40,724 bases of DNA. Origin: Planctomycetaceae bacterium. GTDB taxonomy: Bacteria; Planctomycetota; Planctomycetia; Pirellulales; Pirellulaceae. The position numbers and the translations under genes are program-made. The notes beneath the pieces were generated by a model that worked only from the letters and a program-made list of their open reading frames with translations, searched no databases and was not told the origin of the DNA. The stretch lies in NCBI GenBank assembly GCA_018658605.1, contig JABHUV010000349.1, positions 1 to 40,724 of the forward strand, written 5' to 3'. Of this stretch, positions 1 to 40,724 are shown one piece after another (positions within the stretch are counted from its first letter, which is position 1; each line of letters opens with the position of its first letter).

Positions 1-269
1 GCGTCTGCCGGCGATAAAACCATATCGTTATCAACATCGACGAATCCAGTAAAACCGGGCGGTAAGTCTCCTTCAGCGTCTAAGTCAACTGCTGGTCCAT
101 TGAGTTGATTAATAATTATCATTGCGTCAATTGGCGCGACAAAGGAATCATCGTTTACGTCCAGTGGTTCCAACGCATTATGATACAAGTTGATTCCCGC
201 GAGTAATTGGCGGGTTTCGAGGGTCTCAAACCGCAGTGAGCGAGACGAAAATCGGCGCTGTTTTTCCAT
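1..269 (-). CDS. N-terminal part of a dockerin type I protein with LETRQLLAG secretion motif (truncated by window edge)
   Basis: Reading the minus strand from the ATG at 269 gives 89 residues open to the window edge. A basic N-terminus (MEKQRRFSSRSLRFE) is followed by LETRQLLAG at residues 17-25, the form of the planctomycete LEPRxLLA motif that precedes secreted surface proteins. Two dockerin-like calcium loops follow: DVNDDSFVAPIDAM from residue 37 and DVDNDMVLSPAD from residue 78, the second cut by the edge. Dockerin type I modules bind calcium and mediate protein-protein docking. The first loop resembles the one in the large protein at 20778-25478 (PLDVN-D-xx-PID), so the two may belong to one surface family. 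No clear Shine-Dalgarno is visible. Whatever catalytic or binding domain follows lies outside the window. The call of an exported dockerin protein is fairly safe; the overall function is unknown. Confidence 0.8.
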   Translation of the reverse strand, partial: MEKQRRFSSRSLRFETLETRQLLAGINLYHNALEPLDVNDDSFVAPIDAMIIINQLNGPAVDLDAEGDLPPGFTGFVDVDNDMVLSPAD

Positions 270-443
270 AGCGAAAAGCCTGTTTTGCTGCAAAATAGCA
301 AAAGCGGTGAATCGAAATAATAACGTACATCTTTACCAATAATAGTCGATCATTTTCAAGCGTTTGTTTAAGCTATCCGATAAAACCGATAAGGTTTTCG
401 TTGTTTATGTAACCATCACAGATTAATATATGGCCGTGATACG

Positions 444-2501
444 GTGTTTTTAGCCCCCTATATAAATCAACAGTTAATACGGCCACAATATATTCTGGGG
501 TTTGTGTGTGCTGTATTGATGTCTGTTTGGTCAACCAATGATCGTAATTCCGCGGCTGAACCTGTAGAAATCCGCATCAGTGACGAGGATATTCCTACCG
601 CGCCGACAGTAAACAGTGGGGCAGCGATTTCACAAACCCAATTAACCCCGCCCGAGAGTGCTCGCACGGCGGATAGTCGTGTGATTCCTCGTATTCTGCG
701 AGAACGTTCGGATGGCAAAACCGAATCTATCGAAGTTCCCGAACAATCGGAAAAATCCCCGAAAGAGGAAGGCCTGTGGAAGCTGGATTTGCCCCCAGGT
801 TTCGCAGGACCGTCGGGAATTGTGCCGCGTGAGTACGGTACGGGGGTGGACTTTGCACCTGTTGAAGACCGTTGGCGTATTGGATTCCCGGAGTGGGACC
901 GTAATAGGCTGTTAGAAAAGCACCCACTATTGATGCAGCAATTACTTAAGGGACGCGGTGACAACGAGTTGCTAGTCGATGACTACCCGTACGTCAACGG
1001 TGGTATGTTTGACCCCTACCACCAAAATGTGCTCAAAGGTGACTATCCAATTTTGGGGCAACATACGTTTTTGAATTTGACGATTAACACTACACAATTC
1101 ATTGAAAGTCGTGACACGCCTACGCCAACAACACCGTTTGAGAGCACACTGAATCCAGATAGCTCTGAATTTTTTGGTGATCCGGATCAACTGTTTTACA
1201 AACACGATTTGCGAGTGACCGCTGATATTTTTCACGGCAATACGAAATTCAAACCCGAGGATTGGCGGCTTTTGGCGACGATGGTCTACAACATGAATTA
1301 CCTCGATGCCGACGAACTCGCCATTGTTAGTCCTGACGTCCGCAAAGGGACGACTCGATTCCGAGATGAATTTGCATTGGATGAATGGTTTTATGAGAAA
1401 AAGCTGCGCGACACCAGCGTGAACTATGACTTTACGTCAGCGCGACTAGGGTCGCAGTTTTTTACGAGTGATTTTCGCGGCTTTATTTTTTCCGACACCA
1501 ACCGCTCGGTCCGAATTTTTGGTGCGCGGCATTCCAATCGCGATCAATTCAATATCATTTGGTTTGATCAGACGGAGAAAGACACTAATAGCGAAATGAA
1601 CACGTTTGCCGATCGCCATCAAAACACCTTCATCATGAATTATTACCGGCAGGATTTTATTTGGCCTGGATACACTGCGGAGATAAGTTTTCACTACAAC
1701 CACGATAAGGCCTCTAAGCGTTTCGACGATAATAATTTCCTCGTTAGGCCTGATCCCGTTGGTGTGTTTGCGCCTCACACGGTCGATTCGTACTATTATG
1801 GCATTGCTGGTAACGGACATATCAATAAGCTTAATGTGAGCCATGCGATCTACATGGTCCGCGGTGAGGATAGTTTAAACCCGTTGGCGGGGAAGCCTGT
1901 TGAGATCAACGCTTGGATGGCTGCTGTGGAGTTGTCGATTGACCGAGACTGGATGCGCTTTCGATCCTCCTATTTCTTTGCTTCTGGCGATCACGATATT
2001 AACGACGGTCGTGGCCAGGGGTTCGATGCAATTTTCGATAACCCGAATTTTGCGGGCGGTGAATTCAGTTATTGGCAGCGTCAAGCAATCGGGTTGTTTG
2101 GCGTTAAGTTGGTAAACGCAGAGAGCTTAGTTCCCAATTTGCGTGCGAGCAAGATTCAGGGCCAGACGAATTTTGTAAACCCAGGATTGCATTTGCTAAA
2201 TTTTGGAGTGGACGCGGATGTGACGCCGAGGACCAAGTTAGTTGCGAATGTCAATTTTCTCTGGTTCGATGAACCCCAAGTTCTCGAGACGTTCACGTTT
2301 CAAGGTGGGATTAATGATTTTGTCGGCACGGACCTGAGTCTCGGAATCGAGTTTCGTCCGCTGCTCAATGACAACGCCATTCTAATTGGGGGCGTATCTG
2401 GCCTAATACCTGGCCGCGGTTTTGACGATCTCTATGAACAGCTAGACGGTAAGACAGACAAGCTGTTTAGTCTATTTGCAGAGGTTATTCTCGAGTATTA
2501 G
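444..2501 (+). CDS. Predicted outer-membrane beta-barrel protein, function unknown
   Basis: This 685-residue protein starts at a GTG (444), the first possible start after an in-frame TAA at 426. A hydrophobic segment (YILGFVCAVLMSVW, about residues 16-29) followed by a polar stretch and SAAEP looks like a signal peptide with an extended N-region. Residues 40-150 are low-complexity and Pro/Glu-rich, probably a linker. From about residue 200 onward the protein is rich in alternating polar/hydrophobic stretches with aromatic ends (for example FIMNYYRQDFIWPGYTAEIS and WMRFRSSYFFASGDHD), and it ends in FSLFAEVILEY, with a C-terminal aromatic as in outer-membrane barrels. No enzyme motif was recognised. 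It is followed on the same strand by the giant exported protein at 2798, with 296 bases between. The barrel call is inference from composition and terminus; I do not recognise the family by name. Confidence 0.6.
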   Translation: MFLAPYINQQLIRPQYILGFVCAVLMSVWSTNDRNSAAEPVEIRISDEDIPTAPTVNSGAAISQTQLTPPESARTADSRVIPRILRERSDGKTESIEVPEQSEKSPKEEGLWKLDLPPGFAGPSGIVPREYGTGVDFAPVEDRWRIGFPEWDRNRLLEKHPLLMQQLLKGRGDNELLVDDYPYVNGGMFDPYHQNVLKGDYPILGQHTFLNLTINTTQFIESRDTPTPTTPFESTLNPDSSEFFGDPDQLFYKHDLRVTADIFHGNTKFKPEDWRLLATMVYNMNYLDADELAIVSPDVRKGTTRFRDEFALDEWFYEKKLRDTSVNYDFTSARLGSQFFTSDFRGFIFSDTNRSVRIFGARHSNRDQFNIIWFDQTEKDTNSEMNTFADRHQNTFIMNYYRQDFIWPGYTAEISFHYNHDKASKRFDDNNFLVRPDPVGVFAPHTVDSYYYGIAGNGHINKLNVSHAIYMVRGEDSLNPLAGKPVEINAWMAAVELSIDRDWMRFRSSYFFASGDHDINDGRGQGFDAIFDNPNFAGGEFSYWQRQAIGLFGVKLVNAESLVPNLRASKIQGQTNFVNPGLHLLNFGVDADVTPRTKLVANVNFLWFDEPQVLETFTFQGGINDFVGTDLSLGIEFRPLLNDNAILIGGVSGLIPGRGFDDLYEQLDGKTDKLFSLFAEVILEY

Positions 2502-2785
2502 GTTCCGTTAGTATCTCAGCGTTGGTTCTTGCCAAAATATGGGTTTTCTCGCCGTATTATCTGTTGGCCATCAGATGTTGTCGTCACTTACAGGGTTTGT
2601 CTGATAAAACCATTTGCGTCTAGATAGGGTAACTCTGTATAAATAGCCAATTTTTGGGAACTGAGTCGACTGTAACTGCGTCTATTATAGTGTTAACGGT
2701 TCCTTGTCACCCTAGGAGTTGGTGGTAGTTCGGTTAATATAGAATAAACAGGAACTCGCATCTGCGTTCTTGGTGAGTGAGTAAC

Positions 2786-2790
2786 AGGAG
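2786..2790 (+). promoter_or_regulatory. Shine-Dalgarno AGGAG that sets the start of the 2120-residue protein
   Basis: AGGAG lies seven bases upstream of the ATG at 2798. An in-frame GTG at 2777 would put this site inside the coding region. The protein from 2798 begins directly with a signal peptide, so 2798 is preferred. Confidence 0.75.
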
Positions 2791-2797
2791 AAGTGTA

Positions 2798-5700
2798 ATG
2801 TATAGTCTACGTGTTTTAATTTTATCGTTGGTCTGCCTACTGCAGTTTAGTCAAGCAAAAAGCTACGGCGAGGAGATTGGTTTTCTTGAGCAGTTCGCCA
2901 TAGGTGGTAATCGCTCCGTTGCACTTGCGCAGTTGGTGCCAGGTACCGAGGCCTACTATTACTATCATTGCCTACATCTCCAGAACACTGGCGATTATGC
3001 GGCCGTTAAAAAAATGCTTACCCCCTGGATTGGTAAGTACAAACTCACGACCCTAGTGCGTGAAATCAAATTACGTCAGGCCCTTCTTACCTATAACGAT
3101 AATCCCGTCGAATCCCTGAAGTATTTGAAAACACATTTAGGACTAGGATTTAATCATCAGCGTGATATTACCAATCAGAAAAACGCTTATTCGTCGGCGC
3201 TGGATCCAGCCCTGCTCGCTCAGCAACGATTACTCGATATCGCTTTTTCGCGGTACAACAATCTTCAAGGCTTAGAGCATCATGCCCTCTACGGCCTTGA
3301 TGTATCCAGCTTAGATTCCACTCGACGCCGGCATTTGTTGCAGCGACTCACGCACCCAGATTTCCCCGGTCTAGCGAAGTTGATTGTCGCCGATATGAAG
3401 GTCAATCAGTTTGGGGGATTTGGAACTTACAATATTCATAAACAATTGCTGCCGTCTCAATTGGAGGAATGTCTTGTCTTAGCGCCTGAGTTGTTAACTC
3501 AAAGTAATTTCGTCAATATTTACATATCTAAGTTACATCCAAGCAATGATTTGCAGTGGGCTAAAGACAATGCAGCGCACATTGCCTATCTTGATCGGTT
3601 GTGGAATTTCGTCGCCAAGTTGGCGCCTGTTCATAACTCGTTGAAGGCTCATGTGTTGTACCGGCGACTTGTTCTTGACCGTTCCCAAGGGGTCTACAAC
3701 GCGGAGCGTTTTATGGCTTATTTAAAGTTGCCGCGTAATGCATTCTACGTCAACCCAGAATACGTAAAAGACGCAAAACGTAATCGATATTTGGTTAATT
3801 TTAATGCAAACTATTCTCCAATTACTTTACTCCCAACTGTCGGTCGAGACGAACCGCTGATTCGGTCTTACTTGGATCACTTCTTCACGGATTCGGTGGA
3901 TTACAAATCCTATGCACCCTACCTGCATGACAATTATCTGAAGGAAGTCTTTGCGGAATCGAAAATCACCCATGGTGTAGGGAATCCCAATCATTGGTCC
4001 CCGTTATTGTCGGCTGCAAAATATCAAGCGTTACGGCAGCGAATAGATCTCGATTTTGCATACACAAGTCCCACAACTTACACGGCAGACGCCAAGGTGT
4101 TTTTGGAGGTTGATGTAAAAAACGTCAAGAAACTAATTGTTAAAATTTACGAGTTGAATGCTCAGAATTTCTACCGCCAACAACTTCAGGCGATTAGTAC
4201 GTCGATAAATCTGGACGGTTTGGTTCCCAACCATGAACGATCCCTAGATTACGCTGTGGCGCCACTTTTGAGGGTTCGTCACAAGTTTGAATTTCCAGAA
4301 CTGAGTAAACCGGGCGTCTATGTCGTTGACTTCATAGGTAATGGAATCAGTAGTCGCGCGATGATAATTAAGGGACGGCTAGACTTTATAGTGCGCACCA
4401 CCACTGCGGGTCAAATGTTTCAAGTGATAGATTCCAACAAGAAGGTTGTCAAAACCAGCGAATTGTGGGTTGGCGGCGCTCATTATACGAGTAATGGAGA
4501 TGGTGAAATACTCGTGCCATTTAGCACCAATGCTGGACTCACTCCGGTGGTCATTAGCGATGGTCAAATTTCCACTTTGCATCAGTTTAATCATGAAGCT
4601 GAGAAGTATAGTTTGTCGACGGGGATCTCAATTGATCGTGAATCGTTATTGCAACGTAAATTGGCGCCTGTGATGATTCGCGCCGGACTTAAGGTCAACG
4701 GCACACCCACTACGCTTTCGGTCGTCGAGGATGTGACCCTGACGATTACATCTGTAGATATTGATGGCACGCAATCCAATAGTGTGGTTTCAGATTTTAA
4801 ATTACGGGAAGCTGAAGAGACAGTGCATCTATTTAGAGTGCCACAGAGATTGAAAACTATTCAGTTCGTGTTGTCGGGAAATGTGAAAAATCTCAGTACG
4901 GGCAAAACCGATCGGTTATCTGCTTCTTCGAGCTATAGTGTTAACGGCATTAATCGAACCGAAAAGATCGCGAGCATGTATTTAGGGCGCACAGGAAAAA
5001 CGTATGTTGTGGATATGCTGGGAAAATCTGGCGAGGCTAGGATTGGTCGCACGATTCGTGTCACGCTCAAACATCGAGATTTCGTTGAAACGGTGACGAC
5101 GGTTCTAGCGACGGATGCTAAGGGGCGGATCGTGCTTGGAGAGTTGGTCGGTGTGGATTCGATAACTGTTGTCGATGCGACAGGTGTTCAGGAGAAATGG
5201 AATTTGGTTGAGGATGCAAGTTCGTTTTACCAATCTCGACATGCCGCCGTCGGCTCAACTATCCGTGTTCGGTATATGGGGAGCGCGGAGGAAATAAGTC
5301 GAGACGAAGTCGCGTTGTTCGCTGTCAGAGGTAACACCTATACGAAAGATCACTTTAGCGCTATCTCACTTGCTGACGGAGTCTATAGTATTAAAGGCTT
5401 GCTTAGTGGTGATTACGAATTGTTGTTGCGGTCTTCAGCGCGACGTATCAGTATTAAAGTAACGGACGCTAAAACTGTAACGGAAGGTTATTTGCTGGGA
5501 ACGAATCGGCACCTCGAATTGCGTGGGGATAGTCCGTTGCAGATTGTTGACGTGAATCGAGCTGAGGAACAGGTTAAAATCCGCTTTGTTGGGGCAAATG
5601 AATATTCACGAGTACACGTAATTGCCTCAAGGTATTATCCGCGATTCCCCGCGTGGACACGGTTGCGATCAGTAGTAGACGCTGAACCATTCGCTATACG

Positions 5701-8700
5701 TACTATAGAACCAACGGCTTTGTACGTTGAAGGGCGGGACATTGGCGATGAATATCGTTACATTATTGACCGTCGGTACGCCCGCAAATTTCCAGGGAAT
5801 CTGCTGGCGCGACCGGAATTATTGTTGAATCCGTGGCCGATCCGTACGACGGAAACTGCCAAGCAGACTGCAGAAGTTGGTGACGACTTTCAATCAATGG
5901 CCAATGCATTAGAGGAGTCGAGTGTTCGGGAAGGACAAACAAAGGGCGCGACGGGAGGTTACGAGGATTTTTCGACCTTAGACTTCTTACCGGTGGGCTC
6001 CGTATTATTGTCTAATCTTGAAGTGGGCGAAGATGGATTTGTAAATATCCAAATCGCAGATCTAGCTGGGCATCATCACCTTCAGATCGTGGCTGTCGGA
6101 CCTACTCAGACTGTTGCGAGAAGCGTATCGTTTGCCGAGAAGCCTCGAGAAATATTAGATCTTCGACTCATTAAAGGTCTCGACAACGCAAGTCACTTTC
6201 TCCTGCAAAAGCAAGTCAGCCTAGTGGCTGGTAATCAAGAGTTTGTAATAGATGATATTTCTTCGAGCCGGTTCAAAACTTATGATAGCCTTTCTTCAAT
6301 TTATCAGCTTTACGGCACTTTACAGGCAAACACAGCGTTGCAGGAATTTGGCTTCCTAATGAAATGGCCAACTTACGACGGTGACAAAAAGAGAGCGCTT
6401 TACTCGAAATATGCGTGTCATGAATTAGGTTTCTTTCTCTATAACAAAGACCGAAAGTTTTTTGACGAAGTTGTTTTGCCGCACCTACTTCACAAGCAGC
6501 ACAAGACTTTTATGGATGACTGGCTCGTGGGTAGGGATCTGAAGGGATATTTGATTCCCTGGAAATACGAACAGTTAAACGTTGTTGAGCGTGTGTTATT
6601 AGGTCGGCATGTAAATACGGAACGCGTTGCATCTGAGCGGCACTTACAAGATCTGTGGGATCTCGTTCCGCCCAATATCGACCAGTCCAACATGTTGTTT
6701 GAAACCGCCCTTTTTAGAGGTGGCTTGAGCGCGGACGACGAATTATTGAGCGTTGCCGATAGTGAGCGCAATTTGGAAGAGAAAAGAGGGCTTGCTGCGC
6801 GCCGACAATTGGTCGGTGGCGGGGGTATGGGCGGACAATTTGGTGGTGTAGCTGGACAATTGGATGCCGCACTCGGAAAGACGGCTGCGCAGCCGGTTCC
6901 ATTATCTGTCGGAAAATTAAAGGAAATGGCAGACAAACGAACGTCAGATATGAATATGCTACAGCGAGAACGCAAGAAAGCTGTGTCTGACCAAAAATCG
7001 AGATATCGTGGTGATCGAGACGCAGGGCAAAAAGATGGATTGTTCTATGCTGAGATTGATAAAATGCGGACGGAATTGCGTACCCTTTATCGCGAACAGG
7101 AAAAAACTCGAGAGTGGGTTGAAAACAACTACTACCAGCTTCCGATTCAAAATCAAGGTGCGTCTCTGGTAAGTATCAATGGATTTTGGAACGACTGGGC
7201 AACCCATAGAGAAGGTGGTTTTCGGTCTCCGCACCTGGCGCAAGCGAGCCGCAATTTTACGGAAATGATGCTCGCGTTGGCTGTGATCGACCTGCCTTTT
7301 GAAGCCGAGGAAGTTGATATCAAGATGGAAGGTCAGGCTATGCGAATCACCAGTGAGGGACCAATGATTGTGTTCCATGAAGAAGTGAATCCGGTAGAAA
7401 TGAACGAGAAGTTGACTCCGATTCTAGTCAGTCAGAATTACTTCCGTCACGGGGATCGCTTTATTCAAGTGGGCAACGAGAAGCGGGATAAATTTATTAC
7501 GGATGAATTTTTGGTACAGACGGTTTATGGTTGTGAAATTGTGGTTACCAATCCAAGTTCTTCCGCTCGTAAACTGGACGTTTTGTTTGAGATTCCCGTC
7601 GGGGCGATTCCTGTTTTATCTGGGCACAAGACAAATAGTGAGTATTTACGGCTTGAGGGCTACAATACCAAGACGATTGAATTCTATTTTTACTTCCCTG
7701 CCGTTGGAACGTACTCGCAATTCCCAGTGCATGCCTCTAGCAGTGAACAACTGTTGGCGTCGGCGGATGCTGTTGGGTTCAATGTTGTAAAGACGCTATC
7801 CAAAATTGATACAACTTCTTGGGCCTACGTATCTCAGAACGGAAGCGACGAGGAAGTGCTGAAATACCTAGAAAATAACAATGTACACAATTTGAATTTG
7901 ACCAAAATTGCGTTCCGCATGCGTGACAAGTCGATGTTTCAACGAACAACGAGCTTGTTAAAGTCGCGTCACCAATATGACCATACACTGTGGTCCTATG
8001 CAGTATTGCAAGACTTGCCGTCCGAAATAAACCACTATCTTGATCATGAAAACAAAATTAATACAGCGGCCGGTTATCATTTGGTAAGCCCTTTGCTGAC
8101 CATTGATCCTGTGATGCGCCGAAACTATGAGCATATGGAATACCGACCCTTGGTGAATGCACGGGCGCATCAACTTGGCGCAAAGCGACAGATATTGAAC
8201 GATCGCTTCGCTGCACAATATAATCGTTTACTCAAATTGTTAAGTTACAAGCAAAAGCTCACGAGTGAGGATTATTTGGCGGCGGTCTATTATTTGTTAT
8301 TGCAAGATCGAATTGAGGAGGCAATCGATCAATTCGCGTTGGTAGACACAGACCAAATAGCAACACGGCTGCAATACGATTACTTTGCCTGTTATCTCGC
8401 ATTGTCGCAAGGTGACGTTAAGACCGCCAAGACAATTGCAGTTAAGTACGGAAAATATCCGGTTGATCGATGGCGAAAGATTTTTGATAATGTCGTTCAG
8501 CAAGTTGATGAAATTGGCGGCGACGACGCTGGCGTAACCGATGCGGACGACCAGAATCGAAATCAAACTCAGCTCGCGGCCACGGAACCTGGCTTTGACT
8601 TCAAAGTTGAAAGCGGGGAGGTGATTGTGGACTATCAGAACTTGAGTTCGATCAAAGTAAATTACTATGAGATCGATATTGAGTTGCTATTCAGCCGCAA

Positions 8701-9160
8701 CCCATTTGTGCAGAATTTCTCTGGCGGATTTAGTTTTATTAAACCAAACCATAGTGACGTTATCGAATTGGCGGCAACGCGGAATTCTCATAAACTTACC
8801 CTACCCAACGAGCTCAAGAGCCGTAACGTGTTGGTTGAGATTGTTGGAGCGGGACAAACTCAGACGCGGGCCTATTACTCGCACGCGTTAGCAGTTCAGG
8901 TGATTCAGAAATATGGACAAGTTCAAGTGTTGCAAGCCAAGAGTCGCCAACCGTTGGGGACAGTTTATGTGAAGGTGTATTCTCAACAAAAGGACGGTGG
9001 CATTAAATTCTACAAAGACGGATACACGGATTTGCGTGGCCGGTTCGATTACGCATCGTTGAGTACGGGCGATTTAGAGTCCGTAGCGAAATTTAGCCTT
9101 TTGATATCCAGCAAGAACAATGGTTCTATGGTCCGCGAAGCAATGCCGCCACTGCGTTAG
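2798..9160 (+). CDS. Giant exported alpha-2-macroglobulin-like protein without a recognisable thioester
   Basis: From the ATG at 2798 the protein has 2120 residues and begins with a clear signal peptide (MYSLRVLILSLVCLLQFSQA). Residues about 20-400 are helical and repeat-like, with many Leu/Tyr/His positions. From about residue 420 (YTADAKVFLEVDVKNVKKL) a series of beta-rich segments resembles macroglobulin MG domains. Around residues 1340-1368 there is a Gly-rich linker (GGGGMGGQFGG), then a charged, probably coiled-coil stretch (about 1377-1448), then further beta and helical segments. The C-terminus (about 2046-2120, with KFYKDGYTDLRGRFDY) looks like a carboxypeptidase-regulatory or Ig-like fold. 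I found no C-x-E-Q thioester motif, so covalent trapping of proteases as in classic alpha-2-macroglobulins is unlikely. Same-strand neighbours are a predicted barrel upstream and a small membrane protein downstream. The macroglobulin relationship is inference from sequence texture; the biological role is unknown. Confidence 0.6.
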   Translation: MYSLRVLILSLVCLLQFSQAKSYGEEIGFLEQFAIGGNRSVALAQLVPGTEAYYYYHCLHLQNTGDYAAVKKMLTPWIGKYKLTTLVREIKLRQALLTYNDNPVESLKYLKTHLGLGFNHQRDITNQKNAYSSALDPALLAQQRLLDIAFSRYNNLQGLEHHALYGLDVSSLDSTRRRHLLQRLTHPDFPGLAKLIVADMKVNQFGGFGTYNIHKQLLPSQLEECLVLAPELLTQSNFVNIYISKLHPSNDLQWAKDNAAHIAYLDRLWNFVAKLAPVHNSLKAHVLYRRLVLDRSQGVYNAERFMAYLKLPRNAFYVNPEYVKDAKRNRYLVNFNANYSPITLLPTVGRDEPLIRSYLDHFFTDSVDYKSYAPYLHDNYLKEVFAESKITHGVGNPNHWSPLLSAAKYQALRQRIDLDFAYTSPTTYTADAKVFLEVDVKNVKKLIVKIYELNAQNFYRQQLQAISTSINLDGLVPNHERSLDYAVAPLLRVRHKFEFPELSKPGVYVVDFIGNGISSRAMIIKGRLDFIVRTTTAGQMFQVIDSNKKVVKTSELWVGGAHYTSNGDGEILVPFSTNAGLTPVVISDGQISTLHQFNHEAEKYSLSTGISIDRESLLQRKLAPVMIRAGLKVNGTPTTLSVVEDVTLTITSVDIDGTQSNSVVSDFKLREAEETVHLFRVPQRLKTIQFVLSGNVKNLSTGKTDRLSASSSYSVNGINRTEKIASMYLGRTGKTYVVDMLGKSGEARIGRTIRVTLKHRDFVETVTTVLATDAKGRIVLGELVGVDSITVVDATGVQEKWNLVEDASSFYQSRHAAVGSTIRVRYMGSAEEISRDEVALFAVRGNTYTKDHFSAISLADGVYSIKGLLSGDYELLLRSSARRISIKVTDAKTVTEGYLLGTNRHLELRGDSPLQIVDVNRAEEQVKIRFVGANEYSRVHVIASRYYPRFPAWTRLRSVVDAEPFAIRTIEPTALYVEGRDIGDEYRYIIDRRYARKFPGNLLARPELLLNPWPIRTTETAKQTAEVGDDFQSMANALEESSVREGQTKGATGGYEDFSTLDFLPVGSVLLSNLEVGEDGFVNIQIADLAGHHHLQIVAVGPTQTVARSVSFAEKPREILDLRLIKGLDNASHFLLQKQVSLVAGNQEFVIDDISSSRFKTYDSLSSIYQLYGTLQANTALQEFGFLMKWPTYDGDKKRALYSKYACHELGFFLYNKDRKFFDEVVLPHLLHKQHKTFMDDWLVGRDLKGYLIPWKYEQLNVVERVLLGRHVNTERVASERHLQDLWDLVPPNIDQSNMLFETALFRGGLSADDELLSVADSERNLEEKRGLAARRQLVGGGGMGGQFGGVAGQLDAALGKTAAQPVPLSVGKLKEMADKRTSDMNMLQRERKKAVSDQKSRYRGDRDAGQKDGLFYAEIDKMRTELRTLYREQEKTREWVENNYYQLPIQNQGASLVSINGFWNDWATHREGGFRSPHLAQASRNFTEMMLALAVIDLPFEAEEVDIKMEGQAMRITSEGPMIVFHEEVNPVEMNEKLTPILVSQNYFRHGDRFIQVGNEKRDKFITDEFLVQTVYGCEIVVTNPSSSARKLDVLFEIPVGAIPVLSGHKTNSEYLRLEGYNTKTIEFYFYFPAVGTYSQFPVHASSSEQLLASADAVGFNVVKTLSKIDTTSWAYVSQNGSDEEVLKYLENNNVHNLNLTKIAFRMRDKSMFQRTTSLLKSRHQYDHTLWSYAVLQDLPSEINHYLDHENKINTAAGYHLVSPLLTIDPVMRRNYEHMEYRPLVNARAHQLGAKRQILNDRFAAQYNRLLKLLSYKQKLTSEDYLAAVYYLLLQDRIEEAIDQFALVDTDQIATRLQYDYFACYLALSQGDVKTAKTIAVKYGKYPVDRWRKIFDNVVQQVDEIGGDDAGVTDADDQNRNQTQLAATEPGFDFKVESGEVIVDYQNLSSIKVNYYEIDIELLFSRNPFVQNFSGGFSFIKPNHSDVIELAATRNSHKLTLPNELKSRNVLVEIVGAGQTQTRAYYSHALAVQVIQKYGQVQVLQAKSRQPLGTVYVKVYSQQKDGGIKFYKDGYTDLRGRFDYASLSTGDLESVAKFSLLISSKNNGSMVREAMPPLR

Positions 9161-9292
9161 GGCGAGGCAATGATCTCAATTCGAGCTGGCAAGTCCGCAC
9201 TGCGAAAGACGGCTGGTTTTTCGATGCGAGTCCTGATAATCTTACCTGTATCGCAGGGTTATCACGGTAGTTCAGACAGCGGAACGTATTAA

Positions 9293-9649
9293 ATGAGTAA
9301 TATTCCCTCACACAATCCGTATCAACAACCTAGTGGCTATGCCGAGATGCAGTCGCAGCCGTACCTGCAGTCTCACAAAGATCAGAGTCTGGCGATTATT
9401 GCACTTGTTACGGGGATTTTGGCGCCTACCTTTGGTCTGTTGTGTTGCACGTTTTTGCCATTGTCTCTAATTGCATTGATTACCGGATTGCTGGGTATGC
9501 AAAAGGTCGCGAAAGGCACGGGAGAAGGATACGGTATGGCGTTAACTGGAGTCATTTTAGGCGGCGGCACGTTGCTTTTATACGGCTCTTTTTTTGCGTA
9601 CTTGTTCTTCACGGCACAAAGTGGCTTCAACGACTTCGATTTTAATTAG
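9293..9649 (+). CDS. DUF4190-type small integral membrane protein
   Basis: This 118-residue protein has a Tyr/Gln/Ser-rich N-terminal tail (about 30 residues) followed by two long hydrophobic helices. The first (about 38-65) contains the Leu/Ile/Gly-rich stretch typical of DUF4190, then GLLGMQKVAKGTGEGYGMALTG, where G-x-G-x-A-x-x-G leads into the second helix (about 80-105). DUF4190 proteins are small membrane proteins of unknown role, often with Pro/Gln/Tyr-rich tails. The gene starts at ATG 9293 and ends at 9649, eleven bases before the GTG of the metallophosphoesterase, so the two are probably co-transcribed. The family call is fairly safe; no function is assigned. Confidence 0.8.
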   Translation: MSNIPSHNPYQQPSGYAEMQSQPYLQSHKDQSLAIIALVTGILAPTFGLLCCTFLPLSLIALITGLLGMQKVAKGTGEGYGMALTGVILGGGTLLLYGSFFAYLFFTAQSGFNDFDFN

Positions 9650-9659
9650 GAAATTCCCC

Positions 9660-10568
9660 GTGGCAATGACTTCCCTAACAAGCACGCGCCGCGAAGCGTT
9701 ATCAACTATTGCCAGCGGGGCGGTGTTGGCCCTTTCTCCCGCTTGCCTCGCAAATTCTAAGCGGCCATTGTCAAAATTGCGATTTCTCGTGGCTAGTGAT
9801 ACGCACTTGGGTTACAAGAACTCGACCTCCGCTGAGAAACGCTGGATTCAAGCGGCGGCGGAATTGAAGTCGGCAACAGGCGATCTTGTGCTGCACTTGG
9901 GAGATATTGTCGACGGCGGGCGTGAGCAACAGTATGCGGTTTATTTACGTGAACGCGAAAAAATCGGTAAACCGGTGTATGAGATTCCAGGGAATCACGA
10001 CCCGCTAGTTTTGTTTCGTAAACACATTCGCAAACAGGTTGATGTCGCAGTCGACCATGAGTGGTTGAAGTTTTTGTTGGTTAGTAATGCACACACTGAT
10101 TCACACGATGGGTTTTTAACTGCCGAACAACTTCAGTGGATCGAATCGCAGTGTGTCGCTGCGACCAAGCAACAGCAGTATGTGATGTTGTGCTTGCATG
10201 TACCTGTTCACGCCAACGGTCATCCTGACCGCGGATGGCATGTAAAACCAGAGCATGGGCAGACCAAATTATATGACATTATTGAGCGACACAAACAGCA
10301 GATAGTTGCGATGTTTCACGGGCATTTCCATAACGGAATTCGTGGTTGGAAAGATGACGGCGGAATTCACGAGATTTGTATGCCTTCGGTGTTGTATAAT
10401 TTAGATCGCGACCTCGAAAAGCAAAAAGCAGCAGGCTATAATCCATTAGAATTCAGGCCCGGTTATACAATGGTTACGATTGACAATGGATTGATGACGC
10501 TGGACTATAAACCACTAGGGGCAGACGTGTCGATCAACAAAAAATGTGAACTGGATCGGGTCGGATGA
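9660..10568 (+). CDS. Exported calcineurin-like metallophosphoesterase
   Basis: The start is placed at GTG 9660 (302 residues): AGGA at 9648-9651 is eight bases upstream, and translation then begins directly with a twin-Arg-like signal (TSTRREALSTIASGAVLALSPACLA). An ATG at 9666 is an alternative; longer readings run into DUF4190. All calcineurin-like metal-ligand motifs are visible: D47-x-H49 (SDTHLG), GD at 81-82 (GDIVDGG), GNHD at 111-114, H180 (LHVPVH) and GHFH at 221-224. The family hydrolyses phosphomonoesters or phosphodiesters using two metal ions; the substrate cannot be read from sequence. Tat-type export suggests periplasmic folding with metal already bound. It ends in TGA at 10566-10568, a normal-looking stop, which matters because UGA appears to be read through in the next gene. 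Confidence 0.88.
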   Translation: MAMTSLTSTRREALSTIASGAVLALSPACLANSKRPLSKLRFLVASDTHLGYKNSTSAEKRWIQAAAELKSATGDLVLHLGDIVDGGREQQYAVYLREREKIGKPVYEIPGNHDPLVLFRKHIRKQVDVAVDHEWLKFLLVSNAHTDSHDGFLTAEQLQWIESQCVAATKQQQYVMLCLHVPVHANGHPDRGWHVKPEHGQTKLYDIIERHKQQIVAMFHGHFHNGIRGWKDDGGIHEICMPSVLYNLDRDLEKQKAAGYNPLEFRPGYTMVTIDNGLMTLDYKPLGADVSINKKCELDRVG

Positions 10569-10600
10569 GATGTTGATTCTGCAAAGTCAGTAACTAAATA

Positions 10601-10605
10601 GGGAG
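10601..10605 (+). promoter_or_regulatory. Shine-Dalgarno GGGAG for the TTG start of the UGA-containing thioredoxin-like gene
   Basis: GGGAG lies five bases upstream of TTG 10611. The reading frame from this TTG begins with a signal peptide and runs through the internal UGA to 11546, which supports one gene rather than a short fragment followed by a separate one. Confidence 0.65.
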
Positions 10606-10610
10606 CAGTT

Positions 10611-11546
10611 TTGAATACACGAACACTATCAATAGCATTGGCGTTGGGATTACTTTACAGCGGCGTTAGCGCCGCAGTGCCTACGCTGGAACTGGCCCAA
10701 CAAATATCTGCGAGAACTGGACGACCTATTCTGGTTATGGCGGGCGCGGATACGTGACCGGCTTGTCGCGTCCTGGAGAAACGATTGGCAACCGATCGTA
10801 GTCTCACAGGACTCGTGGCACAGTTTGTGCCGTTGAAAATTAATACGTCCTCCCCAGACTGGCGGACGATCAGCAAGAATTATCCGACCCCAGGTAATAC
10901 AATTCCGGTGGTCTATGTAATACGCGCGGATGGCAAACAAATATTCGCTAAGCGAAGTTCGCTGCCCGGTGATGAGTTGCCATTTGTATTGCGAGGGTCG
11001 TTGCAGAACGCCGGCGGTATTTTGAGTGACGTGCAATCAAGCTCGGTGATGAAGGCAGTGTCTGTGGCCACCCAAGCGTTAGGCAGTGACGATGTGTATG
11101 CGGCCGTGCAAGCAGTGAAACCATTAACTAAATTGGGCACATTGGGAAATCTTCAGAGTTATGCTAAACCGATTCAAGATGCCAATGCAGTCGTGGCGGA
11201 TATTTTGAAGCAAGCGGGTTTGGATTTGAAGGAGATTGAATCAAAGTTGCAATCCCCAGAGACTGCGGTCCGAGGAACTTCTGGTTTATTTGCATCGATG
11301 CGAACCTACTCAATTTTTCCGACGCTAAAGAGACAATTTGGTGTCTTGCACCGCAACGCTTCGGGAAAAGATGAACTGTTGGTTGCCCTGGCTCAGGGCA
11401 AGGCGATAGATAAAGCGATGGCGCTGAGCACATTGCGTGGTGGTACGAGCAAAGCGATCTTGGAGCTGGAGCGCTTGGCCCAAATGTTCCAAGAGACGGC
11501 GACCCTCGCGCTGATTGAGGAAAAGATCGCGAGTTTGAAGCAATAG
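10611..11546 (+). CDS. Thioredoxin-like protein with in-frame UGA at the first active-site Cys; candidate selenoprotein
   Basis: Read through the UGA, the gene encodes 311 residues. It has a signal peptide (MNTRTLSIALALGLLYSGVSA), then a thioredoxin fold: beta strand GRPILVMAGADT, UGA at codon 49, then PAC at 50-52, a helix (RVLEKRL), and the cis-Pro strand NTIPVVYVI. Thioredoxin-fold oxidoreductases carry CxxC at this place, so the UGA stands exactly where the attacking Cys should be, giving U-P-A-C. The remaining about 170 residues are helical and unrecognised. TTG start with GGGAG five bases upstream; stop TAG. The frame stays open and motif-rich for 263 codons after the UGA, and a hairpin lies at 10781-10799. 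A nonsense mutation is the alternative, but two other genes here show the same pattern. If Sec is inserted, this is an exported thiol/selenol redox protein. Ordinary callers would start at TTG 10785 and lose the active site. Confidence 0.8.
10755..10757 (+). other. In-frame UGA, predicted selenocysteine codon (residue 49)
   Basis: The TGA is in frame with the signal peptide upstream and with PAC and the cis-Pro strand downstream. It occupies the first Cys position of a thioredoxin CxxC motif. Confidence 0.75.
10781..10799 (+). promoter_or_regulatory. Hairpin 3' of the UGA, candidate bacterial SECIS element
   Basis: Eight bases at 10781-10788 pair with 10792-10799, with one G-U pair and a three-base loop. 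The loop region lies about 30 bases after the UGA, inside the range usually given for bacterial SECIS loops. The loop does not start with G unless the top pair is open, so this is only a candidate. Confidence 0.4.
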
Positions 11547-11552
11547 AAGCCC

Positions 11553-13013
11553 CTACAGGTCGTTTCTGCGTACCGCAGCGAGTTTTGCTTTTAGCTGGGC
11601 TTTAAATCCCGTAACGATTTTGTCGTATTTTGGGTCTCCGGCTAAGTTGGTGTACTGCAGTGGGTCCTTATGCATGTCGAATAATTCAATTCCCTTCGAT
11701 GCATCTTCCGCGTATTGTATGTATGCCCAATCTTGATCGCGTAACAAAAAGCCCCTGCCGTTGACCGTAAACGCCGCTTTACGCACTTTCATTGTTGGGT
11801 CACTAAGCATTCCCGAAATATCCTTACCTTGTAGGCGGCTTGGCACTTCTAAGCCACAGAGGCTCGATAAAGTTGGGTAGAGGTCGAGCAATTCAGTGAA
11901 AGAATCGCAAATTGCCGGCTTCTTGCCGGGAACGCTAATAATCAACGGTACGCGGACCGACTCTTCGTGCAAACTCACCTTGGCCCAGAAATCGTGTTCG
12001 CCTAGATGGTAACCATGGTCGCTAGTGAAAATAACAATTGTCCGATCAGCGATCCCCGCGTTCTCTAAGGCGGTCATCACCTTCCCGACTTGCGCATCCA
12101 TATAGGCGACCGATGCGTAATACCCGCCCACTGCTTTGCGTTGTTTGGAAACGTTCATTTTCATATTCTTACTGGTTTTGTAGTTGATGCCTGCGGGTGG
12201 TATATCATCCCAGTCGCCGGGTACTTTTTCCGGTAACAACATCTTGGAATAGGGAAAGGGTTCATAATATTTTTTAGGCGCTACGAAGGGAACATGAGGT
12301 CGCACGAAACCGACGCCCAAGAAAAATGGTTGGTCTTTATGTGCCGCGATAAGCTTGCACGCTTTGGCGGCCGTCCGGCCGTCGGAGTGGACTAGGTCAT
12401 CGCCATCAGCTTCCACCACCACGAATGTATTACCACCCTTCACAGGTAACTTGCCGTCTGGATTGCCCTCTAACGTCCAGCCCAGCCCAGGGGCTTTCCA
12501 CTCAGGACCTTGGCTGTTAAACCGCTCGGTCCAACACCGCGGATCGTCGGCGCCGTCGGTTCCCGCTTCAATCCCACCCGGTACTCCCATATGAAATATT
12601 TTCGAAACGCGCGCGGTATAGAAACCATTGTTCTTGAAGTGTTCAGCCCACATCGCTCGATCACCAATGGCCGGGCGCGGCGTTTTGTAACCCAACATAC
12701 CCGTGGCATGTGGGTAATACCCAGACATGAAAGACGCACGGGACGGTCCACAATAGGTGCCCTGGCAATAGGCTCTAGTAAAGCGAGTGCCCGTAGCTGC
12801 TATAGCATCGATATTGGGAGTGTGACAAACGTCGTTGCCGTAACAGGAGAGCGCCGTATAGGTAAGATCATCGGAAATTATGAACAATACGTTGTAGGGT
12901 TTGTCTGCCTCCGCCGCTGTGGTTTTAAGGCAGACGTTGGGAATGAACAAGCTAACGCAAAACATAGTAACAAATAAACACCAAGGGCACTTGTTGAGCA
13001 AACTATTCGTCAT
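11553..13013 (-). CDS. Secreted sulfatase, iduronate-2-sulfatase-like
   Basis: The start is set at the ATG at 13013 (486 residues) because AGGA at 13022-13025 is eight bases upstream; an ATG at 13022 would overlap that site. A hydrophobic signal (about residues 7-30) precedes the sulfatase fold. VLFIISDD holds the first metal-binding Asp pair (48-49). The active-site motif is CGPSRASFMSG, Cys 88, which formylglycine-generating enzyme would convert. HDFWAK and TSDHGYHLGEHD carry later metal and substrate ligands. Arylsulfatase-family enzymes hydrolyse sulfate esters, in planctomycetes often of algal polysaccharides; the substrate here is not readable. It ends six bases from the oppositely oriented thioredoxin-like gene, so the two transcripts converge. 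A second sulfatase lies immediately upstream on the same strand. Confidence 0.92.
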   Translation of the reverse strand: MTNSLLNKCPWCLFVTMFCVSLFIPNVCLKTTAAEADKPYNVLFIISDDLTYTALSCYGNDVCHTPNIDAIAATGTRFTRAYCQGTYCGPSRASFMSGYYPHATGMLGYKTPRPAIGDRAMWAEHFKNNGFYTARVSKIFHMGVPGGIEAGTDGADDPRCWTERFNSQGPEWKAPGLGWTLEGNPDGKLPVKGGNTFVVVEADGDDLVHSDGRTAAKACKLIAAHKDQPFFLGVGFVRPHVPFVAPKKYYEPFPYSKMLLPEKVPGDWDDIPPAGINYKTSKNMKMNVSKQRKAVGGYYASVAYMDAQVGKVMTALENAGIADRTIVIFTSDHGYHLGEHDFWAKVSLHEESVRVPLIISVPGKKPAICDSFTELLDLYPTLSSLCGLEVPSRLQGKDISGMLSDPTMKVRKAAFTVNGRGFLLRDQDWAYIQYAEDASKGIELFDMHKDPLQYTNLAGDPKYDKIVTGFKAQLKAKLAAVRRNDL

Positions 13014-13128
13014 TGATTTCATCCTAAATGTTTCTCTTTTATGGACACAACTATCTAAGTCAATTGTAGCAAATCTCTGCTGGTTAAAAGCGAGGTGGTG
13101 TATAGGGCCGTGCGCAATCCCGGTGAGA

Positions 13129-14595
13129 CTATTTGACAGGAATATGACGCAGTAATTCTTGCACGACGGTCATATTCTCACCTGCCAGATTACGCACTGG
13201 ATCAAAACCCGTTGTTTCATCAAACAACTCGTAATCTGCGTAGTGACCGTCTACCTTGGATGTAATCAACCTATATCGGTCCGTCCTTACACTCACGGCT
13301 TTGCCCCAGAAACTTAACGCGGCCTCACGCACGGTCGCCTGAGGGTTCTTGAGGATCGGCGTCATATCTTTCCCATCCAGTGGGTATTGCGTTTGGTTGA
13401 AAGTTGGTTTAGCGAGTGCAACAAGAGTGGGGTAAACGTCGATGGTTTCCACTAAGGATGTGCTTTTCTTGCCTGAGGTCACACCCGGCACGCGGATTAT
13501 TAGCGGGCTACGCACCGCTCGCTCAAACGGGGCGTGTTTAGCCCACATGTGACTGTCCCCCAAATTCCATCCGTGATCGCCCCACAGGACGACGATCGTA
13601 TTATCTGCAAGTCCGAATTTCTTAAGCGCTAAAAGTACCTTGCCAACTTGGCGATCGGTATAGCGTACGCAGGCCAGATATGCTCGGCGTAAATCATGTA
13701 TTTTTCGATCATCGAGCGGTCGTGTCTTGGAAAATGGAAACGTATACTTAAAAAATTCACCGCTACCGTGATAGTGTTCGCTATCGGGTTTTTGCGGATA
13801 CGGTGGAGCAGGAATTGTTACATCGGCAAAAGCATCCCAGTCGCCTTTCGTGGCGACAAAGGGCAGGTGGGGTTTAAAGAACCCCAGACCCAAAAAAAAC
13901 GGTTGTGAACTTTTACTATAGTTGGCCAAACGAGCGATTGCCGTTTCCGCCAATAAGCCGTCCGGTAAGTCGGTATCCTCAACTGCTGAGAACTGCAATA
14001 CATCCTTATGGCCTTGCCCATCCTCGCGGTGAAGGCCATTGTTGTAAGCAAAGAAAATTCCCCAACCTCGCTTCCAAGAACCAAAAGGCGTAGGCAGGTC
14101 ATCCCAGGCATGTGGTACCTCCGGTCGCCCGTTGCCGGTGCCGTTGTATTGATAAACGCGGCCATCTGCCGTGTGAGATATCTTCCCGATACAAGTTGTT
14201 TGGTAACCGCTGCGACGAAAAAGTTCCGGTAGAGTTTGAGCTCCGGCCAGTTTTGTTTTAGAGATCGCCGAAGAACCACTGTACAAAGCGCCGTTACTGC
14301 GCGTCACGCCGGACTTAAGTGGACTTTTTCCAGTCAGCAGAGCATAACGCGACGCGCCACAAGTAGGTACTTGAACAAAATGGTTAACGAACAGAGTCGA
14401 GTTTCGGGCAAATTCATCAATGGACGGTGTGTCTACATATTCGGCGCCATAGCAACCAAGTTCTGGTCGTAAATCATCAACAGCAATGAAAAGTATATTT
14501 AACGGTTTGCTTTGCCCAAACGATAATTGCGTAAAAGAAACGAAAAAGATCAGAATCGATGCTACGTAAAATAATAATGTTCGTTGCAAACACAT
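13129..14595 (-). CDS. Secreted sulfatase, iduronate-2-sulfatase-like
   Basis: This 488-residue protein begins with a strong signal peptide (LLFYVASILIFFVSFTQLSFG). The fold starts at LNILFIAVDDLRPELGCYG with the metal-binding Asp pair at 40-41. The modification motif is TCGASRYALLTG: C79-G-A-S-R, in which Cys is followed by G-A rather than the more common x-P but still fits C-x-[PA]-x-R. VLWGDHGWNLGDSHMWAKH supplies further ligands. It is clearly related to, but well diverged from, the sulfatase at 11553-13013, with 115 bases between the two on the same strand. Probable role: hydrolysis of sulfate esters outside the cytoplasm. The upstream HMA gene ends at a strong terminator, so this gene probably has its own promoter between 14596 and 14732. 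Confidence 0.92.
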   Translation of the reverse strand: MCLQRTLLFYVASILIFFVSFTQLSFGQSKPLNILFIAVDDLRPELGCYGAEYVDTPSIDEFARNSTLFVNHFVQVPTCGASRYALLTGKSPLKSGVTRSNGALYSGSSAISKTKLAGAQTLPELFRRSGYQTTCIGKISHTADGRVYQYNGTGNGRPEVPHAWDDLPTPFGSWKRGWGIFFAYNNGLHREDGQGHKDVLQFSAVEDTDLPDGLLAETAIARLANYSKSSQPFFLGLGFFKPHLPFVATKGDWDAFADVTIPAPPYPQKPDSEHYHGSGEFFKYTFPFSKTRPLDDRKIHDLRRAYLACVRYTDRQVGKVLLALKKFGLADNTIVVLWGDHGWNLGDSHMWAKHAPFERAVRSPLIIRVPGVTSGKKSTSLVETIDVYPTLVALAKPTFNQTQYPLDGKDMTPILKNPQATVREAALSFWGKAVSVRTDRYRLITSKVDGHYADYELFDETTGFDPVRNLAGENMTVVQELLRHIPVK

Positions 14596-14732
14596 AATTC
14601 GGTTTTCATAGTGAGAATAATAGTAGCGACTGAAGTGAATAGGAATTAGTAGTATACCTAAGTATCACCACGCGCTGTACTGGGTTCACCGCTCCGACGG
14701 CGGTTAATAGCGAAAGCTGTAATTCGATATAG

Positions 14733-14769
14733 AAAAAGGGGATGGAGTCTGTTGAAAGACTCCATCCCC
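14733..14769 (-). terminator. Rho-independent terminator of the HMA selenoprotein-candidate gene
   Basis: A perfect 13-bp stem (14757-14769 with 14738-14750) with a six-base loop is followed on the minus strand by five U residues (14737-14733). It lies 25 bases after the stop at 14795, so transcription of the HMA gene runs on past its internal UGA to a proper end. Confidence 0.92.
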
Positions 14770-14794
14770 TGTGGATGATCAGCGAATAATAATG

Positions 14795-15148
14795 TTATTG
14801 CTTCTTGCTGGCGGTGAAATTGCCAGCCCCACTTACAGCAGCAACTACGTCTTTGTCCTCATAGCCGTCGCCTTTGGTTATGATTACGACTTTGTTATCA
14901 AAATCGACTTTGTGTTCAGATACACCCGGTACCTGTGCTATCGCGTCATTGACGGCGCTAACGCAAGCCGTTGCTCAGGTCATGCCTTCAATGCCGAAGG
15001 CAACTTGATTCAAGTCAAGTTCGGTACTGCTAGTTTCATTAGTGGTTCCTTCCGTTTCGGGAACAGGAATGTTGGGCGTACCTTGATCGCAGCCAATAAA
15101 GGCAACTGTAAATAACAGGGCGGTTCCCAAGCTAAATATTCGTTTCAT
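14795..15148 (-). CDS. HMA-domain lipoprotein with in-frame UGA at the first metal-binding Cys; candidate selenoprotein
   Basis: Read through the UGA, the gene gives 117 residues. The N-terminus (MKRIFSLGTALLFTVAFIGC) is a lipoprotein-type signal with lipobox-like FIGC, Cys20. After a Thr/Glu-rich linker (21-45) comes an HMA fold: beta 1 VAFGIEGMT, UGA at codon 58, then ATAC (Cys62), helix VSAVNDAIAQVPGV, strand HKVDFDNKVVII, and a final ANF-type strand. HMA domains bind soft metals through GMTC-xx-C or the variant C-xxx-C; here the UGA replaces the first Cys (U-ATA-C). AGGAG at 15158-15162 is nine bases from the ATG. The gene has its own terminator. There are no frameshifts, and both halves are essential to the fold, so decay is unlikely. 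A Sec-containing HMA site would bind metal through a selenolate or act in redox; the role is inference. Confidence 0.82.
14952..14971 (-). promoter_or_regulatory. Hairpin 3' of the UGA, candidate bacterial SECIS element
   Basis: On the minus strand a five-pair lower stem (14971-14967 with 14956-14952) carries a two-base UU bulge, a two-pair upper stem and a GUUA loop (14962-14959). A bulged U and a loop beginning G-U resemble what SelB recognises in E. coli SECIS. The loop starts only 12 bases after the UGA, closer than usual. Confidence 0.45.
14975..14977 (-). other. In-frame UGA, predicted selenocysteine codon (residue 58)
   Basis: The codon lies between GMT and ATAC of an HMA metal-binding loop, in frame with the ATG at 15148 and the TAA at 14795-14797. 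It stands at the position of the first metal-binding Cys. Confidence 0.75.
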
Positions 15149-15209
15149 AGCGTGATGCTCCTAAGTAATAAGTGAAATGTGAGCAATAAGATTGCTGTTC
15201 ACAGACTAT

Positions 15210-15239
15210 ATGATACGTGGTTTATCGAAGGTTTGTCTA
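15210..15239 (-). promoter_or_regulatory. Possible sigma-70-like promoter for the HMA gene
   Basis: On the minus strand TAGACA (15239-15234) and TATCAT (15215-15210) are separated by 18 bases, about 60 bases upstream of the start codon. It is a match by eye only. Confidence 0.3.
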
Positions 15240-15303
15240 GTGAAACATCTGGTAAAATTGCTATAAGAAGAGAATTTCGAGCAAATGATTTGATAGTTGG
15301 TGT

Positions 15304-16761
15304 CTACGAGCAGACAGCGGTAATTACATTGCCATGCACGTCCGTAAGACTTTCGTTTCGCCCTTGGTGAAAATAGGTCAGGCGTTCATGATCCAATCCC
15401 ATTAAGTGCAGGATCGTAGCATGAATATCATGCACATGAGCTCGATCAATGACTGCTTCGAAGCCAAAATCGTCAGTTTCGCCGTAGCTAATTCCCCCTT
15501 TTACGCCACCACCAGCCATCCACATCGTAAAGCCGTAGGGGTTGTGGTTTCTGCCAGGCGCATTTTGCCCTTCACTAAAAGGCATTCGACCGAATTCGCC
15601 ACCCCATACGATAAGCGTTGAGTCAAGCAGTCCACGTTGCTCCAAGTCGGTTAGCAATGCGTCAACAGGTTTGTCTATTTCTGCGGCGTGTTGACCATGG
15701 TTATTTTCGATGCTGACGTGCGCGTCCCACGTATCGGCGAGGTGGCCACCGCCAGAATAAAGTTGAATAAAACGTACCCCTCGTTGCACCAAGCGACGAG
15801 CGACTAGGCAATTCCGGCCGAATTCATCGGTTGGGTGTTGGTCAATTCCATAAGCGTCCAAGGTGTTTTGGGATTCACGGCTTAGGTCAACGGCTTCTGG
15901 GGCCTCTGATTGCATGCGATACGCCAATTCATATGATTGAATACGTGAGGCTAGACCCCCACTTCCAGGTCGTTGCCGTAAGTGTTTGTCATTTAGTTTG
16001 GCGAGCAGATCAAGTTGGTTACGTTGAGCTTTTTTGTCTATGTGGGAGGGTCCCTTAAGGTCTAGGATTGGATTTCCAACGGGCCGAAACAAGGTTCCTT
16101 GGAATGTAGATGGCATAAACCCGCTCGAATAATTTGGTTGACCGGAAATAGGTCCACCTCGTTTATCCATCATCACAACATATCCAGGTAGGCTAGTATT
16201 TTCTGTGCCCAAACCGTAGACGGACCAACTTCCCAGTGAGGGGCGGCCTATAAAAGTGCTGCCCGTGTTCATAGCAACCAACGCTGAACCATGAGCGTGA
16301 CTATCAGCATGGCACGACTTGATAATTGCTAACTTATCGGCATGCTTCCGGATGCCGGGAAAGTAGTCTGAAATCAGTTGGCCACTTGCGCCCCCACGGC
16401 GAAAGGGACGAAAATTTGGTGTAAGAAATCCGACTTTGCGTCCACCGGAGTTGATATATGTTTTGTCATCTGGCAGCGGCTTACCGGCATATTTGCGCAG
16501 AGCAGGTTTATAGTCAAACGTGTCAACCTGGCTAGGTGCGCCGTTCATCATCAAAAAAATGCAGCTTTTCACCTTTGAAGGTAGGTGCGGTTTCCGAGCG
16601 GATAGGGGATTGGAAATATCAGAAGCTTCAACGTTTCTAGAAAAAAATTGGTCGGATTCTAGCAATGAGGCCAACGCTAGGCCAGCAAATCCACCCCCCA
16701 TTTGCCAGACAAACTCTCTACGGGATTGGCCACAGGGAAATAGTTGTTGATGGCGATTCAT
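15304..16761 (-). CDS. DUF1501 protein (alkaline-phosphatase-fold, Tat-exported)
   Basis: This 485-residue protein opens with a twin-Arg signal (SRREFVWQMGGGFAGLALASLL, residues 13-34). DUF1501 hallmarks follow: FLMMNGAPSQVDTFDYKP near residue 70, LSVNHADS-like KSCHADSHAHGSALVAMNTGS, the central GVRFIQLYSGG, then VWGGEFGRMPFSEG, GRNHNPYGFTMWMAGGG and a C-terminal LHLMGLDHERLTYFHQGR. In planctomycetes DUF1501 genes sit next to PSCyt1/DUF1549/DUF1553 genes, as here, with only 11 bases to the upstream gene. Function is not established; the fold is related to sulfatase/alkaline-phosphatase enzymes. A close paralogue is at 27401-28807, so the module is present twice in this window. Confidence 0.93.
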   Translation of the reverse strand: MNRHQQLFPCGQSRREFVWQMGGGFAGLALASLLESDQFFSRNVEASDISNPLSARKPHLPSKVKSCIFLMMNGAPSQVDTFDYKPALRKYAGKPLPDDKTYINSGGRKVGFLTPNFRPFRRGGASGQLISDYFPGIRKHADKLAIIKSCHADSHAHGSALVAMNTGSTFIGRPSLGSWSVYGLGTENTSLPGYVVMMDKRGGPISGQPNYSSGFMPSTFQGTLFRPVGNPILDLKGPSHIDKKAQRNQLDLLAKLNDKHLRQRPGSGGLASRIQSYELAYRMQSEAPEAVDLSRESQNTLDAYGIDQHPTDEFGRNCLVARRLVQRGVRFIQLYSGGGHLADTWDAHVSIENNHGQHAAEIDKPVDALLTDLEQRGLLDSTLIVWGGEFGRMPFSEGQNAPGRNHNPYGFTMWMAGGGVKGGISYGETDDFGFEAVIDRAHVHDIHATILHLMGLDHERLTYFHQGRNESLTDVHGNVITAVCS

Positions 16762-16772
16762 TTGAGTACCAC

Positions 16773-19730
16773 TTAGTCAATGAAAATAAATTCGTTTGTG
16801 TTGAGAATGACATGGCATAATGAAGCCAGTGCTAGGTGATCAGCGGTTTTGCGCGACGGCTTGACTGCCAATTGATATTTAATCTGCAGATACGACCAAA
16901 CCGCGTTGCGATCTTGTTGGTTAAGCGGGTGGTCAAACACCAACAATTCCGCAATATTACCGCACCAAAACTCGCTTCCATAATTACCTTGGGTACCTAT
17001 CACATAGGGGGCTGCTAATACGCGTGGTGTGAGCGCTGCCTGTGTGGCTAGGAGGGTTGAGTTTTGAAATGTAGATGCCTGGGTGTTCGAGTTGATGGCG
17101 GTAAGAATAAATGGCCGGTTGGGCTCCGTCAGGATTCCAGCTGGACTGAACGCGTCACTTACGCGAACGTTGTTTGTTCCGGTGGTGCCAAGAAACACCG
17201 AGTTAGTGGATCTGCCGCGACGATGCCAGTTAGAAATGATTTCACGAGCACCTGTCCCGGTCGAGTTCTGTGAGACAACAGCGATGATACTGAATTGAGG
17301 TTTCCAAATTGCCTGACCGGCAACGTTTAGGAAATCGTCGTTTCCGTCAAACATCATTGAAGCATGTCCGTGGATCCCTTTTGCTTGGAACAGCGGACGA
17401 TGGGTCGGATTGGCTTGGGAGGCGTGGTGTTTATGCAAATGGTCGGTTGTATTTGGAGATTGGTCCCGCCAAAACATGACTCGGCCTTGTTCGTCTAGTT
17501 GCACTCCCTCGTCGGCCCGCAGCCAAAGCCCCAACTTAGCGCGAGGTATATTTTCGAGCAACTCCCCAATACTCCTTGAATCGTCGTCGACCTTCTCCTT
17601 GTTTTGGATGGTTAGGAAATGCGTGGACTGGTTCGTTACATGTAGCTGTGATATTTCCAGTTCGGACTGGGTTGGGTGTCTGGAAAACGCGAGATTCCAC
17701 AAATGCGTGATTTGAGCAGGTATATTTTTTGGGTGCTCTGCCGCCAGGCGATCGGCCAATGCTTCGCTTTGGCTATGGACGAAATGATTATTTAGTAGAG
17801 CCAACGCTTGTGGGGCGACGATCGTGCTCTCGCGGCGTGCGCAAGGGAGCGTGGTGTCTGAAAAGTCGAACGTTGTCATTAGCGGCAGGAGTTGGGCGCG
17901 CTTGGATATCATATAGATACTACGTCTATTACGCTCTTGCTGGGGGGAGGTTGGCCAAGCGGACGCTTTGCGAGAAAGTCCTTCAAGCGCATCAACAGCC
18001 ATCTTGGGGTAGAACGCAGGGCCGCCAAGTTTGGTATCTAGACGGCCGCTAATGCTAAGCATGGTGTCGCGCAGGGCCTCGGCGTCTAACCGTTTTTGTT
18101 TCGCCCGCCACCAAAATTGATTGAGATAGTCAGTTTGTGCATATTGTTCTTGTTGGGGATGAATTGAGGCTTGTCGATATGTTGCAGACATTAGGATCAA
18201 TTTATGGATCCGCTTCATCTTCCATTGCCCTGACACAAGTTCGGTCGCTAGGTAGTCGAGCAATAGTGGGTGCGTCGGCAGTGCACCTTTGAAGCCGAAA
18301 TTATTAGGTGTGCGGACAATCCCTTCGCCGAGGTAGTGTTGCCAAATGCGGTTAACCATCACGCGAGCGGTGAGTGGATTTTGTGGGGCCGTGATCCAGT
18401 TGGCGAACTGTAATCGGCGATGAGTTGTCTTTGCAGCGGGATCTGGTGGAAGGAAGGGTTTGTCCAAGGAGCTTACGGCGGATAAGGGGCCGGGTTGTAC
18501 GACGTCCGCAGGCCGGTGCCGTTCGCCCCTTATCAATAAACGTAGTACCGCGGGACTGTTGTTGCGGTCAGTCCAACCGAAGGCATCGGCCCCAAGTTGT
18601 TCCGGTGAAGGACCTCCTAAATTTGCTTGACCGATATAACCTGGCCAGAATATGGACGCAGCGCGGTAGTAATCCGTTTGCGTGATCGGGTCAAATTTGT
18701 GATTGTGGCACCGCGCGCATTTAACGGTGAGACCAAGGAAGGCTGACGTAGTCGCATGAACCATGTCTTCTAGTCGCGTGTAGACATAATCGGCGGCGTC
18801 ATTGGGCTCATCGTTCCACGTTCCCGCTCGAATCATGCCAGTGGCGATCAGGGATTGTTCATCTCGGTATTCTACTTCGTCACCAGCAAGCTGATCTCGA
18901 ACAAATTGATCGTAAGGCATGTCTGCGTTGATCGCATTAATTATCCAGTCGCGATATTTCCAGATATTGGGCTTTAATTGGTCTCGCTCGTAGCCGCAGG
19001 TGTCCGCAAAACGGATCAGATCTAACCAGTAGCGTGACCAACGTTGACCAAAATGATGTGTCGACAAAAGCTTATCAATTTCGGCTTCGTAGGCCCCGGG
19101 GTCGTCGTTGGAGAGGAACGCCTTTACCGAGGTTGGAGTCGGAGGTAAACCAGTGACATCATAATGCAATCGGCGCAATAGTGTTCGTTTGTCGGCTGGG
19201 GGAGCTGCGGTCAGATTGTTCGCCGTGAGTCGCACGGCAATAAAAGCATCGATGGGATTAGCGTTAGCAACAGGAGTATTGGTCGGCGATGGAATACGTG
19301 GGTTGGTGACCGGGCGCAACGACCACCAGTCACGACCAGCGTGTGACTCGGTAGTCGATTCGTAATAATCAAGGCGTCGACCAGCTGGCCAGTTTGCACC
19401 TGCGGATATCCACTTGGTCAACAGGGCAAGTTCGGCGGTTGGCAGCGGCTGCGGCGTCCCATTGATTTCCGGCGGCATTTCGCCGCTAGTGATTCGTTGG
19501 AGAAGAAAATTTTCGCCGATTGGTGCCTGAATTGAGGATTCATTGTCGCCACCGTCAGTCGCCGATTTGAGAGTGGTTAGGTCGAGGCCACCTTGGTGGT
19601 CGGTCGAGTTATGGCATTCAAGACAGCGTCGAACGATTAGCGGCGCTATTTCCTTTTCAAAATCAACTGCCTGCAGCGGTAGAGCCAGGATAGTTAAGAG
19701 TGACGCTAAAGTTGTAACGCGACGATTCAT
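16773..19730 (-). CDS. PSCyt1/DUF1549/DUF1553 protein with a LamG-like domain nested in its C-terminus
   Basis: This 985-residue exported protein has a short signal (residues 1-20), then a PSCyt1 cytochrome-c domain with C36-LE-C39-H40, then DUF1549 (about 160-360, with WLDLIRFADTCGYERD and a second CxxCH, CARCHNHKFDP, at 338-342), then DUF1553 from about 440 (NPLTARVMVNRIWQHYLG and KLILMSATYRQAS). Unusually, the typical DUF1553 ending (SLCHVILNTNEFIFID) is separated from the preceding AFSRHPTQSELE by about 250 residues that form a LamG/concanavalin-like domain (about 733-945, beginning LGLWLRADEGVQLDEQGRV). It follows the phosphodiesterase-like gene by nine bases and precedes DUF1501 by 11, so the three are probably one operon. 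Likely a periplasmic or surface heme protein; the biochemical role is unknown. Confidence 0.92.
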   Translation of the reverse strand: MNRRVTTLASLLTILALPLQAVDFEKEIAPLIVRRCLECHNSTDHQGGLDLTTLKSATDGGDNESSIQAPIGENFLLQRITSGEMPPEINGTPQPLPTAELALLTKWISAGANWPAGRRLDYYESTTESHAGRDWWSLRPVTNPRIPSPTNTPVANANPIDAFIAVRLTANNLTAAPPADKRTLLRRLHYDVTGLPPTPTSVKAFLSNDDPGAYEAEIDKLLSTHHFGQRWSRYWLDLIRFADTCGYERDQLKPNIWKYRDWIINAINADMPYDQFVRDQLAGDEVEYRDEQSLIATGMIRAGTWNDEPNDAADYVYTRLEDMVHATTSAFLGLTVKCARCHNHKFDPITQTDYYRAASIFWPGYIGQANLGGPSPEQLGADAFGWTDRNNSPAVLRLLIRGERHRPADVVQPGPLSAVSSLDKPFLPPDPAAKTTHRRLQFANWITAPQNPLTARVMVNRIWQHYLGEGIVRTPNNFGFKGALPTHPLLLDYLATELVSGQWKMKRIHKLILMSATYRQASIHPQQEQYAQTDYLNQFWWRAKQKRLDAEALRDTMLSISGRLDTKLGGPAFYPKMAVDALEGLSRKASAWPTSPQQERNRRSIYMISKRAQLLPLMTTFDFSDTTLPCARRESTIVAPQALALLNNHFVHSQSEALADRLAAEHPKNIPAQITHLWNLAFSRHPTQSELEISQLHVTNQSTHFLTIQNKEKVDDDSRSIGELLENIPRAKLGLWLRADEGVQLDEQGRVMFWRDQSPNTTDHLHKHHASQANPTHRPLFQAKGIHGHASMMFDGNDDFLNVAGQAIWKPQFSIIAVVSQNSTGTGAREIISNWHRRGRSTNSVFLGTTGTNNVRVSDAFSPAGILTEPNRPFILTAINSNTQASTFQNSTLLATQAALTPRVLAAPYVIGTQGNYGSEFWCGNIAELLVFDHPLNQQDRNAVWSYLQIKYQLAVKPSRKTADHLALASLCHVILNTNEFIFID

Positions 19731-19739
19731 GTGAATATA

Positions 19740-20657
19740 TTATTTTAATCCAATTACCTTGCCGTCTAACTTCCAATCGGGCGCAATGTCGACGCCAAGA
19801 TGGTGTAATGCGGTTGTAGGTATATCGACAACATAGACTTGTTCTTGGATGGGGCCCCGCACTACATTGGTACCACTTGCAATGAACGGTATGGTAAGAA
19901 TCTCTGGAATGTTGTGGCCGTTTGAGTGCCCAGTGCCTTTACCGCCGTGGTCCGCAGATAAAAGAATGAGCCAGTCTTCCTGTTGGTAGTTGGGCCGGGA
20001 TTCTATCGCAGCAAGTAATTGAGCAATGTGACCATCGACTGCTTCGATTGCTGAAATATATGACGGGACGCTTGGGTGAAAACCTTTTCCGTGGCCCGCA
20101 GAATCACAGTTGCCGAAATAGGTAACGATCGCTCGATAGTTTTTCTCAGCAATGAGCTTGGAGGCATCTGCCGCGATGGCTTTATCCTTGGTGCCCAGAT
20201 CGCTAGGCTGGTGTCCTTTGTAATCGTTATGAAAATCCGCGTGGGAAACGACATGTTCATCGATTGGTGCCCAATCCACAAAATGTGCCGTTTTGTAATT
20301 TGGAAACTGAGACTTGACCCGCGCAAAAAAGTGGGGATACTCCTGGAAATGTTTCCCTTTGAAAGAATTGTCATGGACACCGTGTTTATCGGCCCATACA
20401 CCCGTCAGAAAACTCGACCAACCGGGACCGCTGATGGTATCGTTCTTCTTATAACGAGTTCCTAGGATTTGACAAGTGTAAGAGGTTGCACCCTGTTGAG
20501 ATAATTTATCAAAACTTGGCGTCTTGGCCTTTTTCAACGCGTCCGGTCGAAGTCCATCTACACCGATAACTAGCACATATTTAGCGGGTGGTTCAGCGGC
20601 TCCGATAAGGGGGTGGGATAGTGCGAAGACCAAGAGTGCAAGCAGTCGATATTGCAT
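19740..20657 (-). CDS. Exported alkaline-phosphatase-superfamily phosphodiesterase/nucleotide-pyrophosphatase-like enzyme
   Basis: This 305-residue protein has an N-terminal signal (LLALLVFALSHPLIGAAE), then YVLVIGVDGLRPDAL with the metal-binding Asp near residue 34. The nucleophile region is NDTISGPGWSSFLTGVWADKHGV, where a Ser/Thr is expected to carry the phosphate. The second metal site is YFGNCDSAGHGKGFH, and LLSADHGGKGTGH supplies the Asp-His pair. The order of motifs matches type I phosphodiesterase/nucleotide pyrophosphatases. Its substrate is not readable. It is the first gene of a three-gene minus-strand run (phosphodiesterase, PSCyt1/DUF1553, DUF1501). The association suggests processing of phosphorylated or sulfated surface material, but that is inference. 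Confidence 0.88.
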   Translation of the reverse strand: MQYRLLALLVFALSHPLIGAAEPPAKYVLVIGVDGLRPDALKKAKTPSFDKLSQQGATSYTCQILGTRYKKNDTISGPGWSSFLTGVWADKHGVHDNSFKGKHFQEYPHFFARVKSQFPNYKTAHFVDWAPIDEHVVSHADFHNDYKGHQPSDLGTKDKAIAADASKLIAEKNYRAIVTYFGNCDSAGHGKGFHPSVPSYISAIEAVDGHIAQLLAAIESRPNYQQEDWLILLSADHGGKGTGHSNGHNIPEILTIPFIASGTNVVRGPIQEQVYVVDIPTTALHHLGVDIAPDWKLDGKVIGLK

Positions 20658-20777
20658 GGAGGTGGAATCCTTTGTTCGTATTTAGACGCATGTATTTTAC
20701 CACAAAACGAAATAGGAGTTAGCGCGAACTAGGTGTAATAATATTTGCTCGTCCACATCGCCTGAGATTGGACAACC

Positions 20778-23700
20778 CTAATCGCTAAAGATTAAATCCA
20801 ACGCACTTTCGAGTTCAGCGGAATAGGGAGGTTTCAATGGGCCTTCACCCTCAGCTTCAGAATCTGGATTAGTGATAGTAATCGTCAGACTGCCAAATTG
20901 GATTAGCTCAGGAATGACCGTAGTGTTTTGGCCGTAAACGAGAACATCGTGAAGGGGCAAAATGTCGGCTGGTCCACCCCCAACCAGGCTACTGCCAGCG
21001 GCCGTAGCGAGGAAATGGGCGGTTGACACGAGTTGTTGTCCACTTCCGGTGGGTTGAATCCCCGCAAATGATCCCCATTCGTCGATGATTCCCATCTCGG
21101 TTGTGGTGCCAGATTGGCCGTTGACGAAAGGCGATACGAAAGAAGGTCCGCTAACGAGCCGCATTAAATTTGCATCGTATACCATATCGATATAAGCGGA
21201 ATAGACACCGTTAGGAACCGGGCTCAGATCTTCCGCATACAAGCCTACTAAGAAAGATGAACCAGTTTCCACCGATGTGATGGGGGATCCATTGAGGTCC
21301 GTGAAACCAAAGCTAAATGCGACTTGGTGTTCGTTGAAGTTTAGATAGTTAATTATTTGAAGAGCGTCACTTGGTGTAATCCATCCATCCCGGTCTACGT
21401 CGTAGAACGGGGGAACTAGCTCACTTCGTGGGGTTGGCAATTCATAACTACCGTTACGATTGATTTCCTGGATAATTAGCAATACGTCAATTGGGGATGC
21501 AGCGTTATCGCCGTTGACATCTAACGGGAGATCATAGTTGTGCCACGGGAATGCTGGCGTTATCAAAACATCAAATGTTTCAGAAACCGTATCATTATCC
21601 GCGGTAGTCGACAGATCATTGTCCAAGCCGCCATCGGTAACCGTTATGGTAAACGTAGCGGTTCCGTTAGTTTCAGTCGTTGGCGTGAGGTGAATGGTAC
21701 CCGTTGAATTGGCAGAGAGGTAATCCAGAGTGACGTTTGAGAATAAATTGGTATTATCGTTTGTGATCGTGACGGCCAGCGGTTGCGTTTCGCTAGGTCC
21801 TGCTGTGATACCACTCAAACCTACAGTAAATGTGGCAGAATCTTCTGCAACCGTAACGTCCGCGATGGGATCAATGGTCGGCGGATCATTGATTGCGGTG
21901 ACTTCGACGTCAAATGACTCGCTTGTTATTGCGTTGTCCTCAGTCGTGGCAAGATTGGCATCCAAACCTCCGTCAGTGACGGTGACGGTGATTGTTGCTG
22001 TGCCACTTGAATTGGGAACTGGTGTGAATTCAACAGTGCCCGTTGAATCCGGAGACGCATAACTCAGAATGGGCTGTCCTATAAGGTCCGTGTTATTGCT
22101 CGACACGGCAACCGCTAGCGGTTGTGACTCGCTTCCGCCGGCAGATATTCCCGAGAGCGGAACCGTTTGCCGTGCAGCGTCTTGGCTAATAGAGAGGTCT
22201 TCTAATGCGTTTATAGTTGGAGCGTCATTTACTGGGGTGACGATGATCTGAAAATCGGTTGTTTTGGTAGCATTGTCATTAGTTGTGCTAAGGTTACCAT
22301 CGAGACCGCCGTCAGTCACTTGGACTGTAACCGTTACTATCCCAGATTGATCAGCAAGCGGGGTGTAAGTAATGTGACCGGTGGGTTGGCCGGAAGCATA
22401 AGTGACCAGTGGATCCGTAATCAATGTAGGGTTGTTGTTGCTGGTTGTGATTTGCAGTGGCTGTGTTTCGTTGGGGCCGGCAGAAATTCCTGTTAGCGAT
22501 ATTTGTTGTGTGGGACCATCCTCAAATGTCGGGACGTCCGAAATCGAGTCGATGGTCGGAGCTGCATTGGTATCGTTGATTGTTACGACGAACGTGGTTG
22601 ATGTTATTGCGTTATCACCGGACGTTTGAAGATCACCGTCGAGGCCCGCATCGATTACATTTAGGGTGATAGTTGTTTGACCATCAGTGTCCGCAACCGG
22701 TTGAAACGTGATAGTTCCAGTCGCATTGTCCGATGTGTAATTAACTACCGGATTGACCATTAGAGACGTATTACTACTTGATGCGGTGAGTCGCAGTTCT
22801 TGGGATTCACCCCCTCCAGCAGATATTCCCGATAACTGGACGACTTGTTGTGTAGCGTTTACGACAAGGTCCAGATTATCAAACCCGTTGATGGTTGGAT
22901 TGTCATTGACGGAACTCACAGCCACATCAAAGGTAGTGGCGAAGGTGCCGTTATCAGCGGCCGTGGCGAGATTTTCATCGAGACCACCATCGGTGACGGT
23001 TACCGTAATCGTTGCCGTACCAAACTTGTCCGTTAGAGGCGTGAAACTTAGTGAGCCGTTGTCGCTAGCCGAATTATAGGTAACAACAGGGTTTGGAAAC
23101 AGCGTTGGATTGTTACTCGTTGCCGAGACTGCCAGGGGTTGTGATTCTGACGCGCCTGCAGTGATGCCCGCGAGGTTGATCACCTGCATGGACGCATCTT
23201 CAAGTAGCTGAAGGTCAGCAAGTGCGTCAATGGTTGGGGGGTCATTGAATGGGTTGACGGTGACGTTGAAGGTAATTTGTGTGGTTGAGTTGTCGCCGTT
23301 TGTCGCGATGTCACCATCAAGCCCAGCGTCGGTGACGGAAACGGTAATGGTTGTATTGCCGGATTGTGATGCAAGTGGCGAAAATGTTATTGAACCGGTA
23401 GTATTATCTGAGGCATAAGTTACCACTGGGTTGGCCATTAGCTCAGCGTTGCTGCTTGTGGCTGTTATCTTGAGCTCCTGCGATTCGCCACCCCCGGCGG
23501 AAATTCCGGCGATCTGGATGACCTGTGCCGCAGCATTTTCGTCTAGTTGGATATCTGGGAGTGAGTTGATGGTTGGATTGTCATTAACGGGGCTTACAAC
23601 GACATCAAAATCAGTTGCGACAGTTCCATTATCACTTGCTGTGGAAAGGTTTCCATCGAACCCACCATCGGTGACGGTAACCGTGATAGTCGCTTCGCCA

Positions 23701-25478
23701 AACTGATCTGTCAGAGGTGTGAAACTGAGTGACCCGGTATCGTTAGCTGAAGTATAGGCGACGTCAGGGGTTGGAATGATTGTTGGGTTGCTACTCGTTA
23801 CCGAGACGGCCAGCGGCTGAGATTCTGATGCACCGGCAGTGATGCCGGTTAGATTAATTACGTGTGTGGCTGCGTCTTCGAGTAAATCTAGATCCGTAAC
23901 TGCGTCGATAGTAGGGGGATTATTAACAGCGTTGACGCGGACATTGAACGTCACGACGGTTGTCGCATTATCGCCGCCAGTCTCGATATCACCATCCAGC
24001 CCTGCATCGATTACATTCAGTGTAATAGTTGTTTGGCCGCTAGTGTCTGCAACCGGTTGAAATGTAAGGGTACCCGTGGGGTTGTCCGAGGTGTAATTAA
24101 CGATTGGGTCAGCTATTAAGGCAGTACTGCTGCTTATGGCGGTAACAACTATATCTTGCGTTTCTCCGCCCCCGGCCGAGATTCCTGCAAGCGGAATGAC
24201 TTGTTGCGCCGCGTTCTCTATAAGTTCAATGTCAGCAATTGAATCGATCGTTGGTTTGTCATTTACGGCAATCACGTTGACGTCAAAAACCGTAGAGACA
24301 GTTGCGTTATCTTCTAACGTGGCTAGGTTGCCATCGAGTCCGCCATCGGTGACACTTACCGTGATGGATGCCACGCCAGTTTGGTTCAACAGGGGCGTGA
24401 ATTTAAGTGTCCCCGTGGTGTCGTCGGAAGTATAGGTAATAGTCGGTATGCCCGTGAGATTGGTATTGTCACTGGAAACGGCTACAGCCAGGGGTTGGAC
24501 CTCGGGCCCGCCGGCGGAGATACCGGCGAGGTTGATCTGTGTTTCCAGGCTGTCCTCAACGATAGTCGTATTGGATATAGCATCGATTGTTGGCGCAAAG
24601 GTGTCAGTGACTTCCCAGCCAAGGTCGTCGAGTGCCGCCCAGTCGAGAGCACTAAACTGCTTCCTAGTTCCAACCGTTAAATTTGGGGCCATCGCCGCTT
24701 CTTGCACTGCCCCGGTATTGACTAAGGTGCTTGAATGCCCGTCCTTCCAGTGGCTTGAACCACTTGTCAGTGGAACGTTCCCACCATTGGCTGCGACAGA
24801 TATGGAGCCGGTAAACTGATTTGACCCATCGACAAGGTTATTCCATGATTCAGCGGTCCCCACTCCAAGCACGTGCGCAATTTCGTGCAGGGCCACGCTA
24901 TAGAAATCGTTTTCACCAGGGGATGGTTGGTCATCTCCAAAATTCCAGATTTGCGAGCTATCGAAAGTAATATGGCCACCCCAAGGCGCATAGTCGGTCG
25001 TGTTGCTTGGAACGTCAGAATCAATGCCGGTTTGTCCGCGACTGTATATATTGTCTAAGAACGCTGATGACCCTGTTGCCTGAAATCCGCCGGGACCCCC
25101 AACGCCGAGGCTGCCGATGTTTCTCGCTCCGGCGAAGATGATAATGCTATCAAGCGGAATCGCTAGGTTGTGCAGTTGGTGACTGGCGCCGGTTCCAGGA
25201 TGTGTGATGGTGGCATCCCAGCTATTACCTCCAGATGGTGTAATCGCAGCGAGTTCGTCCATAATGCGACTTTCGAGCACGGTGGCGGCGCGTTGCAAGG
25301 TGTCTTTGCGGGATTGGTCGCTGAAAAAGTTGTTGGTGTCGAGTGAGTAGTCAAGGATGATGGATAGCCCATCGCCAGCAAGTACGATTCTAGGTTCGAG
25401 TTGTTCGATACCACGTAAAAACAAGCGGCGTTTTCGCCGCTGTGTCATTCGACGTGGTGAAAACAGTTTACGAAACAT
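20778..25478 (-). CDS. Secreted metalloprotease-like protein with nine tandem Ig/cadherin-like repeats, dockerin and cohesin-like domain
   Basis: This 1566-residue protein has a basic N-terminus with the LEPR motif (LEPRIVLAG, residues 27-35). A zinc-metalloprotease-like domain follows, with HEIAH at 198-202 and the downstream HVLGVGTAESW; the matrixin third His (position 208) is Thr, and H243 (SHWKDG) may serve instead, with M263 (AAMAPNL) as the Met-turn. From about residue 296 nine tandem repeats of about 113 residues follow, each opening P-T-I-[DN], with VxDxGLDG and TITV-type strands. After them comes a dockerin (DVNGDNAASPIDV and DVDRDGWITPSDAL), then a cohesin-like domain (ETGSSFLVGLYAEDLSP and YSAYIDMVYDANLMRL). 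No SD is clear. The protein probably lies outside the cell, where repeats and dockerin mediate attachment. Protease activity is inference. ORFs on the opposite strand are codon-bias shadows of the repeats. Confidence 0.88.
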   Translation of the reverse strand: MFRKLFSPRRMTQRRKRRLFLRGIEQLEPRIVLAGDGLSIILDYSLDTNNFFSDQSRKDTLQRAATVLESRIMDELAAITPSGGNSWDATITHPGTGASHQLHNLAIPLDSIIIFAGARNIGSLGVGGPGGFQATGSSAFLDNIYSRGQTGIDSDVPSNTTDYAPWGGHITFDSSQIWNFGDDQPSPGENDFYSVALHEIAHVLGVGTAESWNNLVDGSNQFTGSISVAANGGNVPLTSGSSHWKDGHSSTLVNTGAVQEAAMAPNLTVGTRKQFSALDWAALDDLGWEVTDTFAPTIDAISNTTIVEDSLETQINLAGISAGGPEVQPLAVAVSSDNTNLTGIPTITYTSDDTTGTLKFTPLLNQTGVASITVSVTDGGLDGNLATLEDNATVSTVFDVNVIAVNDKPTIDSIADIELIENAAQQVIPLAGISAGGGETQDIVVTAISSSTALIADPIVNYTSDNPTGTLTFQPVADTSGQTTITLNVIDAGLDGDIETGGDNATTVVTFNVRVNAVNNPPTIDAVTDLDLLEDAATHVINLTGITAGASESQPLAVSVTSSNPTIIPTPDVAYTSANDTGSLSFTPLTDQFGEATITVTVTDGGFDGNLSTASDNGTVATDFDVVVSPVNDNPTINSLPDIQLDENAAAQVIQIAGISAGGGESQELKITATSSNAELMANPVVTYASDNTTGSITFSPLASQSGNTTITVSVTDAGLDGDIATNGDNSTTQITFNVTVNPFNDPPTIDALADLQLLEDASMQVINLAGITAGASESQPLAVSATSNNPTLFPNPVVTYNSASDNGSLSFTPLTDKFGTATITVTVTDGGLDENLATAADNGTFATTFDVAVSSVNDNPTINGFDNLDLVVNATQQVVQLSGISAGGGESQELRLTASSSNTSLMVNPVVNYTSDNATGTITFQPVADTDGQTTITLNVIDAGLDGDLQTSGDNAITSTTFVVTINDTNAAPTIDSISDVPTFEDGPTQQISLTGISAGPNETQPLQITTSNNNPTLITDPLVTYASGQPTGHITYTPLADQSGIVTVTVQVTDGGLDGNLSTTNDNATKTTDFQIIVTPVNDAPTINALEDLSISQDAARQTVPLSGISAGGSESQPLAVAVSSNNTDLIGQPILSYASPDSTGTVEFTPVPNSSGTATITVTVTDGGLDANLATTEDNAITSESFDVEVTAINDPPTIDPIADVTVAEDSATFTVGLSGITAGPSETQPLAVTITNDNTNLFSNVTLDYLSANSTGTIHLTPTTETNGTATFTITVTDGGLDNDLSTTADNDTVSETFDVLITPAFPWHNYDLPLDVNGDNAASPIDVLLIIQEINRNGSYELPTPRSELVPPFYDVDRDGWITPSDALQIINYLNFNEHQVAFSFGFTDLNGSPITSVETGSSFLVGLYAEDLSPVPNGVYSAYIDMVYDANLMRLVSGPSFVSPFVNGQSGTTTEMGIIDEWGSFAGIQPTGSGQQLVSTAHFLATAAGSSLVGGGPADILPLHDVLVYGQNTTVIPELIQFGSLTITITNPDSEAEGEGPLKPPYSAELESALDLIFSD
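21553..24593 (-). repeat. Nine tandem coding repeats of about 113 residues
   Basis: The repeats share P-T-I-[DN]-x(5), ISAG or ITAG, a TYxS/YAS strand, TITV-x-VxDxGLDG and a DN-x-T/xFDV strand. Repeats 2, 4 and 6 carry xDAGLDGD; repeats 1, 3, 5, 7, 8 and 9 carry TDGG. Repeats 2 and 6 are nearly identical over a 20-residue block, and so are 3 and 5 over another, so the array probably grew by copying pairs. Confidence 0.85.
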
Positions 25479-25679
25479 TTGTGTACCAGATTGAAGGAGT
25501 GCGTTGGGGAATTAGAATCGAGAATAGGTTATACTTCATACTATGCATAACATGAAAAATTGTCAGGTAATAAGTCTTTGTTTTTATTAATGAAATACAC
25601 CGTTTGTACTGCGTTTCACGGCATTTTCGGAATCTAAGGACTTTTTTATTCAAATTTTACGAGATATAGAGAGGTACCC

Positions 25680-27377
25680 GTGGTTGTGACTAGGGAATCA
25701 ACAAAATTGAAACGATCGACCTTCGTGATAGTGTTGACAGGATTATTGGTGCTGGGAGCGAATGTCAGTGTTGTGCGGGGACAATCAGGATTGATTGCAC
25801 ACTGGGAATTAAGCCAAAATGGCAACGATAATTCCGGCAACGGGCATCATCTGGTTAACCATAATGTTAAATTCTCCCAAGAGAATAGCGCACAGTTCAA
25901 CGGTGTGGACAGTTGGTTGGAACTGCCAATCGATTCCGTCCCAGATCTCTGGAAAAATGGAATTACAATTTCGGCGTGGATAAACACCCAACAGCAGCTA
26001 CAAGATGTAATCGGCGACGTTCTGTCGTGTTACAACTTGACGACTCGTACCGGTATTAATCTATCAATTATGAATTATGCCGGAATTACAAATTCCCAGT
26101 CCAATCATCGAAATGTATTTTTTGGAATGGATGATGGAAGCAAAATAGCGGCGTGGACGTCCTGTGGTCGTCCCGGTAATAGCCAATACGTTAGGTCGCT
26201 TACCGTTTTTGACGGGGACCTGTATGCTTCGACTTGGGAACCTGATGTTTCTGATCGTGGGCATGTCTACCGTTATGCTGGCGATCAGAAATGGATAGAC
26301 TGCGGGGCCCCTAGCAAGGCAAATTGCATTGCAGCTATGGCGGTATATAACGGGCATCTATATGTGGGCTCGGAATTATACAGTGGAGGTGGTTCATCGC
26401 TGCCACTGTCGGAAAACGAAAATCATGGGGGGACCGTGTATCGATATGAGGGAGGGAGCAAGTGGAGCAGCATGGGGCGCATAGCGGATGTTCGGGCCAT
26501 TAGTGCTTTAACCGAGTTCGACGGAAAGTTGTACGCAGGCACTGGTTCGACAGGCTCTTGGCGCGACACCCCAAGAACGCGTGGTATGTATCGCTTTGAC
26601 GGGCCAAACTCGTGGGTGGATTGTGGTTGTCCGGACCTACGAGTGGTCCATTTAGGCGTACACAATGGGCACCTATATGGTCTGAGTTATGATGACGGAG
26701 GTTTCTTTGAATACATGGGTGGAAAGAATTGGAATCGGCTCGGACCGATCCCAAAGACGACTCAAGCATATTCGATGGTGGTCTATGAAGGTGCCGTACA
26801 CGTTGGCACTTGGCCCACCGGATCTGTATACCGTCTCGATGGTTCACAGCAGTGGTCCTTCCAGGGACGGTTGGGAGAGGAAAAGGAAGTTATGGGTATT
26901 TCGGTGTACAACGGCCAGTTGTTTGCGGGTACCCTACCCTTTGCAGATGTTTACCGATACCAGGGCGGAACACGCTGGACGACAACGGGCCGATTGGATA
27001 ACACTCCGGACGTTAAATATCGGAGAGCTTGGTCCATGGCTGTGTTTGATGGCAAATTGTTTTGTGGCGTATTACCCTCAGGGCAAGTTCTGTCACTGGA
27101 AGTTGGCAAGAGCGTCACTCATGATCGAGCATTGCCTAGCGGGTGGCAACATTTGACTGCGGTCAGGCGAGATTCTCAATTGCAGTTGTTTATCAACGGG
27201 AAGATGGTTTCCACCAGCAGTGAATTTGATAAATCGCGTTTCAAGAAACCGAGTGGTACTGCCTTACGGATTGGTTTTGGTCAACACGATTATTTTAATG
27301 GCCACATGAAGGATGTGCGGATCTATGATAGAGCGTTAGATGTGCGAGAAATACGGCGTATCGCCAAAACGAAGTAG
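25680..27377 (+). CDS. Exported LamG-domain protein with a beta-propeller inserted into the LamG fold
   Basis: The start is GTG 25680, with GAGAGG five bases upstream (25669-25674). A signal anchor (FVIVLTGLLVLGANVSVVRGQ) leads to LIAHWELSQNGNDNSGNGHHLVNHNV, the opening half of a LamG/concanavalin domain. About residues 140-475 then hold seven related modules, each with a W, a YxGxxxW or DGxxxW strand, and a motif of the form A-x-x-V-[FY]-[DN]-G-x-L-[YF]-x-G (for example MAVYNGHLYVGSEL and LTEFDGKLYAGTGS). Together they look like a beta-propeller. The closing half of LamG follows (SGWQHLTAVRRDSQLQLFINGKM and MKDVRIYDRALDVREIRRIA). The 565-residue length is what two fused domains would give. 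A carbohydrate-binding or adhesion role is likely but inferred. Convergent with the DUF1501 gene at 27401. Confidence 0.85.
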   Translation: MVVTRESTKLKRSTFVIVLTGLLVLGANVSVVRGQSGLIAHWELSQNGNDNSGNGHHLVNHNVKFSQENSAQFNGVDSWLELPIDSVPDLWKNGITISAWINTQQQLQDVIGDVLSCYNLTTRTGINLSIMNYAGITNSQSNHRNVFFGMDDGSKIAAWTSCGRPGNSQYVRSLTVFDGDLYASTWEPDVSDRGHVYRYAGDQKWIDCGAPSKANCIAAMAVYNGHLYVGSELYSGGGSSLPLSENENHGGTVYRYEGGSKWSSMGRIADVRAISALTEFDGKLYAGTGSTGSWRDTPRTRGMYRFDGPNSWVDCGCPDLRVVHLGVHNGHLYGLSYDDGGFFEYMGGKNWNRLGPIPKTTQAYSMVVYEGAVHVGTWPTGSVYRLDGSQQWSFQGRLGEEKEVMGISVYNGQLFAGTLPFADVYRYQGGTRWTTTGRLDNTPDVKYRRAWSMAVFDGKLFCGVLPSGQVLSLEVGKSVTHDRALPSGWQHLTAVRRDSQLQLFINGKMVSTSSEFDKSRFKKPSGTALRIGFGQHDYFNGHMKDVRIYDRALDVREIRRIAKTK

Positions 27378-27400
27378 TATTCCTGAAGTGGTGAAGCACA

Positions 27401-28807
27401 TCATGCAATAATGTCACGTATCACATGTCCTGAGACATCTGTCAATCTGAAATCTCGACCAGCATGGTGGTAGGTGAGTCTTTCGTGATCGAAACCCATT
27501 AGGTGCAGCATTGTGGCATGTAGGTCGTGGACGTGCGTTCGTTTCTCAATCGCACGGTACCCGAATTCATCGGTGTTACCGTAGGAATATCCACCTTTGA
27601 CTCCGCCACCGGCGAGCCAAATTGTGAAACCGTGGTGATTGTGATCGCGTCCCGTTGGATTGCCGCCGCCAATTGGGATCTCTACTGCGGGTGTTCGACC
27701 GAATTCGCCTCCACATATGACTAACGTTTCTTGCAGCAAACCTCGCTGCTCGAGATCAGTCAATAATGCAGCGATTGGCTGATCCGCTTGTTGGCCTAAA
27801 CTACGCATCGCCGAGTCTAGTCCACCATGCGTGTCCCACGGCTGCACATCACCGTGGAAACACTGTACAACTCTCACTCCTCTTTCGATTAATCGCCGAG
27901 CAATTAACAATTGCCGGCCATGTACAGACTCGGCATTATAAAGATCTTGAGTGACTTGGCTCTCACTAGAAATGTCAAACGCATCGGTCGCCTCCATCTG
28001 CATTCGATAAGCGAGTTCAAAGGACTGTATGCGTGCTTCCAGATTTGGATCGCCTAGGCGAAGTTGTTTGTGCGCTGAATTGAGGGCACTTAATAAGTCA
28101 AGTTGCCGCCGTTGTTGTGTTTTGTTTAACCGTGGATTGTTGATGTTAGCAATTAGCTCTTCAATACTAGTTTTACGAGTGTCGAGATAAGTGCCTTGGA
28201 AGATTCCAGGCAGGAAAGCGCTTCGCCAATTTGAGGAATCAGCAACGGGTAATCCAGGGCACATCGCAACGTACCCGGGAAGATTTTGGTTTTCCGTACC
28301 AAGTCCGTATGTTAGCCATGACCCATAACTTGGTCGCGATTGACGTTCGTCACCGGTGTTCATCAGACGCATGCTCTGTTCATGATTAGGCGTGTTCGCG
28401 TACATCGACTTGATAACGCAAATCTTATCAGCATGAGCGGATGCGGTTTTATCAAATATTTCGCTGCACCATAATCCACTATCGCCGTATTGCTTGAACC
28501 GAAAGGGAGACGCTAACGCCACACCGGTTTCTCGCTCTGTGGCAAGGTTGCGAAATGGCAGGGATTGGCCACCGCGTTTGTTAAGTTCCGGTTTGTAATC
28601 CCATGTGTCGACCTGGGATGGTCCGCCATTGAGATATATGTGGATAATGTGTTTTGCGCCGGCCCGAAAATGAGGACTTCTAAGGGCGAGTGGATTTTTG
28701 TCCGCTTGTAGCAACGACGGGAGTGCGGTTAATCCGAGGCCGGTGCCTAGCGACTGCAGCATTTGTCGGCGCGTCGAGTGAGGTGTGATTACTTTTTGAA
28801 AGTTCAT
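27401..28807 (-). CDS. DUF1501 protein (alkaline-phosphatase-fold, Tat-exported), second copy
   Basis: This 468-residue protein begins with a twin-Arg-like signal (STRRQMLQSLGTGLGLTALPSLL, residues 11-33). The DUF1501 blocks are all present: IHIYLNGGPSQVDTWDYKP, MYANTPNHEQSMRLMNTGD, GVRVVQCFHGD, VICGGEFGRTPAVE, GRDHNHHGFTIWLAGGG and MLHLMGFDHERLTYHHAGR. It matches the paralogue at 15304-16761 along nearly its whole length. It ends at a UGA (27403-27401), at the same place relative to the paralogue (which ends in TAG), so this UGA is a true stop. It follows the PSCyt1/DUF1549/DUF1553 gene by 33 bases on the same strand. The partner pairing supports a shared but unknown exported function. Confidence 0.93.
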   Translation of the reverse strand: MNFQKVITPHSTRRQMLQSLGTGLGLTALPSLLQADKNPLALRSPHFRAGAKHIIHIYLNGGPSQVDTWDYKPELNKRGGQSLPFRNLATERETGVALASPFRFKQYGDSGLWCSEIFDKTASAHADKICVIKSMYANTPNHEQSMRLMNTGDERQSRPSYGSWLTYGLGTENQNLPGYVAMCPGLPVADSSNWRSAFLPGIFQGTYLDTRKTSIEELIANINNPRLNKTQQRRQLDLLSALNSAHKQLRLGDPNLEARIQSFELAYRMQMEATDAFDISSESQVTQDLYNAESVHGRQLLIARRLIERGVRVVQCFHGDVQPWDTHGGLDSAMRSLGQQADQPIAALLTDLEQRGLLQETLVICGGEFGRTPAVEIPIGGGNPTGRDHNHHGFTIWLAGGGVKGGYSYGNTDEFGYRAIEKRTHVHDLHATMLHLMGFDHERLTYHHAGRDFRLTDVSGHVIRDIIA

Positions 28808-28840
28808 ATTAGATGCCGCATTGTCGTAACAGGCGTTGTA

Positions 28841-31800
28841 TTAGTCGATAAACCACAGTTCGTTGGAAATCAATAAAACTTGGGCGTAGTCAGTCCAAGA
28901 ATTTGCTTGTAGGAATACAGTGCCGAGTTGTATTTCCTCAGGCGTAGGGGTTCGTCCAAAAGCCAGGTTATATAGCTGGCCAATTTTGGGTGGTGTGGTC
29001 TTTGCTGTCAATTGGTTCGTCAGTGATTGGGCCATTGCAGTTACGAATTTACTATTGAGGGCAAATAGCGCTTGTTGGGGTACTGTAGTTGTAACTCGCC
29101 GAGCGGTTGACGTATCAGCACTGGCTGCATCAAATATTTGCACAATGTTTGGTAGGTTTTGACTTTCCACAAAAGCATAAACAGTGCGTCGGTAATTGGA
29201 TTCGTCAGTAATGAGCGGTGGTCTTCCGTACATAGTCACGTCCAATTGCCCTGAGATGCTTAAAAGAGTGTCGCGCATTTGCTCAAGATCCAATCGTCGA
29301 CGATTCGCACGCCACAATAGCGAATTATCTGGATCAACGCTGGACTGCTCGATCAACTTCCTATCAGCCGGAACAATGGATGATAAGCGATACGTGCTGG
29401 ATGACATGATAAATCGATGCAGTGCTTTAGTTCGGAATCCAGAGTTAATAAACCGAATTGCTAGCAAATCAAGCAGTTCATGATGAATTGGGCGTTGTGT
29501 ATTAAGGCCAAAGTCACTCGGGTTTTCGACAAGAGGATTACCAAAATGATGCATCCAAACGCGATTGACCCAAACACGCGCCGTTAAGGGATTCTGGGGA
29601 TCTGCGATGGCATTGGCCAACTCCAGTCTACCGCTTGAACCAGTATACGGGACTCGTTTTGGCCCAGACAGTATTTTAAGGAATTGCCGGGGAACTGAAT
29701 TTCCGGGATAGGCAGCATCACCTCTTTGAAAGATGACGGGTTCGCAGAAAATCGGTTTATCCACCATTATCATTGCTCGATCTGCCGCCGTACTGTCTTT
29801 CACGGCTATCCCATCCAGTTCATTTACTAATCCACGAAAGGCATCCTTATCTTGACGCGCTAAATAATGATAAACATCACGTTCGGAAAACCAACACGGA
29901 CTTTCCCTAGATAATAACAATTGGGCGAGCGGATCGTCCTCGAGTGACGGTAGATCGTCAATTTGTTTCTCCAGCGTAAGCAGCTGCTTGTCGAGAGCCG
30001 CGATCTTTACGGCTATACTATTTAAAAAGGGTTCGTCGGGGTCGATTTCGAAGCGAGCGTCACCAAGAATTGCTTGGTCATGAGAGATTCCATCGAGACC
30101 TTGGGTAACCAGAAATGTTAGAAACTGCGAGGATGGATTCAATTCTAGTCGAATTGGAATCCCTGCTTGTTGCGCTTTGATACCGATGTGTTGTGAGACT
30201 TGTTGACCATCAACGTAGATAGTCACATCAAGGGTACTTTTCCCTTTTTCGCCAACATGTCCAATAACGGTCTTAAATGTCATTTTCTGAAAGCTGTGAA
30301 ACTCGCGTAAGGGGGCGAGATCGAAAGTGATGCCCTTGTTGGCATGCAGCGCGACGCACCAATGTGGTGCTACACTGTAGTTGATAGCGTCAATTGTCGT
30401 CGAGGAATAACCGGAAGGAGGCCCTGAACGAACGTAATCCCAGCTTCCGGAGAGGTTGGTTGGCACGCCGTCGATGGTTAGTCCAGTTGAAGTAATGACC
30501 TGTTTGTCCAATTTCTGGGGCACAAACACCCCATCTACATATTTGTTTTTTGATTGGGAGAAAACATCGGGATTTTCAACTTCAACAAACCCGGTTGAAC
30601 CTTTGACGATGCCGCCCGTTGAAGGGTGAATCCCCAAATCTGAATCCCCTATCCCCAATCCGTCACCGCCCGTGATTATATCCGAGAGATTGAGTGATTG
30701 TTTTCCAAGTAATTTCCGGGTCTCCAATAAAGACGTTAACTCATCACGCAAAATACGTGGCTTTTCATAAATGCTGGTTAACAGATCGCCATAGACGGTG
30801 GCGACGTCACGCGGTGTTTGAGGGGTTGCGGCAACGAGCGCTGCGATTAAACGGTCGTCAACACCTTGATCTCGCCAATGTTGTGGACGCAGGACGGGTT
30901 CTTTCATCAAGTCGTACCATGGACCGAACACAGGATCTGCGCTGAAGTTATGTTGCGCTATATATTGCCGCCAGGCGTATGTGATACTTGGCCGCGGTTG
31001 ATCGGGTGTTAACGACAGAAAGAATATCGTGGTTTCTGCATTATCCGGTTCAGTCGTAGCCACCTTAATGAAATGTTGGGACGTGCGACCACGAACTTCC
31101 GCCAGTGTTCGATGATATAAGAAGGACTGCCGGTCATCGATCTGCTGAAGTTTCTGTTGATATTTTTCTTCGAACGATGCACTAGTCGGGGTGACGTCCG
31201 CAATGCGGGGACGCATGATAGGTTCTTCGCTACTAGCAAAAATGCCATACATCGAATAATAATCTGCTGTCGGGATTGGATCAAATTTATGATCATGGCA
31301 ACGCGCACAGGCCGTGGTAAGTCCTAGAAATCCCCGGCTGATGACATCGATCTGATCATCAATGACATCATGGATATTTGCGTCAAATAACCTACCTAGA
31401 GTAAGTAACCCCATGGCTGCAAGGTCTGGGGAATGGGCCGGTAGGTCTAATTGGTCGGCCGCCAATTGTTCGCGGATAAATTGATTTAATGGCTTATCTT
31501 GATTGAAAGCTCGGATGACATAATCCCGATAGGTGTAGGCAAAAGGCCGAATACGTGCATCGCCGTACATTAGCACACCATCTTTGGCATCCGAATAGCG
31601 CGCGACATCGAGCCAGTGTCGTCCCCAGCGTTCGCCGTAACGAGGCGAATCAAGTAATTCAGACACGAGTTGGTGTATCTCGTTTGCTGGTGTTTTAAGT
31701 TGTTCGGCGGTGGGTGGTAGCCCATGTAAGTCGTAGGTCATGCGGCGTATGAGGACTCGTGTGGTTGCGGGACCCAATGGGATGATCTTCGCTTGTCGTT

Positions 31801-32323
31801 GTTGGCGGGAAACTAGCTCATCGATAGGGTGCAGTTGGGTTCGTAGTTTCGGGGCCGCAAGTGGTTGAAAGGCCCAGTGCGTTTTGGCGGCAAGGTCAAT
31901 GGCTGTTTCGGTTGGTTTGCCTTCGCGAGGATCAAAAGCGCCTGATCGAACCCAGTGCTTGAGAACCTCGATTTGTGAATTTGTTAACGGGTTACCCGCA
32001 TCTGCAGGAGGCATCAACTGGATATTGTTAGCATGCGTTATCGCACGAATGAGTAGGCTCGCACTTGGGTTGTGAGGAATTATAGCGGGGCCACTCTTGC
32101 CCCCTTTTTGCCAACCGACCTTAGTGTCGAGTCGGAGATTGGCTTCTGCTAAATCATCGCCGTGGCAATCATAGCAATGATTGATTAGTAATGGACGTAC
32201 CTTTTTCTCAAAAAATTCGTCGGGTTCGGCCGCGTTGGAAATAGAAGATGTTAGTGCCACGCCTAATAGGATTGGTAAGAATAATCCTATGTGACGGATA
32301 TCGTGGTGGACGGTAAAAATCAT
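28841..32323 (-). CDS. PSCyt1/DUF1549/DUF1553 cytochrome-type protein, with a NPCBM-like central domain
   Basis: The start is set at the ATG at 32323 (1160 residues), since translation from it begins with a normal signal peptide (HIGLFLPILLGVALTSSISNA). The longer reading to 32557 adds 78 His/Thr/Pro-rich residues that overlap the divergent promoter region. Next comes PSCyt1 with C50-YD-C53-H54, DUF1549 (with WLDVARYSDAKDG and CARCHDHKFDPI), then a central region that resembles NPCBM/NEW2 (about 740-900 on the long reading; GSWDYVRSGPP and TLDVTIYVDGQQVS), and DUF1553 (NPLTARVWVNRVWMHHFGN, FIMSSSTYRLSS, ending NELWFID). It differs from the copy at 16773 by having the central carbohydrate-binding-like domain rather than a C-terminal LamG. 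It probably acts with the DUF1501 protein downstream. The reaction is not known. Confidence 0.9.
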   Translation of the reverse strand: MIFTVHHDIRHIGLFLPILLGVALTSSISNAAEPDEFFEKKVRPLLINHCYDCHGDDLAEANLRLDTKVGWQKGGKSGPAIIPHNPSASLLIRAITHANNIQLMPPADAGNPLTNSQIEVLKHWVRSGAFDPREGKPTETAIDLAAKTHWAFQPLAAPKLRTQLHPIDELVSRQQRQAKIIPLGPATTRVLIRRMTYDLHGLPPTAEQLKTPANEIHQLVSELLDSPRYGERWGRHWLDVARYSDAKDGVLMYGDARIRPFAYTYRDYVIRAFNQDKPLNQFIREQLAADQLDLPAHSPDLAAMGLLTLGRLFDANIHDVIDDQIDVISRGFLGLTTACARCHDHKFDPIPTADYYSMYGIFASSEEPIMRPRIADVTPTSASFEEKYQQKLQQIDDRQSFLYHRTLAEVRGRTSQHFIKVATTEPDNAETTIFFLSLTPDQPRPSITYAWRQYIAQHNFSADPVFGPWYDLMKEPVLRPQHWRDQGVDDRLIAALVAATPQTPRDVATVYGDLLTSIYEKPRILRDELTSLLETRKLLGKQSLNLSDIITGGDGLGIGDSDLGIHPSTGGIVKGSTGFVEVENPDVFSQSKNKYVDGVFVPQKLDKQVITSTGLTIDGVPTNLSGSWDYVRSGPPSGYSSTTIDAINYSVAPHWCVALHANKGITFDLAPLREFHSFQKMTFKTVIGHVGEKGKSTLDVTIYVDGQQVSQHIGIKAQQAGIPIRLELNPSSQFLTFLVTQGLDGISHDQAILGDARFEIDPDEPFLNSIAVKIAALDKQLLTLEKQIDDLPSLEDDPLAQLLLSRESPCWFSERDVYHYLARQDKDAFRGLVNELDGIAVKDSTAADRAMIMVDKPIFCEPVIFQRGDAAYPGNSVPRQFLKILSGPKRVPYTGSSGRLELANAIADPQNPLTARVWVNRVWMHHFGNPLVENPSDFGLNTQRPIHHELLDLLAIRFINSGFRTKALHRFIMSSSTYRLSSIVPADRKLIEQSSVDPDNSLLWRANRRRLDLEQMRDTLLSISGQLDVTMYGRPPLITDESNYRRTVYAFVESQNLPNIVQIFDAASADTSTARRVTTTVPQQALFALNSKFVTAMAQSLTNQLTAKTTPPKIGQLYNLAFGRTPTPEEIQLGTVFLQANSWTDYAQVLLISNELWFID

Positions 32324-32564
32324 TTGACGGACATGGTAGGAACTTGTGGTGGGCTTGTGCGTGCGAATGTGATTATAACGCCTGACAATGGCACAAGCAA
32401 CTTTTGGCACTGGTGGGGTCGTGGGCGCACTCCTCGTGTATTGTGTTAAGTGTAATGACCGTAGGTCGCAGGGTTGTTCCGCCGTAGGGGCATTAGTTAG
32501 GTGTTGAGGCCGGCAAATTTTGGGGTTATGCGCACGAGGAGTTGAAATGATGTACATTGTTTAG

Positions 32565-34286
32565 ATGTTTATTAAACAAATATGGGACGTATTGGAATCC
32601 GATCGGCGTTTGATTGTGCTATCGGTGTTTTCTGGATTGTTGTTTACCGGCTTGGGGATCTTGCCGCCTCTGCTAGTACGGGAAATGCTCTTGTGGCTGC
32701 AGCCGGGAACGCAGCCGGGAAATTTTGCGGTGCTAGCGTTACTTGCCGCGAGTGTATACGCTGCTCGGGGTGCAATGCGGTATTGTTATGGACTGGCCTC
32801 CCATATTGCAGCCTACAATACTCTGCACCGCCTCACCAACCGCGTGTACGCGCATTTACAAACGATGTCGCCCTCATATTTGAATCGTCGACATTCAGGC
32901 AACTTGGTAGCGCGTAGTATTGGTGATGTGGATGCGATAGAGGATTTCATTGCTCACGGAATCCCCGAGACCGTTTTGGCGATCGTGATTCCCACTACGA
33001 TGAGCATCGTGTTGTTGGTTATTAATTGGCAGTTGGCGCTTGTCGCCTTGCTTCCGTTGCCCTTTCTCGCGATCGTGATGTATATTCTTCGCAAACGGAC
33101 ACGCAACTATTGGGGACATGTGCGGAAACAATTCGCGACCGTCTCGGCATTGATGAGCGATTTCCTTAATGGCATCAAGGTTATCCAAACTTTTCAAGCG
33201 TACCAAGTGACGTCAGCTCGCCTTAAGTTTCAAAGTAAAGACTATCGAGACAAGATTGTGCACGCCAACAAGTGGTCGTTAGTACCTGCTGGAGTAGTAG
33301 AAGTGTTCAGTGGCGCGGGAATTGTCTGTGTTATTTATGCCGGTTCGTGGATGGTGGCGGCAGGGCCTGACACTGAGTTGGAGGTGTCAATCCCCGACTT
33401 AGTCGTGTTCCTAATGTATCTCGGCCAAATTTTCCTGCCCTTCTTACGGCTCGCGACGATGACGGACCATATTCAGAAAGCGGCGGCTAGTGCAGCACGA
33501 GTATTTGAACTGCTAGAAGCCAAGCCCGATATTGTGGACGCGATGGATGCACGAACACCCCCTGATCCTAGTTATGATATCCACTTTGATGACGTGGAAT
33601 TTTCTTATCAGGCGGGTGAGCCAGTGCTCGCTGGCGCGACTTTTAGTATTGCACAAAACGAAATTGTTGCCCTCGTTGGCGAAACCGGTGTTGGTAAATC
33701 AACCGCCTGTCAATTACTGGTCCGTTTTCACGATATAACGCAAGGCGCCGTTCGCGTGGGTGGAGTGGACGTGCGTGAGCTACCGCTTGACTATCTTCGC
33801 CGGCACATTGCGATGGTACCGCAAGAGATGTTCTTGTTTGAGGGGAGTATTCGTGAAAACTTGTTGATCGGTAAAGAAGATGCCACAGAAACGGAGCTGC
33901 TAGAAGCTATTAAGCAAGCGGATGCGACTGAATTCGTGGAGTCTTTGGTTGACGGGCTCGACACAATAGGGGGTGAACGCGGAGTGCGTTTATCGGGCGG
34001 ACAAAAGCAGCGAGTCGGAATTGCACGGGCGTTGCTTAAAGATGCTCCGATTTTGGTTTTGGATGAAGCGACGAGTGCGGTAGATGTAGAAACTGAGTCG
34101 GCAATACGCCGAGCGATCCAACGAGCAGCGAAAGGTCGTACTGTGTTGATTGTAGCGCACCGGTTGGCGACTATAAAAACGGCCAGTCGTATTGTTGTTT
34201 TAGACAAAGGAAAAGTCGTCGAGCAGGGAACGTTTGCAGAGCTCGTGGAAAAGAAAGGTGTGTTTTGTCGAATTTACCAAGTCTAG
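32565..34286 (+). CDS. ABC exporter with fused membrane and ATPase domains (MsbA-like)
   Basis: This 573-residue half-transporter has six predicted helices in residues 1-300 (for example VLSVFSGLLFTGLGILPPLLV and ALVALLPLPFLAIVMYIL). The intracellular loop RHSGNLVARSIGDVDAIEDF is typical of type I exporters. The ATPase follows: Walker A GETGVGKST at about 371-379, Q-loop MVPQEMFLF, signature LSGGQKQR at about 476-483, Walker B ILVLDEATS at about 498, and H-loop IVAHRL near 531. Such proteins homodimerise and export lipids, drugs or peptides; the substrate is not readable. The gene is divergent from the PSCyt1 gene, with 241 bases between the two starts, and is followed 61 bases later by the MFS gene on the same strand, so the two may be co-expressed. 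Confidence 0.92.
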   Translation: MFIKQIWDVLESDRRLIVLSVFSGLLFTGLGILPPLLVREMLLWLQPGTQPGNFAVLALLAASVYAARGAMRYCYGLASHIAAYNTLHRLTNRVYAHLQTMSPSYLNRRHSGNLVARSIGDVDAIEDFIAHGIPETVLAIVIPTTMSIVLLVINWQLALVALLPLPFLAIVMYILRKRTRNYWGHVRKQFATVSALMSDFLNGIKVIQTFQAYQVTSARLKFQSKDYRDKIVHANKWSLVPAGVVEVFSGAGIVCVIYAGSWMVAAGPDTELEVSIPDLVVFLMYLGQIFLPFLRLATMTDHIQKAAASAARVFELLEAKPDIVDAMDARTPPDPSYDIHFDDVEFSYQAGEPVLAGATFSIAQNEIVALVGETGVGKSTACQLLVRFHDITQGAVRVGGVDVRELPLDYLRRHIAMVPQEMFLFEGSIRENLLIGKEDATETELLEAIKQADATEFVESLVDGLDTIGGERGVRLSGGQKQRVGIARALLKDAPILVLDEATSAVDVETESAIRRAIQRAAKGRTVLIVAHRLATIKTASRIVVLDKGKVVEQGTFAELVEKKGVFCRIYQV

Positions 34287-34334
34287 TTATTCGTCGCTAA
34301 CTTTGTGGCGTAGGTTGATATGAAAATTAATGGC

Positions 34335-34340
34335 AAGGAG
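34335..34340 (+). promoter_or_regulatory. Shine-Dalgarno AAGGAG that sets the start of the MFS gene
   Basis: AAGGAG lies seven bases upstream of ATG 34348. An in-frame ATG at 34330 lies before this site, so it is less likely to be the true start. Confidence 0.75.
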
Positions 34341-34347
34341 AGAATCG

Positions 34348-36075
34348 ATGGCATCGGATGGTAAAAGCCCAGGTTTCACGCGTTACGCGATTGTTGCGGT
34401 GTGTATGCTCATGGGCATATTGTTGTATATTGATCGGCTCTCTTTTTCCGTTGCTGAGCCCTATATCCGACAAGACCTCGGGCTGACTAAAATCCAAACG
34501 GGTTACTGCATCAGCGCGTTTTTCTGGTTTTATGCGTTAGGGCAAATGCCCGCCGGTTGGTTAACGGATCGTTTTGGACCGAGACTTATGTTGCCAATGT
34601 ACATCTTAGTTTGGTCGTTTTTCACGGCAATGATTGGCATGGTGACGGGCTTGGCTATGTTGATGGCGATGCGGGGCGCCTTTGGATTAGGCCAGGCCGG
34701 CGCATTTCCGACGGGGTCGAACGTGATCGGTCGATGGATACCCGCGGCCGGACGTGGTGGCGCGAGTAGCTTGGTTGCACTTGGTGGTCGAATCGGTGGC
34801 GCTGTGATGCCGTTGCTAACAGCATTCTTATTAGTAAATCTAGTTCCTGGAGATAAGGAATATACTTATCAAGCCGAACAAATGTTGGATCCGGTCGCAA
34901 TTGTTGGCAAACTTTATCCTCGAGCAATTGGGAATGCAATTGCGACGAATTCAGTGGACGACGTTAGTGCAATGGTAGAGAGTTTGCCTAAACACTTGGA
35001 GTACGTGAAGGACAACATGCCTAGTTCGCTTGTAGAGATGAGCTTACGGGTGTCGGATGATGAATATGCAATAAGTTCGGAAGACCAGAGAGTATTGGCG
35101 CAAGGTTTTAATGGGATCATCAATAACGCGCAGTTTTACAATCCTGAGGCATTTGCAAGTATGAAAAGTTTGAATCGGTATTGTTCACAATGCATTGCTC
35201 GCTTGGAAGAAGGGGAAGTATTGACGACGGACGAAACTCGTCAGTTCAATCGTTTTATATTGGAATCTATCTATTCCATAGAAATTGAAGGCGTTTATGT
35301 CTCAAGCTGGCGTTACGTGTTGTATATCTACGGAGCGTTTGGAATAGCAGTCGCTCTTATCGTTTGGCTTGTCATGCGTGATTCGCCAAGGGAACATCCA
35401 TGGTGTAATGAGGCGGAGCAGAAACTTATTCAGGGTACAGTCGTTGAAAATACCAAGACTGAGCCCTTTCCATTTAAGGAGATTATAGCTTGCCCTAGCA
35501 TGTGGTATTCGGCAATGAGTCAGTTCTTTATCAACGTAGCTTGGCTGTTTATTGTGACATGGTTTGTGGCGTTTTTGATGGAAGAACATAACTTGTCGAT
35601 CATGGAACGTAGTCTGGCTATGACAATTCCGATTAGCGTGGGTTTCTTTGGAATGCTTCTTGGCGGGCTCTTTACTGATTTCATGGCAAGAGGGGGGCGT
35701 AACTTACGACGTGCGCGAGCACTTCCCTGGGGTGGTGGTGCGTTGTTCGCCGCGGTTGCCTTCGCAGTTTGTCCATTATTAGATAATCCTTGGTCGATTA
35801 CCGCTATGATGGCCGTCGTCGCTTTTAGTGTGGATTTCGCGGTGCCCTCGGTCTGGGCGTTCACTCAAGACGTTGGTGGTAAATATGTGGGATCCGTATT
35901 GGGATTTGGTAATATGTTTGGTAACTTTGGCGCTGCCGTTTCTGGGCCACTGCTGGCCTATATTTCCATGGAATATAGTTGGAATTTCATGTTTCTCGTA
36001 TGCGCCGGTGTACTTTGTGTATCGTCAGGCGCTGGTTTCTTAGTGGATGCAAGTCGACCACTAGTTCCGCGCTAG
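34348..36075 (+). CDS. Major facilitator superfamily transporter with a large loop between helices 5 and 6-7
   Basis: From ATG 34348 the protein has 575 residues, against about 430 for typical MFS carriers. IDRLSFSVAEPYIRQDLGL (helix 1 end) and LTDRFGPRLMLP, the loop 2-3 signature, match the anion:cation symporter group. AMRGAFGLGQAGAFPTGSNVIGRW matches the helix 4 region. After helix 5 (VMPLLTAFLLVNLV), about 150 charged, mostly helical residues (about 164-317) are inserted before the next helix (YVLYIYGAFGIAVALIVWLV). The remaining helices are normal. Relatives carry organic anions such as hexuronates or glucarate; no substrate is certain. The insert most likely faces the periplasm, but topology was judged by eye. 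It may be an accessory or capture domain. The gene is probably co-transcribed with the ABC exporter upstream. Confidence 0.88.
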   Translation: MASDGKSPGFTRYAIVAVCMLMGILLYIDRLSFSVAEPYIRQDLGLTKIQTGYCISAFFWFYALGQMPAGWLTDRFGPRLMLPMYILVWSFFTAMIGMVTGLAMLMAMRGAFGLGQAGAFPTGSNVIGRWIPAAGRGGASSLVALGGRIGGAVMPLLTAFLLVNLVPGDKEYTYQAEQMLDPVAIVGKLYPRAIGNAIATNSVDDVSAMVESLPKHLEYVKDNMPSSLVEMSLRVSDDEYAISSEDQRVLAQGFNGIINNAQFYNPEAFASMKSLNRYCSQCIARLEEGEVLTTDETRQFNRFILESIYSIEIEGVYVSSWRYVLYIYGAFGIAVALIVWLVMRDSPREHPWCNEAEQKLIQGTVVENTKTEPFPFKEIIACPSMWYSAMSQFFINVAWLFIVTWFVAFLMEEHNLSIMERSLAMTIPISVGFFGMLLGGLFTDFMARGGRNLRRARALPWGGGALFAAVAFAVCPLLDNPWSITAMMAVVAFSVDFAVPSVWAFTQDVGGKYVGSVLGFGNMFGNFGAAVSGPLLAYISMEYSWNFMFLVCAGVLCVSSGAGFLVDASRPLVPR

Positions 36076-36154
36076 AGGTTTTGACACAGACAACTTGCGA
36101 GATTAGAAGTGTAAAGGCAAAAACTTTCGGTTTTACGTAGCTAGAACAAAAATG

Positions 36155-36193
36155 AAAAAAAACCTTCAATTGCTCACAGATGCGGTTTTTTTT
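36155..36193 (+). terminator. A8CC / GGU8 hairpin between the MFS and RRM genes
   Basis: Ten bases at 36155-36164 pair perfectly with 36184-36193, with a 19-base loop. The 3' arm ends in eight U residues, which makes it look like a terminator for the MFS gene, 80 bases past its stop. It could also lie in the 5' leader of the RRM gene and act as a temperature-sensitive structure, since AU-rich stems melt easily. Confidence 0.5.
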
Positions 36194-36313
36194 GATATAT
36201 TCACATAAGAGGCGGTTCTGTAACCTTGCATGGTTGCAGACCAATCAGTAACAGTTTATAGAGACTCAAGGATGCAAGTTTGAGTCGAAGTGCACGTCTT
36301 TGAGGAATTAATA

Positions 36314-36682
36314 ATGGCGAAGAATATTTATGTAGGCAACCTTAGTTACAGTGTGGGGAATGGTGATCTCGAATCTCTATTTTCACAGTTTGGTGATGTA
36401 TCCAGAGCGCAAGTTATCCAACACCGCGATACTGGTCGCAGCAAAGGATTTGGATTTGTCGAAATGGACGATGAAGATTCGGCCGAAAAAGCTATCGAAG
36501 AGCTCAACGGTTCCGAATTCGAAGGTCGAAATTTGACGGTCAACGAAGCTCGTCCTCGAGAAGATCGCCCGTCACGCGGCGGCGGCGGAGGAGGAGGAGG
36601 CTATGACGGCGGCGGCGGTGGTGGTGGTTACGACGGCGGCAGTAGTGGTGGCGGCGGCGGTGGCGGTCGCGGAGGCTGGTAG
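36314..36682 (+). CDS. RRM-domain RNA-binding protein with Gly-rich tail
   Basis: This 122-residue protein has one RRM: RNP2 IYVGNL at 5-10, RNP1 KGFGFVEM at 44-51, and the expected beta-alpha-beta-beta-alpha-beta order, ending in NLTVNEARPRED near residue 83. The tail is a run of Gly with Tyr, Asp and Arg (YDGGGGGGGYDGG), ending RGGW. The architecture matches bacterial Rbp-type glycine-rich RNA-binding proteins, which are often cold-induced and bind U-rich RNA. The start at 36314 has GAGGA at 36302-36306, seven bases upstream; an in-frame GTG at 36290 is less likely. A strong terminator follows 25 bases after the stop, so the gene is probably monocistronic. The leader carries the AU-rich hairpin at 36155-36193. 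Confidence 0.93.
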   Translation: MAKNIYVGNLSYSVGNGDLESLFSQFGDVSRAQVIQHRDTGRSKGFGFVEMDDEDSAEKAIEELNGSEFEGRNLTVNEARPREDRPSRGGGGGGGGYDGGGGGGGYDGGSSGGGGGGGRGGW

Positions 36683-36707
36683 AGCCAGTCAATCTAAACA
36701 ATCTTGA

Positions 36708-36744
36708 AACACGCGGGCGGGGTTACTTGCCTGCGTGTTTTTTT
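36708..36744 (+). terminator. Rho-independent terminator of the RRM gene
   Basis: An 11-bp stem (36708-36718 with 36729-36739, one G-U pair) is followed by a run of U to 36744. It separates the RRM gene from the ArsC-like gene, which therefore has its own promoter or depends on read-through. Confidence 0.88.
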
Positions 36745-36782
36745 CACTCGCATTTGCCAAACATTGGCTGAAAGTCACATTT

Positions 36783-37136
36783 ATGGCCAAACGAATTGAT
36801 TGGTATTTTCACAGGCCTAACTGAACGACTTGTACAAAATCGCAAGAGTTTCTTGTACAAGCCAGACTAACACCAGTGTTAGTCGAGAACGCGCGCAAGA
36901 TCTCCTTTGGTGCTGGGGAACTAAGAAATGTCGTTGGCACGGCCACGATGGTCTATGCAGCACGCGGAAAAAAAATTGTAAGTTTTGATCTCACTCAAGA
37001 CTCTGTGGTCTTGGATGATGCTGGAAAATATTTGCTGGGGCCAACGGGCAATTTGCGGGCGCCAGCGCTGCGATTCGGAAGTATTTTCGTTGTTGGTTTT
37101 AACGAAGAACTGTATACGCAACTATTGCGCCAATAA
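36783..37136 (+). CDS. ArsC-family protein with in-frame UGA at the first active-site Cys; candidate selenoprotein
   Basis: Read from the ATG at 36783 through the UGA, the gene gives 117 residues: MAKRIDWYFHRPN, then the UGA at codon 14, then TTC (Cys17) TKSQEFL. The strand, first Cys and following helix match ArsC/Spx-like thioredoxin folds with CxxC. The later FDLTQDSVV and LLGPTGNLRAPALRFGSIFVVGFNEELYTQLL match the conserved C-terminus of the planctomycete ArsC-like group, whose members are known to include a Sec-containing U-T-x-C form. Without UGA readthrough, gene callers would start at 36876 and lose the active site. A nine-pair hairpin at 36829-36861 lies four bases after the UGA and would place a loop G about 17 bases from it. 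The gene precedes a membrane protein by 68 bases. Likely a thiol-selenol oxidoreductase; arsenate reduction itself is not shown. Confidence 0.88.
36822..36824 (+). other. In-frame UGA, predicted selenocysteine codon (residue 14)
   Basis: This UGA lies between RPN and TTC in the first beta-alpha turn of an ArsC-like fold, in frame with ATG 36783 and TAA 37134-37136. Confidence 0.82.
36829..36861 (+). promoter_or_regulatory. Hairpin 3' of the UGA, candidate bacterial SECIS element
   Basis: Nine bases (36829-36837) pair perfectly with 36853-36861. Within the 15-base internal region UC can pair with GA to close a GCAA loop beginning with G at 36842, 17 bases after the UGA. Stem base, loop distance and loop-initial G all fit the bacterial SECIS description. 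The stem is symmetric (CTTGTACAA), so an unrelated inverted repeat is the alternative. Confidence 0.65.
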
Positions 37137-37204
37137 CTCGTAAAAGGTCTCGACGAAGAATGTCGATACTCCTTTAGAGCACGATAGTACTTGGGAGTCA
37201 TGTT

Positions 37205-38140
37205 TTGTTGCAGATAGTTCAGATTCTGGGTCAGATATCACATTTGCTAGTTATAGCTATAGCTGCAGCTGGGCCGTTACTGTGTATAGCACTCAATGCG
37301 AAACAAATTAACCGCAAGGATTCCTCAGAACGGGGCGCGTATTGGGCTTTAGGTACGACACTTAGTCGGCACGCAAATATTGCATTAATCGTTGGATCCG
37401 TTCTTGGATTGTTGATAGCCGCACTCGTATGGAATGATGATTTTCACCAGCGTTGCCATATTCTGAAAACGCGCTTTTTGTATGCGGGCATAGAGTGGTT
37501 ATTTTCTTGCGTGTTGTTATTGATCAGCCATTGTTGGTGGTCAAGACGGCCCGATGGCTTCAAGCCTTTCTTGGTTCGATCGCTTTTGATTGTCTTGGCA
37601 TCTACGAACTTGTTGTACCATTTTCCGATTATCTTCATGTTGGTAAATGAGATACCTATGAATGTGGTCGTCGAACTTGAGTCCTCTGGATCCGAATTGA
37701 GTCGACATCAGTTTTATGAATATGCTTTTTCCAGTAGTATGCTTGCGCGGTGGCTACACATTGTTGTCAGTATGCTGATGCTATCTTTTGCCTATGTTAG
37801 CGTGATAGCCTTGCGTTTCGCTCGCGAAACAAGCGACGTAGCACGTGAAGCAGCGGTTCGAACAGTTCGTTGGTCTGCTCGCAGTGTACTTATCCTACTT
37901 TTTTCCCAAATTGGTTTTGGGCTAATGGCGCTGATGACGATGAATGATTCGCAATCGATTATGGGTGGAGATGTGATGGTAACTGGTTTATTTGGTGGGA
38001 GCATGTGTTTGCTGCTTGTGCAAATGCAGCAGTGGAGCTCGCTGTTGTCAGACAAAATTGATCCACTGGCTGTGGCTCGAGCGATAACCACTTTGATTGC
38101 CCTGTTTAGTTGCATGACCGCCGTATCAATGTTGAGTTAG
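37205..38140 (+). CDS. Eight-helix integral membrane protein, function unknown
   Basis: This 311-residue protein starts at a TTG (37205; a second TTG is at 37208). Eight hydrophobic helices can be counted at about 10-30, 53-72, 88-108, 123-148, 188-213, 228-250, 262-280 and 291-311. Several carry His or Cys in or near the membrane (SRHANIALIVG, LISHCWW, LLYHFPI, RWLHIVVSM), which could bind heme, and the layout is faintly like the cytochrome bd subunit-I group, but no defining motif was found. It follows the ArsC-like gene by 68 bases, and the aldose-epimerase-like gene starts 38 bases after it, so the three may form an operon. The name is left open. Confidence 0.7.
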   Translation: MLQIVQILGQISHLLVIAIAAAGPLLCIALNAKQINRKDSSERGAYWALGTTLSRHANIALIVGSVLGLLIAALVWNDDFHQRCHILKTRFLYAGIEWLFSCVLLLISHCWWSRRPDGFKPFLVRSLLIVLASTNLLYHFPIIFMLVNEIPMNVVVELESSGSELSRHQFYEYAFSSSMLARWLHIVVSMLMLSFAYVSVIALRFARETSDVAREAAVRTVRWSARSVLILLFSQIGFGLMALMTMNDSQSIMGGDVMVTGLFGGSMCLLLVQMQQWSSLLSDKIDPLAVARAITTLIALFSCMTAVSMLS

Positions 38141-38167
38141 ATAGAGAGACATTTCAAAGCGATGAAG

Positions 38168-38172
38168 AGGAG
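38168..38172 (+). promoter_or_regulatory. Shine-Dalgarno AGGAG that sets the start of the aldose-1-epimerase-like gene
   Basis: AGGAG lies six bases upstream of ATG 38179. An upstream in-frame TTG (38110) would overlap the preceding gene by 31 bases and add residues with no family match. Confidence 0.7.
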
Positions 38173-38178
38173 TGGGTG

Positions 38179-39111
38179 ATGGGAAGAATCGACTTGCGAG
38201 ACGCGAGCGGAACATGCAATGCGAGTGTTCTGCCGGAATTTGGCTTCAATCTGTTCCGACTCACTGTCGATGGCAATGAAGTGCTTTGGGCCCATGCAGA
38301 TGTCGAAAAAGGAACGACCCGCCCGTCTGGTTCGGGTCTTCCGATATTGTTTCCCTTTCCGGGACGGTTGTCTGCGAGGACCTTTAGATGGAACAATCGC
38401 GATTATACATTACAGAGCGATGACGGATTGGGTCACGCAATTCATGGGTTTGTGTTGGACCGAGCGTGGCGTGTGGTTAACCGACAGGCGTCAGAAGTAA
38501 CGGGTGAATTCCAGCCTTCGCTTGACGCACCTGAATTGATTGGACAGTGGCCAAGTGATTTTCGTATACGTTGTCGATATCGCTTGCAGGCAGGCGGGCT
38601 TTATGCGAGTTATCATGTTGAAAACATGGGCGATGAATGCCTGCCCTGCGGTTTGGGAACACATGCTTATTTTTGCATACCTAGTGATATCGCGGCGGTT
38701 AAAAAGTGTTTGTTACAGTTCTCAGCGAAGTCCCATTGGCAACTTGACAATATGTTGACAGTAGGAAAGGGGGCGCAGCTGCGGGATAATGGCCGATATG
38801 ACCTTTTCCGAACGGGGATTTCGCTTCAGGGGTTGCAACTCGATGATGTCTTTAGTGATATCGACGTTGTGGACGGGCTGGCAGTCGCGTCGATTGTTGA
38901 TCAATCCGCGAGGCGCAAAATGACGTTAACGTGGGATGAGTCCTGTGGCACATTTGTTGTCTATACGCCGCCACATGGGGAGGCAGTCTGCATCGAGCCT
39001 TGCTCAATTACTCCAGGAGGGTTCGGTTTTGCGGGTAATGATGCCGGACTGCAAGTGCTAGCGCCAGGAGAGCATTTCGAACATCGACTGTCGATCGTGT
39101 TGGACCATTAA
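38179..39111 (+). CDS. Aldose 1-epimerase-family (mutarotase-like) protein
   Basis: From ATG 38179 the protein has 310 residues, close to the normal galactose mutarotase length. The catalytic histidines are visible as GHAIHGF (H89) and GTHAYF (H162), and the catalytic glutamate as CIEPCS near residue 274. The other family blocks are present: PILFPFPGRLSARTFRWNN, WPSDFRIRCRYRLQAGG and GTFVVYTPPHGEAVCIEP. The enzyme interconverts alpha and beta anomers of aldohexoses, probably in the cytosol as no signal peptide is seen. Which sugar is used is not clear. It follows the eight-helix membrane protein by 38 bases and ends 60 bases before a two-way terminator. Confidence 0.9.
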   Translation: MGRIDLRDASGTCNASVLPEFGFNLFRLTVDGNEVLWAHADVEKGTTRPSGSGLPILFPFPGRLSARTFRWNNRDYTLQSDDGLGHAIHGFVLDRAWRVVNRQASEVTGEFQPSLDAPELIGQWPSDFRIRCRYRLQAGGLYASYHVENMGDECLPCGLGTHAYFCIPSDIAAVKKCLLQFSAKSHWQLDNMLTVGKGAQLRDNGRYDLFRTGISLQGLQLDDVFSDIDVVDGLAVASIVDQSARRKMTLTWDESCGTFVVYTPPHGEAVCIEPCSITPGGFGFAGNDAGLQVLAPGEHFEHRLSIVLDH

Positions 39112-39170
39112 TCGCTGGAAATAACTAGCTATGTACAGTCGACTACGTCGATAGTGATAGTCAGACACGC

Positions 39171-39203
39171 AAAACGGAGGCGCCGTGTCGGCACCTCCGT
39201 TTT
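39171..39203. terminator. Bidirectional terminator between the epimerase-like and cytochrome c genes
   Basis: A ten-pair stem (39171-39180 with 39194-39203) continues past one mismatch into three more pairs. The arms are A4 and U4 at either end, so each strand carries U residues. It can stop the + transcript of the epimerase-like gene and the - transcript of the cytochrome gene, which converge here. Confidence 0.85.
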
Positions 39204-39231
39204 GGAGTTTTGAATTGTCAGCTGTTAGCGC

Positions 39232-39642
39232 CTATTTTTCGTTGATGGAACCAGGTAGTTCTCCGGCGTCAACCCTTGACTGATAAGTTTTCCCCTTAGG
39301 GTTCTTAGCTGCCATGACTTTTGCAAAGGCAGCGTCGAATTCTTTGCTTACGGCTGCGGCTTCTTCACGAATACGCGTCGAGGTGTAGTTCTTTTTTGAC
39401 AAATGCTTTGCGAGTTCTTTCCCAAAGTCGTTCTTCTGTTTCTTAGATTTTGACTCTGGCGTGGCAAAATGACAAAGATTACATTTGGCAGCTGTCGCGG
39501 CAGCGACGAAGTCGGCATTCTTGGCTTTGTCAGTGACCCGTGCTTTAAAGGCCTTAGCGAAAGCAGGTATTGCCTGAACTTCGCTGGTTGTCGCGAATAG
39601 TGCGGTAAACGTTATTAATAACAATAGTGCTAAGTTTTTCAT
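39232..39642 (-). CDS. Small exported monoheme cytochrome c-like protein
   Basis: The start is set at the ATG at 39642 (136 residues) because GGAG at 39652-39649 is six bases upstream; a further ATG at 39654 overlaps that site. A signal peptide (LALLLLITFTALFATTSEVQA) is followed by helix-rich sequence, and the heme motif is C54-NL-C57-H58. Downstream, Lys-rich helices include FGKELAKHLSKKNYT. No second heme site is seen, and the distal Met ligand is not certain (M near 113 in KVMAAKNPKG). It is likely a periplasmic electron carrier. It could serve PSCyt1-type proteins elsewhere in the window, but nothing links them directly. Confidence 0.8.
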   Translation of the reverse strand: MKNLALLLLITFTALFATTSEVQAIPAFAKAFKARVTDKAKNADFVAAATAAKCNLCHFATPESKSKKQKNDFGKELAKHLSKKNYTSTRIREEAAAVSKEFDAAFAKVMAAKNPKGKTYQSRVDAGELPGSINEK

Positions 39643-39836
39643 TGATGTCTCCATTTTAAATGTTTAGCGGGATAAAGGTGGGAAGGCTACGGCTGGTTAC
39701 TGCATAATTGATGATCGCAAACTACCCTAAATATTTCCGTGGTAATAATAAGCGTTTAGGTAAGTTAGTCAAGCCGTCAAAACGTTTTAACTGTCTTTAA
39801 TACTAGTATGAAGTGTTACTAAGTGTCAAGTGGGGC

Positions 39837-40724
39837 TCAATCGGCTATTTGATCTTCACCCTCGATGTATGTCGTACCACGGTACATTATGGCGACGCCA
39901 ATAAAGAGGACTCCTGCCGCAACAACGAGAGCAGCGAAAAAAAGATAATAATTAGCGCCGGGCAACCTCGATGTTCCATCGGGCAAAATTATTAGCTTGT
40001 TAACAATCAAGGTGATGGCGTTGCCTAAGGAGACGGCACCTAAATTCAGAGACATCACCAATGCTTTTGCAGATTTAGGTGCCTGTGTATAGGCAAATTC
40101 GAGCGCCGTAATTGAAATCATGATTTCAGCAGCCGTGAGAATAATGTAGGGCACGATCTGCCAGAGGACGTTAGTGTTTTGTCCTAACGTTAACGTGTAC
40201 TCAATATAGGCGCTAGCGGAAAATGCGAAACCAGTGAGAAAGAAACCACAGCACATTTTTCGCAGCGGTGTCAAACGAAATACAAGGTTCATTACGGGAT
40301 ATAGAACGTAGGTAAACAGAGGGATAAATAGTAATACCAAAATAGGATTGACTGCCTGCATTTGTGAGGGCAAAATTTCTGTACCGAATACCATTGGATC
40401 CATTTGTTGTGCTTGCGCGACCCACCGAGACGCGGTCTGGTCAAAACAACTCCAAAAAACAGAAATTAACAAGAATACCGGTAACAGATTTCCCAGTGAT
40501 TTACGACCGGACGGAGAAAAGGTTCCCGTCCAGAATTCGCGGCCCTTGGGGGGAATGTGTACAAAATGTTTTCGACCAACCCAGAACATGAACGTTGCGG
40601 TCGCCATCAAAATTCCAGGAATCCCAAAAGCAATCGCGCCCCCGTATTCCGCTTGTGTTTCTGCAAATACATAGGGAGTCAAGAGTCCTGAGGTGAAGGC
40701 ACCGAGATTTATTGAAAAATAGAA
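39837..40724 (-). CDS. POT-family proton-dependent oligopeptide transporter (N-terminus beyond window)
   Basis: The frame is open from the window edge (40724) to TGA at 39839-39837, giving 295 residues of the C-terminal two thirds. FYFSINLGAFTSGLLTPYV at the edge is the POT family signature near helix 5. Helices follow (GIPGILMATATFMFWVG, LLPVFLLISVFWSCFDQTASRWV, VNPILVLLFIPLFTYVLYPVM). The FWSCFDQTASRWV segment carries the helix 7-type F-x-x-x-x-Q block, and LIVNKLIILP and LGAVSLGNAITL are typical of helices 10-11. The terminus EGEDQIAD is short and acidic. POT carriers bring di- and tripeptides in with protons. The terminal TGA shows that UGA works as an ordinary stop in this genome. Confidence 0.92.
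   Translation of the reverse strand, partial: FYFSINLGAFTSGLLTPYVFAETQAEYGGAIAFGIPGILMATATFMFWVGRKHFVHIPPKGREFWTGTFSPSGRKSLGNLLPVFLLISVFWSCFDQTASRWVAQAQQMDPMVFGTEILPSQMQAVNPILVLLFIPLFTYVLYPVMNLVFRLTPLRKMCCGFFLTGFAFSASAYIEYTLTLGQNTNVLWQIVPYIILTAAEIMISITALEFAYTQAPKSAKALVMSLNLGAVSLGNAITLIVNKLIILPDGTSRLPGANYYLFFAALVVAAGVLFIGVAIMYRGTTYIEGEDQIAD

What the first reader, a model, noticed from the sequence alone, without database searches (positions are those of the whole stretch)
10611..37136. Three unrelated genes each carry one in-frame UGA at a catalytic or metal-binding Cys position
Genes at 10611-11546 (thioredoxin-like, U-P-A-C), 14795-15148 (HMA lipoprotein, U-ATA-C) and 36783-37136 (ArsC-like, U-T-T-C) are open on both sides of exactly one UGA. 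In each case the UGA stands where the family has the first Cys of C-x(2-3)-C. Three independent nonsense mutations at exactly that residue would be very unlikely. The pattern points to a selenoprotein-rich planctomycete and to three genes that standard annotation would cut or miss.
Basis: partly seen in the sequence, partly recalled or inferred. Interest (0 to 1): 0.93.

Follow-up and report, generated by a model that had tools for sequence, protein, structure and literature searches.

The report
Three planctomycete selenoprotein genes, two uncatalogued
Three genes in this stretch of planctomycete-like DNA each carry a single UGA 'stop' codon exactly where every aligned relative has either the same UGA or a cysteine codon, so the codon is very likely read as selenocysteine, and two of the three are in neither selenoprotein catalogue checked.

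Summary
Each gene has one in-frame TGA at the first position of a C-x(2-3)-C pair (10755-10757 +, 14975-14977 -, 36822-36824 +).

In 88 aligned genes (window included) that codon is TGA in 65 and TGC/TGT in 23, nothing else; at the second Cys TGA occurs 0 of 88 times. Coding is conserved on both sides.

The two closest relatives (TRX 87% and 82% identical) carry tRNA-Sec, selA, selB (in one as contig-end fragments) and selD. In 296 genomes of the order, 28 of 31 with a UGA form have tRNA-Sec, against 73 of 296 overall.

UGA forms of ArsC share a hairpin after the UGA: the best fold in 28 of 30 but not in the window copy, and in 0 of 6 Cys forms. For the other genes a SECIS is not established.

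ArsC is a known selenoprotein family. The thioredoxin-helical protein and the U-x3-C HMA lipoprotein reach no NCBIfam selenoprotein cut-off and match no entry of a 2026 119-family list as whole proteins. Selenium insertion was not shown, the window's own genome is not held, and 'selenoprotein-rich' is not shown.

The parts
10611..11546 (+). TRX: predicted secreted thioredoxin-fold protein with a U-P-A-C site and an all-helical C-terminal region, 311 aa with one UGA; starts TTG after AGGGAG (10600-10605)
   Evidence: (PF13899 35.7 bits, cut-off 27); signal peptide judged by eye
10755..10757 (+). TRX Sec-UGA codon (residue 49)
   Evidence: TGA in 27 and Cys codon in 7 of 34 genes
10781..10799 (+). 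candidate SECIS hairpin of TRX (not conserved as a consensus; unproven)
   Evidence: no consensus by RNAalifold
14795..15148 (-). HMA: predicted lipoprotein with one heavy-metal-associated domain and a U-ATA-C site, 117 aa with one UGA; AGGAG at 15162-15158
   Evidence: (PF00403 33.8 bits, cut-off 24.8); lipobox judged by eye
14975..14977 (-). HMA Sec-UGA codon (residue 58)
   Evidence: TGA in 8 and Cys codon in 10 of 18 genes
14927..14970 (-). candidate SECIS hairpin of HMA (unproven)
   Evidence: no consensus by RNAalifold
36783..37136 (+). ArsC-like (seleno)protein of family NF041106, U-T-T-C site, 117 aa with one UGA
   Evidence: 107.6 bits, cut-off 85
36822..36824 (+). ArsC-like Sec-UGA codon (residue 14)
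   Evidence: TGA in 30 and Cys codon in 6 of 36 genes
36842..36856 (+). predicted SECIS hairpin of ArsC: GCAAGA-GUU-UCUUGU, 20-34 bases from the first base of the UGA; conserved in the family, but a competing 9-bp stem is the best fold of the window copy
   Evidence: bases complementary in 28-30 of 30 UGA forms per pair; best fold of 28 of 30 UGA forms (not the window nor L087) and of 0 of 6 Cys forms

Best explanation
The three UGA codons are very likely selenocysteine codons of three real selenoprotein genes, decoded by the SelB/tRNA-Sec machinery that the two closest relatives carry (selB as contig-end fragments in one). Shown: one in-frame TGA per gene, conserved across distant relatives at a column that is otherwise only Cys, with conserved coding on both sides, and Sec machinery in the relatives. 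Inferred: that the window's own organism has the same machinery, and that selenium is actually inserted. Likely roles: TRX is a secreted thioredoxin-fold oxidoreductase with Sec as the attacking residue of U-x2-C and an added helical domain. HMA is a secreted MerP/CopZ-like lipoprotein whose soft-metal pair is Sec-x3-Cys. The ArsC-like protein is a small Spx/ArsC-fold redox protein with U-x2-C. The functions are predicted from fold and motif only.
For: Codon at the column: TGA 65, TGC/TGT 23, other 0 of 88; second Cys of the same genes: TGA 0 of 88. TRX genes down to about 25% identity keep the TGA. dN/dS on both sides of the UGA is 0.08-0.13 for TRX and 0.09-0.10 for HMA, and 0.205 downstream for ArsC. 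All 9 HMA hits in the 5.8-billion-protein set carry W at the UGA column, which fits TGA read under table 4. tRNA-Sec over cut-off in 15 of 16 genomes, best hits 63.9-74.8 bits, with anticodon TCA by ARAGORN in 13 of the 16 loci scanned and the loop CUUCAAA in the two closest relatives. SelB 14, SelA 14 and SelD 15 of 16 over cut-off; 14 control genomes over cut-off: 2, 1 and 2. 8 of the 15 SelD genes carry a UGA themselves, at CAGUAGK in G002. In G002, tRNA-Sec, selB and selA lie within 12 kb on one contig. 28 of 31 UGA-form genomes have tRNA-Sec against 73 of 296 overall (Fisher p 2.3e-16, not corrected for kinship). ArsC hairpin: best fold of 28 of 30 UGA forms, 0 of 6 Cys forms. AlphaFold models (Cys in place of U) put residue 49 just before the helix that follows the first strand of a thioredoxin fold, and residue 58 just before the first helix of an HMA fold.
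Against: The window's own genome is not held. 3 of 31 UGA-form genomes lack a detected tRNA-Sec (G007, G044, G295); G007 also lacks SelA and SelB, G010 lacks SelA and G003 SelD; assembly gaps are a likely cause but were not tested. The tRNA-Sec cut-off alone is loose: 5 of 14 control genomes pass it, 2 of 14 at the E <= 1e-10 used. The window's own ArsC RNA does not fold best into the conserved hairpin (a 9-bp stem at -9.7 kcal/mol wins; the hairpin alone gives -3.6), and that hairpin is nearly invariant, so covariation does not support it. RNAalifold finds no shared SECIS for TRX or HMA. Against synonymous resampling, mean z of UGA and Cys forms differ little: TRX -0.83 and -0.52, ArsC -0.85 and -0.14, HMA -0.92 and -0.54. 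One ArsC relative (L131) has a further in-frame TAG. Cys-form genomes often have tRNA-Sec too (9 of 21). No protein evidence.
Confidence: 0.95

Rival explanations
1. UGA is read as cysteine by a suppressor-like tRNA-Cys(UCA), so the proteins are ordinary thiol proteins.
For: The column is exactly a Cys column. Such tRNAs are known in some bacteria (recalled; one search listed papers holding these terms, none read). No search for such a tRNA was made in whole genomes.
Against: The relatives carry a true tRNA-Sec with SelA, SelB and SelD, SelD itself uses UGA at its Sec site in G002, and the second Cys is UGA in 0 of 88 genes, which free UGA=Cys reading would not forbid; three HMA loci outside the 88 do have UGA at both places.
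Confidence: 0.02
2. The whole organism reads UGA as a sense codon (Trp or Gly), and these are ordinary code-4-type genes.
For: Database gene callers give Trp at the HMA UGA column.
Against: UGA still ends 3 of 23 window genes, conserved internal UGA was seen only at Cys columns where synteny allowed the test, and no aligned homologue has Trp or Gly codons there.
Confidence: 0.01
3. Nonsense mutations or sequencing errors in three genes, that is pseudogenes.
For: Any single TGA could be this; one relative (L131) does carry an extra TAG.
Against: The same TGA stands in 62 of 85 aligned genes of other genomes and TAA/TAG at that column in none; dN/dS is low after the TGA.
Confidence: 0.005
4. Sec is inserted in ArsC, but TRX and HMA are regulatory read-through or truncation products without a working SECIS.
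For: No shared SECIS was found for TRX or HMA.
Against: TGA conservation and selection after the UGA are as clear for TRX and HMA as for ArsC; bacterial SECIS elements vary in sequence and register (established knowledge).
Confidence: 0.02

Closest known systems
ArsC family (seleno)protein NF041106 (listed as 'Arsenate reductase-like protein, UxxC' in PMC13188914 Table 1; an 'Arsenate reductase 2, UxxC' in PMC2398784, passages seen)
   Same: ArsC-like gene scores 107.6 bits against cut-off 85, with UxxC and one Sec
   Different: Nothing essential; the conserved downstream hairpin was measured here
Metal-binding (seleno)protein NF041115 (UxxU)
   Same: Small HMA-like protein with Sec at the metal site
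   Different: HMA scores 32.5 bits against cut-off 95, has U-x3-C instead of U-x2-U, and has a lipoprotein-like N-terminus
MerP / CopZ / PacS HMA domains
   Same: Same fold (Foldseek PDB hits 4a48, 1osd, 2qif; 41 hits at E <= 0.001) and GMT motif
   Different: Classical GMTCxxC has two residues between the Cys; here there are three, with Sec first
Trx7/PDZ (seleno)protein NF041199, VPGUxxT families NF041382/NF041383, and the broad 'thiol:disulfide interchange protein, PF13098, UxxC' entry of PMC13188914
   Same: Thioredoxin-fold domain with a redox Sec; the PF13098 entry shares the UxxC motif
   Different: TRX and tested relatives score at most 20.4 bits against cut-offs of 275-350 of these NCBIfam models; TRX is below the PF13098 cut-off (19.3 against 27), though a broad thioredoxin-like label could still be stretched over it; own helical C-terminal region instead of PDZ
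YbbN/CnoX (3qou)
   Same: Thioredoxin domain followed by a helical region; top Foldseek hit (E 6.9e-5)
   Different: TM-score 0.27-0.29 and rmsd 12.4 over the whole length, so the overall match is weak; TRX has a predicted signal peptide and a UxxC site
Selenoproteins of Porphyra planctomycetes P1 and P2 (PMC4807772)
   Same: Planctomycetes with complete Sec machinery and putative selenoproteins
   Different: The passages seen name fdhA and fmdB; none of the three families here is named in those passages (supplementary tables not seen)

Membership tests
Selenoprotein gene (bacterial) | In-frame UGA at a column that is Cys in non-Sec homologues | tested here: met
   TGA 65, Cys codon 23, other 0 of 88
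Selenoprotein gene (bacterial) | Coding selection on both sides of the UGA | tested here: met
   dN/dS 0.08-0.205 where computable; ArsC upstream part (13 codons) saturated and not computable
Selenoprotein gene (bacterial) | Organism has tRNA-Sec, SelA, SelB, SelD | tested here: inconclusive
   Met in close relatives G001 (SelB as fragments below cut-off) and G002; window's own genome not held
Selenoprotein gene (bacterial) | SECIS hairpin just after the UGA, ArsC gene | tested here: inconclusive
   Family: best fold of 28 of 30 UGA forms and 0 of 6 Cys forms. Window copy: complementary bases present, but another stem is the best fold
Selenoprotein gene (bacterial) | SECIS hairpin just after the UGA, TRX and HMA genes | tested here: inconclusive
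   Single-sequence hairpins only, no consensus
Selenoprotein gene (bacterial) | Selenium in the protein | not testable with these tools
   Needs 75Se labelling or mass spectrometry
ArsC family (seleno)protein NF041106 | Score over curated cut-off | tested here: met
   107.6 against 85 bits
Metal-binding (seleno)protein NF041115 (UxxU) | Score over cut-off; U-x2-U site | tested here: not met
   32.5 against 95 bits; U-x3-C
HMA domain PF00403 | Gathering score and HMA fold | tested here: met
   33.8 against 24.8 bits; fold
Thioredoxin_7 PF13899 | Gathering score and thioredoxin fold | tested here: met
Trx7/PDZ NF041199 and VPGUxxT NF041383 | Score over cut-off | tested here: not met
   15.5 against 300 and 17 against 275 bits
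YbbN/CnoX | Thioredoxin domain plus TPR-like C-terminal domain in the same arrangement | tested here: inconclusive
   Top Foldseek hit but TM 0.27-0.29; VIA-align rows mainly cover residues 19-135

The most novel reading that the evidence does not exclude
Planctomycetes use selenocysteine as a soft-metal ligand in a secreted HMA lipoprotein family whose C-x3-C site has been converted one ligand at a time: C-x3-C, then U-x3-C (this window, its relatives, and five further phylum loci), then U-x3-U (three further loci). Alongside it, a secreted thioredoxin-helical protein with U-x2-C forms a second selenoprotein family of the group. Both would be new selenoprotein families.
Probability: 0.6. Interest if true: 0.65.

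Novelty: new variant of a known kind. Interest (0 to 1): 0.52.

Why it matters
Standard gene calling cuts, misses or misreads these genes: of the database relatives viewed, 14 of 17 TRX and 9 of 11 ArsC proteins begin after the UGA, and 9 of 9 HMA proteins carry Trp there. If the reading is right, two protein families join the selenoprotein list. One of them puts selenium at a metal-binding site rather than a classical redox centre, which can be tested directly on a small soluble domain.

Tried and rejected
Plus-strand reading of 14795-15148: another frame, rejected. A codon-usage scan for further UGA genes failed to flag the window's TRX and ArsC genes, so its output was not used. A six-frame comparison with relatives was swamped by shadow frames and redone keeping only the best frame. 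A motif scan of 299 kb of G002 returned many chance frames and, judged by eye, no further convincing selenoprotein; it is not a census. RNAalifold and a register scan found no common SECIS for TRX or HMA. Two ORFs with one UGA near selB in G002 were examined: the UGA lies three codons from the end in one and in the 5' leader in the other, so both were rejected. A translation of SelD in the wrong frame was repeated in the right one.

Global UGA reassignment was rejected because UGA ends 3 of 23 window genes. A functional link between TRX and HMA was considered, because they are 3.3 kb apart here and about 12 kb apart in G002; two sulfatase genes lie between them in the window and nothing supports an operon. 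PDB rows for the TRX C-terminal region were absent from the VIA list, which tests that part poorly.

Rows dropped before the 88-gene count: five loci from genomes already counted (L103, L104, L105, L108, L110), one match not reaching the column (L124), and two not aligned by tblastn (L122, L126). The phylum loci are not in the 88.

Literature seen: PMC13188914 (passages, and section 7 parts 1-2 of 3 with the whole of Table 1); PMC4807772, PMC9312934, PMC2398784 and PMC5029168 (passages); PMC12013277 (term search, no hits). Not-in-print statements rest, and on the family libraries.
Full report
Observation. The three genes are there. With TGA read as a residue, 10611-11546 (+) is a 311-aa protein with U49 in U-P-A-C, and 36783-37136 (+) is a 117-aa protein with U14 in U-T-T-C. 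The HMA gene at 14795-15148 is on the minus strand, 117 aa with U58 in U-A-T-A-C; the finding gave no strand, and the plus frame is unrelated. Pfam places TRX in Thioredoxin_7 and HMA in PF00403, both over cut-off; the ArsC-like protein is below Pfam's ArsC cut-off but over the cut-off of NCBIfam NF041106, 'ArsC family (seleno)protein', with 107.6 against 85 bits. Ribosome-binding-like AGGGAG and AGGAG precede TRX and HMA.

Conservation of the UGA. Sixteen TRX relatives from a genome collection, 29-87% identical, all have TGA at that column. With relatives from a sample of 296 genomes of the same order and from the 16 genomes themselves, the counts including the window are: TRX, TGA 27 and Cys codon 7; ArsC, TGA 30 and Cys 6; HMA, TGA 8 and Cys 10. 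That is 65 TGA, 23 Cys codons and 0 others of 88. The second Cys of the same genes is TGC or TGT in 86, GCG in two distant TRX genes, and TGA in none; for HMA relatives without a Cys codon at the x3 spacing, the x2 position was taken. In-frame stops elsewhere within 10 codons before and 29 after: one TAG in one ArsC gene, L131. dN/dS is low on both sides of the UGA in TRX (0.08 before, 0.12-0.13 after) and HMA (0.09 and 0.10), and 0.205 after it in ArsC. Of the public database relatives whose sequences were viewed, 14 of 17 TRX and 9 of 11 ArsC proteins begin after the UGA column (the three remaining TRX and one of the remaining ArsC have Cys there; the other ArsC has a foreign N-terminus), and all 9 HMA relatives have Trp there, as gene callers with table 4 would write.

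Machinery. No genome is held for the window. In the 16 genomes that hold a TRX relative, tRNA-Sec is over cut-off in 15, best hits 63.9-74.8 bits (the cut-off also passes 5 of 14 control genomes, so the scores and TCA anticodons matter more than the cut-off). SelB is over cut-off in 14, SelA in 14 and SelD in 15 (controls over cut-off 2, 1 and 2 of 14). The closest two, G001 and G002 (TRX 87% and 82%), have tRNA-Sec, SelA and SelD; SelB is whole in G002 and in contig-end fragments in G001. Their tRNA-Sec was missed by ARAGORN but found by Infernal with 63.9 bits and a CUUCAAA anticodon loop. G007 lacks all but SelD, G010 lacks SelA and G003 SelD. SelD carries a UGA itself in 8 of 15, at CAGUAGK in G002. 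In the 296 genomes, tRNA-Sec at E <= 1e-10 was found in 73 (stricter filters; 2 of 14 controls). Of 31 genomes with a UGA form of any of the three families 28 have it; of 21 with Cys forms only, 9 have it (kinship not corrected for). UGA ends 3 of 23 window genes, so the code is not globally changed.

SECIS. In ArsC, UGA forms share a hairpin GCAAGA-GUU-UCUUGC at 20-34 bases: each of six pairs is complementary in 28-30 of 30, and the hairpin is in the best fold of 28 of 30, but of 0 of 6 Cys forms. The two exceptions are L087 and the window copy itself, whose best fold is a competing 9-bp stem (-9.7 kcal/mol; the hairpin alone -3.6). The stem hardly varies, so this is conservation linked to the UGA, not covariation. 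For TRX and HMA no consensus appeared. Mean z against dinucleotide shuffles was -0.83 (TRX), -1.38 (ArsC) and -1.15 (HMA) for UGA forms and -0.17, +0.29 and -0.13 for Cys forms. Against synonymous resampling, UGA forms were at -0.83, -0.85 and -0.92 and Cys forms at -0.52, -0.14 and -0.54. This is suggestive at most.

Novelty. ArsC is known. PMC13188914 Table 1 (119 families, read) lists NF041106, and PMC2398784 has an 'Arsenate reductase 2, UxxC'. HMA scores 32.5 against 95 for NF041115 (UxxU), and TRX at most 17 against 275 for any seleno model. TRX and HMA relatives likewise stay below cut-off (5 TRX and 4 HMA relatives, one of each a Cys form; 8 U-x3-C or U-x3-U HMA relatives). Neither whole protein is in Table 1 by domain and motif, though a broad 'thiol:disulfide interchange protein, PF13098, UxxC' entry could be stretched over the thioredoxin part of TRX. 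Text searches found no paper describing them, within an open-licence library that lacks PMC12013261. In a phylum sample of 352 genomes the TRX profile matched 3 genomes at E <= 1e-12; the HMA profile matched 211 at E <= 1e-8, many of them in long frames of the size of metal ATPases, so 211 is not a count of this lipoprotein. Of the 30 HMA loci fetched there, eight besides G002 show UGA at the site, five as U-x3-C and three as U-x3-U; Sec machinery was not searched in those genomes.

Verdict. Three selenoprotein genes, one of a known family and two apparently uncatalogued. 'Selenoprotein-rich' is not shown: G002 has at least four UGA genes.

Noticed in passing
L160:1477-1824 (-), L170:1459-1800 (+), L182:1459-1800 (+): HMA lipoproteins with two UGA codons, U-x3-U (GMTUGVTUV or GMTUGVAUV), in three other planctomycete-phylum genomes; 37.9-44.3 bits against the 95-bit cut-off of NF041115.
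   Followed up: partly
L162:1013-1450 (+); similar motif in L178: Lipoprotein-like ORF with GMDUGQU (U-x2-U); the L162 protein has no NCBIfam match at E 1e-6; a possible further selenoprotein family.
   Followed up: partly
L051-L058: SelD itself has one in-frame UGA in 8 of the 15 genomes with SelD.
   Followed up: partly
L131: ArsC-like relative in G008 with an extra in-frame TAG five codons after the UGA: damaged copy or sequence error.
   Followed up: no
L030, L031: tRNA-Sec of the two closest relatives is found by Infernal (63.9 bits) but missed by ARAGORN.
   Followed up: yes
window 36829-36861 (+): The window's ArsC copy has a perfect 9-bp inverted repeat (CUUGUACAA ... UUGUACAAG) after the UGA that outcompetes the conserved hairpin in the best fold.
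   Followed up: partly
window 2777-9160 (+) and 444-2501 (+): A conserved 2127-aa and a conserved 685-aa protein with no Pfam match at E 1e-5, both kept in relative G002.
   Followed up: no
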